A model generated the notes under the pieces. That model saw only the letters and a list, made by a program, of their open reading frames with translations, did no database searches and was not told the origin of the DNA. A stretch of 64,000 nucleotides of DNA, taken from contig JAHBTX010000003.1 in the NCBI GenBank assembly GCA_019638395.1, positions 310,001 through 374,000 of the forward strand, in the 5' to 3' direction. Source of the stretch: Cyclobacteriaceae bacterium (lineage in GTDB: Bacteria; Bacteroidota; Bacteroidia; Cytophagales; Cyclobacteriaceae). Shown one piece after another: positions 1 to 64,000 of the stretch. The position numbers and the translations under genes were made by a program. Position 1 is the first letter of the stretch, and each line of letters begins with the position of its first letter.

Positions 1-189
1 CTTTACACCGTGCTCAACTTTACTTCTCCCTGGCAGTTTTTGTTTCTGGCGGTAGTACCGCTGCTGGTACGAAACGGAATGGCCGTTAGTAAAAGACCAT
101 CGTACCAGCTCGATCCTTTTTTGAAACAAATGGCACTTTCGACCTTAATTTTTGTTCTCTTGTTTGGATTAGGATTGTTGATTGCTTGA
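1..189 (+). CDS. C-terminal end of a MenA-like prenyltransferase (partial)
   Basis: The frame is open from the first base to a TGA at 187-189 and gives 62 residues. They are very hydrophobic, with a segment ending in FLAVVPLLVRN, then a short polar stretch containing YQLDPFLKQMAL, and a last membrane helix of about 18 residues. This pattern fits the C-terminus of UbiA-superfamily 1,4-dihydroxy-2-naphthoate polyprenyltransferase (menaquinone synthesis, inner membrane). The start lies outside the window, so the assignment rests on a short tail only. Another polytopic membrane protein cannot be excluded. Confidence 0.5.
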   Translation, partial: LYTVLNFTSPWQFLFLAVVPLLVRNGMAVSKRPSYQLDPFLKQMALSTLIFVLLFGLGLLIA

Positions 190-219
190 TTAACCCATAC
201 AATTTAACCAACTTTAAGC

Positions 220-936
220 GTGGCTAAAGTTGAATTTAACATCGCATGTTCGCTCTGCGAGCATTTAAAAGACTCGCTTTTTAATGGACTTAGTCCTGAA
301 GACTTAAGTCGCATCAATAATCATAAAACCTGTATTCAATACAAAAAAGGTCAGAACATTTTTTACGAAGGCACACGCCCTACAGGGTTGTATTGTATGA
401 ATGCTGGTAAGGTGAAAGTGTTTAAAAACAATGTGCAGGGCAAGGAGTTTATTATTTACATTGCCAAGCCGGGCGATTTTCTCGGTTACCGCGCATTATT
501 AAGCGAAGAATTCTACCAGGCAACAGCCACCGTACTGGAAGATGCCAAGATTTGTTTCATCCCGAAAGAAAACTTTTTTGAAGTTTTGCAAAAGAATCCA
601 GCGTTTATGAAGCGTGTGGTGAGGGCTGTTTGTCATGAAATGGGTGTGATGGAAGAAAAACTGGCCGAGCTTGCTCATAAATCAGTGCGCGAACGTTTGG
701 CGGCCAACTTATTAATGTTGAAAGAAACCTACGGCATGGAAGGCGAAGGTAGTTCGCTCATTGATTTGGCGCTTTCGCGCGAAGATTTGGCAAGCATTGT
801 AGGTACTGCTACCGAAACCGTTATCCGCTTGTTGTCCGATTTCAAGGCGGACGGATTAATTGCATTTGAGGGCAAGAAGATTCGGGTACTTGATGCTAAG
901 AAGCTTGCCAAACAAGCCGACTTGATCGTGGCCTGA
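220..936 (+). CDS. Crp/Fnr-family transcriptional regulator, FNR-like
   Basis: The 238-residue protein has an N-terminal cyclic-nucleotide-binding-like beta roll (about residues 25-145), a long dimer helix, and a C-terminal winged helix-turn-helix (about 185-225). The recognition helix carries ETVIR, comparable to ETISR in E. coli FNR. Cysteines C10 and C13 form CxxC before the sensor domain. C112 sits in ICFIP, the position of FNR Cys122. The residue matching FNR Cys29 appears to be serine (S19). The start is GTG. The gene lies just upstream of a stress-protein/ccoI/ccoS operon, which is a classical FNR neighbourhood, so oxygen or redox control of that operon is inferred. Confidence 0.88.
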   Translation: MAKVEFNIACSLCEHLKDSLFNGLSPEDLSRINNHKTCIQYKKGQNIFYEGTRPTGLYCMNAGKVKVFKNNVQGKEFIIYIAKPGDFLGYRALLSEEFYQATATVLEDAKICFIPKENFFEVLQKNPAFMKRVVRAVCHEMGVMEEKLAELAHKSVRERLAANLLMLKETYGMEGEGSSLIDLALSREDLASIVGTATETVIRLLSDFKADGLIAFEGKKIRVLDAKKLAKQADLIVA

Positions 937-990
937 TAAAAACCCAACCATCAGATTCGAAATCAAACCTGATAAAAGTCATCTTTTTGT

Positions 991-1004
991 TTGATACCCA
1001 TCAT
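991..1004. promoter_or_regulatory. FNR/CRP-like operator upstream of the usp-ccoI-ccoS operon
   Basis: The sequence TTGAT-ACCC-ATCAT matches the FNR consensus TTGAT-N4-ATCAA at 9 of 10 defined bases. Its centre is about 42 bp before the start site predicted from the -7 element at 1027-1034. That is the classical class II activator position. A weaker TGA-N6-TCA dyad lies just upstream at 970-981. Confidence 0.6.
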
Positions 1005-1026
1005 TAGCCTGCCATAAGTTCCAATC

Positions 1027-1034
1027 TACCTTTG
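1027..1034 (+). promoter_or_regulatory. Predicted Bacteroidota -7 promoter element
   Basis: TACCTTTG matches the TAnnTTTG -7 consensus of the Bacteroidota housekeeping sigma factor exactly. No good TTTG -33 element is seen at the expected distance. That fits a promoter depending on an activator bound at 991-1004. The ATG of the first stress-protein gene follows 24 bp downstream. Confidence 0.5.
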
Positions 1035-1057
1035 GTATATCAAAAAACCACTGGTAT

Positions 1058-1888
1058 ATGAAGCGCATTTTAGTTCCTTGCGATTTTTCCGATCCGGCAG
1101 TACAGGCATTTAAGTTAGCCGTTGAAGTTGCCGGCAAAAGCGGAGGCGAAGTGATCTTACTGAATGTAATTGAACTTCCGGTAATGAGTGATAGCATATT
1201 GATGCCCTCACTTTCATTTGAAGAAGCTTTTATAAAAGATATGAAAGCGCAAGCGGAGAAGAATTTTACTAAAATGAAAAACAAGTGGGCTGGCGATGTA
1301 AAAATAACCACTGTAATTGAGTACGGCAGCACAACTCCAAGCATACGCAATTTTGTTCAAGACAATAAAATTGATTTGGTGGCCATGGGTACGCATGGAG
1401 CAACCGGAATGAAAGAATTTTTCATTGGCTCCAATACAGAAAAAATTGTGCGCACCAGCCCCGTACCGGTAATTACTCTGAAGGGTAACACCAAGGTATC
1501 GTCTATCAAAAACATAGTTTTACCCAACACGCTTGATCTGGATCAGGAAGAGTTAATGCTAAAAGTAAAGGCTCTTCAAAATTTCTTTGGGGCTTCGTTA
1601 CATGTGTTGTATGTGAATACACCTTCACGCTTCAGACGGGATGTAGAAATGAAGAAAGAGATGAAGGCTTTTGCCAAACGCTTTATGCTGAAGGACTATA
1701 CCCTTACCATTTTCAATGATTATACCGAGGAAGAGGGTTTGCGTAACTTCATTACCGAAACCAAAGCCGATCTGGTGGCAATGGCTACACACGGGCGCAG
1801 AGGACTAAATCACCTGATGAGTGGCAGCATTGCTGAGGATGCAGTTAACCATTTGCAATGCCCTATCTGGACTTATAAGATCAGTTAA
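1058..1888 (+). CDS. Tandem universal stress protein (two UspA domains)
   Basis: The 276 residues split into two Usp folds, about 1-145 and 148-276. The first domain ends with the ATP-binding pattern G-x2-G-x9-G-S (GTHGATG...IGS). The second has ATHGRRG...SGS, with alanine replacing the first glycine. The start is ATG with no Shine-Dalgarno sequence, as is usual in this phylum. It is the first gene of an operon with a second Usp-like gene, ccoI and ccoS, behind an FNR-like box. A role in the response to low oxygen or respiratory stress is inferred from this context; the biochemical function of Usp proteins is generally not defined. Confidence 0.9.
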   Translation: MKRILVPCDFSDPAVQAFKLAVEVAGKSGGEVILLNVIELPVMSDSILMPSLSFEEAFIKDMKAQAEKNFTKMKNKWAGDVKITTVIEYGSTTPSIRNFVQDNKIDLVAMGTHGATGMKEFFIGSNTEKIVRTSPVPVITLKGNTKVSSIKNIVLPNTLDLDQEELMLKVKALQNFFGASLHVLYVNTPSRFRRDVEMKKEMKAFAKRFMLKDYTLTIFNDYTEEEGLRNFITETKADLVAMATHGRRGLNHLMSGSIAEDAVNHLQCPIWTYKIS

Positions 1889-1900
1889 CCGGTTGCAGGT

Positions 1901-2659
1901 GTGAAAAAGCAGATTCTTTTTCCGGTGGATTTTCAATGTGGCATGCGCCTGGCGGACTATGCACACTTACTTTCGCATATCGATAAAAAAAGTTTTGTAG
2001 GTTTTTTTCTACGCGACTTCTCGCGACAACTGAAATCAAAAGCTGGGGATCATGAAAAAAACATGATGCAATCCGGTTTGCTGGAAGAAGCCCGCCAGTT
2101 AAACCTCGACTTTGATTTTATTAAGAATCATTCAAGTACAAATTTATTGCTTAACCAAAGCCGGTTTGCCGACCTGATTATTATTAACCCGGTAACGCAT
2201 ACTAATATTCTGCAATTGAACCAGGTTTTCCCCGATCACTTTTTTGATTCTATCGCTTGCCCGGTTTTCCTCTTGGAAGATCCGTTGAAACCCTACCAGG
2301 AAATTTTAGTTTTGTTTGATTATGATCAATCGGGTCTGGTAGCACTCAAATCATTTTTATCCTTCTTTGGGAAAGTAAGCCATGATAAAAAAGTAACGTT
2401 GTTAACTGTAAGCCCGGACGACTCACCGGAAATTTATTTTGAAAAGTATTTAGTCAGCTACCTGAAGAGATTTTTTAACGATGTGGGTATTGTGCCACTT
2501 TATACTAATAACTTAGCCCAACAGGTAATAACGCACGCCACCAAACTTACGCGACCGGTACTGGTATTGGGCCGTACAGCGTTGGAATTACTCAACAACC
2601 AACAGTTTGCTTCCCAGGTGGTTGATCATCACATGTCCATATTTTATTCAAACGCCTGA
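1901..2659 (+). CDS. Divergent universal stress protein-like protein
   Basis: This 252-residue protein starts with GTG twelve bases after the preceding stress-protein gene and begins KKQILFPVDF, a Usp-like first strand. It has the length of two Usp domains, but neither half keeps the G-x2-G-x9-G-S nucleotide motif, so ATP binding is doubtful. It overlaps the next gene as TGATG (stop 2657-2659, ATG 2659-2661), indicating translational coupling to ccoI. Usp-like genes beside cbb3 assembly genes are recurrent in Bacteroidota. The function is unknown. Confidence 0.7.
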   Translation: MKKQILFPVDFQCGMRLADYAHLLSHIDKKSFVGFFLRDFSRQLKSKAGDHEKNMMQSGLLEEARQLNLDFDFIKNHSSTNLLLNQSRFADLIIINPVTHTNILQLNQVFPDHFFDSIACPVFLLEDPLKPYQEILVLFDYDQSGLVALKSFLSFFGKVSHDKKVTLLTVSPDDSPEIYFEKYLVSYLKRFFNDVGIVPLYTNNLAQQVITHATKLTRPVLVLGRTALELLNNQQFASQVVDHHMSIFYSNA

Positions 2660-5040
2660 TGGATGTTACTGTAAACGAAAAAGTAGTCTGTTATCACTGC
2701 GGGCAACCTTGCGAAGAAATCTTTTTACAAGATGATAAATCGTTTTGTTGTTATGGCTGTAAAACTGTTTATGAAATTCTGAATGAACATAACCTGTGTG
2801 AGTATTATGCGTTTGATAAAAATCCGGGGGTAACCCTGCGGCATGTTAGCGAAGAAACGTATGCTTTCCTTGACGAACGGAAGATTCGAAAACAATTACT
2901 GGAGTTTGATTCAGCTAATTTTTCACGTATTCGGTTTTATGTTCCCAATATTCATTGTATTTCCTGCATTTGGTTACTAGAAAACCTGCAAAAACTGCAA
3001 ACTGGGGTTTTGAAATCGGAAGTTAACTTTTCAGGCAAAATAGTTCGTATTGATTTTAATCCGGAACAAGTCTCCCTTTCAAAATTAGGTCAGTTACTTA
3101 CTTCATTGGGGTATGCACCTCGCATTAATCTAAAAGAAGAGAATCAATCCGTAAGTATTTCATCTAAACAGTTGATTATTAAGTTGGCCATTGCTGGCTT
3201 TGCTTTTGGAAATGTTATGTTGTTGAGTTTTCCCGAATACCTTGGCTTGAACGAAAGCGATCTTGCTTTGCAGCGGCTGTTCTCCTGGTTGAATATTATA
3301 TTGGCTTTACCTGCAATCTTTTACAGCGGCCAGGAATTCTTTATCAATGCCTGGAAAAGCTTTAAGCAAAAGCAAATTAATATAGATGTACCGATAGCTG
3401 TGGGGTTATTGGCATTATTGGTACGCAGCACCTTCGACATTACCACTAATAATGGCCCTGGTTATCTTGATTCTTTAACCGGCCTTATTTTCTTTTTGCT
3501 AATTGGTCGCTGGTTTCAAAGCAAGACATACGATAGCCTTGCATTTGATCGGGATTATAAATCATATTTTCCGTTAGCGGTTCAACGCTGGAAGGAAAAC
3601 GAATGGTGCCCGGTTGTGGTGTATGAATTAGAACCGCAGGATATAATTCGTATTCGCAACATGGAAATTGTACCGGCCGATAGCATGCTGCGTAGCGATG
3701 AAGCTTACTTTGATTATAGTTTTGTAACCGGTGAGTCGAAACCGGTTAAGGCAACTAAAGGTGCACTGGTTTATGCTGGTGGAAAATTGGTAGGGCACCC
3801 GGTTGAGTTGGTTGTACAAAAGAAAACGGCACAAAGCCAATTAACCAGCTTGTGGAATGAAGCAGCATTTCGAAAACCGAACGAGAGTGTTTATAAGAAA
3901 ATAATTGATAGAGCAGCCCATCGGTTTACGTGGATCGTGTTGGCATTAGCTGTTGGTACAGGTGTGTTCTGGTATTACTATAATGCTTATCAAATGTGGC
4001 TGGTGCTTACCTCTGTATTGATGGTGGCTTGCCCGTGCGCCCTTGCATTAGCAGCACCTTTTACCTATGGCAATATGTTGCGGGTGTTTGGTCGATATGG
4101 TTTCTATTTGAAAAACGCAGATGTAATTGAACGCCTGGCCGCAATAAATGCATTGGTATTCGATAAAACCGGAACAATAACATACGGGGCATCGGCTGTA
4201 ACCTTTAAAGGTGTGCTATCTGTGCAGGAGCAAGGTTGGATAAAGCTATTGGCATCTACATCTACACATCCGTTAAGCAAACTGGTTGCTCAGCATATTA
4301 CACAAAAGTCCGATGCTGTGCTTATCGGGTTGAAAGAATTTCCAGGAAAAGGAATTCAAGCGGTTGTGGCGGGTAAAAATATCCGTGTCGGGTCTGCAAC
4401 ATTTACAGGTAATGCAGGTGGAGGCGAGACAAACTCGCGGGTATTTGTAGCAATTGATGGATTAGCTCGCGGTTATTATGAAATCGAAACTTCCATCAGA
4501 CCCGAAGCAAAAGGTTTGGTAACCCGATTAGGTTCTGTTGTGAAAGCATTGCTTTCGGGCGATCAGCCAATGGAAGCAATACGTATGCAAACGGTGTTTC
4601 CACCATCGGTGCAGTTGTTGTTCAATCAATCACCGCACATTAAACTGAATTTTATCTCCGAACTGCAAAAGCAAAATTACAAGGTGATGATGATTGGCGA
4701 TGGATTAAATGATTCCGGGGCTTTGCAACAAAGTGATGTGGGCATTGCTGTTACCGATGACACCGGAGTGTTTACGCCTGCCAGTGATGGTATTCTGGCT
4801 GGGAATATGCTCGGTAAACTGGATTCGTTTTTACGATTGGCAAAAAAATCAACTGCAATTTTAAAAACAGGATTTGTAATTTCGTTTTGTTACAATGCCA
4901 TCGCGCTAAGCGTGGCCATGAGTGGTTTGTTAACACCGCTTATAGCGGCCATCTTAATGCCGATAAGCAGCGTTAGTGTGGTTAGCTTTACATCACTTGC
5001 CGTTAATTGGGTAGCCAGAAAAGAATTTAAAAATCTGTAG
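2659..5040 (+). CDS. ccoI: Copper-transporting P1B-type ATPase CcoI/FixI
   Basis: The 793-residue ATPase has a cysteine-rich N-terminal metal-binding region (CYHCGQPC at about 11-18, CCYGC near 31-35), then an HMA-like domain with CISC at about 99-102. Paired membrane helices follow, then the TGES actuator motif (about 357), the CPC ion-binding motif (about 457-459), DKTGT phosphorylation site (about 501) and GDGLND hinge (about 680). The cysteine-rich N-terminus separates CcoI from ordinary CopA and fits ccoS following directly. CcoI supplies copper for the CuB site during cbb3 cytochrome oxidase assembly in the inner membrane. The oxidase genes ccoNOP are not in this window. Confidence 0.92.
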   Translation: MDVTVNEKVVCYHCGQPCEEIFLQDDKSFCCYGCKTVYEILNEHNLCEYYAFDKNPGVTLRHVSEETYAFLDERKIRKQLLEFDSANFSRIRFYVPNIHCISCIWLLENLQKLQTGVLKSEVNFSGKIVRIDFNPEQVSLSKLGQLLTSLGYAPRINLKEENQSVSISSKQLIIKLAIAGFAFGNVMLLSFPEYLGLNESDLALQRLFSWLNIILALPAIFYSGQEFFINAWKSFKQKQINIDVPIAVGLLALLVRSTFDITTNNGPGYLDSLTGLIFFLLIGRWFQSKTYDSLAFDRDYKSYFPLAVQRWKENEWCPVVVYELEPQDIIRIRNMEIVPADSMLRSDEAYFDYSFVTGESKPVKATKGALVYAGGKLVGHPVELVVQKKTAQSQLTSLWNEAAFRKPNESVYKKIIDRAAHRFTWIVLALAVGTGVFWYYYNAYQMWLVLTSVLMVACPCALALAAPFTYGNMLRVFGRYGFYLKNADVIERLAAINALVFDKTGTITYGASAVTFKGVLSVQEQGWIKLLASTSTHPLSKLVAQHITQKSDAVLIGLKEFPGKGIQAVVAGKNIRVGSATFTGNAGGGETNSRVFVAIDGLARGYYEIETSIRPEAKGLVTRLGSVVKALLSGDQPMEAIRMQTVFPPSVQLLFNQSPHIKLNFISELQKQNYKVMMIGDGLNDSGALQQSDVGIAVTDDTGVFTPASDGILAGNMLGKLDSFLRLAKKSTAILKTGFVISFCYNAIALSVAMSGLLTPLIAAILMPISSVSVVSFTSLAVNWVARKEFKNL

Positions 5041-5041
5041 C

Positions 5042-5197
5042 ATGCTGATTATTGTTTTACTCATTTTAATCTCCCTAACCATAGCCATTGTATTTCTGGT
5101 AGCCTTTGTGTGGAGCATGCGCAGCGGCCAGTTTGATGATACCTATGGCCCATCAGTACGAATACTTTTTGACGATAAAAAGAAAAAAGATTTGTAA
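5042..5197 (+). CDS. ccoS: cbb3-type cytochrome oxidase assembly protein CcoS
   Basis: This gene encodes 51 residues: one membrane helix (about 3-24) followed by a short cytoplasmic tail with the family signature SGQFDD and RILFDD, then a lysine-rich end. The ATG lies one base after the TAG of ccoI, so the two are almost certainly cotranslated. CcoS is needed for cofactor insertion into cbb3 oxidase and is normally found next to ccoI. Length and motif match the family well. Confidence 0.92.
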   Translation: MLIIVLLILISLTIAIVFLVAFVWSMRSGQFDDTYGPSVRILFDDKKKKDL

Positions 5198-5217
5198 AGA
5201 GTGCCTACCTTTTAGAC

Positions 5218-5688
5218 ATGGAAATAGTTTGGTTTGTATTGGGGGGCTTGTTGATGGTAGTTGGAATAGCCGGCTGTTTTTTACCAGTGCTCCCAGGACC
5301 ACCCCTCGCATTTATTGGACTTTGGGTTCAACAATTGAAAGAGCCCAATCCGTTTACTTCTGAATTTATTTGGATCTGGTTTGGGATAACACTCGTAGTA
5401 ACAGTTATCGATTATGGGGCACCTGTTTATGCGACTAAAAAATTTGGAGGAAGTAAAGCTGGTATTCGCGGTTGTATGATTGGCTTGGTGCTTGGTTTTT
5501 GGATGGGCCCATTCGGGATAATTGTAGGGCCGTTAGTGGGCGCATTTATAGGTGAAGTAGTAAATAACCACGATGCTTCTAAAGCATGGCGGGCCGCGCT
5601 TGGTTCCTTCGCGGGATTTTTGTTGAGTACGCTTCTCAAGTTGATTGTATGCGTAATTATGTTTTGGTATTGGGTGGTAAGTTGGTGA
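5218..5688 (+). CDS. DUF456 family membrane protein
   Basis: The 156-residue protein is almost entirely hydrophobic with about four helices. Its N-terminus runs VGIAGCFLPVLPGPPLAFIG, the characteristic proline- and glycine-rich opening of DUF456. A second glycine-rich hairpin (about 80-120) also fits. It starts 20 bp after ccoS and may be the last gene of the operon, since a hairpin follows its stop. The molecular function is unknown. Confidence 0.85.
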   Translation: MEIVWFVLGGLLMVVGIAGCFLPVLPGPPLAFIGLWVQQLKEPNPFTSEFIWIWFGITLVVTVIDYGAPVYATKKFGGSKAGIRGCMIGLVLGFWMGPFGIIVGPLVGAFIGEVVNNHDASKAWRAALGSFAGFLLSTLLKLIVCVIMFWYWVVSW

Positions 5689-5723
5689 ACCTGTTTCCAG
5701 TTATCAGTAACCAGAAACAGGTT
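5688..5723. terminator. Bidirectional hairpin between convergent genes, built on a heptamer array
   Basis: AACCTGTTTC (5688-5697) pairs perfectly with GAAACAGGTT (5714-5723), giving a 10-bp stem between the DUF456 gene and the convergent CHAT gene. The hairpin is also built of 7-bp words (CTGTTTC, CAGTTAT at 5691-5704, then CAGTAAC and CAGAAAC to 5718), like the heptamer arrays elsewhere in the window. Confidence 0.6.
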
Positions 5724-5731
5724 TATTAAGT

Positions 5732-8700
5732 TTACTGCTGCCCAATCATCATAAACGGGGCCCAGTAATAAGGTTCGGGGTATTCTACCCTTAGTTCTTT
5801 TTTGGCATCGATGAAGCTTTGACGCATGTTATTTGTTGTTAACCATTTGCGATAGAAATTTACAATCAGTTTCTGGGTAGCATCATCGTCCACCTTAAAC
5901 ATACTCATAATTAATACTTTCGCACCGGCTACCAGAAACGCGCGTTGCAAACCATAAACACCTTCGCCATTGGCAATTTCGCCCAAGCCGGTTTCGCAAG
6001 CACTCAATACTACAAGATCGGTGTGATCCAGGTTTAAGCTCATAGCTTCGTAAGCAGTAAGAATTCCACTTGAGATATTATAGTTGTATTTGGTTTCGTT
6101 AAAAATATCACCGGCACCACTTAGTAATAGTCCGGTTTTAAGTAAGGGATTGTCGGCCATGGCTGCCTCACTTTCAGTTAACTCATCTAACTCAGATTGT
6201 TCTGTTACCGGTGTATAAAACCCGTGTGTAGCTACGTGTAGAATTTTGGGGCTTGCGAGTAACTTTAATTTATCTTCTGTAGCCAGGCTTTCTACATATT
6301 CTTCTGTACTATAGCTTCCTTGCTTCAACAAGCGTTGTAATTCCGCCACTTCCCGTTCCGTTCCGGGCAGGGCAGGTATATTGCCTCGCGAAGCAGTGAG
6401 GTAAAACTTGGGATTACCAAACATGGTTGCCGTGTTGGATGCAACCGCACGCGATTTTATTTTATTCAGGAATAAGTCTTTGGTGTTGCTCACTAAAACA
6501 ATATTGGCATTGTCGATAATATACCGGCCATCGGGGGTAGGTATTGCCTCCAGGTTAAGTTGGTTATATACGCCATCGGCCGAAAGATAAATGGTGGTGG
6601 CGGTGCCAATTCCTTTCTGTATTGGCTCCCAAAATACCCGGTACGAAAACTGATCTTTTATTTTACCGATTATTGAATTTCGGTAGTACCGGAAAAACCG
6701 GGTTTCCATGCGATGGCCTTCGGGCATGATAATCGCTTTTGGTCGGGCATTATCGTTTTTAATGTAAAGTGCTACATACACTATCGAATCGGTAAAGGTG
6801 TGATCAAAATGCCGGTAACGCACCATTTCAATAGCTACATCATTCTTGTTAATGACTTTTTGAACATCTGTATATTTTATTTTTTTGTTATCGAAACTCT
6901 GACCAAACAACTCCGACTTCTGGCTGATTTCACGCTCCAGTTTTTCGGCTTCGGCTGTCATCAGGTTAATATCATATCCGTTGTCGGCCAACTGTTGCGT
7001 ACTCATGGAAAGCGCAATGGTAAGTTGTTCTTTTTTCTCAATCCACAGGTTGTACGAAGTTTTGAGCGATTCGTCTGTGCTGTTCAAAATACGTTCACGA
7101 ATTTTAATACTGGAGCTTAGCAACAAGGCTTTTGTTAATAATTGGTAATCGTACACTTTGCTACTCAGGTCTTTAAAATCCTCCAGTTGACTAAAGGCAA
7201 GTGTGTTGTAAAATTCAAAGTCGCTTTTAATGGTGTTCCAATACTTAGCTTTTTCGCGTTCGCTCAAAGCCGGAAATATTTGTTTGATATAGACTTCATA
7301 ATTATTCAAAGCTTCTTCTATGTTAGCCTTTGCACGCTTATAATTTTTCTCCATGTAATACACCCTGGCTTGCTTGGAAAGTATCTTTACATACTCGGGG
7401 TGGGTTTTGCTAAAGTAGTCCTCGTAGATTTTCTTAGCCTGCACATAAAACTCTTCTGCACGCTTGTAGTTTTTGGTAGCGTAATATACATCGCCTGTTA
7501 AGGCATAAATATTGGCGGCATTGATGTTGGTTTTGGTGCCGGTTTTGGCCCGCCAGATAGCTTCGGCTTGTGTAAGCACACTAAAGGCTTCTGCATATTT
7601 TTTTTGCGAAATGTAGAGCGATGCAACGTTTTTCAGGATTTCAGCATACTGTGGGTTTTGATTGCCCAGCTTGCCGAGCATGATGTCGCGAGCTTCAAAA
7701 AGCAACTTTTCAATTTCAGCAGGTTTTTCCCCGCCTTTATGAAACTTAGTCATACCTAATAGCGACAAAGCTTTGGCAACTTCAATATGGTTGCGGCCAA
7801 ATTGTTTTTGTAAGCTGGCTATCGCTTTTTGTAACATGATTTCGGCATTATCAAAATCGCCAATAGCATAATCAATGTCTGCTAAAAGTTTTTGGGTAGG
7901 TGCTGTTTTGGTAGATAGTTCTCCGTAAACAGCGGTTGCGATTTTGTTAGCACGCTGTGCTACTTTTTCAGCTTCGGTGTAATCTCCTTTTGCAAGTAGT
8001 AGTCTTCCTCTGTCAACCAATGGATCAATTAAGCGAACTGAATTGGTGCCATAAAGTTTTTCCGATTCAGTAATTAGATCGTTTAATATACTTTCTGTTT
8101 GGGAGTAGCGTCCCAATTGAATTAGAAGTGTAGATAATTCACGGGCGGTGCTAAGTTCGTCAAGGCCCGAAAGTTTATCGGCTTTTTTTATAATTTTTCT
8201 GGATCGGTCTAAGTTAGCTTCGGCTTCATCAAAAAGTCCTTTAACTCCGTAAAGGGTAGCCTGTGTTTCAATGGCATTAACCATTTGAACTTTTTTATCA
8301 TCGTTTTTTCTAAGCTTTAATACTGCTATACTTTTATCGAGATTTTCTTCTGCTTTTTCGTATTGTCCTAACTTTATCTGCAGCTTGGCTATTTTGGTCA
8401 ACTCATCTGCAAATTCGTAGTCTTCGTTATCAAATTTTTTCTGTGCTGTGTATCCTGCTTTTTGCAGAATCTGGTCTGCATCGGCATACCGATCGGTTAG
8501 TTCATACAGCACGGCCATGTGGTTGAGAATATCCAGGTGATCTTTGTGGGCCGGTCCGATTTCTTTGGAAACTATTTTAAGATAGCTTTCATCGTAGATT
8601 TTAGTAGCTTCACTTATTTTATTGGTATTGTCGAGGTAAAAATTGGCGAGTTGCAATCTTGCCAAATGGGTTTCGGGTGCTTCTGTGCCAAACAAGCTGG

Positions 8701-9949
8701 TTTTTATTTCAATAATATCATTCAGGTATTTTTCTGCATTAATGTAGTTTTTCTTATACAGTGCTAAGCCGAATAAAAACTCGGTTACATTGGCAGTTAC
8801 AATATTGTTGCGTGGAAGCGAGACCGTGTTGTTGATAAGATTATTTGCTTGTGTTTCCAGGTTACGGGTACGGTCTTTATCCAGTTTTGCATCAAATTCC
8901 AAGGCTTTAAGCCGAACATTATAAATACTTTTTGATTCATAGCTTTTGGCAATCATCTTTTCGTACTCCAGTTTGGTATTGAGGTATTTGGCAGAGCTTC
9001 CGCTTTTCTGAAGTTCGCGCAGGTAGTTCTCGTAAATCGAAACAGCAAGGTAATGGCTGGGGCTATGTTTTATTTTCAAATTGTTCAGGGAGGTACTAAA
9101 GTCAACATCCTTACGCAAACTTTTACCAAGCCCGTGCATAAGGTAATGGTTGGCAATTATAAATTGATTGCGGATGTATTCAATGTTAGATTGCCCCAGG
9201 TTTTTTTTGAGGTAAACCGTATTTAAATCAAGCACCGAATCGGCAGCATTGTTTTTACCCATAGAGCTAAGTGCCCAGCCCAACAATGATCGCAGGTATC
9301 CATACTTCTCATACCGCTCATTCAATTCTTCCTCCGAAAGTTTCCGACTCTTCAAATTGCCTTTATCATCTACAAACGTTTCTTGTTTAACTGCGCGGCT
9401 GGCATAAAAACGTTCTTGCTCATTTAATATCTCAATGGCTTGTGTATAATAACCCTGGCCGGTTAGTGTTTCGGCTAATGCAAGTTCGTAACGCCCTTTG
9501 GTAATATCCTTCATAAAATCGCCACCTTCCAGAATTTGTTTGGCTTGATCCAGATATTCCCGTGCTATACGATACGAGCCATTCATGTTATGCAATTCAG
9601 CCGCTTCAATCAATATCAAACCATACGTTTGGCTGTTTTCCAGATTAATTGTTTTGCTACTGATAACAGCTTGTTGCACGTTGCTTTCAAACTCTTGTAT
9701 ATAACCTGAAGCTAAGTTGTATTTCGCCAGGCGCATAAAATAGGTTGGGGTATAAACATTTTGCGGCCCCAATTTCTTGAAGGCTTTCTTTTTAAACTTG
9801 TTTAAGCCTGAAATAGCTTTGCTGTAGTTTCCGGTTGTATAAGAGGCCTCCGCTTTGTTTAATAACTTATCGTACTTGGCCTGCGCTACAACCAGTGCAG
9901 GACTAACCCACAAAAGCAAAACCAAAACTTTTCCCATTATTCGTTTCAT
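5732..9949 (-). CDS. Secreted TPR-repeat protein with C-terminal CHAT caspase-like domain
   Basis: The 1405-residue protein has a Sec signal peptide (hydrophobic core VLVLLLWVSPALVV, cleavage likely after AQA). About 900 residues of tetratricopeptide-type helical repeats follow, then a CHAT domain (about 1080-1400). Both expected catalytic residues are present: histidine in HVATHG (about H1242) and cysteine in SACETG (about C1318). CHAT domains are caspase/separase-fold proteases, and many act as effectors activated by partners. The signal peptide places this one in the periplasm or on the surface. There is no T9SS sorting domain and no partner gene beside it. Its substrate is unknown. Confidence 0.88.
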   Translation of the reverse strand: MKRIMGKVLVLLLWVSPALVVAQAKYDKLLNKAEASYTTGNYSKAISGLNKFKKKAFKKLGPQNVYTPTYFMRLAKYNLASGYIQEFESNVQQAVISSKTINLENSQTYGLILIEAAELHNMNGSYRIAREYLDQAKQILEGGDFMKDITKGRYELALAETLTGQGYYTQAIEILNEQERFYASRAVKQETFVDDKGNLKSRKLSEEELNERYEKYGYLRSLLGWALSSMGKNNAADSVLDLNTVYLKKNLGQSNIEYIRNQFIIANHYLMHGLGKSLRKDVDFSTSLNNLKIKHSPSHYLAVSIYENYLRELQKSGSSAKYLNTKLEYEKMIAKSYESKSIYNVRLKALEFDAKLDKDRTRNLETQANNLINNTVSLPRNNIVTANVTEFLFGLALYKKNYINAEKYLNDIIEIKTSLFGTEAPETHLARLQLANFYLDNTNKISEATKIYDESYLKIVSKEIGPAHKDHLDILNHMAVLYELTDRYADADQILQKAGYTAQKKFDNEDYEFADELTKIAKLQIKLGQYEKAEENLDKSIAVLKLRKNDDKKVQMVNAIETQATLYGVKGLFDEAEANLDRSRKIIKKADKLSGLDELSTARELSTLLIQLGRYSQTESILNDLITESEKLYGTNSVRLIDPLVDRGRLLLAKGDYTEAEKVAQRANKIATAVYGELSTKTAPTQKLLADIDYAIGDFDNAEIMLQKAIASLQKQFGRNHIEVAKALSLLGMTKFHKGGEKPAEIEKLLFEARDIMLGKLGNQNPQYAEILKNVASLYISQKKYAEAFSVLTQAEAIWRAKTGTKTNINAANIYALTGDVYYATKNYKRAEEFYVQAKKIYEDYFSKTHPEYVKILSKQARVYYMEKNYKRAKANIEEALNNYEVYIKQIFPALSEREKAKYWNTIKSDFEFYNTLAFSQLEDFKDLSSKVYDYQLLTKALLLSSSIKIRERILNSTDESLKTSYNLWIEKKEQLTIALSMSTQQLADNGYDINLMTAEAEKLEREISQKSELFGQSFDNKKIKYTDVQKVINKNDVAIEMVRYRHFDHTFTDSIVYVALYIKNDNARPKAIIMPEGHRMETRFFRYYRNSIIGKIKDQFSYRVFWEPIQKGIGTATTIYLSADGVYNQLNLEAIPTPDGRYIIDNANIVLVSNTKDLFLNKIKSRAVASNTATMFGNPKFYLTASRGNIPALPGTEREVAELQRLLKQGSYSTEEYVESLATEDKLKLLASPKILHVATHGFYTPVTEQSELDELTESEAAMADNPLLKTGLLLSGAGDIFNETKYNYNISSGILTAYEAMSLNLDHTDLVVLSACETGLGEIANGEGVYGLQRAFLVAGAKVLIMSMFKVDDDATQKLIVNFYRKWLTTNNMRQSFIDAKKELRVEYPEPYYWAPFMMIGQQ

Positions 9950-10103
9950 TGGCTTTCTGTTTACATTGGTTTTTAGATTGCTATCTCCTGGTTCTTTTGC
10001 GATAGGAGTTCAATCGGAAGTTTAATTTTCAGAAATTAAAATTACGAATTCTTTTGGCTGTTGCTACTTAAATAAGAGCTCCTTAATGAAGGTGACCCAA
10101 GTT

Positions 10104-12227
10104 CTATCTTCCTGATAATAAAGTATTCAGGATTTCGCGGGCCGATTCGGCTACAGGCGTGCCGGGCCCGAATATGCCCGCTACCCCGGCTTTTCTTAAA
10201 AATTCGTAATCGCCCGAAGGTATAACACCGCCTGCAACTACTTTAATATCGGGGCGCCCCAGCGTTTTCAAGGTTTCAATGAGTTGCGGAACCAACGTTT
10301 TATGGCCTGCAGCCAGGCTGCTGGCACCAATCACATGCACATCGTTTTCAGTTGCTTGTTTAGCAACTTCTTGTGGAGTCTGAAATAAGGGCCCTATGTC
10401 CACATCAAACCCTAAATCGGCAAAACCGGTTGCTATTACTTTCGCACCGCGATCGTGGCCATCTTGCCCCATTTTGGCAATAAGTATGCGTGGCCTGCGC
10501 CCATCCAGTTCAGCAAACTGATCGGATAGCTTTCGCACTTCAGCAACTATTTTTTGATCTTTCATTGCACTTGAATAAACGCCTGATACTGTTTGCACGC
10601 TGGCTGTATAGCGTCCGAATGCTTTTTCCATCGCCATCGAGATTTCACCCAACGTGGCTCGTTGCCTTGCTGCAACAATCGCAAGTTCTAATAAATTACC
10701 ATTACCGGATGTTGCAGCTTGTTGTAAAGCATGCAAAGCAGTTTGCACTGCTTCTGCGTTACGCTTGGCCTTTAAGGTTTTTAGTTTTTCAATTTGTTCT
10801 TGCCGAACAGCTGTATTATCCACTTCCAGAATTTCAAAATCGGGTTGTGAAGTTGTTTGAAAACGATTTACACCCACAATAACTTCTTCGCCCGAATCAA
10901 TACGCGCCTGCCGTGCGGCTGCAGCTTCTTCAATGCGTAATTTCGGAATGCCACTTTCGATGGCGCGTGTCATACCGCCTAATATTTCAACTTCATCGAG
11001 TAGTGTTGATGCGGTTTGTATAAGTTGGTCTGTAAGGTATTCTACATAGTATGATCCACCCAACGGATCAACCACCTGTGTTATACCGGTTTCATTTTGC
11101 AGATACAATTGGGTGTTGCGTGCAATGCGGGCCGAGAAATCGGTGGGTAAGGCAATGGCTTCGTCCAACGAGTTGGTGTGTAATGACTGCGTTCCACCCA
11201 GCACTGCAGCTAATGCTTCGATGGTAGTGCGCGTTACATTGTTGTAAGGATCTTGTGCGGTTAAACTCCAGCCCGATGTTTGACAATGCGTGCGCAAGGC
11301 CATCGATTTTTCATTTTGAGGATTAAACTGCTTCACAATCTTTGCCCACAATACGCGTGCAGCCCGCATCTTGGCAACCTCCATAAAAAAGTTCATGCCA
11401 ATGCCCCAGAAAAAAGAGAGGCGTGGTGCAAAATCATCAATGGCAATACCCGCATTTAATCCCGCCCGGATGTATTCTAATCCATCAGCTAACGTATAGG
11501 CTAATTCAAGATGCGCAGGCGCGCCTGCTTCGTGCATGTGATAACCACTAATACTGATGCTGTTAAACTTTGGCATGTGGCGCGAGCAATACGAAAAAAT
11601 ATCGGCTACAATGCGCATAGATGCAGCCGGTGGATAGATGTATGTATTGCGCACCATAAATTCTTTCAGAATATCGTTCTGAATAGTGCCGGTTAGTTGC
11701 TGTGGCTTTATTCCCTGCTCTTCGGCCGCTACAATATAAAATGCCATAATCGGAATAACGGCTCCGTTCATCGTCATACTCACCGACATTTTATCGAGTG
11801 GTATCTCATCGAAAAGTGTTTTCATATCCAACACGGAATCGATAGCCACACCGGCTTTGCCTACATCGCCTGCTACACGCGGATGATCGGAATCATAACC
11901 GCGATGGGTGGCCAGATCAAATGCCACGGATAATCCTTTTTGCCCGGCTGCAAGATTGCGCCTGTAAAATGCGTTTGATTCTTGTGCAGTAGAAAACCCT
12001 GCATATTGCCGGATGGTCCAAGGCCTAACGGTGTACATGGTGGCATATGGACCACGCAGAAAAGGCGGCACGCCTGCATCGTATGCAAGCCATGCATTAG
12101 CTTCTATATCCGATTGCGTATATATAGGTTTGATTTGAATTTTTTCGGGTGAAGTCCACGCAGCGGGTTTGATTGTATTCTCAATCTGAGCAGTGTTTAA
12201 TTTTACTTTTGAGAAATCGGGTCTCAT
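10104..12227 (-). CDS. Methylmalonyl-CoA mutase large subunit
   Basis: The protein of about 707 residues has an N-terminal TIM barrel for acyl-CoA (for example [18 protein letters not shown] and [20 protein letters not shown] stretches) and a C-terminal B12-binding domain with DGHDRG, where H591 is the lower cobalt ligand. It interconverts succinyl-CoA and methylmalonyl-CoA with adenosylcobalamin. The ATG at 12225-12227 overlaps the TGA of the small-subunit gene as ATGA, so I choose it over an upstream start that would overlap by 34 bp. No cobalamin riboswitch is visible upstream of the pair. Confidence 0.95.
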
Positions 12228-13300
12228 GCTTTTACAGTGGTTAAAAACTGTTGCCACGATTTTTCAACGAGCTGCATAATGAGTGAATCGAGGTAATATG
12301 AACCTGCAGTAGGGTCAGCCACTTTTGCAAGGTGCGATTCTTCCCGCAACACAATTGAAACAAGCCTGGCGGCACGGTTGCCGGGTTCAGATGTTGATTC
12401 GGGTTGCACGGTTAAGTAATTGCAGCCACCTGTAATGGCAGCCAATGCAGCTGTGGTTGATTTAATCAGGTTGCCATGCGGTTGAAATGAATCTTTGATC
12501 CACGGTGCAGATACAGCATGAAGCTGAGTTGAACCCGTAACTCCGTAAGCATTTAAAATGTTATGCCACAGTATTCGTAATGCTTTTAGTTTGGCAATTG
12601 AAAGAAAAAAGTCTGCATTAACTGAGCAATAAAAACCAATTTGATTTGCAACAACCTGTGCAGAGAGTCCACGATCAGTAAATTTATCCAACAAATTAGC
12701 TCCGGCATGTAACACGCTTACTAATTCATCAATCGGGTTTTCGTAAGGGTGGCTGTAGATCCCACAAGTAGTAAAGCCCGATGCGCTTTCGCTTAAAAAT
12801 GCATGTGCTGAATCTTTATAAAAAATACAACCAGTTATCGCTTTATCGCCAATAAACTGAAGATATCGTTCGGCTTCTGCTTCGCAACCAGGTTCCAGTA
12901 GCAAGGATACAGCACAATGTTCTACTGCAATATCGGCCAAAAGTGTTCTAAAATTTATACCGCTTCGGTTAACTACAAATAAAATTCCATCGGCACCGGT
13001 ATTGAGATAGTGCAATGCTTCGGCATTAGTTTTTTTCTCGTCCACAATAGTTACCAGAGCCATATTCTGCCAGGCTCGGGCACCAAAAATTTTTGAATCG
13101 GATGCGGGAAGTGTAAAGCCTAACTGATTTTTATCTGATTTTTTGTAATAAGGTTCAATGCTTAACCCGTGTTTGCGAATCAACAGTTTTTCGAATGGAT
13201 TGGCGCCATTCAACTCCTGGGTGGCCGCTTCTGCCCATGCGTGTTCACCGGGTGTTCGAAAATGAATTTCTAAGTTAGTGCGCTGTGTTGGCTTAACCAT
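12224..13300 (-). CDS. Methylmalonyl-CoA mutase small subunit
   Basis: The 358-residue protein resembles the mutase barrel of the large subunit (PYYKKSDKN near the start; a late segment [17 protein letters not shown] aligned with [14 protein letters not shown] of the large subunit) but ends before any B12-binding domain. It lacks the DxHxxG motif. It is the non-catalytic partner of the heterodimer, translationally coupled to the large-subunit gene through an ATGA overlap. It is shorter than many small subunits, which retain a degenerate B12 domain. That shorter form is common in Bacteroidota. Confidence 0.9.
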
Positions 13301-13503
13301 TGAATCTGATTAAAATTCACGGTTTCAAGTTGAGGTATAGTTGTGATTAAAACAATTTTTTTCTGAATTTCAAGAGTAGAATGACAAAAAAAATATTGAA
13401 AAAAGCCAGGCTGGAATTAATTTTTTGTTCTTTAATTTTTTTACACCTTTGTCTCCCTTCTAAAAAAAAATTAGGGAAAAGTCATCAAACCGCTTGCTAA
13501 TAA

Positions 13504-14931
13504 ATGGTAGTTGATTCTATAACCGTCTGGGGCGACTGTCTCGAAATAATTCGTCAGGAAGTGGACGAACAAAATTTCAACACCTGGTTTAAACCAATTA
13601 ATCCTGTAAGAACAACAAACGATGTATTAACCATACAGGTGCCCTCGCAGTTTTTTTACGAGTGGTTGGAAGAACATTATGTGCCCGTGTTAAAGAAGGC
13701 AATTCATCAGGTGTTGGGGCCCCATGGCAGATTAGAGTATTCGGTTGTGGTAGATAGTGGCAACCAGCAAAATCCGCCCGTGTTTGTGAATTATCCGAAT
13801 GGTAGTGGTGTAAAACGGAATGGCATGCAAACCGCTAACGGCATGCATGAAGATTATTCACCGTTTTCGTTTAAAGCACTCAACCCACAAACCGTTAATT
13901 CCAGATTAAATCCGGCCTACTCCTTTCTGAATTTCGTAGAGGGCGATTGTAACCGCCTGGCGCGATCAGCAGGAGTGGCAGTGGCAAAAAAGCCTGGCAC
14001 TACTTCATTTAATCCATTGATGTTATACGGTGGAGTAGGTGTTGGAAAAACACACCTGGTGCAAGCAATCGGAAATGAAATAAAAAAGAATCTGCCCGAT
14101 AAAATTGTGTTGTATGTAGATCAGAATGATTTTACCAACCAGTTTTTGAACGCGCTTCAAAATCATAAAATTCAAGAGTTTCAAAACTATTACCTGCAGG
14201 TTGATTTGCTGATTCTGGATGACGTTCAGTTTTTGGCCGGACGTGAAAAAACACAGGAAATGTTTTTTCACATCTTCAACCAGTTGCATCAATCCGGCAA
14301 GCAGATTATTATGACAAGTGATTGCCCGCCCCGCGATTTGAAAGGATTTCAGGAGCGTTTATTATCGCGATTTAAGTGGGGCTTAACAGCCGATTTGCAA
14401 GAACCTGATTTTGAAACCAAGCTCGCCATCATCAACAATAAAATGCAATCGGATGGAATTGAAATCCCTACCGAAGTGGCAGAATACCTGGCATACAGTG
14501 TAGATACCAACCTGCGCGATATGGAAGGTGTACTCAATTCGTTGTTGTTTCATGCAACCCTGCTTAAAAAAGATATTGATCTGGAACTTGCCAAAGAAGT
14601 TCTTAAGAACATCGTAAAAGAAATTCAATCGGATGTGAGCGTGGATTACATTCAAAAAACAGTTGCGGATTATTTCAAAGTAGGCCTGGATCAGATGAAG
14701 AGCAAGGTAAAGAAGCGCGAAATTGTAATTCCGCGCCAGGTAGCCATGTATTTCTGCAAACGCTACACACAATTAACGCTTGCGCTGATTGGTGAAAACT
14801 TTGGTGGCCGCGATCACAGCACGGTTATACATGCCCTCGAATCGGTTGAAGATATGATGAAGACCGATGTGAACTTCAAAAACAGCGTGGAAGATCTTAC
14901 CAAAAAGTTTAAGCAACGTATGACTGCCTGA
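13504..14931 (+). CDS. dnaA: Chromosomal replication initiator protein DnaA
   Basis: The 475-residue protein shows all four DnaA domains: domain I (1-90, with NFNTWFKPI), a variable linker, AAA+ domain III with Walker A GGVGVGKTH (about 174-182) and Walker B LLILDDVQF (about 235), and domain IV with the DnaA-box signature GRDHSTVIHA near the C-terminus. It initiates replication at oriC. The 203-bp upstream region is AT-rich with a possible promoter (TTTG at 13424, CACCTTTG at 13444-13451). I found no DnaA-box cluster there. A TCTGC/GCAGA hairpin (14931-14947) joins its stop to that of the convergent htrA gene. Confidence 0.97.
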   Translation: MVVDSITVWGDCLEIIRQEVDEQNFNTWFKPINPVRTTNDVLTIQVPSQFFYEWLEEHYVPVLKKAIHQVLGPHGRLEYSVVVDSGNQQNPPVFVNYPNGSGVKRNGMQTANGMHEDYSPFSFKALNPQTVNSRLNPAYSFLNFVEGDCNRLARSAGVAVAKKPGTTSFNPLMLYGGVGVGKTHLVQAIGNEIKKNLPDKIVLYVDQNDFTNQFLNALQNHKIQEFQNYYLQVDLLILDDVQFLAGREKTQEMFFHIFNQLHQSGKQIIMTSDCPPRDLKGFQERLLSRFKWGLTADLQEPDFETKLAIINNKMQSDGIEIPTEVAEYLAYSVDTNLRDMEGVLNSLLFHATLLKKDIDLELAKEVLKNIVKEIQSDVSVDYIQKTVADYFKVGLDQMKSKVKKREIVIPRQVAMYFCKRYTQLTLALIGENFGGRDHSTVIHALESVEDMMKTDVNFKNSVEDLTKKFKQRMTA

Positions 14932-14936
14932 TCTGC

Positions 14937-16370
14937 TTATTGCAGATAGAACGAAAGCTGCATTTCTTGCTTCGATCCATTTATACCGTATAAGTAAACG
15001 CGCCCTTTGTAGTTATTAAAGAATTCTATCACATCGCTTGGGTTTTTAACCTGCTTGCGATTTATCTGAATGATGGTATAATTCTCGGGAATCTGAATGC
15101 GCTTTAATAAGCCGCCATCTTTCAGATTAAACACCTTCACCCCATAGTCAACGGCTTCCATACTGGCACCCAACGTGGCATCATTGTAAATAACCCGCTT
15201 GGTTACGCTAGTATCTCCTTTTTTATTCAACAGGGTTAGCGAAGTTGTACCAGGTTTATTATTACGCAAGTAGGTAACTGTAATCTTGTCGCCCGGGTAG
15301 CGATAAGCCAACTCTTCCTCGAAAGCACTTTCGCTGTTAATTTCAACGCTGTTGATTTTGGTAATGATGTCGCCTTCCTGCAAACCAGCAGTAGCGGCTG
15401 CTCCGTTGCGTTCTACTTTACCTACAATTACACCTTTAAACTCTTTCACGTTTTCATCCAATCCATACTTGCGGGCATTCGAAAAGTCGTGCTCTACAAC
15501 TTTACCACCAAAAATCGCTTTTTGTGGCGTACCATATTTAATTAAATCCTCAACCGACTTTCTGACAATATCAATGGGCACCGCAAAGGCATAACCGGTA
15601 TAAGAACCCGTGCGCGATAGTATGGCGGTATTAATACCTACAAGCTCGCCATTTTTATTTACCAATGCACCACCGCTATTGCCGGGGTTAATAGCTGCAT
15701 CGGTTTGAATGAATGATTCAATCGGAAAGCGATCGTCCACTATATTAATCTTACGGCCTTTCGCACTTACCACTCCAACCGTAACGGTGGATGAAAGCGA
15801 GAACGGATTGCCTACTGCTATTACCCATTCGCCTACCTGTAGATTTTTGGAACTACCCAGCGTAATAGCTGGTAAGTTAGATTCTTTTATCTTCAGCACA
15901 GCCAGATCAGTAGAGGGGTCGGTACCAATCAGTTCTGCTTCGTATTGTTTTTTATTATACAATACCTGAATTTTTTCTGCTGCTTCAATTACGTGATTAT
16001 TGGTAACAATGTAGCCATCGGCAGAGAAGATAACACCCGATCCGCTGCTTACTTGTGTTTGAGGCCCACTGCTTCCAAAAAACCAATCCCATTGGTTGTA
16101 TGATCTCCCTTGCGAAATGCTATTGATATAAACTACGCTTGGTGTGGCTTTGGTGGCGGCATAACTAAAATCAACCGATTCAGCCATGCGTGGCGCTTCA
16201 GTAGGCTGAACGATGTTAGGGCGATAGGTTTCTACAGGCGTATAATTGGTTACCTGAAATTGCGCCTGCTGTTGCTGGCGCGATGTTTTTTCGTGTTGAT
16301 AGGAGTAGAAAGTATAAGCTCCGGCCATTCCGGATAGAAATCCAATTACAACGATCTTAAGCGTATTCAT
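14937..16370 (-). CDS. HtrA/DegP-type periplasmic serine protease
   Basis: The 477-residue protein has an N-terminal signal anchor (about 5-22), a trypsin-like domain with catalytic triad H126 (TNNHV), D155 (STDLAVLK) and S232 (GNSGGAL), and two PDZ regions (about 290-380 and a degenerate one near 400-477). HtrA proteases degrade or refold misfolded envelope proteins. An inverted repeat TTTGTC-N8-GACAAA lies upstream at 16434-16453 and could be regulatory. The gene is monocistronic and convergent with dnaA. Confidence 0.93.
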   Translation of the reverse strand: MNTLKIVVIGFLSGMAGAYTFYSYQHEKTSRQQQQAQFQVTNYTPVETYRPNIVQPTEAPRMAESVDFSYAATKATPSVVYINSISQGRSYNQWDWFFGSSGPQTQVSSGSGVIFSADGYIVTNNHVIEAAEKIQVLYNKKQYEAELIGTDPSTDLAVLKIKESNLPAITLGSSKNLQVGEWVIAVGNPFSLSSTVTVGVVSAKGRKINIVDDRFPIESFIQTDAAINPGNSGGALVNKNGELVGINTAILSRTGSYTGYAFAVPIDIVRKSVEDLIKYGTPQKAIFGGKVVEHDFSNARKYGLDENVKEFKGVIVGKVERNGAAATAGLQEGDIITKINSVEINSESAFEEELAYRYPGDKITVTYLRNNKPGTTSLTLLNKKGDTSVTKRVIYNDATLGASMEAVDYGVKVFNLKDGGLLKRIQIPENYTIIQINRKQVKNPSDVIEFFNNYKGRVYLYGINGSKQEMQLSFYLQ

Positions 16371-16493
16371 AGCCTTTCAGAATTTCATTTTAAAACGAAT
16401 CAGGTACTTGAGATGTTTTTCAATTCGGTAAAGTTTGTCAATCCTTAGACAAAAATTATCCCAAACCCCGTAAACCGGAAGGTTTGTCAGTTG

Positions 16494-16524
16494 TTTGAAG
16501 CTGCAAAGGATAACCTTATTTTTG
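16494..16524 (+). promoter_or_regulatory. Consensus Bacteroidota promoter for the first GH3 gene
   Basis: A TTTG -33 element (16494-16497) is followed after 19 bp by TATTTTTG (16517-16524), which matches TAnnTTTG. The expected start of transcription falls at about 16528-16531, on or next to the ATG at 16531. The transcript is therefore predicted to be leaderless or nearly so. Confidence 0.55.
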
Positions 16525-16530
16525 TAGTCT

Positions 16531-18033
16531 ATGGGGATTCGTGCTTTGCTCGCCAGGCCTTTTGCAAGTTACATTGCCGGCCAAACCAAAAAATGGTCGA
16601 TGCGACCAGGTTATTACCAGACACAAACACTTGAGCAACTGGTTTTTGCGGCCCGACCTACACAATTCGGGCACGATCATGGTTTTGAGGCAATTAAAAC
16701 CTATGATGATTTTAAGAAGCAAGTACCCATTCGCGATTACGAGGAACTGAAGCCCTACATTGAAAAAGTATTGAAGGGCCAACCCGATGTGTTGTGGCCA
16801 GGCAAGCCTGCTTACTTTGCCAAAACTTCGGGCACCACCTCGGGTACCAAATATATTCCCATCTCCAAGGAATCAGCACCCGGTCATTTCATTAGTGCGC
16901 GCAATGCAACTTTAAGTTACGTGCACGAAACCGGTAATGCTTCGTTTCTGGATGGTAGTCTTATTTTCCTTTCTGGTAGCCCCGAGTTAGATGAAATAGC
17001 TGGTATTAAAACGGGAAGACTTTCGGGCATCAGCAACCACATGGTGCCCGGTTTTTTACGAACCAATCAGAAACCAAGCTATGCTACCAATTGCATTGAA
17101 GACTGGGAAGAAAAATTAGAGAAGATCATTGACGAAACGCTTTGCGCCAACATGACGCTGATTTCGGGCATACCCCCGTGGGCACAAATGTATTTCGATC
17201 GGATTGTGGCGCGCACCGGCAAGAAGGTTAAAGATGTGTTTCCCAACTTCTCGGTGTTTGTATATGGCGGTGTAAACTTTGAGCCGTATCGCGCCAAGCT
17301 ATTCGATACTATTGGAAAAAAAATTGATTCGATTGAAACCTACCCGGCATCGGAAGGTTTTATTGCATACCAGGATTCGCAACATGCAGATGGCCTGCTC
17401 ATGCTGCTTAACAACGGAATTTTTTATGAGTTTATTCCGGCCGATGAATACTTTAACGAAACCCCACGCAGGCTTTCCATTGAAGAAGTTGAGTTGGGAA
17501 AAAATTATGCATTGATTATTAATAGCAATGCCGGCCTGTGGGGTTATTCTATTGGCGATATGGTAAAATTTGTTTCGAAAGATCCATATCGGTTGGTGGT
17601 GTCCGGAAGAATAAAACATTTTATATCGGCCTTTGGCGAGCACGTAATTGGTGAAGAAGTTGAAAAGGCTATGAAGTTTACCATGCAAAAGTTTTCGGAA
17701 GTAGAATTGGTAGAGTTTACCGTGGCACCCCATGTAGCACCAACCGAAGGCATGCCTCACCACGAGTGGTTAATTGAGTTTGCAATTCCACCAAAAGATT
17801 TAGCGGTATTTGCTTTGGAGTTAGATAACCAATTGCGTGCGTTGAATGTTTATTACGATGATCTGATTACAGGAAATATTTTGCGAACACTTAAAATTAC
17901 TCCGCTTAAGCGAAATGCATTTATCGAATATATGAAATCGCAAGGAAAGCTGGGTGGACAAAATAAAGTGCCGCGGTTGAGTAATGATAGAAAGATTGCG
18001 GATGAGATTGGTCTGTTGAAGTTTGATTTATGA
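16531..18033 (+). CDS. GH3 family protein (acyl-adenylate-forming enzyme)
   Basis: The 500-residue protein resembles plant GH3 acyl-acid amido synthetases: a P-loop-like AKTSGTTSGTKYIP segment (about 105-118), a YGGVNFEPYR segment, ETYPASEGFIAYQ (about 270-282), and the C-terminal lysine-containing GKLGGQNKVPR (about 472-482). GH3 enzymes adenylate a carboxylic acid and transfer it to an amine, often an amino acid. The bacterial substrates are unknown. A diverged paralogue lies at 51089-52621 in this window. The final codons overlap the first unit of a heptamer array. Confidence 0.88.
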   Translation: MGIRALLARPFASYIAGQTKKWSMRPGYYQTQTLEQLVFAARPTQFGHDHGFEAIKTYDDFKKQVPIRDYEELKPYIEKVLKGQPDVLWPGKPAYFAKTSGTTSGTKYIPISKESAPGHFISARNATLSYVHETGNASFLDGSLIFLSGSPELDEIAGIKTGRLSGISNHMVPGFLRTNQKPSYATNCIEDWEEKLEKIIDETLCANMTLISGIPPWAQMYFDRIVARTGKKVKDVFPNFSVFVYGGVNFEPYRAKLFDTIGKKIDSIETYPASEGFIAYQDSQHADGLLMLLNNGIFYEFIPADEYFNETPRRLSIEEVELGKNYALIINSNAGLWGYSIGDMVKFVSKDPYRLVVSGRIKHFISAFGEHVIGEEVEKAMKFTMQKFSEVELVEFTVAPHVAPTEGMPHHEWLIEFAIPPKDLAVFALELDNQLRALNVYYDDLITGNILRTLKITPLKRNAFIEYMKSQGKLGGQNKVPRLSNDRKIADEIGLLKFDL

Positions 18034-18065
18034 TTAATGATTTTTGATCAGTGATTTTAGACTTT
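18024..18065 (+). repeat. Left inverted heptamer array flanking the four-helix-bundle gene
   Basis: Six consecutive 7-bp units start at 18024, 18031, 18038, 18045, 18052 and 18059. Four read TGATTnn, one TGATCAG and the last AGACTTT. The array begins in the last codons of the GH3 gene. Its reverse complement (AAAATCA-like words) resembles the array on the other side of the small gene at 18435-18477. Confidence 0.6.
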
Positions 18066-18078
18066 AAACGGAGTTACT

Positions 18079-18429
18079 ATGACGAACAAAGAACTTGAAA
18101 GCAGATTGATTGATTTTTCAGTTTTGATAATTAGACTGATAAATGAACTTCCCGAAGATCGTGTTGTGAATCATCTTACTGGTCAGCTTTTGAGATATAC
18201 AACTTCACCTGCGTTGAATTATGGTGAAGCTTTGGGTGCAGAGTCAAAAAAAGATTTTGTTCACAAACTTGGGATAGTGTTGAAAGAACTTCGGGAGTCG
18301 TATAATTGCCTGAGAATACTTTCCGGATCAGGTTACCTGCAGGCCGAACATTCCACATTAAAAGAATGTAATGAGTTGATGTCAATCTTTGTGAAGTCAA
18401 TTGAAACAACCAAACGTAATATGGAGTAG
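18079..18429 (+). CDS. Four-helix-bundle protein (23S rRNA intervening-sequence/S23 type)
   Basis: The 116-residue protein is all helical and fits the TIGR02436/PF05635-like family: an N-terminal LIDFSVLIIRLINELP helix, a middle with LTGQLLRYTTSPALNYGEA, then KLGIVLKELRESYNCLRIL. Relatives are encoded in 23S rRNA intervening sequences or stand alone, and the Avd protein of diversity-generating retroelements shares the fold. Here the gene stands between a GH3 gene and dxr and is bracketed by inverted heptamer arrays, so it looks like a discrete inserted unit. Function is unknown; RNA or nucleic-acid binding is only a guess. Confidence 0.85.
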   Translation: MTNKELESRLIDFSVLIIRLINELPEDRVVNHLTGQLLRYTTSPALNYGEALGAESKKDFVHKLGIVLKELRESYNCLRILSGSGYLQAEHSTLKECNELMSIFVKSIETTKRNME

Positions 18430-18434
18430 TTCCT

Positions 18435-18477
18435 CAAATCAACAATCCCTAAATCTAAACTCACTAATCACAAGTCA
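18435..18477 (-). repeat. Right inverted heptamer array between the four-helix-bundle gene and dxr
   Basis: The stretch consists of about six short AC-rich words of the nnnAATC type, for example AACAATC and ACTAATC, with mostly 7-bp spacing and one 8-bp step. It is a degenerate inverted counterpart of the array at 18024-18065. It runs up to the probable TTG start of dxr. Confidence 0.5.
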
Positions 18478-18478
18478 A

Positions 18479-19639
18479 TTGCAGTCTGATAAAAAGAAAA
18501 TCGCCATCCTCGGCTCCACCGGCTCTATCGGCACTCAAGCGCTCGAAGTTATTGCAGCACACCCGGATGTGTTTGAAGTGGAGGTTTTAACTGCTCAGCG
18601 TAATGCTGATTTACTCATCGAACAATCTGTTAAGTTTAAACCCAATGCCGTTGTTATTGGAGATGATGCCCATTACGAAAAAGTTAAAGCAGCGCTGATA
18701 CCACTGGATATAAAAGTTTATGCAGGCGAAAATGCACTGGCTTCGGTGGTGCAGATGGAATCTATTGATCTGGTGCTTACAGCCCTGGTGGGTTATTCGG
18801 GTTTAAAGCCAACCATTAAAGCAATTGAAGCTGGTAAAAATATTGCCTTGGCAAACAAAGAAACATTGGTGGTGGCGGGCGAACTAATTACGCGGCTTGC
18901 GCGCGAAAAAGGTGTAAACATTTATCCGGTTGATTCAGAGCACTCGGCCATTTTTCAATGTTTGGTGGGTGAGTTTCATAATCCGATTGAAAAAATTATT
19001 CTCACCGCTTCTGGTGGCCCCTTTCGGGGAAAGAAAAAAAGTGAACTGGAACACGTAACTAAAGTGCAAGCACTAAAACACCCCAACTGGACAATGGGTG
19101 CTAAAGTAACAATCGATTCAGCTTCCCTCATGAACAAAGGCCTTGAAGTAATTGAAGCAAAGTGGCTTTTTGGTCTAAAACCAGAACAAGTGGAGGTAGT
19201 GGTACATCCACAATCCATCATTCATTCACTCGTTCAGTTTGAAGATGGTTCCATTAAAGCGCAACTGGGCCTGCCCGATATGCGTTTACCCATTCAATTT
19301 GCAATGAGTTACCCTAATCGTATAAAAAGTAGTTTTCCAAGGTTTGACTTCACCCAGTACCCGGCCTTTACGTTTGAAAAGCCCGATACCGAAACTTTTC
19401 GTAATCTTGCACTCGCATTCGAGGCTATGGGTAGGGGAGGCAATATGCCGTGTGTACTGAATGCAGCCAATGAAATTGCCGTGCAGGAATTTTTGCAAGA
19501 TCGCATCGGCTTTTTGCAGATGTCGGAAGTAGTTGAGAAATGTTTGAATAAAATAAGTTACGTGCCCAGTCCTGCCTTTGAGGATTACGTAAATACGGAT
19601 AAGGAAACGAGAATTAAAGCCAAAGAACTGATTAACTGA
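18479..19639 (+). CDS. dxr: 1-deoxy-D-xylulose 5-phosphate reductoisomerase
   Basis: The enzyme of about 386 residues has the N-terminal NADPH motif ILGSTGSIG, the catalytic segments NKETLVVAGE, VDSEHSAIFQ and SASLMNKGLEVIEA, and a C-terminal helical domain. It catalyses the committed step of the MEP isoprenoid pathway. No ATG or GTG is available at the 5' end. In-frame candidates are TTG at 18479, which gives a normal family length, or TTG at 18401, which would add 26 residues encoded by the end of the four-helix-bundle gene and the repeat array. I prefer 18479. The gene is coupled to rseP by a TGATG overlap. Confidence 0.93.
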   Translation: MQSDKKKIAILGSTGSIGTQALEVIAAHPDVFEVEVLTAQRNADLLIEQSVKFKPNAVVIGDDAHYEKVKAALIPLDIKVYAGENALASVVQMESIDLVLTALVGYSGLKPTIKAIEAGKNIALANKETLVVAGELITRLAREKGVNIYPVDSEHSAIFQCLVGEFHNPIEKIILTASGGPFRGKKKSELEHVTKVQALKHPNWTMGAKVTIDSASLMNKGLEVIEAKWLFGLKPEQVEVVVHPQSIIHSLVQFEDGSIKAQLGLPDMRLPIQFAMSYPNRIKSSFPRFDFTQYPAFTFEKPDTETFRNLALAFEAMGRGGNMPCVLNAANEIAVQEFLQDRIGFLQMSEVVEKCLNKISYVPSPAFEDYVNTDKETRIKAKELIN

Positions 19640-21006
19640 TGGAAGGAGCAATTATGACGGCCCAGCTATTGCTGAGTCTTTCAATTTTAATAGCAGTACA
19701 CGAGTGGGGTCATTACATCACCGCCCGCATGTTCAACATTCGCGTTGAGAAGTTCTACCTCTTTTTCGACTTCTTATTCCCAATGGCCAATGTGCTTAAC
19801 TTCTCGTTGGTGAAGTATAAGAAAGGCGATACCGAGTTTGGAATTGGTTGGTTCCCGTTGGGCGGTTATGTGAAAATTGCCGGCATGGTGGATGAAAGTA
19901 TGGATAAGGAGCAGATGAAAACTGAACCCCAGCCGTGGGAGTTTCGCTCTAAGCCGGCCTGGCAGCGCCTGATTGTAATGATGGGTGGTATTATCGTAAA
20001 TGTTATTGTTGGTATTCTGATTTTTATTGGATTGACTTATGCCTATGGCGATCGGTATATCTTGAATGATTATGTAAATACTCACGGTGGTGTGCAAGCT
20101 TTGGAGTTAGCCGAGCAAATCGGAATTAAAACCGGAGACAAGATTATTAAGATTAATGGCAAGTCGTTCGAGTATTTTGATGATACTTCGAAGCCGAGTG
20201 TACTGCTCTCTGAAAATTCTTCCTACACCGTTTTACGAGGCGATCAGGAAATTGAAATTCCTATTCCGGAAGATTTTATTGAACAGTTTGACAGAAAGGA
20301 AGCATTGGCGTTATTTATTCTGCCCAGAAGAGCCCCATTGGTAGATGAAGTGGCAAAAGGCACGCTGGCCGAACGCATCGGTTTACAACAAGGCGATCTG
20401 ATTATAGCCATGCAAGGCCAACCAATAACATACCACGATGAGTTAAAAGCAATTACTCAGAACTTTACAGGCGATTCGCTGCAATTTTCGATTAAACGTG
20501 GAGATCAAGTATTATCGTACAAAGAATATTTTAAGGGCGAAACCAGTATTGGCTTTTATGTACCCAATCAAATTGTGCCTGCTGAAGGCGAAAGACAGGT
20601 AGATTATTCGCTGGGCGAATCCATAGCACAAGGCCCAGGGCGTGCGTTTGGAGTTATTGCGGTTCAATTAAAAGCCTTCAAGAAAATATTTACTGGTCAG
20701 ATTTCCTTTCGTAAATCATTATCCGGCCCTGTTGGCATGGCCAAAGCGTATGGCGGTACGTGGGACTGGTATAACTTCTGGCGCATGACAGGTTTACTCT
20801 CGATGGTATTAGCGTTTATGAACTTCTTACCTATACCGGCATTGGATGGCGGTTATGTCATGTTCCTGCTTTACGAAATGGTAAGCGGCCGTGAGCCGTC
20901 AGAGAAGTTTTTCGAAAATGCCATTAAAGTAGGTATGGCCATTCTGCTGGTGCTGATGGTGTTTGTGTTCTATAATGATATAGCGAAGTTGATTACCGGC
21001 AGCTAA
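19639..21006 (+). CDS. rseP: RIP metalloprotease RseP (site-2 protease family)
   Basis: The 455-residue membrane zinc protease has HEWGH (H21, E22, H25) in its first membrane helix, PDZ regions in the middle, and the second zinc-ligand motif NFLPIPALDGGY near residue 395. RseP cleaves membrane-embedded anti-sigma factors and leftover signal peptides. The ATG overlaps the dxr stop, and the dxr-rseP order is conserved in many bacteria. An internal ATG at 19654 is an alternative start. A strong terminator follows. Confidence 0.94.
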   Translation: MEGAIMTAQLLLSLSILIAVHEWGHYITARMFNIRVEKFYLFFDFLFPMANVLNFSLVKYKKGDTEFGIGWFPLGGYVKIAGMVDESMDKEQMKTEPQPWEFRSKPAWQRLIVMMGGIIVNVIVGILIFIGLTYAYGDRYILNDYVNTHGGVQALELAEQIGIKTGDKIIKINGKSFEYFDDTSKPSVLLSENSSYTVLRGDQEIEIPIPEDFIEQFDRKEALALFILPRRAPLVDEVAKGTLAERIGLQQGDLIIAMQGQPITYHDELKAITQNFTGDSLQFSIKRGDQVLSYKEYFKGETSIGFYVPNQIVPAEGERQVDYSLGESIAQGPGRAFGVIAVQLKAFKKIFTGQISFRKSLSGPVGMAKAYGGTWDWYNFWRMTGLLSMVLAFMNFLPIPALDGGYVMFLLYEMVSGREPSEKFFENAIKVGMAILLVLMVFVFYNDIAKLITGS

Positions 21007-21060
21007 GCAATTAAATTGAATGACTCACTGCATAGTATTTTTGAGATGAGCTATAACAAA

Positions 21061-21093
21061 AGAGGGCGCAATTGTCGCCCTCTTTTGTTTTTC
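21061..21093 (+). terminator. Rho-independent terminator after rseP
   Basis: AGAGGGCG (21061-21068) pairs with CGCCCTCT (21076-21083) around a 7-base loop. A T-rich tract (TTTGTTTTTC) follows. Confidence 0.9.
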
Positions 21094-21112
21094 TGACTTC
21101 AGAAACTTTGTT

Positions 21113-21547
21113 CTAAATCTTTATTTCAAACACCTGTTCGGCCTCAATATATTGGACAGGTGCCGGTGATGTTAAATCTGTTATCTTGTAATCAGGGCAG
21201 CAATCCCCATCATCCAGTGTAACTATCTCCAGATTGAAAGGTATAATCCTGGAGTCGAATTCCAGCTCGTATTTGGTGGAAGTTTGCGAAAAAAATATAG
21301 CTAATGTTCTTGCTGATTCCAAACTGGTGATGGTTGCCTCTGAACCCGTTGTTACGGAGGTTATTTTAAAACTATCTAATGGTATATTTTCGTCATATAC
21401 CAGGTCTTTGCCAGAATCTTTGTCGATAAGCCTTAATTGAAATACGATCCCGCTGTCGCAATCATACGAAGCACAGCAACCGGTTAACCGGGTTGTTAAG
21501 GCAAAAACCGCAATAGGTATAAATAATAACAGAGCTATTTTTCTCAT
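21113..21547 (-). CDS. Small predicted lipoprotein, unknown function
   Basis: The 144-residue protein has a signal sequence (IALLLFIPIAVFALTTRL) ending in a possible lipobox LTGC. The mature part starts with closely spaced cysteines (CCASYDC) and has a second pair, CC, in GDCCPDY. The rest is predicted beta-rich. I recognise no family. It lies 53 bp downstream of the frameshifted metalloprotease gene on the same strand. Confidence 0.6.
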   Translation of the reverse strand: MRKIALLLFIPIAVFALTTRLTGCCASYDCDSGIVFQLRLIDKDSGKDLVYDENIPLDSFKITSVTTGSEATITSLESARTLAIFFSQTSTKYELEFDSRIIPFNLEIVTLDDGDCCPDYKITDLTSPAPVQYIEAEQVFEIKI

Positions 21548-21600
21548 AGATAAAAAATTTAGTCAAAGAATATTGCACTCATATTGTCAAGTTGTTAAAT

Positions 21601-23479
21601 CTACCTTACTTCAACCTGACTTTTGTGGTTTTTCCCATCCTCAACAACATGCAGAAAATACTTTCCTTTTGGGATATTGGCCGTTTCTATTCTAACCAGA
21701 TCTTCCGATGTATTTTGTTCCGACACCAGGTTACCAAGCCCGTCATACAGCAGCACAGCCCTGGGGCCGTTGCCGGTTGACTCAAAACTAACGATTAGCT
21801 CTTTCTGTTGCCGGATTGGGATAATAGGCAAACCGATGCCCACCAGACCCTCCACCGCAGGTAATGTTGATATCAACCCATGCCACGGAACCAGCCCCGC
21901 ACGAATTTACCATCTGCACACCAACTGCATACCACCCGTTTTGATAAAAATTAATTCTTTTTGTATCTAACGAGTTGGGCATGTAGGTTACGGGGCCATT
22001 CGGGAGCTTATAATATTGCCATGTATAATACAGGCCCGGAGTATAGGCGGCAGTGAAAAGTATTTCGGGGCAGTCCGAAGAATTATAAGTTAAAGGATAG
22101 GGCGCTGCAGGAAGAGTTGCATTAACTGAAACTGCTTTTTCTAAGCAAAAACTTCCGTAAGGTGTAACAATATCCAGGAACAACTTACCACTGCCTGATG
22201 AGCTGGCAAGGGTTGAAATAGTGCCTGTGCCTTGCCCGCTTAAAATCGTAATATTTGATGTATGCGACCAGGTGTAGGAAGTAACATTGGTAAACCCTGT
22301 AGGAGTGCTGAACGGGAGTGGCGAACAGCTTACACTGTTTCCTCCATTTATGATTTGTTGTGATGCAGGATAGGAATTGAAATGCTCCTGAGCATAATAC
22401 CATAATACTCCAATCTGGTTTGTTGAGAATTGATTTCGGCATTCAAAACTTGTTGCATACGACATGATGTTCCGGGTGGGCGGATCCCAGGTGTCCCCCC
22501 AGTTATCCTCATTGAAATCAGTATCATCGCCATTCCATAAATAACTGCATGTTGGAATGCCACTGGTTTCGCCACCTTTACTGATGCCAGGATCAGCAGC
22601 CGTATCCGAAAGAAAATCACCGTTAACTTCGGATTTAAGCATATTGTTTGTTGAAACGCACCCATCGTACCAGTAATTGCGCTTGCTCCGGCTGACAGAT
22701 TCCTGGTAGCATCCGTTACTAATCTGCGCATTGAATTTGTTATTGCCAAGGGCTGTGAATATGCGCCCGGGATTATGAGTATGGAGCAACCCGAGATTAT
22801 GACCGAGTTCGTGAATAAGCGTATTAGCAAGTTGAGCGTTACTATTTCGACTTCCTGTAAAATCGTGTGTTTTAATCCAGCATGATTTGTAGGCCCCGGG
22901 GATGTTCGGGTACATGGGCAAAGTGCCAAATCCTCTGGCGGTATGACCTGTTCCATAACCTCTAATGATATGAATATTGTATTGGGTGTTTCCGTATGTT
23001 AAACCTTTGGCGGCAAACAAGGTTGCTGATTGCAACGGGCTTTGCAAACCCGTACGGTAGTTTTCATTTGCTTCAAAGTATATGTTTTTTATAAAAATTC
23101 TTATGCGCGAATTAGTAGTTGTAAATAGCTCATTGGTTTGCAGGATGATATCCTCTATTTCTGATACGGATAATGAGCTGGCGGGTGTATTTTCATTATC
23201 TCGGTACGCAAAAATGTTTACCGGAAGCAGAAATTTTTCAGGGCAATTAGTTGTTCTGGCTTGCGGGTTTCCATCAAAATAGCCGTGTGTGATTAGAAAG
23301 TCTGATAGAAATTGGTTGTTTCCAAACCACGGCAGGTTTACTACTGTGGCAGAATCCAGGTACTGTGTAGTACATTCATCATCATCTTCAACCAAAGGGT
23401 AAATGGTTTGCGACCAGGAATAACCTACTATAAAGGTGAGTACACTGGTTAGAATAATCTTTCCTATCATAATTATCAT
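21601..23479 (-). pseudogene. T9SS-secreted M43-type metalloprotease, interrupted by a frameshift
   Basis: The first frame (23479 down to 21788) gives a signal peptide and a metalloprotease domain with H223-E-L-G-H-N-L-G-L-L-H233, the zinc-binding HExxHxxGxxH of pappalysin-like M43 enzymes. A PKD/Ig-like part follows, and the frame breaks just after YYPNPAT. The type IX sorting domain continues in another frame (KELIVSFES to KSQVEVR, ending at 21601). A one-base change at about 21801-21806 would rejoin YPNPAT to ELIVSFE. As read, the product would lose its C-terminal secretion signal and could not be exported by T9SS. It could be a recent pseudogene or a sequencing error. Confidence 0.8.
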
Positions 23480-23665
23480 GTGGGTTAAAAACAGGGGTTG
23501 AGTTGTCTTTCACATGACAAATGTCGCCACTTTGCTTAACCAAAAAGTTATGTTCGTATTACTAACGGATTAATTGAGACAACCGGATTCAGGAAGTAGC
23601 AGCAGGTGAATGATTTAACTAACTCGTTTGCTAAACTTTTGTGGTCGGAGTGATTAAAAGAGGTG

Positions 23666-25645
23666 TTACTCCTGCTTCGAAATCTCAAACTCAACCCTGC
23701 GGTTAAGCTGCCGGTGCTCATCTGTAATTTCCTGAACAATAGGCTTTGAACTACCATAGCCAATGGCTTCAATGCGAATAGCATCAATTTTAAACTGCGT
23801 TACCAAATAATTTTTAATGGCATCAGCCCGTGCTTGCGAAAGTTTCAGGTTGGCTTCTTCTTTACCGGCCGAATCGGTATGGCCAGAGATTTTCAAATGC
23901 AGATTGGGGTGATCGATCATGAAGTTGGCAATCTTATCCAAATCGGTATGCATTTCAGGTAAAATGTTGGCTTTACCATTTTCAAACTCCAGCGATTGAA
24001 AGGCAATCTTACTTTCAATGGGTTCTGCAATTTTATTAATCTCCGTTTCACCATCCATAAAGAAAATTTCTTCAATCCGGAAAAAATCATCGCCCTGAAT
24101 AATTAACAGATAGTTTCGTTTGTTGATCAAACTAAAATCAAACGTGCCATCATCACGAATGTATTTAGGAGCCACTTCCACACCCTCATCCAAATCAATT
24201 ACGGAAACAATTCCCTTGACTGGTTTTCCATCGGGATCTTTCAGCGTTCCTTTCAGTTTAGTTACCGCTTCGGGTTGTGCTTCCATTGGTACGGGAAAGG
24301 AATGCAGATCCAGATTTTTTAAATCTTCTTCTACCGATCGGGCGTAATACAGATTCTCCGATTTGGAATCCATTGTAAAGTAATATTCACTACCGCCACC
24401 ATTTACCAAAGGCCCCGTGTTTACGGGTTCGCTCCATGCGCCTTTTGTATGGTACGATTTATAAATATCAAACTCACCAAAATTAAGCGGGTGCCCATTT
24501 GAACTGAAGTAGAGCACATTGAACTTATGGTGAAAAAACGGGCTTACCTCACTTTGAATGGTGTTAATAACAGGGCCTGCATTCTGAGCTTTACTCCAGA
24601 TGCCTTTTTTATCTTTCACCGCAAAGTAGATATCGGATAGGCCAAAACTACCGGCTCGGTTAGAAGCAAAGTACAATGTATCACCTCCGTGTGTTAGCGA
24701 TGGATGCGAATCCCAACCGGCACTGTTAATGTTCGGGCCCAGGTTTTTAACATCACCCCAGGTGCTATCAGCTTTTAGTATTGCTACATACAAGTCGCAA
24801 TTACCAAAGCCATCGGGCGCTTCGCAGCGCGAAAAGAAAAGTGATTTGCCATCGCTGCTTAAACACGCAGAGCCTTCGTTGTATTTAGAGTTAATGCTTT
24901 TAAACGGTTGGGCATCGTCCCAATAATCTTCCACTTTGCGACTGAAGAATAAATCTTCGTTATAGCTGCGATCCAAGTTTTGGTTTCGCTTCGAAGTAAA
25001 AAGTATTAGATCATCGGTGTTGCCTGCGGTGGGGCCGTAGTCTTCCTTATCAGAATTAATAAAGCCACCCATATTTACTAAAACCGATTGTGGCGGACGC
25101 AGTGTATCAATGTCCTTGCGATATTCCACTAACTTGTAATAAAAATCCAACGGCACATAATTTTCTTTCCTGTCCGGGTCGATCATCTGGTGCCGCTTAT
25201 AAATCTCATTAATGTCCAATCCTTGTTGGTGATGCTTCAATACAAGTTTATACAACAACAACGCTTCGCCAGCAGGGCCATGCACTTCGCTTAACTTTGC
25301 CAAACGCCACAACATGGCTGTGTTCTTACTAAAGTTTTCGATTCCGAAATTTTTGATGTAGGCTCTCAACTCAGCATACAGTTGTGCTTCCTGGCCTGGC
25401 TTATCCAGCGCCCTTATTTTCTGAAGCTTTGCGTTGTCGTAATAGAATGCAAGCTTGTTTACATTGGGAAACAGAAATATGTCAGACTGGCTGTAAGTTG
25501 TTAGCGTATCGTTTAGTTTTACCATTCCGCCTTTTTTAAAACCTTTTTTCTCTTTTTGTGCGTAAACAGGTGTAGCCAACGCAATTAATATCCATAAAAG
25601 CGCTAATAAACAGTAGGTTGAATTGAATTTGATAGGTGTTAACAT
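23666..25645 (-). CDS. OmpA-family protein with PD40 beta-propeller repeats
   Basis: The 659-residue protein has a signal peptide, a helical TPR-like N-terminal part (about 60-160), then a propeller of PD40-type repeats with LFFSR, LYFASNRAGSFGLSDIY and LYFSSN (about 190-450). A short carboxypeptidase-regulatory-like beta domain follows, then a C-terminal OmpA peptidoglycan-binding domain with SGHTDSAG and LNRRVEFEI. It likely anchors an envelope complex to peptidoglycan. Similar proteins accompany T9SS (PorE-like) and gliding machinery, but a specific role cannot be assigned here. It is divergent from lon. Confidence 0.88.
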   Translation of the reverse strand: MLTPIKFNSTYCLLALLWILIALATPVYAQKEKKGFKKGGMVKLNDTLTTYSQSDIFLFPNVNKLAFYYDNAKLQKIRALDKPGQEAQLYAELRAYIKNFGIENFSKNTAMLWRLAKLSEVHGPAGEALLLYKLVLKHHQQGLDINEIYKRHQMIDPDRKENYVPLDFYYKLVEYRKDIDTLRPPQSVLVNMGGFINSDKEDYGPTAGNTDDLILFTSKRNQNLDRSYNEDLFFSRKVEDYWDDAQPFKSINSKYNEGSACLSSDGKSLFFSRCEAPDGFGNCDLYVAILKADSTWGDVKNLGPNINSAGWDSHPSLTHGGDTLYFASNRAGSFGLSDIYFAVKDKKGIWSKAQNAGPVINTIQSEVSPFFHHKFNVLYFSSNGHPLNFGEFDIYKSYHTKGAWSEPVNTGPLVNGGGSEYYFTMDSKSENLYYARSVEEDLKNLDLHSFPVPMEAQPEAVTKLKGTLKDPDGKPVKGIVSVIDLDEGVEVAPKYIRDDGTFDFSLINKRNYLLIIQGDDFFRIEEIFFMDGETEINKIAEPIESKIAFQSLEFENGKANILPEMHTDLDKIANFMIDHPNLHLKISGHTDSAGKEEANLKLSQARADAIKNYLVTQFKIDAIRIEAIGYGSSKPIVQEITDEHRQLNRRVEFEISKQE

Positions 25646-25777
25646 GGCTAATCTGTTTAAAAATCGAATAATTTTAACTCATAACCAAAAACGCTGGCAT
25701 AGCGATTGACTCATTAGCGTTCGATCAAAAAATAATTGGAGACACCCTTTTTTTGTGTCAAATTGGCACTTCATACT

Positions 25778-28234
25778 ATGTTTAAATCCCTTGCAATAAC
25801 ACCTATGGTTCAGGAAGATTCTGATGAAATGATTCAGTTGATAAACCCTGAGCAGGAATCGGATCTAAAGCCTGAAGATCTTCCGGAAGAGCTTTCGATA
25901 CTACCAATCAAGAATACTGTTTTGTTTCCAGGTGTGGTTATACCCATCACGGTAACGCGTCAAAAATCTATTCGCCTAATTAAGAAAGCGTATCAGGGCA
26001 ATCGCATTATTGGTGTAATCGCACAAAAAAATAAACAAGCCGAAGAACCCGGAATGGAAGATTTATATCGGTTTGGTACGGTAGCGCGCATCATCAAAAT
26101 GCTGGTTTTGCCCGATGGTAATACTACCATTATCATTCAAGGTAAAAACCGGTTTCAGATTCGCGAGTTTGTACAAGACGAACCGTTTATGACGGCCCGT
26201 ATCGATTTACAGACCGAGCCTGCACTTGATCTGGAAAGCAAAGAAGTAAAAGCCTTAGTACAATCGTTAAAAGATGCGGCAACCAAAATTTTAAGACTCA
26301 ATCCGGAAATTCCACAAGAGGCACAAGTGGCGTTGGATAACATACAAAGTACGGGCTTTCTCATACACTTCCTCTCATCAAACCTGAATGTAGATGTAGC
26401 CGAGAAACAGAAAATTCTGGAAACAAACAATATAATCGATCGTGGTACTTTGCTGTTGCAATACATGTTGAAGGAAATTCAGATGTTGGAGATCAAACAC
26501 GAAATCCAGAAAAAAGTACATACCGATATTGATCAGCAACAACGCGATTATTTTTTACGCCAGCAAATACGGGTGTTACAAGATGAGTTGGGTTTTGATG
26601 GACCCGATAAAGAAATTGAAAAACTGCGCAAACGCGGAGCAGAAAAAAAATGGCCCAAGGCTGCTGCCGATCATTTCAATAAAGAATTGGATAAGCTACA
26701 GCGTGTAAACCCACAGGCACCGGAATTTCCCGTTACCATGAACTACGTGGAGTTTATGCTCGACTTACCGTGGCAGGAATATACTACCGATGACTTTGAC
26801 CTGAAGCGAGCTCGAAAAATTTTAGACAAAGATCATTTTGGTTTAGAGAAAGTGAAGAACCGGATATTGGAATACCTGGCTGTGCTTAAGTTAAAACAGG
26901 ACATGAAGGGGCCGATACTTTGTTTGTATGGTCCACCCGGTGTTGGTAAAACTTCGTTGGGTAAATCCATTGCCAAATCGTTGCAGCGAAATTACATCCG
27001 CATGTCGTTGGGCGGTGTGCATGATGAGGCCGAGATTCGCGGGCATCGTAAAACCTACATTGGTGCAATGCCCGGAAAAATTTTGCAAAACATCAAGAAA
27101 GCAAAATCTTCCAACCCGGTTTTTATTTTGGACGAGATTGATAAAGTGCGCTCCGATTTTCGGGGCGATCCTTCATCGGCCTTGTTGGAAGTGTTAGATC
27201 CGGAACAGAACAATGCTTTTGGGGATAACTACCTGGAAGTGGAGTACGACTTATCGAAAGTGTTGTTTGTGGCTACGGCTAATTCGTTAGATACTATTCA
27301 TCCAGCATTACGCGATCGGATGGAGATTATTGAATTAACAGGCTATACCGTTGAAGAAAAACTTCAGATCGCTATAAAACATCTTGTACCCAAACAATTG
27401 ACCGAACACGGGTTGAAAGCAAAAGATGCTAAGTTTAGCAAAGAAGCACTGCTGAAAATAATTGAAGCCTACACCCGCGAATCGGGCGTGCGTAACTTAG
27501 AACGAAAAATTGGTTCGGTAGTGCGCAGCATAGCCAAATCGGTAGCAATGGAGGAAGAATTTGAGCAAGACATAACACCTGCTTACGTTGTAAAAGTATT
27601 AGGCGCGGAAATTTTTGAGGAAGAACTTTATCAGGGCAACGAAATAGCCGGGGTGGTAACGGGTTTGGCGTGGACGCAGGTAGGTGGCGATATTCTTTTT
27701 GTAGAATCAAGTCTTAGTCGCGGTAAAGGTCAGCTAACTATCTCTGGCCAGTTGGGCGAGGTGATGAAAGAATCGGCAATGGCCGCACTTTCCTATCTCA
27801 AATCAAATGCCGCGACATTTGGTATTGATCATCGGATGTTTCAGCAATACGATTTACATATTCACGTACCGGCAGGTGCTGTACCAAAAGACGGGCCTTC
27901 GGCAGGCATTACCATGCTTACCTCGCTGGCTTCAATTTTTACGCAGCGCAAAGTGAAAGATAAAGTAGCGATGACCGGTGAAATAACGTTGCGCGGAAAA
28001 GTTTTGCCGGTGGGTGGGATCAAAGAAAAGATACTCGCAGCCAAACGTAGCGGAATAAAGGAGATTATCTTAAGTGAAAAGAACAAACGCGATATTCTTG
28101 AAATTGAGAAGACTTACATTAAAGGCCTTACGTTTCATTATGTAACTTCGGTAGAAGAAGTTTTGAAAATCGCTTTGCTGAAAGATAAAGTAGCCAAGCC
28201 GGTAGAGTTTGTGTTGCAGGAGGTGAAATCTTGA
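25778..28234 (+). CDS. lon: ATP-dependent protease Lon
   Basis: The protein of about 818 residues has the N-terminal substrate-binding domain (LPIKNTVLFPGVVIPI), a coiled middle, an AAA+ module with Walker A GPPGVGKTS (about 385-393), and a C-terminal protease domain with the catalytic serine in DGPSAG (about 707) and lysine in GGIKEK (about 749). It degrades misfolded and regulatory proteins in the cytoplasm. I chose the ATG at 25778 over an upstream TTG at 25736 because the extra 14 residues match nothing in the family. A near-palindrome TGTCAA-A-TTGGCA lies just upstream at 25756-25768. Confidence 0.96.
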   Translation: MFKSLAITPMVQEDSDEMIQLINPEQESDLKPEDLPEELSILPIKNTVLFPGVVIPITVTRQKSIRLIKKAYQGNRIIGVIAQKNKQAEEPGMEDLYRFGTVARIIKMLVLPDGNTTIIIQGKNRFQIREFVQDEPFMTARIDLQTEPALDLESKEVKALVQSLKDAATKILRLNPEIPQEAQVALDNIQSTGFLIHFLSSNLNVDVAEKQKILETNNIIDRGTLLLQYMLKEIQMLEIKHEIQKKVHTDIDQQQRDYFLRQQIRVLQDELGFDGPDKEIEKLRKRGAEKKWPKAAADHFNKELDKLQRVNPQAPEFPVTMNYVEFMLDLPWQEYTTDDFDLKRARKILDKDHFGLEKVKNRILEYLAVLKLKQDMKGPILCLYGPPGVGKTSLGKSIAKSLQRNYIRMSLGGVHDEAEIRGHRKTYIGAMPGKILQNIKKAKSSNPVFILDEIDKVRSDFRGDPSSALLEVLDPEQNNAFGDNYLEVEYDLSKVLFVATANSLDTIHPALRDRMEIIELTGYTVEEKLQIAIKHLVPKQLTEHGLKAKDAKFSKEALLKIIEAYTRESGVRNLERKIGSVVRSIAKSVAMEEEFEQDITPAYVVKVLGAEIFEEELYQGNEIAGVVTGLAWTQVGGDILFVESSLSRGKGQLTISGQLGEVMKESAMAALSYLKSNAATFGIDHRMFQQYDLHIHVPAGAVPKDGPSAGITMLTSLASIFTQRKVKDKVAMTGEITLRGKVLPVGGIKEKILAAKRSGIKEIILSEKNKRDILEIEKTYIKGLTFHYVTSVEEVLKIALLKDKVAKPVEFVLQEVKS

Positions 28235-28235
28235 T

Positions 28236-28392
28236 AAGTTGCTGGTTGCTGGCTTCTGGTCGCTCGTATAGAGTTATCCAATAATTGAATAAGACAGCCA
28301 AAAGCGAGTGAAAGTATCAACAACAGACAACACTTAAACAATATAACATAATCTACAAGCAACCAGTAACAAGCAACCAGCCACTATTAACA
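28236..28392. repeat. Inverted pair of heptamer arrays filling the lon-hslU gap
   Basis: From 28236 to 28277 the sequence reads as 7-bp words of the TGGTTGC type. From 28316 to 28392 eleven successive 7-bp words of the AGCAACC or AGTAACA type follow in the complementary sense. About 38 bp of non-periodic sequence lies between, with no ORF. The right arm ends two bases before the hslU ATG. The two arms could pair into a long imperfect stem in the transcript. Confidence 0.6.
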
Positions 28393-28393
28393 A

Positions 28394-29782
28394 ATGAATT
28401 CAACCTATCTCACTCCTCAACAAATCGTTAAAGAACTCGACAAGTATATTGTAGGGCAATACGAAGCTAAACGCAATGTGGCTATTGCCCTGCGTAATCG
28501 CTGGCGTAGAATGCATGTAAAGTCCGAGATGCGAAGCGAGATTGTTCCCAATAATATTTTGATGATCGGTGCAACGGGTGTAGGTAAAACCGAGATTGCC
28601 CGCAGGCTGGCAAAAATTGCGGATGCACCGTTTGTGAAAGTGGAGGCTTCCAAGTTTACAGAAGTAGGGTATGTAGGTCGCGATGTAGAAAGTATGGTGC
28701 GCGATTTAGTAGAGCAATCGGTAAACATGGTAAAGGCGCGCAAAAAAGAAGAGGTGAAAGAAAAAGCAGCGCACGCGGTGGAAGAAATTATTTTGGATGC
28801 ACTCATTCCACCCATGCGCTCCAAACCCACTGGTTTTGCGGTTACAACCGAAGAAAACGGAAGCGAACCAACCACCGATGTAGAATTGAATGAGCGCACC
28901 CGTAACCTCTTTCGCGAAAAGATTAAAAATGGCGAGTTGGAAGATCGCAAGATTGAAATCAACATCAAACAAAGTGGTAACCCGGGCGTGGGCATGATTG
29001 GTGCCGGTGTTATGGACGAAGTTTCGATGATGAACCTGCAGGACATGCTAAGTGGAATGATGCCCAAGAAACCACGCAAGCGAAAAGTGAGTGTAGCCGA
29101 AGCCCGCAGAATTTTATTGGAAGAAGAAGCAGCTAAGCTCATTGATATGGAAGAAGTAAAAGAAGAAGCCATTCGCAGGGCGGAAGATGCAGGAATAATT
29201 TTTATTGATGAGATTGATAAGATTGCTACCGGTGCTTCCAAAAAAGGTGGCCCCGATGTAAGTCGCGAAGGTGTGCAACGCGATTTGTTACCCATTGTAG
29301 AAGGAAGTACGGTTAATACGAAGTATGGTGTTATTAAAACCGATCATGTTTTGTTTGTGGCTGCAGGCGCGTTTCATATTTCCAAACCCTCCGATCTTAT
29401 TCCGGAATTACAGGGTCGTTTCCCAATTCGCGTAGAGTTAACCAATCTTACCAAAGAAGACTTTGTGCGGATTTTAAAAGAACCCAAAAATGCTTTAACC
29501 CGCCAATACCAGGCATTGTTTGAAGCAGAAGGAGTAAGTGTATTTTTTGATAACGAAGCAGTGGATGAAATTGCCAAAACGGCTTTCGAAATAAATGCAG
29601 AGATTGAAAACATTGGTGCACGCAGGCTGCACACTGTAATGAGTAAACTATTGAATGAATTTTTGTTTGATGTGCCCGATAAAATTGCAGCTAACACGCA
29701 GCTACAGATTACCCGCCAACTCGTGCAGGAAAAGTTAAGTGGGTTGGTAAAAAATAAAGATTTAAGCGAGTACATTTTATAA
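28394..29782 (+). CDS. hslU: HslU, ATPase subunit of the HslUV protease
   Basis: The 462-residue protein begins LTPQQIVKELDKYIVGQ, has Walker A GATGVGKTE (about 59-67), the charged I-domain insertion (about 100-250), Walker B FIDEIDKIA, and the conserved C-terminal IENIGARRLHTVMSKLL and ending SEYIL. HslU unfolds substrates for the HslV peptidase. The usual partner hslV is not adjacent and is absent from the window; it must be elsewhere if the complex is functional. Four bases separate it from the next gene. Confidence 0.95.
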   Translation: MNSTYLTPQQIVKELDKYIVGQYEAKRNVAIALRNRWRRMHVKSEMRSEIVPNNILMIGATGVGKTEIARRLAKIADAPFVKVEASKFTEVGYVGRDVESMVRDLVEQSVNMVKARKKEEVKEKAAHAVEEIILDALIPPMRSKPTGFAVTTEENGSEPTTDVELNERTRNLFREKIKNGELEDRKIEINIKQSGNPGVGMIGAGVMDEVSMMNLQDMLSGMMPKKPRKRKVSVAEARRILLEEEAAKLIDMEEVKEEAIRRAEDAGIIFIDEIDKIATGASKKGGPDVSREGVQRDLLPIVEGSTVNTKYGVIKTDHVLFVAAGAFHISKPSDLIPELQGRFPIRVELTNLTKEDFVRILKEPKNALTRQYQALFEAEGVSVFFDNEAVDEIAKTAFEINAEIENIGARRLHTVMSKLLNEFLFDVPDKIAANTQLQITRQLVQEKLSGLVKNKDLSEYIL

Positions 29783-29786
29783 AAGC

Positions 29787-30806
29787 ATGCGCCTGGTTGT
29801 ACTGCTGTGCTTACTTTCAATAAAGGTGATGGCGCAAAGCGAGGCCGATTCGCTGCGGAGTAACTACGTGCAGCGCTTTCCTGATAATTTTTTTTTATGG
29901 CCTGTAATTAAGCAGCGCAGCCTTTTTTTTGATATCAGTTCACGAACCGACCGGTCTAAAGTATTGAACTACCGCCCTAACAATTCGTTTGCAGTGGGCA
30001 TGGGGTTTTATGTTTTTGAAGTGGCCGTTGAATTAGCCACCGCTATTCCGTTAAAAGAAAAAAGCCGCGCCACGTATGGCGAATCGGACGTGCGCGATTT
30101 ACATGCTAACTTCTTGGGCAAAAACTGGGGTGGCGATGTTTACAACCAAAAGTACACAGGTTTTTACATAGCCGATCCAAACCGACTGGTAACTACCGAT
30201 GCTGATTTTACAAAGCGACCTGATATTGAAATGACTAACACCGGTGTAAACGGAATTTATATTGTAAACCACGAAAAGTTTTCGTTGCGATCGGCCTACA
30301 ATTTTTCCGAACGCCAGTTAAAAAGCGGTGGATCGTTTGTAGTTACCGGCACATTGAATAATGTTCGGCTTCGCTCTGACTCAACCATTTTAGGTAACCG
30401 GTACCGGGATTTTTTTCCTGTTGATGGCGCCTTTAATGAAATGCGCTATACAACACTTGGTTTGGCACCGGGCTATTCGTTCAGTTTAGTGTATCGATCT
30501 TTCTTTTTAAATGCATCGCTGGCATTAGGCCCCGCGCATCATTGGATTTATTATAAACCTGCCGGCCGACCAGAACGGTATGATATATCCATAAATACGT
30601 ATGCTGATATCCGGCTGGCTATTGGCTATAACAGCGATCGGCTTTTTGCGGGCATGAGTTACGTTACCCAATCGCGCGATATCCGGTTTGATGATATCCG
30701 ATTTACCAGTAACAGTTCGGTATTTAAAATGCTGGTTGGTTATCGTTTCCGCGAAGTTGGTATTTTAAAAAAACGAGCAATAGATCTGGTGCCACTGGAT
30801 TTTTGA
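29787..30806 (+). CDS. DUF4421 family outer-membrane-type protein
   Basis: The 339-residue protein has a signal peptide (LVVLLCLLSIKVMAQ) and then alternating hydrophobic and aromatic strands typical of an outer-membrane barrel. The motifs FFDISSRTD, YRPNNSFAVGMGF and LHANFLGKNWGG near the N-terminus fit DUF4421. The last residues are not a clear barrel-terminal phenylalanine strand, although the protein ends in DF. It starts four bases after hslU. The function is unknown. Confidence 0.8.
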   Translation: MRLVVLLCLLSIKVMAQSEADSLRSNYVQRFPDNFFLWPVIKQRSLFFDISSRTDRSKVLNYRPNNSFAVGMGFYVFEVAVELATAIPLKEKSRATYGESDVRDLHANFLGKNWGGDVYNQKYTGFYIADPNRLVTTDADFTKRPDIEMTNTGVNGIYIVNHEKFSLRSAYNFSERQLKSGGSFVVTGTLNNVRLRSDSTILGNRYRDFFPVDGAFNEMRYTTLGLAPGYSFSLVYRSFFLNASLALGPAHHWIYYKPAGRPERYDISINTYADIRLAIGYNSDRLFAGMSYVTQSRDIRFDDIRFTSNSSVFKMLVGYRFREVGILKKRAIDLVPLDF

Positions 30807-30861
30807 TTAAGTATTATCAGAAATCCTCCAACTCATCTGTTCGGTACACTCCTTCGGGCTT

Positions 30862-30927
30862 GTCGTTCGGTCTGTGTATCCACAGACTAAACTTTCCTTT
30901 TGGTCTGTGTCCCACAGACCGAAAGAC
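30862..30927. repeat. REP-like twin hairpin element
   Basis: Two hairpins of the same palindrome sit in tandem: GTCTGTG-TATC-CACAGAC at 30870-30887 and GGTCTGTG-TCC-CACAGACC at 30902-30920. The outer arms TTCGGTCTGTG (30866-30876) and CACAGACCGAA (30913-30923) also pair perfectly over 11 bp, so the unit can fold in two ways. It lies between two convergent genes and may also terminate transcription. Confidence 0.65.
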
Positions 30928-30944
30928 AATATTACTTGAAAAAC

Positions 30945-31355
30945 TTATTCTTCCTCGCGCATTATTGTGTTACGATGCTTAATGCCCCAGCTTACAATGG
31001 TATTAATTACGCTGCGTAACGTTTTGCCATAAGGCGTAATGGCATAATCAACTGTAATGGGTTTGGTGGGTAAAACAGTACGTTTTACCAAGCGGTTTGC
31101 CTCCAGGTCGTGCAGCTCTTTCGAAAGCATTTTGGCGCCAATTCCGTTTACCATTCGCAATAAATCCATAAAGCGCATGTTGCCTTTAAACATAAGGGCT
31201 GCCAGTATCTGAATTTTCCATTTGCCGCTTAAAATTTCCATTACATCGCGTGCAGCCAAAATCTTTTGATTTTGTTCGCTGCAACTAATTTCAGCATGGT
31301 CTTGTGCTTCGGTGGTTTCTTCAGTTGGTATCAGCGTATCGTGCATAGGATTCAA
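30945..31355 (-). CDS. HxlR-family winged-helix transcriptional regulator
   Basis: The 136-residue protein has the family core VMEILSGKWKIQILAAL, then RFMDLLRMVNGIGAKMLSKELHDLE, the recognition region, and the wing with PITVDYAITPYGKTL. One cysteine, C25, precedes the winged helix; in related thiol- and quinone-sensing HxlR proteins an N-terminal cysteine is the sensor. It is divergent from a DoxX-type gene, with two adjacent palindromes between them, so autoregulation and control of the DoxX gene are likely. Confidence 0.92.
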   Translation of the reverse strand: MNPMHDTLIPTEETTEAQDHAEISCSEQNQKILAARDVMEILSGKWKIQILAALMFKGNMRFMDLLRMVNGIGAKMLSKELHDLEANRLVKRTVLPTKPITVDYAITPYGKTLRSVINTIVSWGIKHRNTIMREEE

Positions 31356-31387
31356 ATTTGATAAATAAACCTAAAAACATCGTCATT

Positions 31388-31423
31388 AGTTTCCTGAAGG
31401 AAACTGGTTTCTAAAAGGAAACC
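31388..31423. promoter_or_regulatory. Double palindromic operator between hxlR-type and doxX-type genes
   Basis: Two dyads abut: AGTTTCCT-GA-AGGAAACT (31388-31405, perfect) and GGTTTC-TAAAAG-GAAACC (31406-31423, perfect). They contain four copies of a GTTTC/GAAAC half site. Their position between the divergent genes makes them the probable binding sites of the HxlR-type regulator. Confidence 0.7.
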
Positions 31424-31480
31424 CATAGCAATTGTAAACTACTCCGGGCCCAGATTTGCAATCTCAAAAAAAAACTGACT

Positions 31481-31834
31481 ATGAAACGAAACAAAATTGT
31501 GTATTGGCTGGCTACCGGTTTGGTGGCTGCCGGTATGGCCATGAGCGGTATTATGTACCTGACCAGCGAGGAGATGAAAAGTAATTTTACAGAAATCGGG
31601 TTTCCCATTTATTTTATGATGATGCTGGGCATAGCCAAATTAGTAGGTGCTATAGCATTGATGGCACCCGTACCGGTTAATGTAAAAGAATGGACGTATG
31701 CGGGCTTTGGATTTACGTTTATTGGCGCAGTGTGGACCCATTTAGCGACACAAACACCGTGGTTTGCACCCGTTGCCTTTCTTTTGGTGTTAATTGTATC
31801 GTATTACTTTTTTAAAAAGACGAGAACAGTATAA
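31481..31834 (+). CDS. DoxX-like small membrane protein
   Basis: The 117-residue protein has four predicted membrane helices (about 8-26, 43-63, 72-90 and 94-112) and fits the DoxX_2 group, with KLVGAIALMAPVP between helices. DoxX-type proteins are linked to quinone or thiol redox homeostasis. Together with the divergent HxlR-type regulator this suggests a small electrophile or oxidant response module; that is inference from context. Confidence 0.85.
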   Translation: MKRNKIVYWLATGLVAAGMAMSGIMYLTSEEMKSNFTEIGFPIYFMMMLGIAKLVGAIALMAPVPVNVKEWTYAGFGFTFIGAVWTHLATQTPWFAPVAFLLVLIVSYYFFKKTRTV

Positions 31835-31842
31835 GTAAGTAA

Positions 31843-31885
31843 GCAGTTGGCAGACAGCAGTAGGCAGCACTTTACTGCCGACTGC
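31843..31885. terminator. Heptamer-built hairpin between convergent doxX-type gene and truA
   Basis: Seven-base words GCAGTTG, GCAGACA (31843-31856), then GCAGTAG and GCAGCAC, are followed by complementary words ending at 31885. GCAGTAGGCAG (31857-31867) pairs with CTGCCGACTGC (31875-31885) with one mismatch. It probably ends transcription from both sides. Confidence 0.55.
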
Positions 31886-32725
31886 TTAATTGCTACCTTC
31901 TAACAGATTTATCCAAGTCTCGCCACCCTGTATCGCGTCAAAGTTAGAACGCATCGGTTGGTTTAAATACCGATAGTTCACTTTACTTAAGTGTAAACCT
32001 TGCGGAAATGCCGGATCCCAAATTGCAGGTGGCACCTTTTCAACGAAGTAACTTTCGAACTCATCTATACTTAAAATGCCGGCACCAATTTTTAAAAGTT
32101 TGCCCATTAGCAAGCGTACCATTCTCCCCAAAAACCGATCAGCCGAAATCTGAAAGCGCATACGATCACCCATAGGGTTTATAAATAAGTTAACACCTGA
32201 AACCTTGCAGCGTGTGTTTTCATACCCATCAGGTGTTTTACAAAAGGCCCGGTAATCATCGTAGCGCATAAGCAATGCAATAGCTTGCTTCATTTTATCA
32301 ATATTCCAGTCCACACTTTCAACCTGGGTGCTGATCGGGTTTAGAAACGGATCTTTGTAGGTATGAATGTAAAAGTCATACTGTCGTTGAATAGCATCGA
32401 AGCGGGCATGCTGATTGGGTTGCATGGGCAGTATTTCATAAACAGCCATATCGGGTGGTAAAACTTTGTTCAACCGAAACAACAAATCAAATTCCCAACG
32501 AATTAGATCGGCATGAAAATAAAACTGACTGGCGTGCACACCCGTATCGGTGCGGCCACACCCCATAATGCTTACCGGTTCTTTTAGAAGTTGACTGATT
32601 GCTGTTTCCAGTACCTGTTGAATGCTGTGGGCATTGGATTGCCGCTGCCACCCGTGATAATTGGTACCTAAAAATGCGAGGTGAAAGAAGTAGCGGGTGT
32701 AACGTTGCTCCTGATTAGAAATCAT
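31886..32725 (-). CDS. truA: tRNA pseudouridine synthase A
   Basis: The 279-residue protein shows the TruA signature: FLGTNYHGWQRQ near the N-terminus, catalytic aspartate D60 in CGRTDTGVHA, and FLGRMVRLLMG in the C-terminal half. It converts uridines 38-40 of the tRNA anticodon stem to pseudouridine. Its ATG overlaps by one base the stop of the upstream MG2/plug gene, so the two are probably cotranscribed. Confidence 0.95.
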   Translation of the reverse strand: MISNQEQRYTRYFFHLAFLGTNYHGWQRQSNAHSIQQVLETAISQLLKEPVSIMGCGRTDTGVHASQFYFHADLIRWEFDLLFRLNKVLPPDMAVYEILPMQPNQHARFDAIQRQYDFYIHTYKDPFLNPISTQVESVDWNIDKMKQAIALLMRYDDYRAFCKTPDGYENTRCKVSGVNLFINPMGDRMRFQISADRFLGRMVRLLMGKLLKIGAGILSIDEFESYFVEKVPPAIWDPAFPQGLHLSKVNYRYLNQPMRSNFDAIQGGETWINLLEGSN

Positions 32726-35553
32726 TATTCATTTTGAATCAAAATTACCGATTCTGCACGAATGGGTTTGCCGGATTGCGTTATGCCCTCAACAACAACT
32801 CGGTATCTTCCCGGCAAGTCTGCAGCGAAGCACGAAACAGAACAAGTTCCGGAGGTATCATCCGTTTTCAAATTTGGATTCCAATAAATGGTGGATCGGT
32901 AATCTGGTTTTTCTTTATTTGTTGTGAGGTTGCTGAAATCTGGCGACTTAAATTCATGTGGTGAACTATACCCTGAAACTTTATGAACATCTACTGTTTT
33001 TAAATCTATCAAATGCGATCTTTTAGTGGCGCCTGCTTTTGTGAAGATGGCAATGACTCCATTACGTCCGGCATCGCCATACAAACTGTTTACTCTGGTT
33101 GTAACTTCTATGCGATCAATCATATTCGGATCAATAATGTTTAACCTATCCCCGGCTGTATCACCTAATTCACCCAACTCTGTAATATTGCCATTTTCAT
33201 CTCGTTTTGTGGTAGCTTCAGAACTTCCTCCAACCGGCACTCCATCAATCAGCACGAGAGGTTCCTTACTTAATAATACAGAGGAGACACCTCGAATAAA
33301 AATTTTATAGGTGGTTCCCCGAGCACCCACAGTTGGAGTAATAATCATTCCCGGTACTTTTCCTTGTAAGGCCACGGCCAGATTAGAAGCTCCGCTATTA
33401 ACGAGGGTCTCGCCTTTTACTACATGATCGGGCTTACCAAAAATTTTATGCTGTACCTCGGTAGGTATTGGTTCCACCCGATTTGCCTCAACGGTTACCT
33501 CTTCCAGTAGAGTGGCGTCTTTATCCATTTCAAATTGAGTACCCATTCGTTGAGGTAATTGGCTATCACTTATTGATAATCTTTTGTAGGTTCTTATTGT
33601 TGAAATTGGTGGAACTTCTCTAACGTCTAACAAAATACTACCGTAAGGTTTACCGCGCTTATCCTTTGCCTGAAATGCAAACTCAAGGCTATCATAAAAC
33701 TGAAGTCCGTTTAAAATGAATTTCCCTTTTGTATCCGTATCAACCATAAAAAAATCGGCAACCTTTCCCACCACTACCATCAGGTTTGTACGTTCAGGTT
33801 TTTGTTTATCGTTTTTAAAAATGCCTGCGAGTACAATTCCTTGCTCAACAGGGTAGGCAAACACGGCCGGTTTTGGTAAACGGGGAAGCGTAAGTCCTGT
33901 AATAATGGTTTCTTCCTCTTTTAGAGGGGCAACTTGTTTTTCATCGGTTATTGAAACAGATAGGTTTGCAAGTGCAGGCAGTTTATTTTCGTCCTGCACA
34001 TAAATGGTTAATTCAATCTTTTCACGAGGCTTATAACTTTCCCGCCCGGTAACTATACTTAATGAACTATCGGTTACGGCAACAGGGTAAATATCTCTTT
34101 CTAATTTTTCGTTTAGATTTAAAACCGGAACGGGCTTAAGTGAAAAGCATGGCTCTCCAAAATTTCGCATCCAATTGGTGTATGCCCGAATCATGTAATT
34201 GCCGGCAGGTAAGGTGGCTGGAAGTACAAAATCAGCAGCAGCCCAACCATCGTCAATTTTTACAATCTTTTGTTGATTAATTTCTTTTGATGCATGGATT
34301 AGTTCGATGTACAATACCTTGCTTAACGAATCGCGTAAACCGGGCTGGCTATAATTCAAATAAGCTTTCATCCAGATGGTTTCGCCCGGATAGTAGTAAG
34401 GCTTATCCGTATGGATGTAAACTTTTTCTGTTAGAGATGGTGGGTTGGTAACAGATAGTCCCGATTTTAATAACTGATCAGGTTGGTAATCCAGCGGTAG
34501 TAGGTTGCCTACCCGATAATTACTCAGCTCACCGGAATAAATCACATCGCTTGTATTCAACACTACTCCGTTATTATTAACCCGAACCTGATTTCCCCGC
34601 GCTTCAATCCACGATACTGCCCCTGGCATATCCTTGTAATATTTAACTGTTCCAGGTTTGTTTAAATAATGAACTTCCGTTCGTCCGTTCAACAGAATTA
34701 TATATTCATAAGGCTGGCTGGTTGGAGTTGCGATATTTTTTGTGCTATACGCCACTATTTTTTTTCCAACTTCCGAGTAAAACCGGTCAGATCGGGTATT
34801 AACATCAACGGCTCCCGGTTTGTCGATGTAAAGTCTGTAACCTTGTTGAGTAGCCTGATTACTTAAAATAGATTTGAATAGATGCCGGTCTGATGCTGAA
34901 TAAACCTGGGCCCGGTTAGCGGCCCATAATTCAGTTTTGGCAGGGTCGTTTAATTCTTTAAAATAAGCATGGCCATCAATGGAATATCCCTGGCTTCCAG
35001 ACTGAAAATGTTTAAGATGAAACAGAACCGTGTAGCCTAAATAATTATTTGTTATTTCAATTGGGGCCGAAGCTTTGGTAATAAAAACCTTTGAATTACC
35101 GGAAGCAAAATCAAGTACCCAGGGATTTTTAATTTTACAGGTTGATGTAAATGGTTCACCCAAAAAAATCTTTTCAAACGTACGTAGTTGTTTCAACCAT
35201 TCTTTATCGCGTGTAGCTTTTACTTCTACTTCCGCTAATTCTTGTAGTGTTTGCATCAAGCGGACAGTAATGGTTGCCGCTTGCCCCGGGGTAACGTTAA
35301 CTTTACTTTGAAATGTTTGGTAGCCCACGTACGAAAAAATTAACTCGTGCGCACCAACGGGCACATTCTTCAAGTTGAAATTACCATCCGCATCGGAAGT
35401 GATGCCCCGTGTTGTGTTGTTTACAAACACATGGGCGAAGGGCAGTGGCTCGAGCGTTTGGCCATCTAATATTTTACCGGATATATCTCCGGTTTGGCAC
35501 CAGGCCACAGAAATGTTACAGATTAATACAACCAGAAAATAAATGAGTCGCAT
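32725..35553 (-). CDS. Large secreted protein: carboxypeptidase-regulatory-like, MG2-like and TonB-plug domains
   Basis: The protein of about 942 residues has a signal peptide (LIYFLVVLICNISVAWCQ), a CarboxypepD_reg-like domain (about 20-105), a macroglobulin MG2-like region with YIHTDKPYYYPGETIWMKAY (about 380-400), and a TonB-receptor-type plug (about 700-810, with LQGKVPGM, FIRGVSS and VLIDGVPVGG). There is no following beta barrel. The ATG at 35553 is the best start; the frame also has a TTG at 35568. The start lies inside the end of a truncated HlyD gene, so its original promoter may be lost. Function is unknown; such plug proteins may act in the periplasm with a separate barrel. Confidence 0.8.
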   Translation of the reverse strand: MRLIYFLVVLICNISVAWCQTGDISGKILDGQTLEPLPFAHVFVNNTTRGITSDADGNFNLKNVPVGAHELIFSYVGYQTFQSKVNVTPGQAATITVRLMQTLQELAEVEVKATRDKEWLKQLRTFEKIFLGEPFTSTCKIKNPWVLDFASGNSKVFITKASAPIEITNNYLGYTVLFHLKHFQSGSQGYSIDGHAYFKELNDPAKTELWAANRAQVYSASDRHLFKSILSNQATQQGYRLYIDKPGAVDVNTRSDRFYSEVGKKIVAYSTKNIATPTSQPYEYIILLNGRTEVHYLNKPGTVKYYKDMPGAVSWIEARGNQVRVNNNGVVLNTSDVIYSGELSNYRVGNLLPLDYQPDQLLKSGLSVTNPPSLTEKVYIHTDKPYYYPGETIWMKAYLNYSQPGLRDSLSKVLYIELIHASKEINQQKIVKIDDGWAAADFVLPATLPAGNYMIRAYTNWMRNFGEPCFSLKPVPVLNLNEKLERDIYPVAVTDSSLSIVTGRESYKPREKIELTIYVQDENKLPALANLSVSITDEKQVAPLKEEETIITGLTLPRLPKPAVFAYPVEQGIVLAGIFKNDKQKPERTNLMVVVGKVADFFMVDTDTKGKFILNGLQFYDSLEFAFQAKDKRGKPYGSILLDVREVPPISTIRTYKRLSISDSQLPQRMGTQFEMDKDATLLEEVTVEANRVEPIPTEVQHKIFGKPDHVVKGETLVNSGASNLAVALQGKVPGMIITPTVGARGTTYKIFIRGVSSVLLSKEPLVLIDGVPVGGSSEATTKRDENGNITELGELGDTAGDRLNIIDPNMIDRIEVTTRVNSLYGDAGRNGVIAIFTKAGATKRSHLIDLKTVDVHKVSGYSSPHEFKSPDFSNLTTNKEKPDYRSTIYWNPNLKTDDTSGTCSVSCFAADLPGRYRVVVEGITQSGKPIRAESVILIQNE

Positions 35554-36151
35554 ATACTTTTTGTTCAAATAAAATGGAGTCGGTTTTAAATTTTTGCAAG
35601 GCTAACTGCAATTCTTGTTTGGCTAACTGTTGCTGGGCAAGTAAGGCCTTGTTCAATTTTTTGTAAGTATTCAACTGTTTACTTAACTGTTCAATCTGCT
35701 TATCAAACGCTGCCGTTTGGGTAAACACGCTATAATTTACTTGCGCTTGCGTAAATGCGGATAGGTAAAGTTGTAATTCACCTACAGAACCAGAAAGTGA
35801 AATGGATAACCCATTTACAACCTCTTTCTCCAACTCCAAAACAGCTTGCAGGTTGGCATTGGATTGAATAAGACCCACAACATCTCCGGCCAGGCAAGAG
35901 GCTTGATCTGGTTTAAGCAATTGAATGCGGCCACTCGTTCTTGCCACTAAGTTTACCGGTGCCGGAGTGGTGGTAATAACTACGGGAGCCGTAAGCAAAT
36001 CGGGGTACTTAATAAACCAGGTAACACATAGCAGCGCCAGCATAACCAGAAAGATTGCCGTTATGCCCCAGCGGATCAATCCACTGGGTACCTGCCCAAT
36101 AATTTCCTGTACTTCTTTGCTGCGGATTTCGAGTCTGCTATCGGTATTCAT
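35516..36151 (-). pseudogene. Truncated HlyD-family membrane fusion protein
   Basis: The ORF has 211 residues, against about 400-450 for HlyD-type subunits of peptide exporters. It opens with the typical RSKEVQEIIGQVPSGLIRWG, a membrane helix (AIFLVMLALLCVTWFIKY), the strand VVITTTPAPVNLVARTSG, and half of the coiled coil. It then ends abruptly in LFEQKVYATHLFSG, where the next gene begins. The second half of the coiled coil, the lipoyl half and the beta barrel are missing. A deletion appears to have joined it to the start of the MG2/plug gene. It is probably non-functional as an exporter subunit, but its promoter may now drive the downstream gene. Confidence 0.8.
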
Positions 36152-36293
36152 TAACTTTAAATATACTACATTCGTTTGGCAATGGTAAACCAGTCCAGTA
36201 TTGCTGGATTGTTAATTTCTAAATTACACCACAGTTTTTTCTGTCGCGGATGCCGAAAAGTGAAAGAGTAGGTAAAATTCAAGCATCAAGTCT

Positions 36294-36425
36294 ATGAAAA
36301 CCTTACAAGAATTTAAGCAGAGCAAACTTTCTAATGAGGAAATGAAAGATATTGCCGGTGGTTGGGGCTTTAAAGGTTTTTGCCTCTCTACAAGCGAACA
36401 GAAATACCAAACTGCTGGATGGTAG
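36294..36425 (+). CDS. Double-glycine leader peptide (bacteriocin/RiPP-like precursor)
   Basis: This 43-residue ORF begins MKTLQEFKQSKLSNEEMKDI and continues AGGW. The KLSxEEMKxIxGG pattern is the leader of Bacteroidota double-glycine precursors cut by C39 peptidase ABC exporters. The predicted core is 20 residues, rich in glycine and aromatics, with one cysteine, starting WGFKGFC. The gene is divergent from a truncated HlyD exporter gene, which supports a former export locus. No peptidase-ABC gene is in the window, so the peptide may be an orphan. An overlapping frame continues downstream of its stop. Confidence 0.6.
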   Translation: MKTLQEFKQSKLSNEEMKDIAGGWGFKGFCLSTSEQKYQTAGW

Positions 36426-36564
36426 ATTTGAAGGGATTCCTCTTGAGATAATTATTGAGCGGATAAACGGAACTAAAACTGTAATTGAAGCTACCAAAGT
36501 TGAACCTAAAAATGAGACCCGTGATTTAGAATTTTCCGATTTTAGATTCGTCCAATGTCCTTAG
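36386..36564 (+). other. Possible out-of-frame continuation of the leader-peptide gene
   Basis: The reading frame that overlaps the peptide's last codons stays open to a TAG at 36562-36564. After NTKLLDGRFEGIPLEIIIER it has a protein-like composition, with charged and hydrophobic residues alternating and ending FRFVQCP. It has no start codon of its own except a GTG inside the leader gene. It could be the rest of a once longer cargo protein separated from its leader by a frameshift, or it may be chance. Confidence 0.25.
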
Positions 36565-36636
36565 CACTTTTGCCTGTTGTATTGCATTTCTTATTCCGGC
36601 CCTGCAGATTTATTTGCTTAAGCCGCCTTTTATTCA

Positions 36637-37143
36637 TCATTCACTCTTACAAACCCCTAAGCCGGTTCTGCCACTGGTTATGGATTTTGTAAACGATTGG
36701 CCAATGTTTCCACCAGCCAGAATTACATCGCGGCCCGGGCCGGTATCGGCTAAATGAATTTTAATGCAGGCCTCCAATTGTAAAAGCTGGGTATAGGTTA
36801 CTTCGGTTTCATTGGCAAGGCGGGTAAGTAGTGTTTCACTTTTCCCGGTTCTTGAGTCAACCGGGTTTAGCAGAGCGGCTATATCCGCATCGGCAGCACT
36901 CAAATCGCCCAAATGTAAATGCACGGGTAATTTATCCGTGCCATCGGTTCCCGTTAAGGAAACAGCTACTGAGGCCGTTCCATCCCTTCGTTCTTTAAAA
37001 ACAACTGTGCCGGATACAACATATTCCGAACCTTGTTGCAAGGCATAGGTTATCTCATTGCCCGTAAACTCCGAGGTGTTTTCACTTTCCTGGCAAGCGG
37101 TACTTATCAAACCAATCCAAACTACCCAAATAACTCGCTTCAT
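36637..37143 (-). CDS. Predicted lipoprotein with CHRD-like domain
   Basis: The 168-residue protein has a signal ending in STAC (lipobox) and a beta-rich domain with a repeated pattern: TYALQQGSEYVVSGTVVFKE, VHLHLGDLSAAD, then ACIKIHLAD and VILAGGNIGQ. The HLHLG stretch and strand order recall CHRD domains, which occur in secreted proteins. This is a loose fold-level similarity. It is a single gene, divergent from an LPP20-like lipoprotein gene. Confidence 0.55.
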   Translation of the reverse strand: MKRVIWVVWIGLISTACQESENTSEFTGNEITYALQQGSEYVVSGTVVFKERRDGTASVAVSLTGTDGTDKLPVHLHLGDLSAADADIAALLNPVDSRTGKSETLLTRLANETEVTYTQLLQLEACIKIHLADTGPGRDVILAGGNIGQSFTKSITSGRTGLGVCKSE

Positions 37144-37292
37144 CGTTGTAAGGTTTAATCGATTAAAATTAAAAAATATTATCAGAAATCATGTTTCTTG
37201 CTACCGTATTTAGCCTTACTCCGGTTTTAAAACCTGCATTTGGCATAGATATGGTATATTCGCTCTAACGATAATCAAGCAGCTTTTAATTT

Positions 37293-38666
37293 GTGAAACG
37301 TTTATTATTTATAAGTCTTTTAGTGGCCGGTTGCAGCCCCTCAATTAATACCAGCCTTAAATCGAACCTGCAAAACCCCAAACCCGATTGGTTAGCAGCT
37401 AAACCGGAGTTATCGGGGTATTATACCGGTGTTGGTCACAGCGCCAAAATGGGTACCAACAATTATATCCAATCGGCTAAGAAAAGTGCCTTGGAAGACC
37501 TTGTATCGCAAATAAAAGTAAATGTATCATCCACCTCGTTGCTTACGCAGATTGATAATAACAAGGAGTTTCAGGAAAAGTACGAGCAGATAATACAAAC
37601 CACCGCAGCCGATGAAATTCAGGAGTTTGAACAAGCCGGGGCGTGGGAAGATGATTTGAATTATTGGGTTTACTACAAACTAAGCAAACAGCGGTATAAA
37701 GAGATTAAAGATCAGCAAAAGCGCAATGCCATTACACTTGGGTTAGATTTTTTCACCAAAGCAAAAGAAGCCGAGCGCAACGGTGAACCGGTACTGTCGC
37801 TCGGATTTTATTACCAGGGTTTTAGGGCCATTGAAAAATACTTAGACGAGCCCATCCGCCTGGAGTATCAGGGCAAAGAAATTTTACTCACCAACGAAAT
37901 TGTTGCCGGCATGCAACTCTTATTAGATAAAATTTCCCTAACGACCGATCCGAAAGAGATGATGTTGAATCGCAGGCTTGCCCAGAATGATCTTTCGGTG
38001 TTGGCGCGCGTTACCGATAAAGCCTCCGGAAAACCAATTGCCGATTTACCGTTGGCTGCGGCCTTCGAAAAAGGAGCCGGAGATGTTTTTCCTACTTATA
38101 AAACCGATGCCAACGGGCAGGTAAAAATTCTACTTACTAAAATCAGCTCGCGCGATATGGAGCAAACCGTAGGTGTGAAGGTTGATATGATGAGTTTTGC
38201 AGGACAAACCCAGGATGAAATCTACTCGCTGGTAGCGCAAAAAATGGTAGTGCCCAAAGCGGTGGTATTAATGAAAGTACAACGACCGCTTGTTTACGTA
38301 ACAGCCATCGAAAAAAGTTTAGGCGTAACTAAATCCAATCAACAGCTTACCAACCGGATTAAAAATTACCTTGCTAACTCAGGCTTTGAGTTTACCGATG
38401 ATCGGGCTAAGGCCGAACTGTGGCTGGATGTAGATGCAAACTCCGAACGGGGCACACAATCCGGAAGTATTTTCATTACCTACGTTACGGCAGTAATCAA
38501 GGTATCTACTGCGCGCGACAATAAAGAAATTTACGCCACCACCTTAGATCGTATAAAAGGCTTTAGCCTGGATTTCGAACGGTCCAGTCAGGAAGCTTAT
38601 AATAAATCGCTGGAAACATTAAACAATGAAAAATTACCCGAACTGCTAAACGCAATTTTGCAGTAA
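37293..38666 (+). CDS. LPP20-like lipoprotein with C-terminal extension
   Basis: The 457-residue protein starts with GTG and has a short lipoprotein signal ending VAGC. The N-terminal domain (about 25-150) reads like LPP20: WLAAKPELSGYYTGVGHSA, then SAKKSALEDLVSQIKVNV. A TPR-like helical region, an Ig-like beta domain (about 240-330) and a domain with GVTKSNQQLTNRIKNYL follow. LPP20-type lipoproteins are envelope proteins of unknown detailed function. The next gene carries another LPP20-type domain, so the two may work together. Confidence 0.75.
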   Translation: MKRLLFISLLVAGCSPSINTSLKSNLQNPKPDWLAAKPELSGYYTGVGHSAKMGTNNYIQSAKKSALEDLVSQIKVNVSSTSLLTQIDNNKEFQEKYEQIIQTTAADEIQEFEQAGAWEDDLNYWVYYKLSKQRYKEIKDQQKRNAITLGLDFFTKAKEAERNGEPVLSLGFYYQGFRAIEKYLDEPIRLEYQGKEILLTNEIVAGMQLLLDKISLTTDPKEMMLNRRLAQNDLSVLARVTDKASGKPIADLPLAAAFEKGAGDVFPTYKTDANGQVKILLTKISSRDMEQTVGVKVDMMSFAGQTQDEIYSLVAQKMVVPKAVVLMKVQRPLVYVTAIEKSLGVTKSNQQLTNRIKNYLANSGFEFTDDRAKAELWLDVDANSERGTQSGSIFITYVTAVIKVSTARDNKEIYATTLDRIKGFSLDFERSSQEAYNKSLETLNNEKLPELLNAILQ

Positions 38667-38780
38667 AATGATTGATTTTGATGCATTTACAGGTATATGA
38701 GCGCGTAAAATCAAATTGATGTGAAGGTGTGGCCTGTTAATTGCATTGTTGTAAATTGCATAACCAAATTCAAACCTTAT

Positions 38781-39344
38781 ATGAAAAAGTTAAACTACGT
38801 TTCAATTGCTGTACTGGCAGCTGCTATAATTATTGCCGGTTGTAAAGGCAAAGAAAAAATTCCTGCTGGCGAAAAGGAAGTTATAGTACCCTGCTCAGGC
38901 TCGGATTATTTTACCACTTCCAAAGCATTCCGTGCCAACTCAATAGGCGAAAGTCAGGATCAGGTAACATCTAAAAAGAAAGCCCTAACCAATGCGCGCA
39001 ACGAATTGGCTCAGGCAATTAACACCACAGTTAAAACCGTTACCGATAACTATGTAAACTCGCGCGAGTTTAACAATAAAGAAGAAGTGGAGGAACGCTT
39101 TGAAAGTTTGAACCGCGAAGTAGTTGACCAGACTTTATCGGGCATTACTACCTTGTGCGAAAAGTTAATGAAAACAGAACAAGGCACTTACAAAACATAT
39201 GTAGCCATTGAACTTTCGGCCGATCAATTGGTATCTAAATACAACGAGCGCCTGAGCAAAGACGAGCGTTTGAAAATTGACTACGACTACGAAAAATTCA
39301 AAGAAACTTTCGAAAAAGAAATGGCTAAAATGGGTAATAAGTAA
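38781..39344 (+). CDS. LPP20-family lipoprotein
   Basis: The protein of 187 residues has a clear lipoprotein signal (VSIAVLAAAIIIAGC) followed by a domain with RANSIGESQDQVTSKKKALTN and later QGTYKTYVAIELSAD, matching the LPP20 pattern of a residue-rich helix and a YVAIEL strand. I chose the ATG at 38781; a GTG at 38721 would put 20 residues before the signal peptide. It lies about 115 bp after the larger LPP20-like gene and ends before a strong terminator, so the pair may form an operon. Confidence 0.78.
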   Translation: MKKLNYVSIAVLAAAIIIAGCKGKEKIPAGEKEVIVPCSGSDYFTTSKAFRANSIGESQDQVTSKKKALTNARNELAQAINTTVKTVTDNYVNSREFNNKEEVEERFESLNREVVDQTLSGITTLCEKLMKTEQGTYKTYVAIELSADQLVSKYNERLSKDERLKIDYDYEKFKETFEKEMAKMGNK

Positions 39345-39368
39345 TCCCAAACCTTTCTTTAGAAATCA

Positions 39369-39399
39369 AAATCCCGGCCTTGCCGGGATTTTTTGTTTT
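39369..39399 (+). terminator. Rho-independent terminator after the LPP20-like pair
   Basis: AAATCCCGGC (39369-39378) and GCCGGGATTT (39382-39391) form a perfect 10-bp stem around CTT, followed by TTTGTTTT. Confidence 0.92.
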
Positions 39400-39571
39400 A
39401 TGCCAACACTATTCTGAATAAAAGAGTGTTAAAGTCAGACAGAATTTTTATTTAAAACTCAAGTGCGCTGCCCCAACAAAATGGCGATCAAGTATTTTTT
39501 AAACGGCTTCGACTTATTTTTTTTGGCTCTTATTAATATCCAGTATATTGATGTTTAAAATCTAACCCATA

Positions 39572-42500
39572 ATGCGCCTGTTATTAGTTATTGCCTGCAT
39601 AAGTGTTACCCATTATGGCTATACACAACAAAGAAAAAATCAAAGCCCATCAGTTTCTGCCACAGTTGACTTCAACGAAATCTACAAGCCGGCTAAATGG
39701 CGAAGTATCGGGCCGTTTCGGGGTGGCCGGTCGGTAACAGCATCGGGTGTAGTGGGCGATATCAATACCTACTACATGGGCACTACCGGTGGCGGGCTTT
39801 GGAAAACAGACGATATTGGTCTCACCTGGAGAAATATTTCAGATGGCTTTTTTAAAACCGGATCGGTTGGTGCGGTAGCAGTTTCAGAAAGCGATCCAAA
39901 TGTAGTTTATGTTGGTATGGGCGAACATGCGGTACGCGGTGTAATGACGCACCATGGCGATGGTGTTTATAAATCTACCGATGCCGGTAAAACATGGACT
40001 AAGCTTGGACTTGATGCCACGCAACACATCGCGCGCATTGCCATCCACCCGAAAGATCCCAACATTGTTTACGTGGCAGCTCAAGGAGCACTCTATAGCC
40101 ACACGAGCGAACGCGGTGTTTATAAATCGACAGATGGTGGTACAACCTGGACTAAAGTGTTGTACGTAGATAATAAAACCGGATGCGTGGAATTATCGCT
40201 TGATATGAACAACCCGCGTGTACTCTATGCAGCCATGAATGAATACGGTCGTTTGCCCTGGAAGGTAATAAGCGGGGGCGAGGGCAGTGGTTTATACAAA
40301 TCGACTGATGAAGGCACTACCTGGAAGAAAATTCACACAGGCTTACCCAAAGCGTTAGGCAAGATGGCCGTGTCGGTAAGTCGTGCCAATTCCGATAAAG
40401 TGTATTTGTTGTTGGAAAGTGATTCCGACAAAGAGTGGGGTGGTTTATTTGTTTCAAACAATGCCGGTGAAAGTTGGAGCCGTGTTAGTGACGATCATCG
40501 GTTGATTCAGCGGGCCTGGTATTACATCGAAGTGTTTGCCGATCCTAAAAATGAAAATACAGTTTATGTGCTAAGTGCACCGGCCTTGCGATCAGAAGAT
40601 GGTGGCAAAACGTGGGAAGACCTTTCCGGAACACACGGTGATTTTCACGATCTGTGGATTAATCCGCATAACTCCCGCAATATGATAATTGCTAACGATG
40701 GCGGGGCTGCCATAAGCGTAAACTATGGCAAAACATGGTCTCATCAGGATAACATGCCTACTGCCCAATTTTATCGCATCAATGTCGATAATCAATTTCC
40801 CTATCGCATCTATGCCGGCCAGCAAGACAACACTTCAGTTTCAATTGCCAGTCGCGAGTTAGGTGGTTGGGCAATAACACCCCGCAGTTGGACTTATTCG
40901 GCTGGTGGTGAAAGTGCATTCCTTGCCTTTAATCCCGATGATCCACGTTTTGTTTTAGGTGGAAGTTACCAAGGCACAATTGAAGTTTTAGATACCAAAG
41001 CACATGCAGGTACTAATATTATGGCTGCACCCATCCAATATCTGGGTATGGATGCGAAAGACATGAAATACCGCTTCAACTGGAATGCCCCCATCATCTG
41101 GTCGAAACATGAACCCAACACCTATTACCACGGTGCTCAAAAGTTGTTGCGTACAACGGATATGGGTAAAACGTGGACGGAAGCATCGCCCGATCTTACC
41201 CGAAACGAAAAATCAAAACAAGGAAAAGGCGGTGGCCCTTATACTAACGAAGCTGTGGGTGCCGAGAATTACGGAACACTTAGCTATGTAGTGGAATCGC
41301 CACATGAAAAAGGTGTAATCTGGACCAGCAGCGATGATGGCTATGTGCAGCTTACGCGCGATAACGGTGCAACCTGGCAGAATATAACACCGATTGGTTT
41401 AGCCGAGTGCTTGATTAATGCTATTGAAGTTTCGCCCCACGATAAAGCAACAGCTTACATCGCTACAACACGTTATAAGTTTAATGATCATACTCCCGCT
41501 ATTTATAAAACAACGGATTACGGAAAAACCTGGACAAAAATTGTAAACGGAATTGCAAACAATGCCTTTACCCGCGTAGTTCGGGAAGATGATAAGCGCA
41601 AGGATTTATTATTTGCCGGTACGGAGTTAGGTGTATTTGTTTCGTTTAATGGTGGCAAAGAGTGGTCTTCGTTTCAACTTAATTTGCCCGTTACCCCTAT
41701 TACGGATTTACGCATTCATCAAAATGATTTGATTGCAGCCACATCGGGTCGGTCTTTCTGGATTTTTGATGATCTTACATTAATCCGCCAGCATAAGCCT
41801 GAGATAACATTCAACTTATATCAACCTGAAGATGTGGTATTGGTTAATGGTGGTAGCCAGTTAGATGGCTCATCAGATGGTACTAACCCCTATGCTGGTG
41901 TAAACCCGGCCACAGGAGCCGTGTTGTATTACGTCCTACCCGAATTAAAATCAACCGAGCATATCACCATCGACATAAAAGATGCACAAGGAAATCTGGT
42001 TCGGTCGTTCACCTCGTTGCGTGATACGCTTTTTCAGGAACGCGATGGCGGCCCACCAGCAGAGCCAACCTTATCAAAAGAGAAAGGATTAAACCGATTT
42101 GTATGGAACTTGCGTTACCCCACTATTTCCGGAATTGCCGGCACGTATATGGAGGCGAGCTTCAGAGGGCACAAAGCAATACCCGGCAAATATGCAGTGG
42201 TGTTAACGGCCGGTGCACAAACGGCAACGGTTTCATTTAGCATTTTATCAAATCCGTTGTACACAACCGATGCAAAAACATATACCGAGTACCACGAAAC
42301 CATGCTGAGTATGGAAACGGCAGTTTCAAACATGCATAAGCTGGTTACTTCGCTCCATGAAAAACAACTTCAATTGGATAAGATATTAGAACAACTTCCT
42401 GCCGATTCAAAGTTTGAATCTATTAAGCAGGAAGGAACCGCACTAAGCGCACGGATGAAGCAATGGGATGAAGACATGGTGCAACGGAAATCCAAAGCGT

Positions 42501-42733
42501 ATGATGATGTAGAGAATTTCCCGAACAAGTTTACAGCCGATTACCTGTTTCTGATTAATCAAACGGAAAGTGATATTCCACGGGTTAACAAGCCTTCCCT
42601 TGATTTACTGGCTGAGTACACAGCTAAGTGGAAGTTATTGGAGGCTCGGGCCAATGAGTTTTTACAAAAAGATATTCCTATCCTGAATAAGAAATTATGG
42701 GATGCGGGAATAGGGGCTGTGTGGATTAAATAA
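39572..42733 (+). CDS. VPS10/sortilin-like BNR-repeat protein
   Basis: The 1053-residue protein has a signal peptide ([17 protein letters not shown]) and a large propeller region with at least nine Asp-box motifs of the S-x-D-x-G-x-T-W type, such as [24 protein letters not shown] and TTDYGKTW (residues about 60-730). A beta-sandwich domain follows (about 760-900), then a C-terminal helical segment. Proteins of this build are often annotated as glycosyl hydrolases or sortilin-type, but no sialidase catalytic set was identified. It has no T9SS sorting domain. The location is presumably periplasmic or outer-surface. Confidence 0.85.
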
Positions 42734-42801
42734 TTAATTGAATCAGGTGTTCGAGTTGCTCAACAAAATATCAAGCAGCCAGAAGTCTATCATATTACAC
42801 G

Positions 42802-43206
42802 ATAGCCGGTTATTCTAAGACACCACTTTCAAAGAAACTGGGCATAAAGGCCGGGTTGAAACTATTTGTATTACAGGAACCGGATGGTTATTGGGAGTGG
42901 TTGGCCCCTTTGCCCGATGTTATAGTTGTTCAAAAACCTGCAAAAGAAACGATAGACTTTGCCCATGTTTTTATTCAATCACAAAAAGATTTTGAAAAAG
43001 CATTCAGCAGGCTTAAGCCAATATTAACTAAGTCGGGTATGGTATGGGTTTCGTGGCCCAAGAAGTCGTCTGGAATTGTTACCGATCTGGATGAAAATAA
43101 AATCCGCGAATTCGGTTTAGCGAATGGATTAGTAGATGTAAAGGTTTGTGCGGTGGACGATACGTGGTCGGGCTTGAAGTTTGTGTATCGAATTAAAGAT
43201 CGATAA
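42802..43206 (+). CDS. DUF3052 family protein with no canonical start codon
   Basis: The C-terminal 116 residues can start at TTG 42856, but the same frame continues upstream with IAGYSKTPLSKKLGIKAG, the conserved DUF3052 N-terminus (GYSxxPLxKKLGIKxG). The codon in the position expected for ATG is ATA at 42802-42804, and the frame has no ATG, GTG or TTG between the upstream stop near 42738 and 42856. Either translation begins at ATA, or the gene has lost its start, or a base is wrong. The family's function is unknown. Confidence 0.75.
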   Translation: MAGYSKTPLSKKLGIKAGLKLFVLQEPDGYWEWLAPLPDVIVVQKPAKETIDFAHVFIQSQKDFEKAFSRLKPILTKSGMVWVSWPKKSSGIVTDLDENKIREFGLANGLVDVKVCAVDDTWSGLKFVYRIKDR

Positions 43207-43224
43207 GCTTTGAAAGACTTAAAA

Positions 43225-43272
43225 GGCGTCAGACCGGTTTACGCCTTTGTTAACTATCGGTCGTCAGACGCC
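43225..43272. terminator. Hairpin between convergent DUF3052 and CAP genes
   Basis: GGCGTC-A-GACCG (43225-43236) pairs with CGGTC-GTCA-GACGCC (43258-43272). An inner alternative stem, AAGGCGT with ACGCCTT, lies at 43223-43247. The hairpin lies between the two stop codons and probably serves both genes. Confidence 0.6.
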
Positions 43273-43288
43273 TACAGGATTGTACCCT

Positions 43289-43849
43289 CTAAAACCGCTC
43301 CGCAAAATCCATCACACAATTGGTACGATACGTTTTGTGAGGTTCGATGGCGATGCCTATCCATTGATATTTGGGTTCTAAAATATTTTTGCGATGGCCA
43401 AGCGATTCAATGCCATCATCAATTAATAATTGCATTACAAAATCGAGGGCACTGGTTTGGCCATAAGCACAATTTTCGGCTATCATACCCATGGCTTTTG
43501 ATTGCGTGCGTACCCGAATATGAAACGGTGTTCCATCGGTGCTTTCGTGGCCGGTGCTCCCGGTTGTACCCATATCGTTTGCATGATACCGCGCTACTTT
43601 AACTAATGCATCGGCAACTTGCAACGCGCCCATCGGTTTGGTTTGTTTCAAATCCTGCAGCAACGATTTGGCGTACCGGTTTTTCTCAAGCCCGTTTTCT
43701 TTGATGTAAGGTAGGGCATACTTGCTGGTAAATTTTTGTGGATTGGTACGCACAGCATTTAATAATGTTAATACTTCCTGCTCCTGATTTTGGGCAAGGG
43801 ATGAAATCACAGCCAATAAGTGAAAGGAAAGAATTAAGCCCTTAATCAT
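43289..43849 (-). CDS. Secreted CAP-domain (SCP/PR1-like) protein
   Basis: The 186-residue protein has a signal peptide (ILSFHLLAVISSLAQ) and a CAP fold with LLNAVRTNPQKF, ARYHANDMGTTGSTGHES, AENCAYG, and SLGHRKNILEPKYQWIGIAI. The two conserved histidines and the glutamate of the CAP cavity (HANDM, ENC, GHRKN) are present. Bacterial CAP proteins are extracellular or envelope proteins of uncertain activity. Confidence 0.9.
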   Translation of the reverse strand: MIKGLILSFHLLAVISSLAQNQEQEVLTLLNAVRTNPQKFTSKYALPYIKENGLEKNRYAKSLLQDLKQTKPMGALQVADALVKVARYHANDMGTTGSTGHESTDGTPFHIRVRTQSKAMGMIAENCAYGQTSALDFVMQLLIDDGIESLGHRKNILEPKYQWIGIAIEPHKTYRTNCVMDFAERF

Positions 43850-43927
43850 ATCGATGTACCTTTAATGCAATGTCCATAATTGCCAATTGATCCCGATAAA
43901 TATCAGGATTGCCTATTGTCAACTTAC

Positions 43928-45280
43928 CTATGATATCCCCAATCGTTTCTGTATGTCTTCCAACGAAACACCTTTTGTTTCAGGAAAACGGGTAAGTACC
44001 CATATTAATTGCAGTGTCATTATAAAAGCAAAGAAAGCAAAGATGATCCACGGATCGTCTTTCACAATTCCTGCTTTTGCATCTAAGAATACCGGCATAA
44101 TCAATGTAATAATGGCAGCAAACACCCAATGCACGCTTGCTCCAAACGATTGTCCTAATGCCCGCGATTTGTTTGGAAAAATTTCTGAGATAAAAACCCA
44201 AATTACCGCACCCTGGCCAACGGCATGCGCAGCGATAAAAAGTAGCAGAAAGGTCATCAGAAATAATTCACCCGATCCGAAATAGAATGCATAGGCCACC
44301 ATCGATAAACTGATTATATAACCGATTGAACCGAGCAGCATCAGATTTTTTCTTCCCGTGCGATCAATCAGGTATAATCCTACGAAAGTGAAAATGAGAT
44401 TGATGCCACCAATGGCAATGGAATTAAACAGCGAATCTTTGGCTGCTAACCCGGCACGTTCCAGAATTTCGGGCGCATAGTACAAAATAAAATTAATACC
44501 CGATAGTTGGTTGAAGAAGGCAATGAAAAAAGCCAACAGGATAGGCTTTGTTAACCGCTTGCTGAAAAATTCTTTCAGCGAATGATTACCTGAATCAGCC
44601 TTGTTCGATTCTGTAATTTCGCGTATAGCGGTATCGGTATCAGGTGTGCCCAAATCAATCAATACTTTTTTAGCTTTTATAAGATCGTTCTTACGTGTAA
44701 TTAACCAGCGTGGACTTTCCGGAATGCGAAGCACCAATACGGTATAAGCCAATGCAGGTATGGCTTCCACGCCCAACATCCAACGCCAATCATTTGCCCC
44801 GCTAAAGCCAATCAGAAAATAGTTAGATAAAAATGCGATCAGTATTCCGAATACAATATTGAATTGATACATGGCCACTAATCGCCCCCGAATAGCCGAT
44901 GTGGAAATTTCGGCAATGTAAGTGGGTGCAACCACCGATGAAACGCCTACGCCAATTCCACCTATAAAACGAAAAAAGGAAAACGAATACGCATCAGGAG
45001 CTAAGGCAGAGCCTATGGCACTGATAGAATACAAAGCTCCAATCCAGAATAATATTTTTTTTCGGCCGTATTTTTCGGTAGGGCCACCACCAAACAGGGC
45101 ACCCAGCACCGTGCCCCACAGTGCCATCGACATAATAAAAAATCCATGAAACCAGGGCGAAGTGTTCCACAGTTCTTTAATGGGTTGGTTAGCTCCGGAA
45201 ATTACTACCGTATCGAAGCCAAAGAGAAAACCAGCCATGGCGGCTACTACAGAGTTTAGCAGTGTTTGACGGGCATTCAT
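43928..45280 (-). CDS. Sugar porter family MFS transporter
   Basis: The 450-residue membrane protein has twelve predicted helices and the family motifs: GFLFGFDTVVISG at the N-terminus, EKYGRKK between helices 2 and 3, PESPRW before the central loop, DRTGRKN in the second half and PETKG near the C-terminus. It is close to XylE/GalP-type proton-sugar symporters. The substrate is not predictable from sequence. No sugar catabolic genes are adjacent. Confidence 0.92.
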   Translation of the reverse strand: MNARQTLLNSVVAAMAGFLFGFDTVVISGANQPIKELWNTSPWFHGFFIMSMALWGTVLGALFGGGPTEKYGRKKILFWIGALYSISAIGSALAPDAYSFSFFRFIGGIGVGVSSVVAPTYIAEISTSAIRGRLVAMYQFNIVFGILIAFLSNYFLIGFSGANDWRWMLGVEAIPALAYTVLVLRIPESPRWLITRKNDLIKAKKVLIDLGTPDTDTAIREITESNKADSGNHSLKEFFSKRLTKPILLAFFIAFFNQLSGINFILYYAPEILERAGLAAKDSLFNSIAIGGINLIFTFVGLYLIDRTGRKNLMLLGSIGYIISLSMVAYAFYFGSGELFLMTFLLLFIAAHAVGQGAVIWVFISEIFPNKSRALGQSFGASVHWVFAAIITLIMPVFLDAKAGIVKDDPWIIFAFFAFIMTLQLIWVLTRFPETKGVSLEDIQKRLGIS

Positions 45281-45343
45281 GGTTGAATTGGGTTAGCTTT
45301 ATTACGTTTCAAACAATCCGGAATAGTAGCGAGCCTGAATGGA

Positions 45344-45985
45344 CTATTTCCAATTGGCCGGATCAAGTCGCCACGACTTTACATAGATCAACTGGTCTTC
45401 ATTCAGGTACTGATTTTTTACTGCCTCGGTAAGCAAATGATTGAAATCGCTCAGACACACCAACGGAATTTTAGCATCGGCAAAATTATTCTCGGCCGTT
45501 TCAAAACCATAGGTAAAAATAGCAGCCATACCAATCACTTTTCCACCGGCATCCTGCATGGTCTGCGCGGCTTTAAGCGAACTGCCACCGGTTGAAATCA
45601 GGTCTTCAATCAAAACCACACGGGTTCCTTTATCAAACTTACCTTCAATCAGGTTACCCATGCCATGTTCTTTTGGTTTGGGGCGCACATACACAAAGGG
45701 TAGTTCAAGCAAGTCAGCCACAAGCGCACCTTGTGGAATACCGGCAGTTGCCACACCGGCAATGCATTCTACTTTTTCGAAATGGCGGGTAATAACCTGC
45801 GCCAGGCTTTCTTTTATGTAAGAGCGAATAATGGGATACGATAATGCCAACCGGTTATCGCAATAGATGGGTGATTTCCATCCTGAACTCCAGGTAAATG
45901 GTTGTTTATGATTTATTTTAATTGCTCCTATTTGCAAGAGGCGTGAAGCTACCGGCCCCGCGGTTTCCAATTCAATTTTTACCAT
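45344..45985 (-). CDS. pyrE: Orotate phosphoribosyltransferase
   Basis: The 213-residue protein has the PRPP-binding motif VVLIEDLISTGGSS, the catalytic-loop sequence YVRPKPKEHGMGNLIEG and an N-terminal FTWSSGWKSPIYCDNR that binds orotate. It makes orotidine monophosphate in pyrimidine synthesis. It is divergent from a NUDIX gene, and the roughly 100 bp between them hold the promoters. Confidence 0.96.
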   Translation of the reverse strand: MVKIELETAGPVASRLLQIGAIKINHKQPFTWSSGWKSPIYCDNRLALSYPIIRSYIKESLAQVITRHFEKVECIAGVATAGIPQGALVADLLELPFVYVRPKPKEHGMGNLIEGKFDKGTRVVLIEDLISTGGSSLKAAQTMQDAGGKVIGMAAIFTYGFETAENNFADAKIPLVCLSDFNHLLTEAVKNQYLNEDQLIYVKSWRLDPANWK

Positions 45986-46084
45986 AGTGCAAGGTATTCA
46001 GAACCCTTGAATTTATTACAGAAGGGTTGATTGATTGCGAATAATTTATGTTTTTGCAAAGCGAAAACCCGAACCCCGGAGTGC

Positions 46085-46774
46085 ATGAACTTATTTGTAA
46101 ACGACATTCCTATCCATATTCTGCATCCGGACGAAACGCCCCCGTCAGGTCATGTTAATTTTGAGGTAGATGCTGCTGCTGAGGAAATAACAAAGGCCAA
46201 ACTTATTCACCATGTTTGGATAAAAAACGTAAGTGTTCTTGATTTTAGCCTGGTGTTGGATCTGATTAATTCCAAGGTACCCACCAACCTGTTTACGCTT
46301 TATATAACGCCTAACGATTATGAAGCACTTAAACTTTCGCTTACGCAGAAATTTAAGGTAATAAAAGCAGCCGGTGGCCTGGTGCGCAAGAAAGACAAGT
46401 TCCTGATGATTTACCGCATGAAGAAGTGGGACTTACCCAAAGGCAAAAAAGAATCGGGCGAGCGTAATAAAGAAACTGCTGTACGCGAAGTAGAGGAAGA
46501 ATGTAACATTAGTGTGAAGTTGGGTAAGCGCCTGTGCACCACCTGGCATACCTACACCATGAATAAAAACAATATGTTGAAAAAAACACGGTGGTTTGTT
46601 ATGGACGTAATAGACGACTCGCGCATTAAACCCAGCCTGGAAGAAGATATTGAAGAAATCAGGTGGATGACCCAAAAAGAAGTTTATCACGCCCTTGAGA
46701 ATTCCTATAAATCAATCCGGTTTGTGTTCGAAGCGTACTATCACCAGAAAGAAAAGAAGAACTTACCCGGTTAA
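46085..46774 (+). CDS. NUDIX hydrolase with N-terminal extension
   Basis: The protein of about 229 residues has an N-terminal domain of about 95 residues of unknown type, then a NUDIX domain with the box GKKESGERNKETAVREVEEE (about 119-141, fitting G-x5-E-x7-RE-x-x-EE). I chose ATG 46085; a TTG at 46031 would extend it by 18 residues that look non-coding. The substrate is unknown. Confidence 0.88.
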   Translation: MNLFVNDIPIHILHPDETPPSGHVNFEVDAAAEEITKAKLIHHVWIKNVSVLDFSLVLDLINSKVPTNLFTLYITPNDYEALKLSLTQKFKVIKAAGGLVRKKDKFLMIYRMKKWDLPKGKKESGERNKETAVREVEEECNISVKLGKRLCTTWHTYTMNKNNMLKKTRWFVMDVIDDSRIKPSLEEDIEEIRWMTQKEVYHALENSYKSIRFVFEAYYHQKEKKNLPG

Positions 46775-46783
46775 TGTTTCGGA

Positions 46784-47239
46784 TTAGATTTTATACGGAA
46801 TAAGTGACGATACATCGCCATTATAGCGGTGTACTTCGCGAATAATGCTTGAGCTAATAGCTGCAAAGGCTGGCGAGGTAATCAGAAAAACAGATTCTAA
46901 CTCCGGATTAAGTTGGCGGTTTACCTGTGCAATGCTGTTTTCATATTCAAAATCGGTAGTGTTGCGCAAGCCTCGAAGCAGGTAACGCGCACCGTTACGT
47001 TTGGCAAAGGCAGCCGTTAGTTCAGAAAATGTTTGAACGGAAATGCGTGGCTCATCGGTAAATGTTTCCTTTATCTTCTCTACCATAAACTCGATGGGGA
47101 AGTAGCGTTGGCTTTTGGCACTGTTATAACCGATGGCTACAATAATTTCATCAAAAAGCGCTAATCCGCGCAACACAATATCCTGATGGCCTTTGGTAAA
47201 AGGATCGAACGAGCCGGGAAATATAGCTATGCGTTTCAC
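46784..47239 (-). CDS. coaD: Phosphopantetheine adenylyltransferase
   Basis: The 151-residue enzyme has the nucleotidyltransferase motif GSFDPFTKGHQD, with H18 of the (T/H)xGH site, plus YLLRGLRNTTDFEYE and the second signature SSSIIREV near the C-terminus. It makes dephospho-CoA in coenzyme A synthesis. It overlaps the DUF3822 gene by four bases (ATGA), a pairing typical of Bacteroidota. Confidence 0.96.
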   Translation of the reverse strand: MKRIAIFPGSFDPFTKGHQDIVLRGLALFDEIIVAIGYNSAKSQRYFPIEFMVEKIKETFTDEPRISVQTFSELTAAFAKRNGARYLLRGLRNTTDFEYENSIAQVNRQLNPELESVFLITSPAFAAISSSIIREVHRYNGDVSSLIPYKI

Positions 47240-48123
47240 GCCTTTAACAGGTAGGTGGAAAATAGATCAAAGAAGTGGTGTTCCTGCACTTCGTCAAACA
47301 AATACCCAAACTTGAGATAAGCCGGGCGGCTCCCAAAGTCCACGTTGCGTACATACTTAACAAACTCCAGGTAGTGAGGCGAATTTTTTCCGATATAACC
47401 CCACAACACTACCTGGCTGGTGTTTTGATCCATGCCCAGCCCTTTTAACACCAACATGATATACTTTACGTAATCCGAAAATTGTTTGATCAGAAATTGA
47501 TTGTAGTAAATCAGTTTGCCTTCGGTAACCGCAAGTATATGCAGCTTAAACCGATCCACATAAATGTAAAGCGGATTTTGATTGCCTTTGGCATACTCCA
47601 GCACGCCTTCAATTAATGCTGCTGATTGATGTACCAACTTAAGAGCTGTGTTTGCATAAATGGTGCGCAGCCAGGTATTAAGCTGCTTTTGTACCGTAAA
47701 AACAGTTACCGCATCGCTGCGGATATTCTGACAAGTAAGAATATCTTCTTTATCAGGGTCTATCTGCGCATTGAAGCGCAGGTATTCGGCAGCTGCCTCG
47801 GGTAAAAAAAGTGAGGCGGGTACCTGGGCAAATTTGGTATTCTTAACAGAGATTCGAACCTCACTCCAGAAACCTGCATGTAAAACCGGATGTGAATCGA
47901 ACAACTGCTGGTATTGATTAATCAATTCGGTATGCGAATTGGAATCGCCCAGAACATAATCCTCAAAAAAGAGCAGCCTGGAATCTTCACTGTCAACAAT
48001 AGCTACCTGCAAGTCGCGCACACCAAACTGAACCAAGAGCGTGTATTGATGAAGTTTTTCTTCATCGAACCGATCGTCTTTGATCTTTTTTATCAGCTTA
48101 AAGCCTTGTGTGGTTGCTTGCAA
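47236..48123 (-). CDS. DUF3822 family protein
   Basis: The 295-residue protein has an actin/ASKHA-like pattern of strands (YTLLVQFGVRDLQVAIVDS near residue 28, later PLYIYVDRFKLHILAV and KLIYYNQF). It is the gene normally found directly upstream of coaD in Bacteroidota, translationally coupled here. The function is unknown. Confidence 0.85.
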   Translation of the reverse strand: MQATTQGFKLIKKIKDDRFDEEKLHQYTLLVQFGVRDLQVAIVDSEDSRLLFFEDYVLGDSNSHTELINQYQQLFDSHPVLHAGFWSEVRISVKNTKFAQVPASLFLPEAAAEYLRFNAQIDPDKEDILTCQNIRSDAVTVFTVQKQLNTWLRTIYANTALKLVHQSAALIEGVLEYAKGNQNPLYIYVDRFKLHILAVTEGKLIYYNQFLIKQFSDYVKYIMLVLKGLGMDQNTSQVVLWGYIGKNSPHYLEFVKYVRNVDFGSRPAYLKFGYLFDEVQEHHFFDLFSTYLLKA

Positions 48124-48132
48124 AGCCGTTGG

Positions 48133-48942
48133 TTATTCCCAGTTACCAGAAGTTGAAACATCTACCCGCGAACCAAAATGAAGGGGCTTGCGGTTTTTAG
48201 CTTCATTGGTTTCTTTCCGAATCGGGTTAACAGGCTTAGGATCTTTCACTTCAATTACCTGAACCTTCAACCCACCTCTTTCCACAACACCAACATAAAT
48301 ATCAAACTTGAGGTTGTCTTTGCCGGGTACATTGCCCAGGGTTGCTAAATCTATCTTTGAATCAAAGATTTCATCGGTAAGGGTCATCAACGCCTGGCCC
48401 TTTTTTAATTCATCGCCCTGTTTTACAGCCTCCAGTTTGGTTACCACACCTTGATCGATCAAAGGCGGTTCATTTACCTTATCACCAACTTTTATCATAT
48501 ATGTGCGTTGGTTTTTTACCAATATGTCGCCTTCTTTTACTTTAAAACCCATAAAGATTCCGTTATCGGAAGCATTTACCGTATAGGTCTTTTTAAAAAT
48601 TCGGTCGTGGGCCGAAACAAAGCCTAGTGTGTCAATAACTACTTTAACTTCTTCCTGGCCATAAGCCAACTGTTTAATTTCTTCTCTGCGTTGGATAATA
48701 GGAACACGTCCGTTACGGATAAAATCTGCCAATGAATCCCAATTAGCGGTATAGCGCTTGTTTACACTTTGAAACACAATTTCAGCCTCGCGTATAAATT
48801 TAAGTTTTTCAATTACAGCAGCTTCGGTTGTAGAAATAGATTCGCGCTCTTCGATAGTGCCTTGCACACTGCGATACAGGAGCCAGGCCAATACAAGACT
48901 AAGAATTAAAAGTACACCGGTTAGGATTTTAGTTAAGTTCAT
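48133..48942 (-). CDS. Membrane-anchored protein of unknown function upstream of DUF3822-coaD
   Basis: The 269-residue protein has one N-terminal membrane helix (LTGVLLILSLVLAWLLY), a helical segment (about 30-95), then a beta-rich region, with KVKEGDILVKNQRTYMIKV at about 140-160. The C-terminal part is polar. It stops nine bases before DUF3822 and is probably in the same operon. I do not recognise a named family. Confidence 0.7.
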   Translation of the reverse strand: MNLTKILTGVLLILSLVLAWLLYRSVQGTIEERESISTTEAAVIEKLKFIREAEIVFQSVNKRYTANWDSLADFIRNGRVPIIQRREEIKQLAYGQEEVKVVIDTLGFVSAHDRIFKKTYTVNASDNGIFMGFKVKEGDILVKNQRTYMIKVGDKVNEPPLIDQGVVTKLEAVKQGDELKKGQALMTLTDEIFDSKIDLATLGNVPGKDNLKFDIYVGVVERGGLKVQVIEVKDPKPVNPIRKETNEAKNRKPLHFGSRVDVSTSGNWE

Positions 48943-48997
48943 TGGTTACAGGTTTAGCTTGCAATTATAAATATTTTATGCCGTTTAAAACAACCAA

Positions 48998-49471
48998 TTA
49001 TAACTTAAAATAGCCCCTTAAACGGCCAATTTGGGCTACGCCAGATACCTCCTTAAAAATGCCATGCAGGTGGGCGGGAGGCAGGTTGCGAATTTCATTC
49101 TCATCTAAAAACCGTACTTCCCGAATTATCTGTTGGTTGCCCATTTCCGGGTCGAAACCGGTGGAGCCTGTTCCCCCGGTTATCTTCACTTCAAAAAATA
49201 ATTCGATAGCGTGCAATGGCAAGTGAATAAATTCGCACGCAAATAAAAAGTCACACACTTCAATCTGAAAGCCTGTTTCTTCTTTGAATTCGCGTACTAA
49301 AGCTGCATGGGCTGACTCCCCGGATTGAATGCCACCACCCGGAGGGGCCCAAAAATGGGGCGTTCCTAAACCGCTATGATCGACCAGCAAAATCTGGTTA
49401 TCGGCTATACAAATTCCACAAACACGTACCCTAACCTTATTTCCAAAAATTTCCTGAACCGTGTTAGACAT
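48998..49471 (-). CDS. NUDIX hydrolase
   Basis: The 157-residue protein is a single NUDIX domain. The box runs from GGGIQSGESAHAALVREFKE to EETGF, matching G-x5-E-x7-RE-x-EE-x-G. The strand VRVCGICIADNQILLV and the motif FWAPPGGGI before it fit ADP-sugar or nucleotide hydrolases of this superfamily. The substrate cannot be told. Confidence 0.9.
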   Translation of the reverse strand: MSNTVQEIFGNKVRVRVCGICIADNQILLVDHSGLGTPHFWAPPGGGIQSGESAHAALVREFKEETGFQIEVCDFLFACEFIHLPLHAIELFFEVKITGGTGSTGFDPEMGNQQIIREVRFLDENEIRNLPPAHLHGIFKEVSGVAQIGRLRGYFKL

Positions 49472-49593
49472 AAATTCGTTTTGGCTGAAAGTTACGGTAG
49501 TGTAATTTTTATAAACAGCGTTTCAACTTTTTTAAAATTCTATAAAATAATATTGAACCGGTTGCGGTTTAGGAAATAATTAAAAATTCAGGT

Positions 49594-49989
49594 ATGGCAA
49601 AGAATTTATTGTTTGGGTTACTATGGTTAGGTGCAGCAACGGTGGTGGCGCAAGACAGTGTTAACGGGCCTGTTATTTCTTGGGAAAAACTCAGTCATGA
49701 GTTTGGCGAGATAGTTCAGGGTGAAAAAATTGAACATACTTTTAAGTTTAAAAATACGGGTACTGCGGCACTGGTTATTACCAATGTGGAAGTAACCTGC
49801 GGTTGTACGGTACCCAAAGGCTGGCCACGCGATCCTATTATGCCCGGGGAGAAGGGTGAGATTACGGTTGCTTTTAACAGTGCTGGCAAAATAGGCCGAC
49901 AGAATAAAGTAGTTACAATTACCTCCAATTCGGTGGGCAGTACCAACCAGGTAATGATTGTTGCCAATGTATTGGAAAAGAAACTTTAG
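49594..49989 (+). CDS. Secreted DUF1573 family protein
   Basis: The 131-residue protein has a signal peptide (LLFGLLWLGAATVVAQ) and one Ig-like DUF1573 domain with FGEIVQGEKIEHTFKFKNTG, VTCGCTVPKGWP and IMPGEKGEITVAFN. Proteins of this type are common in Bacteroidota envelopes and have no defined role. It converges on the DUF423 gene with a four-base overlap of the stop regions. Confidence 0.9.
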   Translation: MAKNLLFGLLWLGAATVVAQDSVNGPVISWEKLSHEFGEIVQGEKIEHTFKFKNTGTAALVITNVEVTCGCTVPKGWPRDPIMPGEKGEITVAFNSAGKIGRQNKVVTITSNSVGSTNQVMIVANVLEKKL

Positions 49990-50360
49990 TGGCGTAACGC
50001 TGCACTCATTAAACAGCCCCAACCGGCTAAAAAGCAAAAGCCCCCTATTGGGGTAATAATACCCAGTGAAGTTATGTTGGTAAGAGCCATAGCATAAAGG
50101 CTTCCGCTGAATAAAAAAATTCCCGCAATCATCAGTACACTTGCTACACGCAATAACTTGCTTTCTTGGTTACGCATAAACAAGGCAATAGCCAATAATG
50201 CAAACGTATGGTAAAACTGATATTGAACGGCTAACTGGTAAACTTCAAACCGGTTATGGGCAATCAGGGATGGCTTAAGTGCGTGTGCGCCAAAAGCACC
50301 AAATGCTACCGCCAACAATCCCATGCAGCCTGCTGCAAATAATGTTTTTTTATAATTCAT
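49986..50360 (-). CDS. DUF423 family small membrane protein
   Basis: The 124-residue protein has four membrane helices and the family sequence AVAFGAFGAHALK followed by YQFYHTFALLAIAL, and ends near TPIGGFCFLAGWGCLMSAA. It matches DUF423 (YgdD-like). The function is unknown. It is translationally coupled to the yggS-like gene by an ATGA overlap. Confidence 0.92.
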   Translation of the reverse strand: MNYKKTLFAAGCMGLLAVAFGAFGAHALKPSLIAHNRFEVYQLAVQYQFYHTFALLAIALFMRNQESKLLRVASVLMIAGIFLFSGSLYAMALTNITSLGIITPIGGFCFLAGWGCLMSAALRH

Positions 50361-51034
50361 GCACGTTGCGATTGACGTTCGCCAAAAATAGCCGTACCAA
50401 TTCGTATTAGCGTACTGCCTTGTTGCAATGCAATTTTGTAATCGGCACTCATACCCATCGATAGTTCCATCATGCTTACATTAGCTGGTAATTCATTTTG
50501 CTGCAGGGTATCAAACAAATGTTTTAAACTACCAAACTCGTTACGTATCCGGGCTTCATCAGTTGTAAAGGTGGCCATGCCCATCAGGCCTACTATTTCA
50601 ACAGCCGGATAGGTGGTTGTGAAATCGGATTTTAATAAAGCCCGTATTTCATCTATGCTCCAGCCAAACTTCGTTTCTTCCTGAGCAATGTAAACCTGCA
50701 GCAGGCATTTAATCTTCCGATTATTTTTGAGCGCTTGTTTGTTAATTTCCTGTAGCAGCTTTTCAGAATCTACTGAATGTATTAGGGCCACAAAGGGCGC
50801 AATGTATTTTACTTTGTTGGTTTGTAAATGGCCTATCATGTGCCATTCAACATCGGCTGGTAACTCTTTTTGTTTGGCCGCCATTTCCTGAGCTTTGTTT
50901 TCGCCAAACAAGCGCTGCCCCGCATCGTAAGCTTGCCGGATTAAACTTACCGGTTGTGTTTTACTTACAGCTATTAACCGGCATCGGCCCGGTAACTCGG
51001 CTTTCAAGCTGTCGATATTTTTTTTAATAACCAT
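50357..51034 (-). CDS. YggS/PLPBP-family pyridoxal phosphate-binding protein
   Basis: The 225-residue protein is a short alanine-racemase-like barrel with the PLP lysine K25 in AVSKTQP, then FGENKAQE, WHMIGHLQTNK, and the phosphate-binding end MGMSADYKIALQQGSTLIRIGTAIFG. It maintains PLP and amino-acid homeostasis and is not a racemase. Length and motifs are normal. Confidence 0.95.
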   Translation of the reverse strand: MVIKKNIDSLKAELPGRCRLIAVSKTQPVSLIRQAYDAGQRLFGENKAQEMAAKQKELPADVEWHMIGHLQTNKVKYIAPFVALIHSVDSEKLLQEINKQALKNNRKIKCLLQVYIAQEETKFGWSIDEIRALLKSDFTTTYPAVEIVGLMGMATFTTDEARIRNEFGSLKHLFDTLQQNELPANVSMMELSMGMSADYKIALQQGSTLIRIGTAIFGERQSQRA

Positions 51035-51088
51035 TTAATAATTTCACGCGTTGTAACGCTTAACTTTTCAACCTTTTTACACAAAGGT

Positions 51089-52621
51089 ATGGCCATACTT
51101 GGAACGTTGCTCAAAAAGGGCATAAAACTTAGAGAAAACCTTGATCAGGAATATACATCGCCCTTCGAACTTCAGAAGCAGGAGTTAAAAGACTTGATGA
51201 TTACGGCCAGTCAAACCGAATTTGGCAAGTATTACAATTTTTCAGCTTTACTCAGCCAGTTTAGAAAAGAACATCATGCATTTTACCATGCATTTAAAAG
51301 TGCCGTGCCCATACACGATTATAATAAGATTTATAAAGACTGGTGGCACCTGTCTATTAAAGGTGCCAAAAATATTTGCTGGCCGGGCCGTATCAAATAT
51401 TTCGCGTTAAGTTCGGGCACTTCCGAGGCATCCAGCAAGCATATTCCGGTAACAAAGGAAATGACAAAGGCTATTCAGCGCACCAGCATCCGCCAGATAT
51501 TAAGTCTTTCCAAATACGATTTACCACCCGAAGTATTTGAGGCTGGAATTTTAATGATTGGTGGAAGTACCCATCTTAACAAAAAGGGAAGCTACTTTGA
51601 AGGTGACTTAAGCGGCATTCAAGCGGCCCGCCTGCCTTTCTGGTTTCAACACTTTTATAAGCCCGGAAAAAAAATAGCTTCGAACCGTGTATGGGATGAT
51701 AAACTGAATGAAATTGTGCGCAAGGCCCGCGAGTGGGATATTGGTATTATAGTAGGTGTGCCGGCCTGGATTCAGATTTTATTGGAGCGAATTGTAACGT
51801 ATTATAAAGTAGATCACATTCACGACATCTGGCCCAACTTACTTATTTATGTGCACGGTGGTGTATCTATGGATCCGTACCGAAAAGGATTTGAAAAGTT
51901 ATTAGGTCGGCCGATCTATTACATCGAAACATATTTAGCCTCCGAAGGCTTTATTGCTTACCAGGCATTGCCCAAGCGTAAATCCATGCGGTTGGTGCTT
52001 AACAACGGAATTTTCTATGAGTTTGTACCGTTCGATGATAAAAACTTTTTGCCTTCGGGCGAAATAAAAGCAGATGCGCAAACGCTGCTGATTGATGAAG
52101 TGGAAGAAGGCAGAGAATATGCCATTTTGCTTTCAACCTGCGCGGGAGCGTGGCGCTATTTAATTGGCGATGTTATCCGGTTTGTGTCGCTGGAAGAATC
52201 GGAAATTGTAATTACAGGCCGGACCAAACATTTTTTGAGTTTGTGTGGCGAACACCTTTCGGTGGATAACATGAATAAAGCCATTGAACTTGTCTCGAAC
52301 GAAATGAATCTGGAGATACCTGAATTTACAGTGGCCGGTATTCCGCACGGTTCGCTCTTTGCACACCATTGGTTTATTGGAACCGATACGCAGGTGGATG
52401 CTGAACAACTGAAGGAGCGCATCGACTTTCACTTAAAAGAACTTAATGATGATTATGCCGTAGAGCGCAGTGCTGCGCTTAAAGAAGTTTTAGTAACCGT
52501 GCTACCGATAGATAAATTCTACCAATGGATGGAGATGAAAGGCAAAGTGGGTGGTCAGAATAAATTTCCACGGGTAATGAAAAGTGCCCAGTTGGATGAG
52601 TGGACCAAATTCATTGCCTGA
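51089..52621 (+). CDS. GH3 family protein, second copy
   Basis: The 510-residue protein is a diverged paralogue of the one at 16531-18033. Shared motifs include LSSGTSEASSKHIPV at the P-loop-like site, YVHGGVSMDPYRK, ETYLASEGFIAYQ, LNNGIFYEFVP, ITGRTKHFLSLCGEHLS and KVGGQNKFPR. The product likely adenylates a carboxylic acid. It is followed after five bases by a LysE-type exporter gene, so the conjugate or its amino acid may be exported; this is inference. Confidence 0.88.
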   Translation: MAILGTLLKKGIKLRENLDQEYTSPFELQKQELKDLMITASQTEFGKYYNFSALLSQFRKEHHAFYHAFKSAVPIHDYNKIYKDWWHLSIKGAKNICWPGRIKYFALSSGTSEASSKHIPVTKEMTKAIQRTSIRQILSLSKYDLPPEVFEAGILMIGGSTHLNKKGSYFEGDLSGIQAARLPFWFQHFYKPGKKIASNRVWDDKLNEIVRKAREWDIGIIVGVPAWIQILLERIVTYYKVDHIHDIWPNLLIYVHGGVSMDPYRKGFEKLLGRPIYYIETYLASEGFIAYQALPKRKSMRLVLNNGIFYEFVPFDDKNFLPSGEIKADAQTLLIDEVEEGREYAILLSTCAGAWRYLIGDVIRFVSLEESEIVITGRTKHFLSLCGEHLSVDNMNKAIELVSNEMNLEIPEFTVAGIPHGSLFAHHWFIGTDTQVDAEQLKERIDFHLKELNDDYAVERSAALKEVLVTVLPIDKFYQWMEMKGKVGGQNKFPRVMKSAQLDEWTKFIA

Positions 52622-52626
52622 TCAGG

Positions 52627-53250
52627 ATGGATATTATTTTTAACGGCATAAAAATGGGGTTGGTATTAGCGGTGCTGGTAGGCCCGGTTTTTTTTACCAT
52701 TCTTCAAACAAGCGTTGAGCGAGGACTCTGGAGTGGCGTACTGGTATCGTTGGGCGTTTCAGTAAGCGATATAGTATATATATCCATTTGCTATTTCGGG
52801 TTGGTGCAGTTTATTCATGATCCCACTTTCAAAATGTACCTGGCGTATGCGGGCGGTGTTATTTTGGTTTTATTTGGGTTATATCATTTAATGATAAAAA
52901 GCCGTAAGCCTTTGCACCCGCCTATGGCACCTAACGAAAAAAAATCATACCGGTATTTTGTAAAAGGATTTATCATTAATTCATTAAGCCCTATGGTGCC
53001 GGTGTTTTGGATTGGTGCCATCAGCATAGCCTCGCTCGATTTTGGGTATGTGCATCGGTACGAGTTTCTCTTTTTCTTTTCGATGGTGCTGGCAACGGTG
53101 TTGGCCACCGATTTGCTCAAAGCCTATCTGGCCGACAAACTCAGGCGATTGGTTACCCAGCGTTTAATGACAATCTTAAATGTAACGGTGGGTGTGTTTT
53201 TGGTTGTGTTTGGAATCAGGTTATGGTTTATGGCCAAAACGTTCCTTTAA
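52627..53250 (+). CDS. LysE-family membrane exporter
   Basis: The protein of about 207 residues has six predicted helices. The N-terminus is GIKMGLVLAVLVGPVFFTIL, followed by SLGVSVSDIVYISICY and INSLSPMVPVFWIG, typical of LysE/RhtB exporters of amino acids and homoserine lactones. It starts five bases after the second GH3 gene, which suggests a shared function. I chose ATG 52627 over the in-frame start at 52600, which lies inside the preceding gene. Confidence 0.88.
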   Translation: MDIIFNGIKMGLVLAVLVGPVFFTILQTSVERGLWSGVLVSLGVSVSDIVYISICYFGLVQFIHDPTFKMYLAYAGGVILVLFGLYHLMIKSRKPLHPPMAPNEKKSYRYFVKGFIINSLSPMVPVFWIGAISIASLDFGYVHRYEFLFFFSMVLATVLATDLLKAYLADKLRRLVTQRLMTILNVTVGVFLVVFGIRLWFMAKTFL

Positions 53251-54290
53251 TCCTGAAGCAGGTTTGCCATAAAACTCGACTTAAGAAAAATCCAACACGT
53301 AAAGAAGACTAACGCCCAGCGCAGGTAAATGTAGTAGTAGTCGGAAGTATCCTTAAACCGGGTTTCATTAATTTCAGCCTTTTCATACTGATCAATACGA
53401 TCAAAAACAACTTTCAACGCTTCGTTATCGGTAACCCTGAAAAACTGTCCCGAACCAATTTGCGCTATTTTGCGCATGGTGGTCTCATCGATGGTGTTTT
53501 CAACCATGTTGGGCCTGCCAAAATAATCTTTACCAAAAGGAACCAGTCCTTCCTTTCCTACAATAATGGTATAGATTTTAATGTTATAGGCAGCTGCTAA
53601 TTCGGCTGCGGTAATCGGATCAATATTGCCGGCTGTATTATCGCCATCGCTTAATAAAATACAAACTTTAGACTTTGATTGTGATTCGCGCATGCGGTTG
53701 GTAACTACGGCCATAGCCGAGCCAATGGCTGTACCGCGCGATTCAATCATCTCGAACGAAATATCGTTGATGTACGCGTTTAATAAATCATAATCGGTAG
53801 TAAGCGGGGCAAGCGAAAACGCATCGCCCGAAAACACAACAATCCCAATGCGGTCTTGCAAACGTCCTTGTATAAAATCCCGGGCTACATCCTTGGCGGC
53901 TTCTAATCGGTTGGGTGTAAAATCCTGAATTTGCATTGACTGCGAAATATCAATGGCCAGCATAATGTCAATACCTTCCGACCATTGCTCGACTTTTTCG
54001 TTTGTGCGCTGCGGGCGCGCCAAGGCAATTAGTAGCAAGGTTAAAGCAAGTGCAAAAATTATTTCCGGACAAAAACGCAGCCAGGTAGTGGGCGAAGTTT
54101 TAACATCACTTTTAACAAGGGCAACCGGAAGTTTTTGATTAAAATAAAACCGGATTAGCCATCGCACTAAAAACAAAAAAGGTACGGCTACTATTGAGTA
54201 AAGCAATACCGGATGTTCCCAGGTAAAACCGTTCCAGGTAGCAGGTAAAAACCAGTTAATCGAATACCAGGGGTCAGTTAGTTCATCCAT
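53247..54290 (-). CDS. BatA-like von Willebrand factor A protein
   Basis: The 347-residue protein has two membrane helices near the N-terminus (about 28-48 and 76-92), a VWA domain with the MIDAS motif D114-I-S116-Q-S118 and LSDGDN, and a C-terminal helix. This is the BatA layout of the Bacteroides aerotolerance cluster. It overlaps the next gene upstream by eight bases. The following gene, normally BatB, is missing; the neighbouring gene is convergent. Confidence 0.9.
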   Translation of the reverse strand: MDELTDPWYSINWFLPATWNGFTWEHPVLLYSIVAVPFLFLVRWLIRFYFNQKLPVALVKSDVKTSPTTWLRFCPEIIFALALTLLLIALARPQRTNEKVEQWSEGIDIMLAIDISQSMQIQDFTPNRLEAAKDVARDFIQGRLQDRIGIVVFSGDAFSLAPLTTDYDLLNAYINDISFEMIESRGTAIGSAMAVVTNRMRESQSKSKVCILLSDGDNTAGNIDPITAAELAAAYNIKIYTIIVGKEGLVPFGKDYFGRPNMVENTIDETTMRKIAQIGSGQFFRVTDNEALKVVFDRIDQYEKAEINETRFKDTSDYYYIYLRWALVFFTCWIFLKSSFMANLLQD

Positions 54291-55176
54291 GCTTTACCTC
54301 TTGTAGCTTTTGATTAAATTGGTTTATAGTAAACGTTTTTAACTGTTCGAAGGCGGCAAGACTTTCGGGTTGTAAACGTGCGTAAATCATTTTATCAACG
54401 GCCTGCAGTGCCTGGGTTAACTCACCTTTTTCTAATTCTCTTATTTCCTTCGATGTGTATTTGGTATAGGGTTTAGCGGAAAGTTCTTCCATGTATTTTT
54501 TCCAGAGCGTAATAGATTTCTCGGCTACATCCGGATGAAAGGCACTGTTTAACTTTTGCAAAGTTTGATCGAACTCAGTTAAGAAGCTACTATGTTTCTT
54601 TAATAAATTCTTTAACGCAAAATGTTTACGAATTCGTTTTCCAAATACAACCCAAATTATAATGGCTCCTATAAGCAGTGTGCCTGCAATTATTAACAAA
54701 ACCGGGTAATTCAAAATCCAGCTTACTTTGTTGTAGGCGGTATTTGTTTTTAAAGGCAGTTGATTAATTGCCAGTGAATCGGGCACGGCCGCAACCAAGG
54801 CACTAAAAAACACAGTATCAACATCGGGGGTATAGATAAGCGAATCGCGTTTTTGCACCTGAAACACCGGCAGGCTTAACAATTGTAGCGAATCAATTTC
54901 AAAACTAACCAGTGTGTAAATGGCGCTATCGTAACTCAGGTTATTCAGTGTTTTGGTAGGAATAAATTTCTTCGAATGAAATTCAAAGGGTGCAAAATTG
55001 AAAGTTGAATCCGGAAACAACACCTGGTACTGGCTTGGATACTCCGCAACTAATGTATAGCGAAGGGGCACTCCAATGCGCACAGAATCTTCTATAAAAC
55101 GTGCACGTACTTTCACTTCCTGCGCAGTTGCAGCAAGTGTTAGTAGTAAAACCGGTATCAGCAAAATGTTACGCAC
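54283..55176 (-). CDS. Membrane-anchored Bat-cluster protein of unknown function
   Basis: The 297-residue protein has a signal peptide, a beta-rich extracytoplasmic part (20-155), a membrane helix (VLLIIAGTLLIGAIIIWVVFG) and a cytoplasmic helical tail. It sits between the DUF58 and BatA genes, with eight-base overlaps on both sides. Its arrangement recalls the DUF4381-like or BatD-like proteins that occupy this place in other genomes. Confidence 0.7.
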   Translation of the reverse strand: MRNILLIPVLLLTLAATAQEVKVRARFIEDSVRIGVPLRYTLVAEYPSQYQVLFPDSTFNFAPFEFHSKKFIPTKTLNNLSYDSAIYTLVSFEIDSLQLLSLPVFQVQKRDSLIYTPDVDTVFFSALVAAVPDSLAINQLPLKTNTAYNKVSWILNYPVLLIIAGTLLIGAIIIWVVFGKRIRKHFALKNLLKKHSSFLTEFDQTLQKLNSAFHPDVAEKSITLWKKYMEELSAKPYTKYTSKEIRELEKGELTQALQAVDKMIYARLQPESLAAFEQLKTFTINQFNQKLQEVKHG

Positions 55177-56047
55177 TCTTTACCGATTTATTTCTAACCT
55201 TAAATAAGCGCAGCAATTTGGGTACATAGTCTTCTTCGGTTGATACCGCTAAAAAATTTACCTCGTGCTTTTTGCTAAAGCTAATCAGTGCTTGTTGCCG
55301 CTCGTGGTGGTGGCCGATCATTTTGGTTCTGAAATCTCCAAAAGAAGAATTTACCCAAATGGTTTTTTTCGATTCTTTGTCCAGCACCGGTATGGTTCCC
55401 AATCGGGGCAATTGGGTTTCGCGCTTATCGCTTACCTGAATTAGTACCAGATCGTGTTTACGTGCAAGCGATTTCAAATGGTGTTCATAACCTTCATCTA
55501 TAAAATCGGAAATGAGGATAATTACGCTTCTGCGTTTAATCGAGTTAAGAGCAAACGTAATGGCGCGATTTAGATTTGTTTTGGCAGATACGGGTTTTAA
55601 TTTTTCGAGGCTGGCAATAATTTCATAAGCCTGTGCCATTCCTTTCTTTGGCTTCAGAAATTTTTCGCGTGTATCGGAATAACAGATAAGGCCCACTTGG
55701 CTGCTTTCTTTTGTTCCCGATAAGGCCAACACCCCACATATTTCGCTGGCAATATCAAATTTGGTTCGTCCAGGTGTGCCAATGAACTGCGAAGCGCTAA
55801 CATCCAGAACAAAATAAATGGTTTGTTCTTTTTCTTCGCGAAAAGTTTTTACGAAGGTACCATGGCCTTTGGCCGATACATTCCAATCAATGGTACGAAT
55901 GTCATCGCCATATTGATAGGGCCGCACATCGTCAAACTCCAATCCCGTACCTTTAAAGATAGAGCGGTAGTCGCCCTGCATTTGGCTGTTAATGGCCTTT
56001 CGGATTTGGATTTCATACTTGCGTAGTTTTTTCAGCAGCGCTTTCAC
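55169..56047 (-). CDS. DUF58 family protein
   Basis: The 292-residue protein contains FDDVRPYQYGDDIRTIDWNVSA, the signature of DUF58, then a VWA-like core with VLDVSASQFIG and ISDFIDEGYE. In Bacteroidota it normally follows a MoxR AAA+ ATPase gene and precedes batA. No moxR gene lies upstream here; instead there is a 353-bp gap with palindromes. Confidence 0.9.
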   Translation of the reverse strand: MKALLKKLRKYEIQIRKAINSQMQGDYRSIFKGTGLEFDDVRPYQYGDDIRTIDWNVSAKGHGTFVKTFREEKEQTIYFVLDVSASQFIGTPGRTKFDIASEICGVLALSGTKESSQVGLICYSDTREKFLKPKKGMAQAYEIIASLEKLKPVSAKTNLNRAITFALNSIKRRSVIILISDFIDEGYEHHLKSLARKHDLVLIQVSDKRETQLPRLGTIPVLDKESKKTIWVNSSFGDFRTKMIGHHHERQQALISFSKKHEVNFLAVSTEEDYVPKLLRLFKVRNKSVKSA

Positions 56048-56400
56048 TCCGGCACGTTATTAGCAGGCTCAAAAATAAGAATTATGACTAATTTCGCAGC
56101 CTGTTTCGTACGCAACCAAAAATTGTCGCGGGTATTTAACATTCAACCGCGGTGGGGTCGCTTTGATAGTTGGTTCTGGGGTTTCTACCCGCAATAAATC
56201 CCTATTGGGATTTTATGCTATAAGACTCCGGTAGGAGTCTCATAAATGGTAGAATTTATTCCCGATAATGAATAATCGACCCCGTAGGGGTCGAATGTTT
56301 TGGTAGGCAACAACAAATGGATTGTCCACTCTGTGTATAATAAGGTCGGCAATCCCGGTTGTGATGGTAAAGAGATTGTCAATCGTTAAGAGAAGTAATC
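56048..56400. other. Gene-free region upstream of the Bat and DUF4296 genes
   Basis: This 353-bp stretch separates two divergent genes. It holds no convincing ORF. Three short palindromes lie at 56196-56293 (listed separately). The stretch from 56300 to 56400 is ordinary AT-rich sequence and may carry the promoter of the DUF4296-mutS2 pair; I see no clear TAnnTTTG element. Confidence 0.6.
56190..56293. repeat. Cluster of three palindromic hairpins
   Basis: Hairpin 1 is AAATCCC-TATT-GGGATTT (56196-56213), with GCA/TGC also pairing outside it. Hairpin 2 is AGACTCC-GGTA-GGAGTCT (56223-56240). Hairpin 3 is CGACCCC-GTA-GGGGTCG (56277-56293). All three share a TA-containing loop and a GGG- or GGA-type arm, with AT-rich spacers. 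Confidence 0.65.
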
Positions 56401-56799
56401 ATGGGTCATCTTAAAAATTATCTGCTGCTAAGTATCCTAAGCCTGTTGGCTTGCAAACAAGAAACACCGCCCCCGGATATTCTTTCGCCCGCTGAGTTTT
56501 CGAAGTTTTTAGTGGAGGTTTACCTGGCAGAAGCCCGCATGAACAGTACAGCACTTCAGCGCGATTCGGCTATAAAAGTTTTTGCTGCCTACGAAAACAA
56601 ATTGTTTAACCAGTTTAATTTATCCGATAGTATTATTCTTAAAACGCAACAATACTACATGGATCATCCGCAGCAATTGGAGAAGATTTATGATTCTGTA
56701 ATCGATACATTGAATCTGCGCGAAAAGAAATTGCAAAACAGGCCTGCCGACACACTTCAAAAAGAAAATCGAATTCGAAAGCCCGAAAGCCAGCAATGA
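56401..56799 (+). CDS. DUF4296 family lipoprotein
   Basis: The 132-residue protein has a lipoprotein signal (LLLSILSLLAC) and the DUF4296 pattern ILSPAEFSKFLVEVYLAEAR, then a helical region with NLSDSIILKTQQYYMDHP. Proteins of this family occur throughout Bacteroidota beside varied genes. It overlaps mutS2 by four bases (ATGA). The function is unknown. Confidence 0.88.
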   Translation: MGHLKNYLLLSILSLLACKQETPPPDILSPAEFSKFLVEVYLAEARMNSTALQRDSAIKVFAAYENKLFNQFNLSDSIILKTQQYYMDHPQQLEKIYDSVIDTLNLREKKLQNRPADTLQKENRIRKPESQQ

Positions 56800-59156
56800 T
56801 ATTTCCAGATGAATTTGAGCGCAAGTTGGGTTTCGATCAGATACGCGAACGCCTGCAGCATTACTGCCTGGGGCCGTTGGGTACCAGGTTGGTAGAGGCC
56901 ATGGCGTTTAGTTCCGATTTCAATGTGGTGAAATCGCGCCTGGAGCAAACGGCCGAGTTCAAACAAATTTTAGAAAAGGCCGATGCATTTCCGGCAACCA
57001 ACTATTTCGATACCAATTCCTACTTTCAAACTGCTGCTATTGAAGGGAGTTTCTTAGAAGAAGAAGCATTTCACCAGATATTGCTTTCATTACAAACTAT
57101 TGTAGCCTGTAAGAACTACCTGGTTAACAACCGCGAAACGCTACCGCAACTTTATTTATTAGCTCAGCCCGTTGCTGTACCTGAAGTAGTAATCAAAACC
57201 ATTGAATCAAAGTTTGACGATCGGGGTTTTATTCGCGACAATGCCAGTGCGGAACTGGCCCATATACGCAAGCGCCTGCACGAGGAGCAAAGTCGCGTAA
57301 AGCGATTGGCCGATCAGATTTTTAGAAAAGCAGTGGAGCAAGGTTGGGTACAGGAAGGAGCTACCATTACCATTCGCGATGGCCGGCCGGCCATTCCTGT
57401 GCAGGCCGAACACAAACGCAAACTACAAGGTTTCATTCTGGACGAATCGGCCACAGGCCAAACCGTTTTTATGGAACCTGCCGAAGTGCTGAATGCCAAT
57501 AACGAAATTCGCGATTTACAACATGCCGACAGGCGCGAGGTTATTCGTATTCTCCGCGAACTTACAACCCTGCTGCGCCACCATGTGCCGGCACTTCAAT
57601 ATGCCTATCATTTTTTGGGCGAACTTGATTTTACACGCGCTAAAGCAAAGCTGGCAATTGATATCCGGGCCGAGTTGCCGCAACTAAAACCATATCCCTA
57701 TTTGAATTGGATTCAAGCCCGGCATCCGCTTTTGTTTTTGAGCTTGCGCGGAAAACGAGACGTGGTGCCGCTAACGGTTGACTTAACAGAAGAAAAACCT
57801 TTTTTGTTGGTGTCGGGTCCGAATGCAGGAGGTAAATCGGTTTGTTTAAAAACAGTAGGCCTTATTCAGTATATGGCCCAATGCGGGTTGTTGGTATCGG
57901 TGCACGATAAGTCATCCATTGGAATTTTTAGAAAAATATTCTTAGACATTGGCGATCAACAGAGTATTGAAAATGATTTAAGTACCTATAGTTCGCACTT
58001 GCGTAACATGGCTTTCTTTCTGCAGCATAGCAATGCACAAACGTTGGTACTATTGGATGAATTGGGTGCCGGTACCGATCCAAATTTTGGAGGCGGTATT
58101 GCCGAAGCTGTTTTAGATGCCCTGCTCAGCAACGGTGCATGGGGTGTTGCCACCACCCACTACTATAATCTAAAGTTATTTGCAGAAGGCCATGCCCGCA
58201 TACGCAATGGTGCCATGCTATTTGATACCAAACAGCTTGGGCCATTGTTTCAGTTAGAGATTGGTAAGCCGGGAAGTTCGTTTGCATTAGAGATAGCGCG
58301 CAAAACCGGTTTGCCGGCTGCTACTATTGCACGTGCAGAAGCTATAATTGGTAAAGAACTTACGGGCCTCGAAACGCTGATGAAAACCGTGGCCGATGAG
58401 AAAGCCGCATTGGAAAAGCAGCAAAGGGCCATGGCCCAGCGCGAAAAAGAATTAACCGAAGCGGTGGAAAGGTATGAATCACTCTCGGATGAGTTGAGCG
58501 AAAAAAAGAAAGTAATTCTGGAGAAGGCAAAACTGGAAGCGGCAAATCTTTTAAAAGAAACCAATCGCGAGATTGAAAAAACAATCCGGCATATTAAAGA
58601 AAACAAAGCCGAGAAAAAGGAAACCAAGAAAGTACGTGAAGGTTTACAAGGCCTGGTTGAGAAGGTGAAACTTCCATCACGGCAAATTGTATCGAACGAT
58701 AAAATTGAAGTGGGTAACAGTGTGCGCTTAATCGGGCAAGAGGTAAGCGGAAAAGTAATTTCAATTAAAGATGAGATTGCCATTGTTGAGTTTGGAAACT
58801 TGCGCAGTTCTGTTAAGCTGAAGCAATTAATCAGAAGCGATCAGGTTGCACAGAATCCGACAACCATAAAGGCCCGATCGCTTGGTGTGGATGTAATGAA
58901 AAAACAATCGGTGTTTGTAAACACATTAGATATTCGTGGCAAACGCGTTGAGGAGGTAAATGCAGTACTGGATCAGTTTCTGGACGATGCCTTGTTGCTG
59001 GGGCAAGCGGAAGTAAAAATTTTACATGGTAAAGGCGAGGGTGTGTTGCGCAAGGTTGTACGCGATCGGTTAAAAGCTACAAAAGGAGTAGCCTCTTATG
59101 CCGATGAACATGTAGATAGAGGAGGCGATGGAATTACAGTGGTGGTACTAAAATAA
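56796..59156 (+). CDS. mutS2: MutS2 endonuclease
   Basis: The 786-residue protein has MutS core and lever regions, an ATPase domain with Walker A SGPNAGGKS (about 342-350) and LLDELGAGTDP, a coiled coil (about 520-620) and a C-terminal Smr nuclease domain with LDIRG (about 710) and HGKGEG. It lacks the mismatch-recognition domain of MutS1. MutS2 acts in recombination suppression and, in other bacteria, on collided ribosomes. A strong terminator follows. Confidence 0.96.
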   Translation: MIFPDEFERKLGFDQIRERLQHYCLGPLGTRLVEAMAFSSDFNVVKSRLEQTAEFKQILEKADAFPATNYFDTNSYFQTAAIEGSFLEEEAFHQILLSLQTIVACKNYLVNNRETLPQLYLLAQPVAVPEVVIKTIESKFDDRGFIRDNASAELAHIRKRLHEEQSRVKRLADQIFRKAVEQGWVQEGATITIRDGRPAIPVQAEHKRKLQGFILDESATGQTVFMEPAEVLNANNEIRDLQHADRREVIRILRELTTLLRHHVPALQYAYHFLGELDFTRAKAKLAIDIRAELPQLKPYPYLNWIQARHPLLFLSLRGKRDVVPLTVDLTEEKPFLLVSGPNAGGKSVCLKTVGLIQYMAQCGLLVSVHDKSSIGIFRKIFLDIGDQQSIENDLSTYSSHLRNMAFFLQHSNAQTLVLLDELGAGTDPNFGGGIAEAVLDALLSNGAWGVATTHYYNLKLFAEGHARIRNGAMLFDTKQLGPLFQLEIGKPGSSFALEIARKTGLPAATIARAEAIIGKELTGLETLMKTVADEKAALEKQQRAMAQREKELTEAVERYESLSDELSEKKKVILEKAKLEAANLLKETNREIEKTIRHIKENKAEKKETKKVREGLQGLVEKVKLPSRQIVSNDKIEVGNSVRLIGQEVSGKVISIKDEIAIVEFGNLRSSVKLKQLIRSDQVAQNPTTIKARSLGVDVMKKQSVFVNTLDIRGKRVEEVNAVLDQFLDDALLLGQAEVKILHGKGEGVLRKVVRDRLKATKGVASYADEHVDRGGDGITVVVLK

Positions 59157-59157
59157 A

Positions 59158-59182
59158 AAAGCCACACTGCAAGTGTGGCTTT
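59158..59182 (+). terminator. Rho-independent terminator after mutS2
   Basis: AAAGCCACACT (59158-59168) and AGTGTGGCTTT (59172-59182) form a perfect 11-bp stem with a three-base loop. The symmetrical A and T tails suggest it may also serve the convergent lipoprotein gene. Confidence 0.9.
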
Positions 59183-59203
59183 AAAATTAAATTCAAAAAA
59201 TCG

Positions 59204-59671
59204 TTAGAGTGTAAATGTAAAAATCCAAGGGCCACGCACTTGCTCGGTTCGGGTTGTATAGCCATCGCGCGCAAATGTAAATGTTAGCGTCAAAGTAGAT
59301 TCCGTTACAGTGTAAGTCATTGTAAGTTCATCGGCAGCAACGCCTTTATCGCGAACAATATTGGTTTCAACGGCTGGGCCAAATTCCCACGTACCACTTG
59401 CTTTCCAGGGGCTTATAGACGGACGGTTTGTGGTTGTATAGGAAAATGGTGGATTTCCTTTGGTTCCGCCTAACACCAATTGAAAGCCGGTAAAATCTCC
59501 CGTTCTGTCTGAGCCATCAAATGAAACCGTGCTTACTTTCCAGGTTTTGGCTAACTTGGTAAATTGAACATCGGCTATGGGTTGGGGGTCGGTACCTTTT
59601 GACTTGCAACCCATATAAGTACTTAAAAAAGCAGCTACCGCCACTAAAGAAATCACTCTCAGAATTTTCAT
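59204..59671 (-). CDS. Lipocalin-like lipoprotein (DUF5004-type)
   Basis: The protein of 155 residues has a lipoprotein signal (VISLVAVAAFLSTYMGC) and a small beta-rich domain beginning FTKLAKTWKVSTVSFDG, typical of the lipocalin-like TxWxV strand, and ending GPWIFTFTL. The ATG at 59671 gives a proper signal peptide; an upstream ATG at 59749 would put 26 extra residues in front. The family assignment is tentative. Confidence 0.65.
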   Translation of the reverse strand: MKILRVISLVAVAAFLSTYMGCKSKGTDPQPIADVQFTKLAKTWKVSTVSFDGSDRTGDFTGFQLVLGGTKGNPPFSYTTTNRPSISPWKASGTWEFGPAVETNIVRDKGVAADELTMTYTVTESTLTLTFTFARDGYTTRTEQVRGPWIFTFTL

Positions 59672-59786
59672 GCTGTGGAAATTAAAATCGACTTTAAACA
59701 TAATAAAAAGCCTTAGTTTAAAAAAACGGAAAGGATGTTGAACCTGCAAATTCTGCGGTTAATCGCACCTTATTCGGGTTTGTAAC

Positions 59787-60401
59787 CTACTTATAATTTA
59801 AAATGTCCAGTTTGGTGGCTGTAGCCGGATACTCGTGCTCTTGATTACTGGCAATAATAACCAGCGTTTCCGGAGGCACGGTTGCCAACTGATGCAGGTA
59901 CCAGGCTATGGCTTTTTTATCGAGGTTGGTGGTTGGCTCATCCAAAAAAAGCACGTCCGTTTGCGAATAAAATGCAAGGCCAAGTTTTAACCGTTGCCGC
60001 ATACCCGATGAAAAATTAGCTACGGGTTTATCTTGTGCATGGCTTAGCTCAAAAAGTTCAAGCAATTCTTTTGTGCTTTTATTTTGGCGTGGTTGCTTAA
60101 AACGAAAGTGAAAATCAACCATTTCAATAAGGGTAAACTCATCAATCAAATCCAAGTAGGGCGTGGCAATGGCTATGTGTTTAAAAACATCTTCGGGCGA
60201 AATTGTTTTATCGAGTTGTGAATAGATTACTTCACCGGCACTGGGTAGCATTTGGCCCCACAACGTTTGCAACAAGGTAGATTTACCAGAGCCGTTTGGG
60301 CCGGTAATGGCATAACAAGTTTCGGTAAACTGAAAGTTGAGGTTTCTAAAAATCCATTCGCGATTAAAGCGCTTACTCAGGTTTTTAGCCTCAATCTTCA
60401 T
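59787..60401 (-). CDS. ABC transporter ATP-binding protein
   Basis: The protein of about 204 residues has Walker A TGPNGSGKST, signature FSSGMRQRL, Walker B VLFLDEPTTNLD and a late histidine-loop region. It is short, as in the small ATPases often linked to lpxA in Bacteroidota. No permease gene is adjacent. The ATG at 60401 overlaps the lpxA stop region by about 11 bp. Confidence 0.85.
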   Translation of the reverse strand: MKIEAKNLSKRFNREWIFRNLNFQFTETCYAITGPNGSGKSTLLQTLWGQMLPSAGEVIYSQLDKTISPEDVFKHIAIATPYLDLIDEFTLIEMVDFHFRFKQPRQNKSTKELLELFELSHAQDKPVANFSSGMRQRLKLGLAFYSQTDVLFLDEPTTNLDKKAIAWYLHQLATVPPETLVIIASNQEHEYPATATKLDILNYK

Positions 60402-61194
60402 CAAGCGAAGTGTTGGTAGCAAAACCCTTCATTACTCCGCGCTCGCTGGTGCGAATAAAGTCGATGATATAATCGCGTTCAGCACTGGGGGCAAGTTCTT
60501 TTTCAACCAACTCAAGCGCACGCGAGTTATTCAAACCTTTCAGAAATATAATCCGATAAGCTTCCTGAATATCATTAATCGTTTCGGTAGTAAAGCCCCG
60601 CCTGCGCAGGCCTACTGTATTTACGCCCGCGTATGCTAAGGGTTCGCGTGCTGCTTTGGTATAAGGTGGTACATCTTTACGTACCAGCGACCCGCCACCT
60701 ATATAGGCATGCGCTCCTATTTTTGAAAATTGTTGTACCGCACAGGCTCCGCCAAAAATGGCGTAATCGTCAATAACCACATGGCCGGCTAATTGTACGG
60801 TGTTTCCCAATATGCAATAGTTACCAACAATACAATCGTGGCCAATGTGCGCATAGGCCATAATCAGGCAATTGCTGCCAATTACTGTTTTATACTTGTC
60901 AACAGTGCCGCGGTTTATGGTTACGCACTCGCGAATGGTGGTGTTATCACCAATTTCGGTAGTTGTAATTTCACCTTTGAATTTAAGGTCTTGTGGTTCG
61001 CCCGAAACTACTGCCCCTGGGTAAATCTTGCAGTTCTTTCCGATGCGGGCTCCTTCCATAATGGTGGCGTTGGGGCCAATCCAAGTGCCATCGCCTATTA
61101 CTGTATTTTTTTGAATGGTTGCAAAAGGCTCAATCACAACGTTGTTGCCGATCTGCGCTTCGGGGTGAACATTACTTAGCGGGTACTTACTCAT
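60391..61194 (-). CDS. lpxA: UDP-N-acetylglucosamine acyltransferase LpxA
   Basis: The 267-residue protein is a left-handed beta helix of hexapeptide repeats (for example IGNNVVIEPFATI) with the catalytic histidine of the AHIGHD segment (H119, matching H125 of E. coli). It transfers the first 3-hydroxyacyl chain in lipid A synthesis. The ATG at 61192-61194 overlaps the TGA of the lpxC-fabZ gene (ATGA), so I take it over an upstream start. Confidence 0.96.
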   Translation of the reverse strand: MSKYPLSNVHPEAQIGNNVVIEPFATIQKNTVIGDGTWIGPNATIMEGARIGKNCKIYPGAVVSGEPQDLKFKGEITTTEIGDNTTIRECVTINRGTVDKYKTVIGSNCLIMAYAHIGHDCIVGNYCILGNTVQLAGHVVIDDYAIFGGACAVQQFSKIGAHAYIGGGSLVRKDVPPYTKAAREPLAYAGVNTVGLRRRGFTTETINDIQEAYRIIFLKGLNNSRALELVEKELAPSAERDYIIDFIRTSERGVMKGFATNTSLDED

Positions 61195-62591
61195 GCATCT
61201 TTTCTGACAATACTGGCTGTCATGGAGCCTTCGCAAACCAAACTATTTCCTACATAAGCGCGGCCATACATTTTGGCAATGCCACGTTTTATGGGTGCAA
61301 TCAAATCGCACTGAATTACCAATGTATCGCCTGGTAACACCATTTTACGAAATCTGAAATTCTCGATACCCAAAAAGTAAGTCCAGTAGTTTTCAGGATC
61401 GGGCACGGTATTCAATACCAATATGCCTCCGGTTTGTACCATGGCCTCTACCTGCAAAACACCGGGCATTACGGGGTTGCCCGGAAAGTGCCCCTGAAAA
61501 AAGGGCTCGTTATAGGTTACGTTCTTCACACAAGCCACCGTTTCGCTATCGAGGTAAATTACTTTATCAATAAGCAGGAATGGATAGCGGTGGGGCAGTG
61601 TTCCGGTAATTTTGTTAATGTCCATTACCGGTGGCAGACTTGGGTTGTATTTTGGGCGACCTTTCTTGTCGTCTTCCTGCATTAGCTTTTTTAGCTTGCG
61701 TGCAAAAGCCACATTGGCTGCGTGGCCTGGGCGTGCTGCCAGAATCTGAGCTTTCAAAGGTCTGCCGGCCAACGCCAGGTCGCCAATAATATCCAATAGC
61801 TTATGTCTTGCAGGCTCGTTGTTATAACGAAGTTCAATGTTATTAAGAATACCTTCCTTCTTTACTTCCACGCGTGGCTTACCCAACATTTTGGCAATGT
61901 TCTCTAACTCATGATTCTCCACCACCCGATCTACAATCACGATGGCATTGTTTAAATCGCCACCACGAATCAGGTTGTTTTTGTATAGCATTTCCAGTTC
62001 GTGCAAAAAGCAGAAAGTGCGGCAGGATGCAATTTCTTTTTCGAATTGGCGGATGTTGGTAATGGAAGCATGCTGACTGCCCAATACCGGTGAGTTGTAA
62101 TCGATCATTACCGTTACGCGATAATCATCTAACGGTAACGCTGCTATTTCAACATTCCGGGCGGCCTCGCGATAGAATATACTATCCTGCACTTCGTAAA
62201 AATCGCGCAGGGCATTTTGCTCTTCGGTTTCTGCTTCTTTTAAAATATTTACAAACTGAATGGAGCTTCCATCCATAATGGGTGCTTCGGGGCCATCCAA
62301 TTGAACTAATACGTTGTCGATTTCCAACCCTACAAGTGCAGCCAGGGTGTGTTCAATAGTGCTTACGCGCGCCCCACTTTGTTCTATGGTAGTTCCGCGC
62401 GATACATCCACTACCCGATCGCAGTCGGCATCGATAATAGGCATGCCGGGTAAATCGATGCGTTGAAACTTAATGCCGTGGTTGGGTTTTGCCGGCAAGA
62501 AGGTCATGTTGGTTTGCACCCCGGTGTGCAGTCCTACTCCCGAAAGGGTTACCGACTTCTTGATAGTCTGTTGCTTGTGATTTAACCTCAT
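61191..62591 (-). CDS. Bifunctional LpxC deacetylase / FabZ dehydratase
   Basis: The 466-residue protein joins an LpxC domain (1-300) to a FabZ domain (320-466). LpxC zinc ligands H81 (TIEHT), H263 and D267 (HKLLDIIGD) are present, as are FabZ H368 (GHFPG) and E382 (VEAM). The fusion catalyses the committed deacetylation of lipid A synthesis and the dehydration of 3-hydroxyacyl-ACP. It is a standard gene in Bacteroidota. Confidence 0.96.
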   Translation of the reverse strand: MRLNHKQQTIKKSVTLSGVGLHTGVQTNMTFLPAKPNHGIKFQRIDLPGMPIIDADCDRVVDVSRGTTIEQSGARVSTIEHTLAALVGLEIDNVLVQLDGPEAPIMDGSSIQFVNILKEAETEEQNALRDFYEVQDSIFYREAARNVEIAALPLDDYRVTVMIDYNSPVLGSQHASITNIRQFEKEIASCRTFCFLHELEMLYKNNLIRGGDLNNAIVIVDRVVENHELENIAKMLGKPRVEVKKEGILNNIELRYNNEPARHKLLDIIGDLALAGRPLKAQILAARPGHAANVAFARKLKKLMQEDDKKGRPKYNPSLPPVMDINKITGTLPHRYPFLLIDKVIYLDSETVACVKNVTYNEPFFQGHFPGNPVMPGVLQVEAMVQTGGILVLNTVPDPENYWTYFLGIENFRFRKMVLPGDTLVIQCDLIAPIKRGIAKMYGRAYVGNSLVCEGSMTASIVRKDA

Positions 62592-62649
62592 AGCCTAAAA
62601 GTGCGCAAATTTAACGGGTTGGGTACCTATTACCAAACTGTTAAGCGGT

Positions 62650-63720
62650 TCATTGCGCATTACCCGAAGTTGTTTCGGATGGCACTAAAACGCCTATTTT
62701 CTTTTCTAATTCGCGCAGGCGGTCGTTCAATTCCGGTAATCGTTTGAAAACTGCGTAAGATCGAAAGTATTCTTTTATGTCGATTGCGGGATAGCCCAAG
62801 AGTTGCTGGCCTTCTTCTTTTACCGATTTTGAGATACCAGCCTGGGCTCCTATTTGGGTTCGATTGGCTAAAACCAAGTGGCCGGCAATCCCAACCTGGC
62901 CCGCAATCATGGAGTTTTCGCCCACTTTGGATGATCCTGAAATACCGGCTTGTGCTGCTATAACTGTATTTTTTCCAACTTCAACATTATGCGCAATCTG
63001 AATCAGGTTATCCAATTTTACACCTTGCCGGATAATAGTTGAATCGCCAAACATGGTTGCGCAGTCAATAACGGTATTGGCACCAATGGTTACGTTATCT
63101 TCAATTAAAACATTGCCTAATTGCGGGATAGTTTTATAAGAACCATCGCCCTGCGGGGCAAAGCCAAAGCCATCGCTTCCGATAACCGTGCCGGCATGAA
63201 TTACGCAGTTGTTACCAATTCTTGAGCCGGCATAAATTTTTACGTTGGGATGCAGAATGGTGTTATTACCTATAATGGTATTATCGCCAATAAAAACATG
63301 GGGATAAATTTTTACATTATCACCGATGGTTACCTGGTTGCCGATGTAGGAAAAAGCTCCCCGATAAATATTTTTTCCGGTGGTGGCTGATTCGCTTTGA
63401 AACGAAGGTTGCTCAATTCCACTTTTCTGAAAAGAAATGAGTTTGTGATATTCTTCTAACAACACAGTAAAACTGGAGTAGGGATCATCCACCAGAACAA
63501 GTGTGGTCTCCAGTTCTTTTTTAGGTTGAAAGTCTTTCTTTACAATTACCGCAGTAGCGTGGGTGGTATAAATAAATTGTTCGTATTTAGGATTGGAGAG
63601 AAATGCGATCTGACCTTTTTTTGCATCTTGAATTTTGGCCAGCATTGAAATTTTTGCATCGGCATCGCCTTTTACTTCTCCGCCCAGCATGGTTGCAATT
63701 TGCGCAATGCTAAACTCCAT
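62650..63720 (-). CDS. lpxD: UDP-3-O-(3-hydroxyacyl)glucosamine N-acyltransferase LpxD
   Basis: The 356-residue protein has the N-terminal uridine-binding domain (AFLSNPKYEQFIY), a hexapeptide-repeat beta helix (about 110-290) with SDGFGFAPQGDGSYKTIPQ, and the catalytic IAHNVEVGKNTVIAAQ histidine. It adds the second acyl chain in lipid A synthesis. It is the first gene of the lpxD, lpxC/fabZ, lpxA, ABC gene group on this strand. Confidence 0.96.
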   Translation of the reverse strand: MEFSIAQIATMLGGEVKGDADAKISMLAKIQDAKKGQIAFLSNPKYEQFIYTTHATAVIVKKDFQPKKELETTLVLVDDPYSSFTVLLEEYHKLISFQKSGIEQPSFQSESATTGKNIYRGAFSYIGNQVTIGDNVKIYPHVFIGDNTIIGNNTILHPNVKIYAGSRIGNNCVIHAGTVIGSDGFGFAPQGDGSYKTIPQLGNVLIEDNVTIGANTVIDCATMFGDSTIIRQGVKLDNLIQIAHNVEVGKNTVIAAQAGISGSSKVGENSMIAGQVGIAGHLVLANRTQIGAQAGISKSVKEEGQQLLGYPAIDIKEYFRSYAVFKRLPELNDRLRELEKKIGVLVPSETTSGNAQ

Positions 63721-63770
63721 AGATTGATTTACTTGTTGCGAAATGAATTAATGTGGAAATACGTAAGCCT

Positions 63771-64000
63771 TTACAAAGATATGTTTTTGGGCCAGCATAA
63801 ATAGCTTTTTTCCACGATTTTGCTAATGGCTTTAATGCTGGGTAAATCGGAGGCATGAGCGATGTCTGTAATTTCACCACTTCGCAACAGCATATTAATG
63901 GATTTACCACCTGAAACATACGCTTCGTTGCTTACCGTTCCGTACGAATAAAGGTACTGGGTATCTTTTTGCAGGATGCCATACACTTGCCTTATTTCCT
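63771..64000 (-). CDS. C-terminal part of an HD-domain-type protein (partial)
   Basis: The frame is open from the window's end to a TAA at 63771-63773 and gives about 75 residues: a strand YLYSYGTVSNEAYVSGG, then the segment DIAHASDLPSIKAISKIVEKSYLCWPKNISL. This end sequence resembles the C-terminus of the HD superfamily phosphohydrolase usually found upstream of lpxD in Bacteroidota. The HD motif itself lies outside the window, so the assignment is by context and tail similarity. Confidence 0.6.
   Translation of the reverse strand, partial: EIRQVYGILQKDTQYLYSYGTVSNEAYVSGGKSINMLLRSGEITDIAHASDLPSIKAISKIVEKSYLCWPKNISL

Follow-up and report, generated by a model that had tools for sequence, protein, structure and literature searches.

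Inverted arrays of seven-base words around PF05635 genes as probable ends of small insertion elements

Intergenic heptamer repeats of bacteria have a long record of description and, to our knowledge, no agreed origin; PF05635 (23S_rRNA_IVP, 'four helix bundle') is a widespread protein family of which, as far as we know, the function is unknown. The STRR repeats of cyanobacteria, together with the heptamers of Nostoc and Xanthomonas, belong to the heptameric simple-sequence repeats. In the 23S rRNA intervening sequences, heptamers before the open reading frame, with differences of one unit between strains, are described in PMC4990558, and mobility of these sequences has already been proposed (Ralph & McClelland 1993, cited in PMC4990558). 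For the Xanthomonas heptamers, 70 convergent pairs are reported in Xcc and 75 in Xac (PMC4692102), and the Discussion of that paper states that the functional role of heptameric repeats is still to be clarified. A likely homology between Avd of BPP-1 (4DWL) and a PF05635 protein (2GSC) is given in PMC10053308.

The window analysed here (the whole stretch of DNA, 64,000 nt) had been described from its letters as carrying arrays of 7-base words at four sites. The features are as follows.

5688..5723, no strand: site 1, a perfect 10-bp stem around about three CAGNNNN units, between convergent genes
18023..18064, + strand: left inverted arm of site 2, 7-bp period in TGATTNN words
18079..18429, + strand: PF05635 (23S_rRNA_IVP) gene of 116 aa, cargo of the proposed element (Pfam E 6.1e-12)
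18436..18478, + strand: right inverted arm of site 2, reverse complement of the left-arm word, ending at the dxr gene
28237..28268, + strand: left arm of site 3, GTTGCTG words, directly 3' of the lon stop codon
28269..28353, no strand: interior of site 3 between the arms, 85 bp with no visible gene of its own
28354..28385, + strand: right arm of site 3, AGCAACC words, just upstream of hslU
31837..31891, no strand: site 4, a gene-less hairpin of GCAGTNG words with arms of 17 bp (31837-31853 and 31875-31891)

Periodicity was scored as the best count of matches in 28 comparisons and was compared with 2000 first-order shuffles of the same stretch. The best lag-7 count was 17/28 at site 1 (p 0.004), 20/28 in the left arm of site 2 (p 0.002) and 16/28 in its right arm (p 0.037), 20/28 at site 3 (p 0.001) and 16/28 at site 4 (p 0.011). 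Among lags 4-13, lag 7 ranked top at every one of the four sites, and the nearest competitor was lag 10 (15 against 16 at site 4, 16 against 20 at site 3). The inverted pairing at sites 1, 3 and 4 was equalled by 0/300 shuffles (p 0.003), and the arms of site 2 paired with each other at p 0.0015 (2000 shuffles). The preliminary description had proposed that its reading should fall if lag-7 autocorrelation were no higher than in shuffled sequence; with p-values of 0.001 to 0.037 for the lag and those given for the pairing, the reading therefore passes its own test. The 7-bp period is real, the word does differ between the four sites, and the arms are, as claimed, inverted copies of the same word. 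In the window together with a 400-kb sample of the same genome, 11 intergenic clusters of at least 18/28 were found at lag 7, against 1-6 for each of lags 4-6 and 8-15; coding DNA of this sample held seven lag-7 clusters, a number exceeded at lags 6, 12 and 15.

The description of the sites needs some correction. Site 2 forms a single unit, with a gene between its arms, and the left arm runs into the 3' end of the GH3-family gene upstream (stop codon at 18033). Sites 1 and 4 are short and lie between convergent genes, and site 1 has only about three units. The preliminary description also overlooked the gene between the arms of site 2, which links the pattern to a named protein family: the ORF at 18079-18429 scores 46.1 bits against PF05635, for which the curated cut-off is 33.8. 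Differences from the orthologue in the related genome G017 fall 22/10/62 on the three positions of its 116 codons, a pattern suggestive of purifying selection on the gene. No transposase was seen within the site-2 element. Taking the evidence as a whole, the best explanation, held with moderate confidence, takes site 2 for a compact insertion element, about 0.46 kb long, with the PF05635 gene lying between two inverted arrays of a 7-bp word.

Inverted 7-bp arms surround PF05635 genes in many phyla, and each element has its own word. For all five PF05635 genes of the window's genome (5/5), the lag-7 count is 17/28 or more on one flank or both, and by eye all five have arms on both sides, with a separate word each. 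From 124 matches in relatives 92 loci were taken, the other 32 being lower-scoring, partial or at contig ends, and 91 were usable (one was short-flanked). With a threshold of at least 18/28, lag-7 arrays were present on the left at 52 of these 91 loci, on the right at 56, on both sides at 43 and on either side at 65; for either side, lags 8, 9, 12 and 15 gave 14, 7, 6 and 8 loci, and the remaining lags, multiples of 7 and 8 excepted, 1-3. Named loci from many phyla, including archaea, were the best 80 of 578 confirmed, and the 76 usable ones (four were short-flanked) gave 52 on the left, 52 on the right, 46 on both sides and 58 on either side at lag 7, with 14, 9 and 7 on either side at lags 8, 9 and 12. 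The non-multiple lags overall were reached at 0-14 loci, lag 8 being the highest. About a quarter of the PF05635 loci have no array at this threshold (26/91 and 18/76).

Control families in the same relatives, with 30 loci per family less 4, 3 and 4 left out for contig-end lengths, gave lag-7 arrays at 1/26 (PF13366), 1/27 (GIY-YIG) and 2/26 (ParE). In the single GIY-YIG match the left array is real but its right-hand partner is a run of N, and several PF13366 genes have inverted, irregular arrays of their own, of CGCAAAG type, lag 8 being reached at 4/26. When arms were swapped between elements, an element's own pair lay above the 99th percentile at 40/91 loci in relatives and 48/76 named loci, and its own arm was the best partner of all at 44/91 and 54/76. 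Words at the cyanobacterial loci include GGGAACA, GGGTGTA and similar; phage records gave no PF05635 match to one cyanobacterial query. This strong tie to one protein family as against control families, and the inverted and matched arms, argue against plain replication slippage, in which 7 bp would be a favoured unit of the polymerase, arrays would arise anywhere between genes and PF05635 would merely tolerate them. Heptamer over-representation and the polymerase-contact hypothesis, as cited in PMC4692102, agree with slippage, which we nevertheless hold to be very improbable.

Full, decayed and empty sites were compared between related species. At dxr, G000 and G017 have the full element, G014 and G002 a decayed one, and G007, G018 and G015 a clean gap; lon-hslU and sufB-sufC are further gaps with such differences. 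Such presence and absence at orthologous sites is that of an insertion element or MITE-like unit, and gaps in relatives without arrays again run counter to slippage. A spreading repeat had been dismissed beforehand, which the data do not support: the arrays are best read as the ends of an element which comes and goes as a whole, and one word is common to recent copies at three plasmid sites that are unrelated. In cyanobacterial plasmids, clean full/empty pairs showed 5-bp duplications, GTAAT and TTCTA (the right side of the C052 copy at TTCTA has TTCTG instead); the duplication in a third pair is imperfect (TAATG/TTATG) and two further pairs were too diverged to read. At the estimated ends of older elements no excess of 5-bp direct repeats was found (13 against 10.5 and 6 against 7.0 expected). 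Nostoc plasmids have, between the same arms, a gene-less element of about 180 bp as well, so that units of more than one kind can possess such arms; the one insertion of this element that was read exactly had no 5-bp duplication.

A domesticated host or defence factor, with the arrays as its putative regulatory binding sites and not mobile ends, would account for the purifying selection on the window gene and for long vertical persistence at shared sites, and in Picosynechococcus PCC 7003 the PF05635 gene sits between cas10 and cmr3. This has little probability in our view, given relatives with empty sites and decayed copies, neighbouring genes that are unrelated, and strain PCC 7002, in which cas10 adjoins cmr3 with no PF05635 gene. 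Caution is needed for PF05635 genes inside operons (e.g. type III-B CRISPR), which may be insertions and not working parts.

The lon-hslU gap of G017 contains a 132-codon PF05635 ORF inside arms with GTTGCCG/GTTACCA words, and the same gap in G008 has a hairpin without a gene, resembling site 3 of the window; from this comparison, site 3 is likely to be a copy of the element after loss of its PF05635 gene. Site 4, with convergent DoxX-like and TruA genes as neighbours, is likely to be a remnant, less surely than site 3. The stem at site 1 is followed by T-rich DNA (TTTATT), and it may be a terminator only or a remnant of the element. The convergent genes around sites 1 and 4, and the perfect stem and T-rich DNA of site 1, would also be expected if all of the window arrays except site 2 were ordinary transcription terminators or chance, with the PF05635 link confined to site 2. 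We judge this improbable: site 3 lies between co-directional genes, a sister species has a PF05635 gene there with related words, and the genome sample repeatedly shows hairpins with phased arms. In the window's genome 12 lag-7 hairpins were counted, against 1-6 (raw) at other lags; three of the 12 were discounted (two palindromes that overlap themselves, and one hairpin in which no words are visible).

Gene-less hairpins, which the window's genome has in numbers, are rare in samples of five relatives that have 5-9 PF05635 genes each: 400 kb yielded six raw hairpins, only one of them convincing. Scans of 120 kb each gave three self-overlapping palindromes in G026 and none in G015; G022 had one convincing hairpin in 40 kb, AT-rich G025 had 10-20 matches at every lag, and the comparison of gene-less hairpins with genomes without PF05635 has no power to show absence.

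Whether the period is 7 or 8 goes with the clade of the protein. An 8-bp period is found in about one element in six, and the nearest relative of a period-8 element also has period 8 in 12/24 cases against 3.6 expected (p 0.002, pairs sharing a flanking gene left out), or in 14/24 with a narrower exclusion of pairs (p 0.0005), the elements in these tests not being mutually independent. One orthologous gap has kept the 8-bp period in four genomes with four different words. The claim that the period outlasts the sequence is supported, and words drift with the arms still matched: similarity of arms within an element exceeded that across elements at 12/16 shared gaps (Wilcoxon p 0.0016), which are groups linked by a common flanking gene, one joining 14 loci, with members that are not independent. 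The exceptions were the window's own gap (L006/L037) and two others, all slightly against, and one at zero. Inheritance of the word with the protein across sites is weak (rho 0.06, p 0.16 in the genus; 0.10, p 0.023 for named loci), as it is over all loci (rho 0.15, p 0.003).

Copying by 7-bp steps followed by divergence, the process first suggested for the arrays, agrees with two close element pairs, the sole internal indels of which are exactly 7 and 14 bp, so that gain or loss of complete units can occur; it does not extend to more distant orthologous arrays in the genus, where 286 indels from 28 pairs, both flanks included, showed no preference for 7 bp. These were mostly of 1-3 bp (7 bp 11, 6 bp 17, 8 bp 12), in alignments that are noisy. 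The close pairs are also what slippage predicts, whereas the distant pairs and the tracking of period with protein clade are not.

Matched arms could also be kept alike by pairing in RNA, if the element resembled the 23S rRNA intervening sequences and its arms formed a stem cut by RNase III; insertions in operons would therefore be tolerated. For the Coxiella rRNA element a 28-bp stem, heptamers, an S23p gene and cutting by RNase III in vitro are described (PMC4990558). Both neighbours are co-directional with the PF05635 gene at 75/84 and 49/63 loci with near neighbours, but same-strand neighbours are frequent anyway (165/199 and 176/235). Mismatches between arms have no G-U bias, with G-U-type against non-wobble transitions at 86:80 (p 0.70), and in a second set at 80:108 (p 0.049), the opposite direction; selection on an RNA stem was rejected for this lack of a wobble excess. 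RNA pairing leaves both the 7-bp period and the 5-bp duplications unexplained, and an element acting at the RNA level seems unlikely.

Small non-autonomous insertion elements, with predicted binding of the phased arms by the PF05635 protein, are the most likely explanation. The element would encode this protein alone and be moved by an enzyme supplied in trans by the host, which would account for the origin of many puzzling 7-letter repeats of bacteria. The protein, a helical bundle probably related to Avd, a factor of diversity-generating retroelements (DGRs), would bind the phased arms and draw the ends together; because of this proposed binding, the spacing would be under selection and the letters free. 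Slippage in 7-bp steps, with template switching between the arms at the DNA level, may generate new words while the arms stay matched, and loss of the PF05635 gene may leave the gene-less hairpins elsewhere in the genome. This explanation in its entirety, with site 2 as an insertion element and site 3, and less surely site 4, as copies that lost the gene, is one that we consider somewhat probable.

Two candidates for the mobilising enzyme found no support as general partners. No RVT_1 match is present in G001, G005, G007, G010, G012, G017 and G027, each of which has 5-9 PF05635 matches, so a reverse transcriptase is unsupported as the general, required partner, with the reservation that the insertions in these seven genomes could be old; the window's genome has three RVT_1 matches, on contigs other than that of the window. 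A Y1 transposase as partner lacks a Y1_Tnp match in G007, G009, G014, G017 and G018, which have 5, 6, 3, 9 and 3 PF05635 matches; the window's genome has three Y1_Tnp matches. No mobilising enzyme was found among the candidates RVT_1 and Y1_Tnp, nor inside the element.

More tentatively, and as a reading we would not yet call probable, these may be pan-prokaryotic transposable elements with ends set by period and not by sequence. The PF05635 protein would measure steps of 7 or 8 bp and rewrite both arms together, which would be why each element has its own freely drifting word, and heptamer repeats in cyanobacteria, Xanthomonas and Bacteroidota, as well as the intervening sequences of rRNA genes, would all be products of a single system. 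Linking heptamer repeats with PF05635 gives a testable origin and function, and a recognition system with inherited spacing and free sequence would be unusual in mobile DNA.

MITEs and REPIN/RAYT are, like the elements here, small inverted-repeat units, non-autonomous and intergenic; their ends are a sequence recognised by a transposase, whereas in the present elements it is the period that is conserved, not the word, and the Y1 transposase of REPIN/RAYT has no match in the five genomes named above. The reverse transcriptase of a DGR likewise has no match in several PF05635-rich genomes. Rfam gave no match at the gathering threshold in the 64,000-nt window, and full-text searches, mostly of open papers, gave none that was recognised as tying PF05635 to heptamer arrays outside rRNA. 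The tandem intergenic 7-bp units are those of the heptameric simple-sequence repeats, STRR included, and the solved PF05635 relative 2gsc is XCC0516. The Xanthomonas/Nostoc repeats are likewise G-rich intergenic heptamers with many convergent (inverted) pairs, but in the relevant sections of PMC4692102 they are simple repeats of unknown origin with no link made to PF05635. The TAACTGA repeats of Beggiatoaceae, also intergenic heptamers and found too in Cyanobacteria and Bacteroidetes, differ in having one fixed word in direct orientation and, in the corresponding part of PMC4679880, no linked protein family. The 23S rRNA intervening sequences of Coxiella and Leptospira share with the elements here the S23p family by name and terminal inverted repeats (PMC4990558), and such repeats around an S23p-family ORF are found at site 2. 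The intervening sequences, as described there, are inside rRNA genes and the elements here between protein genes, that of the window lying outside any 23S rRNA gene, between the GH3-family gene and dxr. Unlike the rRNA sequences, the elements here have arrays on both sides, element-specific words that drift, derivatives without the gene and a 5-bp duplication in two clean cases.

The preliminary description had read a 7-bp period, with arms that are inverted copies of each other, at four intergenic sites:

5691-5718, site 1
18024-18065 with 18435-18477, site 2, upstream of dxr
28236-28392, site 3, between lon and hslU
31843-31885, site 4

Both readings were borne out, as lag 7 ranked top among lags 4-13 at all four sites (shuffle p 0.001-0.037) and the arms paired as inverted copies (p 0.0015-0.003). 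Intergenic lag-7 scoring of the window and 400 kb of its own genome (threshold at least 18/28 matches) gave 11 clusters, compared with 1-6 for each other lag between 4 and 15. Membership of the set is least secure for sites 1 and 4, and site 1 could be an ordinary terminator. A TPR and CHAT-domain protein of 1405 aa (5732-9949) adjoins site 1.

The arrays are associated with a gene. The arms of site 2 enclose an ORF (18079-18429) encoding a PF05635 protein, and the window's genome has five PF05635 genes, spread over four contigs. Arms were visible by eye at all five (word types ATTTCGG, GGTCGAT, TCGGTAA, TTGACAA and TGATTNN), with lag-7 counts of at least 17/28 on one or both sides at 5/5. PF05635 matches numbered 124, in 26 of the 29 own and related genomes; 92 loci were taken from these, of which 91 had sufficient flank (the genus set). 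Lag-7 arrays were detected on the left at 52, on the right at 56, on both sides at 43 and on either side at 65 of the 91, and lag-8 arrays on either side at 14, with 1-8 for each remaining lag, multiples of 7 and 8 apart. In the named set, which is the best 80 of 578 confirmed loci from a species collection, picked by protein alone (76 usable), the lag-7 counts were 52 left, 52 right, 46 both and 58 either, followed by lag 8 (14 either), lag 9 (9), lag 12 (7) and other non-multiples of 7 or 8 (0-5). These best 80 loci span Bacteroidota, Planctomycetota, Clostridia, Acidobacteria, Cyanobacteria, Chloroflexota, Proteobacteria, candidate phyla and Methanophagales archaea. Three control families of small, scattered genes in the relatives had lag-7 arrays at 1/26, 1/27 and 2/26 loci.

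The window PF05635 gene differs from its orthologue in the relative G017 at 22 first, 10 second and 62 third codon positions, which suggests that the protein has likely been kept functional. Its isoelectric point is 6.3 (median over 92 PF05635 proteins, 8.9). Relatives with solved structures are 2rld and 2gsc, and PMC10053308 describes the family as likely homologous to the Avd protein of BPP-1.

At orthologous gaps the element is present in some genomes and absent from others. Upstream of dxr, compared in 18 genomes with a dxr match, it is full in the window's genome and G017, and reduced to a gene remnant and left-over array in G014 and G002, while G007, G018 and G015 have a short, clean gap; in the 11 further genomes the upstream gene is a different one or the match is partial. 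Among 17 lon-hslU loci, the window's genome and G008 have a gene-less hairpin and G017 has a PF05635 gene, while 11 are array-free by eye, G003 is ambiguous and two have a different upstream gene. As the arm words of this gap are alike (GTTGCCG and GTTACCA in G017, GTTGCTG in the window, GTTACTG in G008), site 3 of the window is likely a product of PF05635 gene loss; its interior has an 18-bp match to the PF05635 gene, which is too weak to count. Among 17 sufB-sufC loci, the element is full in the window's genome, G012, G009 and also G010 (via locus L092), G001 retains the gene end and right array, and in G017 the gene is mostly deleted and the right arm remains. Single arrays are found in G003, G005 and G029, and the remaining loci are mostly plain gaps. 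Two to three PF05635 genes lie within ~5 kb on contigs C36 of G017, C5 of G001 and C448 of G004, marking insertion hot spots.

Close full and empty pairs were drawn from Nostocales plasmids. In Trichormus and Scytonema the element is flanked by two copies of GTAAT, and three other plasmids have one copy and no element. In Nostoc ATCC 53789, pNsp_a has the element between two copies of TTCTA, and pNsp_c has one copy, then one extra base; the C052 copy at this site reads TTCTG on its right side. In a third case the two sides read TAATG and TTATG, and two further pairs were too diverged to read. Recent insertions carry the 5-bp duplication, which is unproved for the whole family, and no direct-repeat excess was found at the estimated ends of older elements.

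A gene-less element of ~180 bp with internal hairpins shares its arms with the Trichormus/Nostoc PF05635 element. It was observed at three loci (L402, L404, L405), and 33 plasmid records match it at least partly, 18 over 80% of its length. Its copy at L402 splits a PF05635 gene and shows no 5-bp duplication. Fifteen of 30 plasmid records (H61-H74, H76) match just 33-60 bp around the Trichormus left arm at 88-100% identity, and are arm copies away from the gene. The type III-B CRISPR operon of Picosynechococcus PCC 7003 (L394) has a PF05635 gene, flanked by 8-bp arrays, between its cas10 and cmr3; as PCC 7002 (L407) has no PF05635 gene at the corresponding place, this gene appears to have been inserted rather than to belong to the CRISPR system.

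Arms are matched within an element while their words drift. Own left/right pairing exceeded the 99th percentile of swapped arms at 40/91 genus and 48/76 named loci. Left-right similarity within an element exceeded cross-species similarity at 12 of 16 shared gene gaps (Wilcoxon p 0.0016; three, including the window's own gap, were slightly opposite and one was zero), a test that assumes orthologous insertions and would be weakened by repeated hot-spot insertion. At protein identities of 80-100%, 70-80% and 50-70% (6, 17 and 74 pairs), within-element similarity was 36.1, 32.6 and 35.3, whereas cross-element similarity was 36.1, 32.4 and 26.5, from which we infer that the two arms change together over long times. 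An example is the fadB-fadA gap, where G005, G012 and G014 have words of the GGCAGT type, G006 has words resembling these, and the window's genome has TTGACAA. Arm words correlate weakly with protein similarity, except in recent copies, and one word is common to three plasmid sites whose proteins are 79-83% identical.

RNA pairing as the keeper of arm likeness would predict a G-U lean in the mismatches, which was absent (86 vs 80 in 40 elements, 80 vs 108 in 48). Read inward, named-set arms are G-rich (36%) and C-poor (11.5%), and 65 of them give a loose heptamer consensus, [TC]AG[TG]G[AG]T (3.10 vs a phase-permuted maximum of 2.77); 50 genus-set arms also exceed permutations (2.65 vs 2.51), with a weaker, different consensus. 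In the downstream flank of L022/L083 the right array apparently forms the start of the next gene's coding sequence, and the element end may have turned into an N-terminal extension.

The period is itself heritable. It is 7 in 131 and 8 in 24 of the 155 array-bearing elements (genus, named and seven plasmid loci). For 12 of the 24 the nearest relative also had period 8 (3.6 expected; p 0.002), all pairs with a common flanking gene being excluded, and in four genomes a single gap kept period 8 with the words AAAATGTG, TAATTCGG, AATTTGAA and TTTGATGA. Length can change by unit steps: between the copies of Nostoc C052 and N. edaphicum the one indel lies in the right array and measures exactly 7 bp, and between those of Trichormus and Scytonema it lies in the left array and measures exactly 14 bp. 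Printed arms of other close copies had no length change, and a 7-bp indel preference was not visible among more distant genus pairs. According to PMC4990558, the rRNA element varies between Coxiella strains by one heptamer.

We favour a non-autonomous insertion element, in which the PF05635 protein would bind the arms at the element ends in 7-bp register, a mobilising enzyme would be supplied in trans, and template switching would occur from arm to arm.

Several PF13366 (PDDEXK_3, GxxExxY-type) genes have their own inverted, irregular CGCAAAG/CGCAGAG-type arrays in their flanks (e.g. L234, L235, L236, L237 and L252; ten loci read), and are possibly a sister class of elements. Another (L238) has a differing inverted array of CAGGATT words. 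Contigs C11 and C14 of G005 and C1 and C2 of G015 have GIY-YIG domains in closely spaced tandem.

In the full-text literature searched, which most subscription papers lie outside, no link between heptamer arrays and PF05635 outside rRNA was found, nor any report of word drift with matched arms, a heritable period or 5-bp duplications. The known relatives of PF05635 elements are the rRNA intervening sequences, for which mobility has already been proposed.
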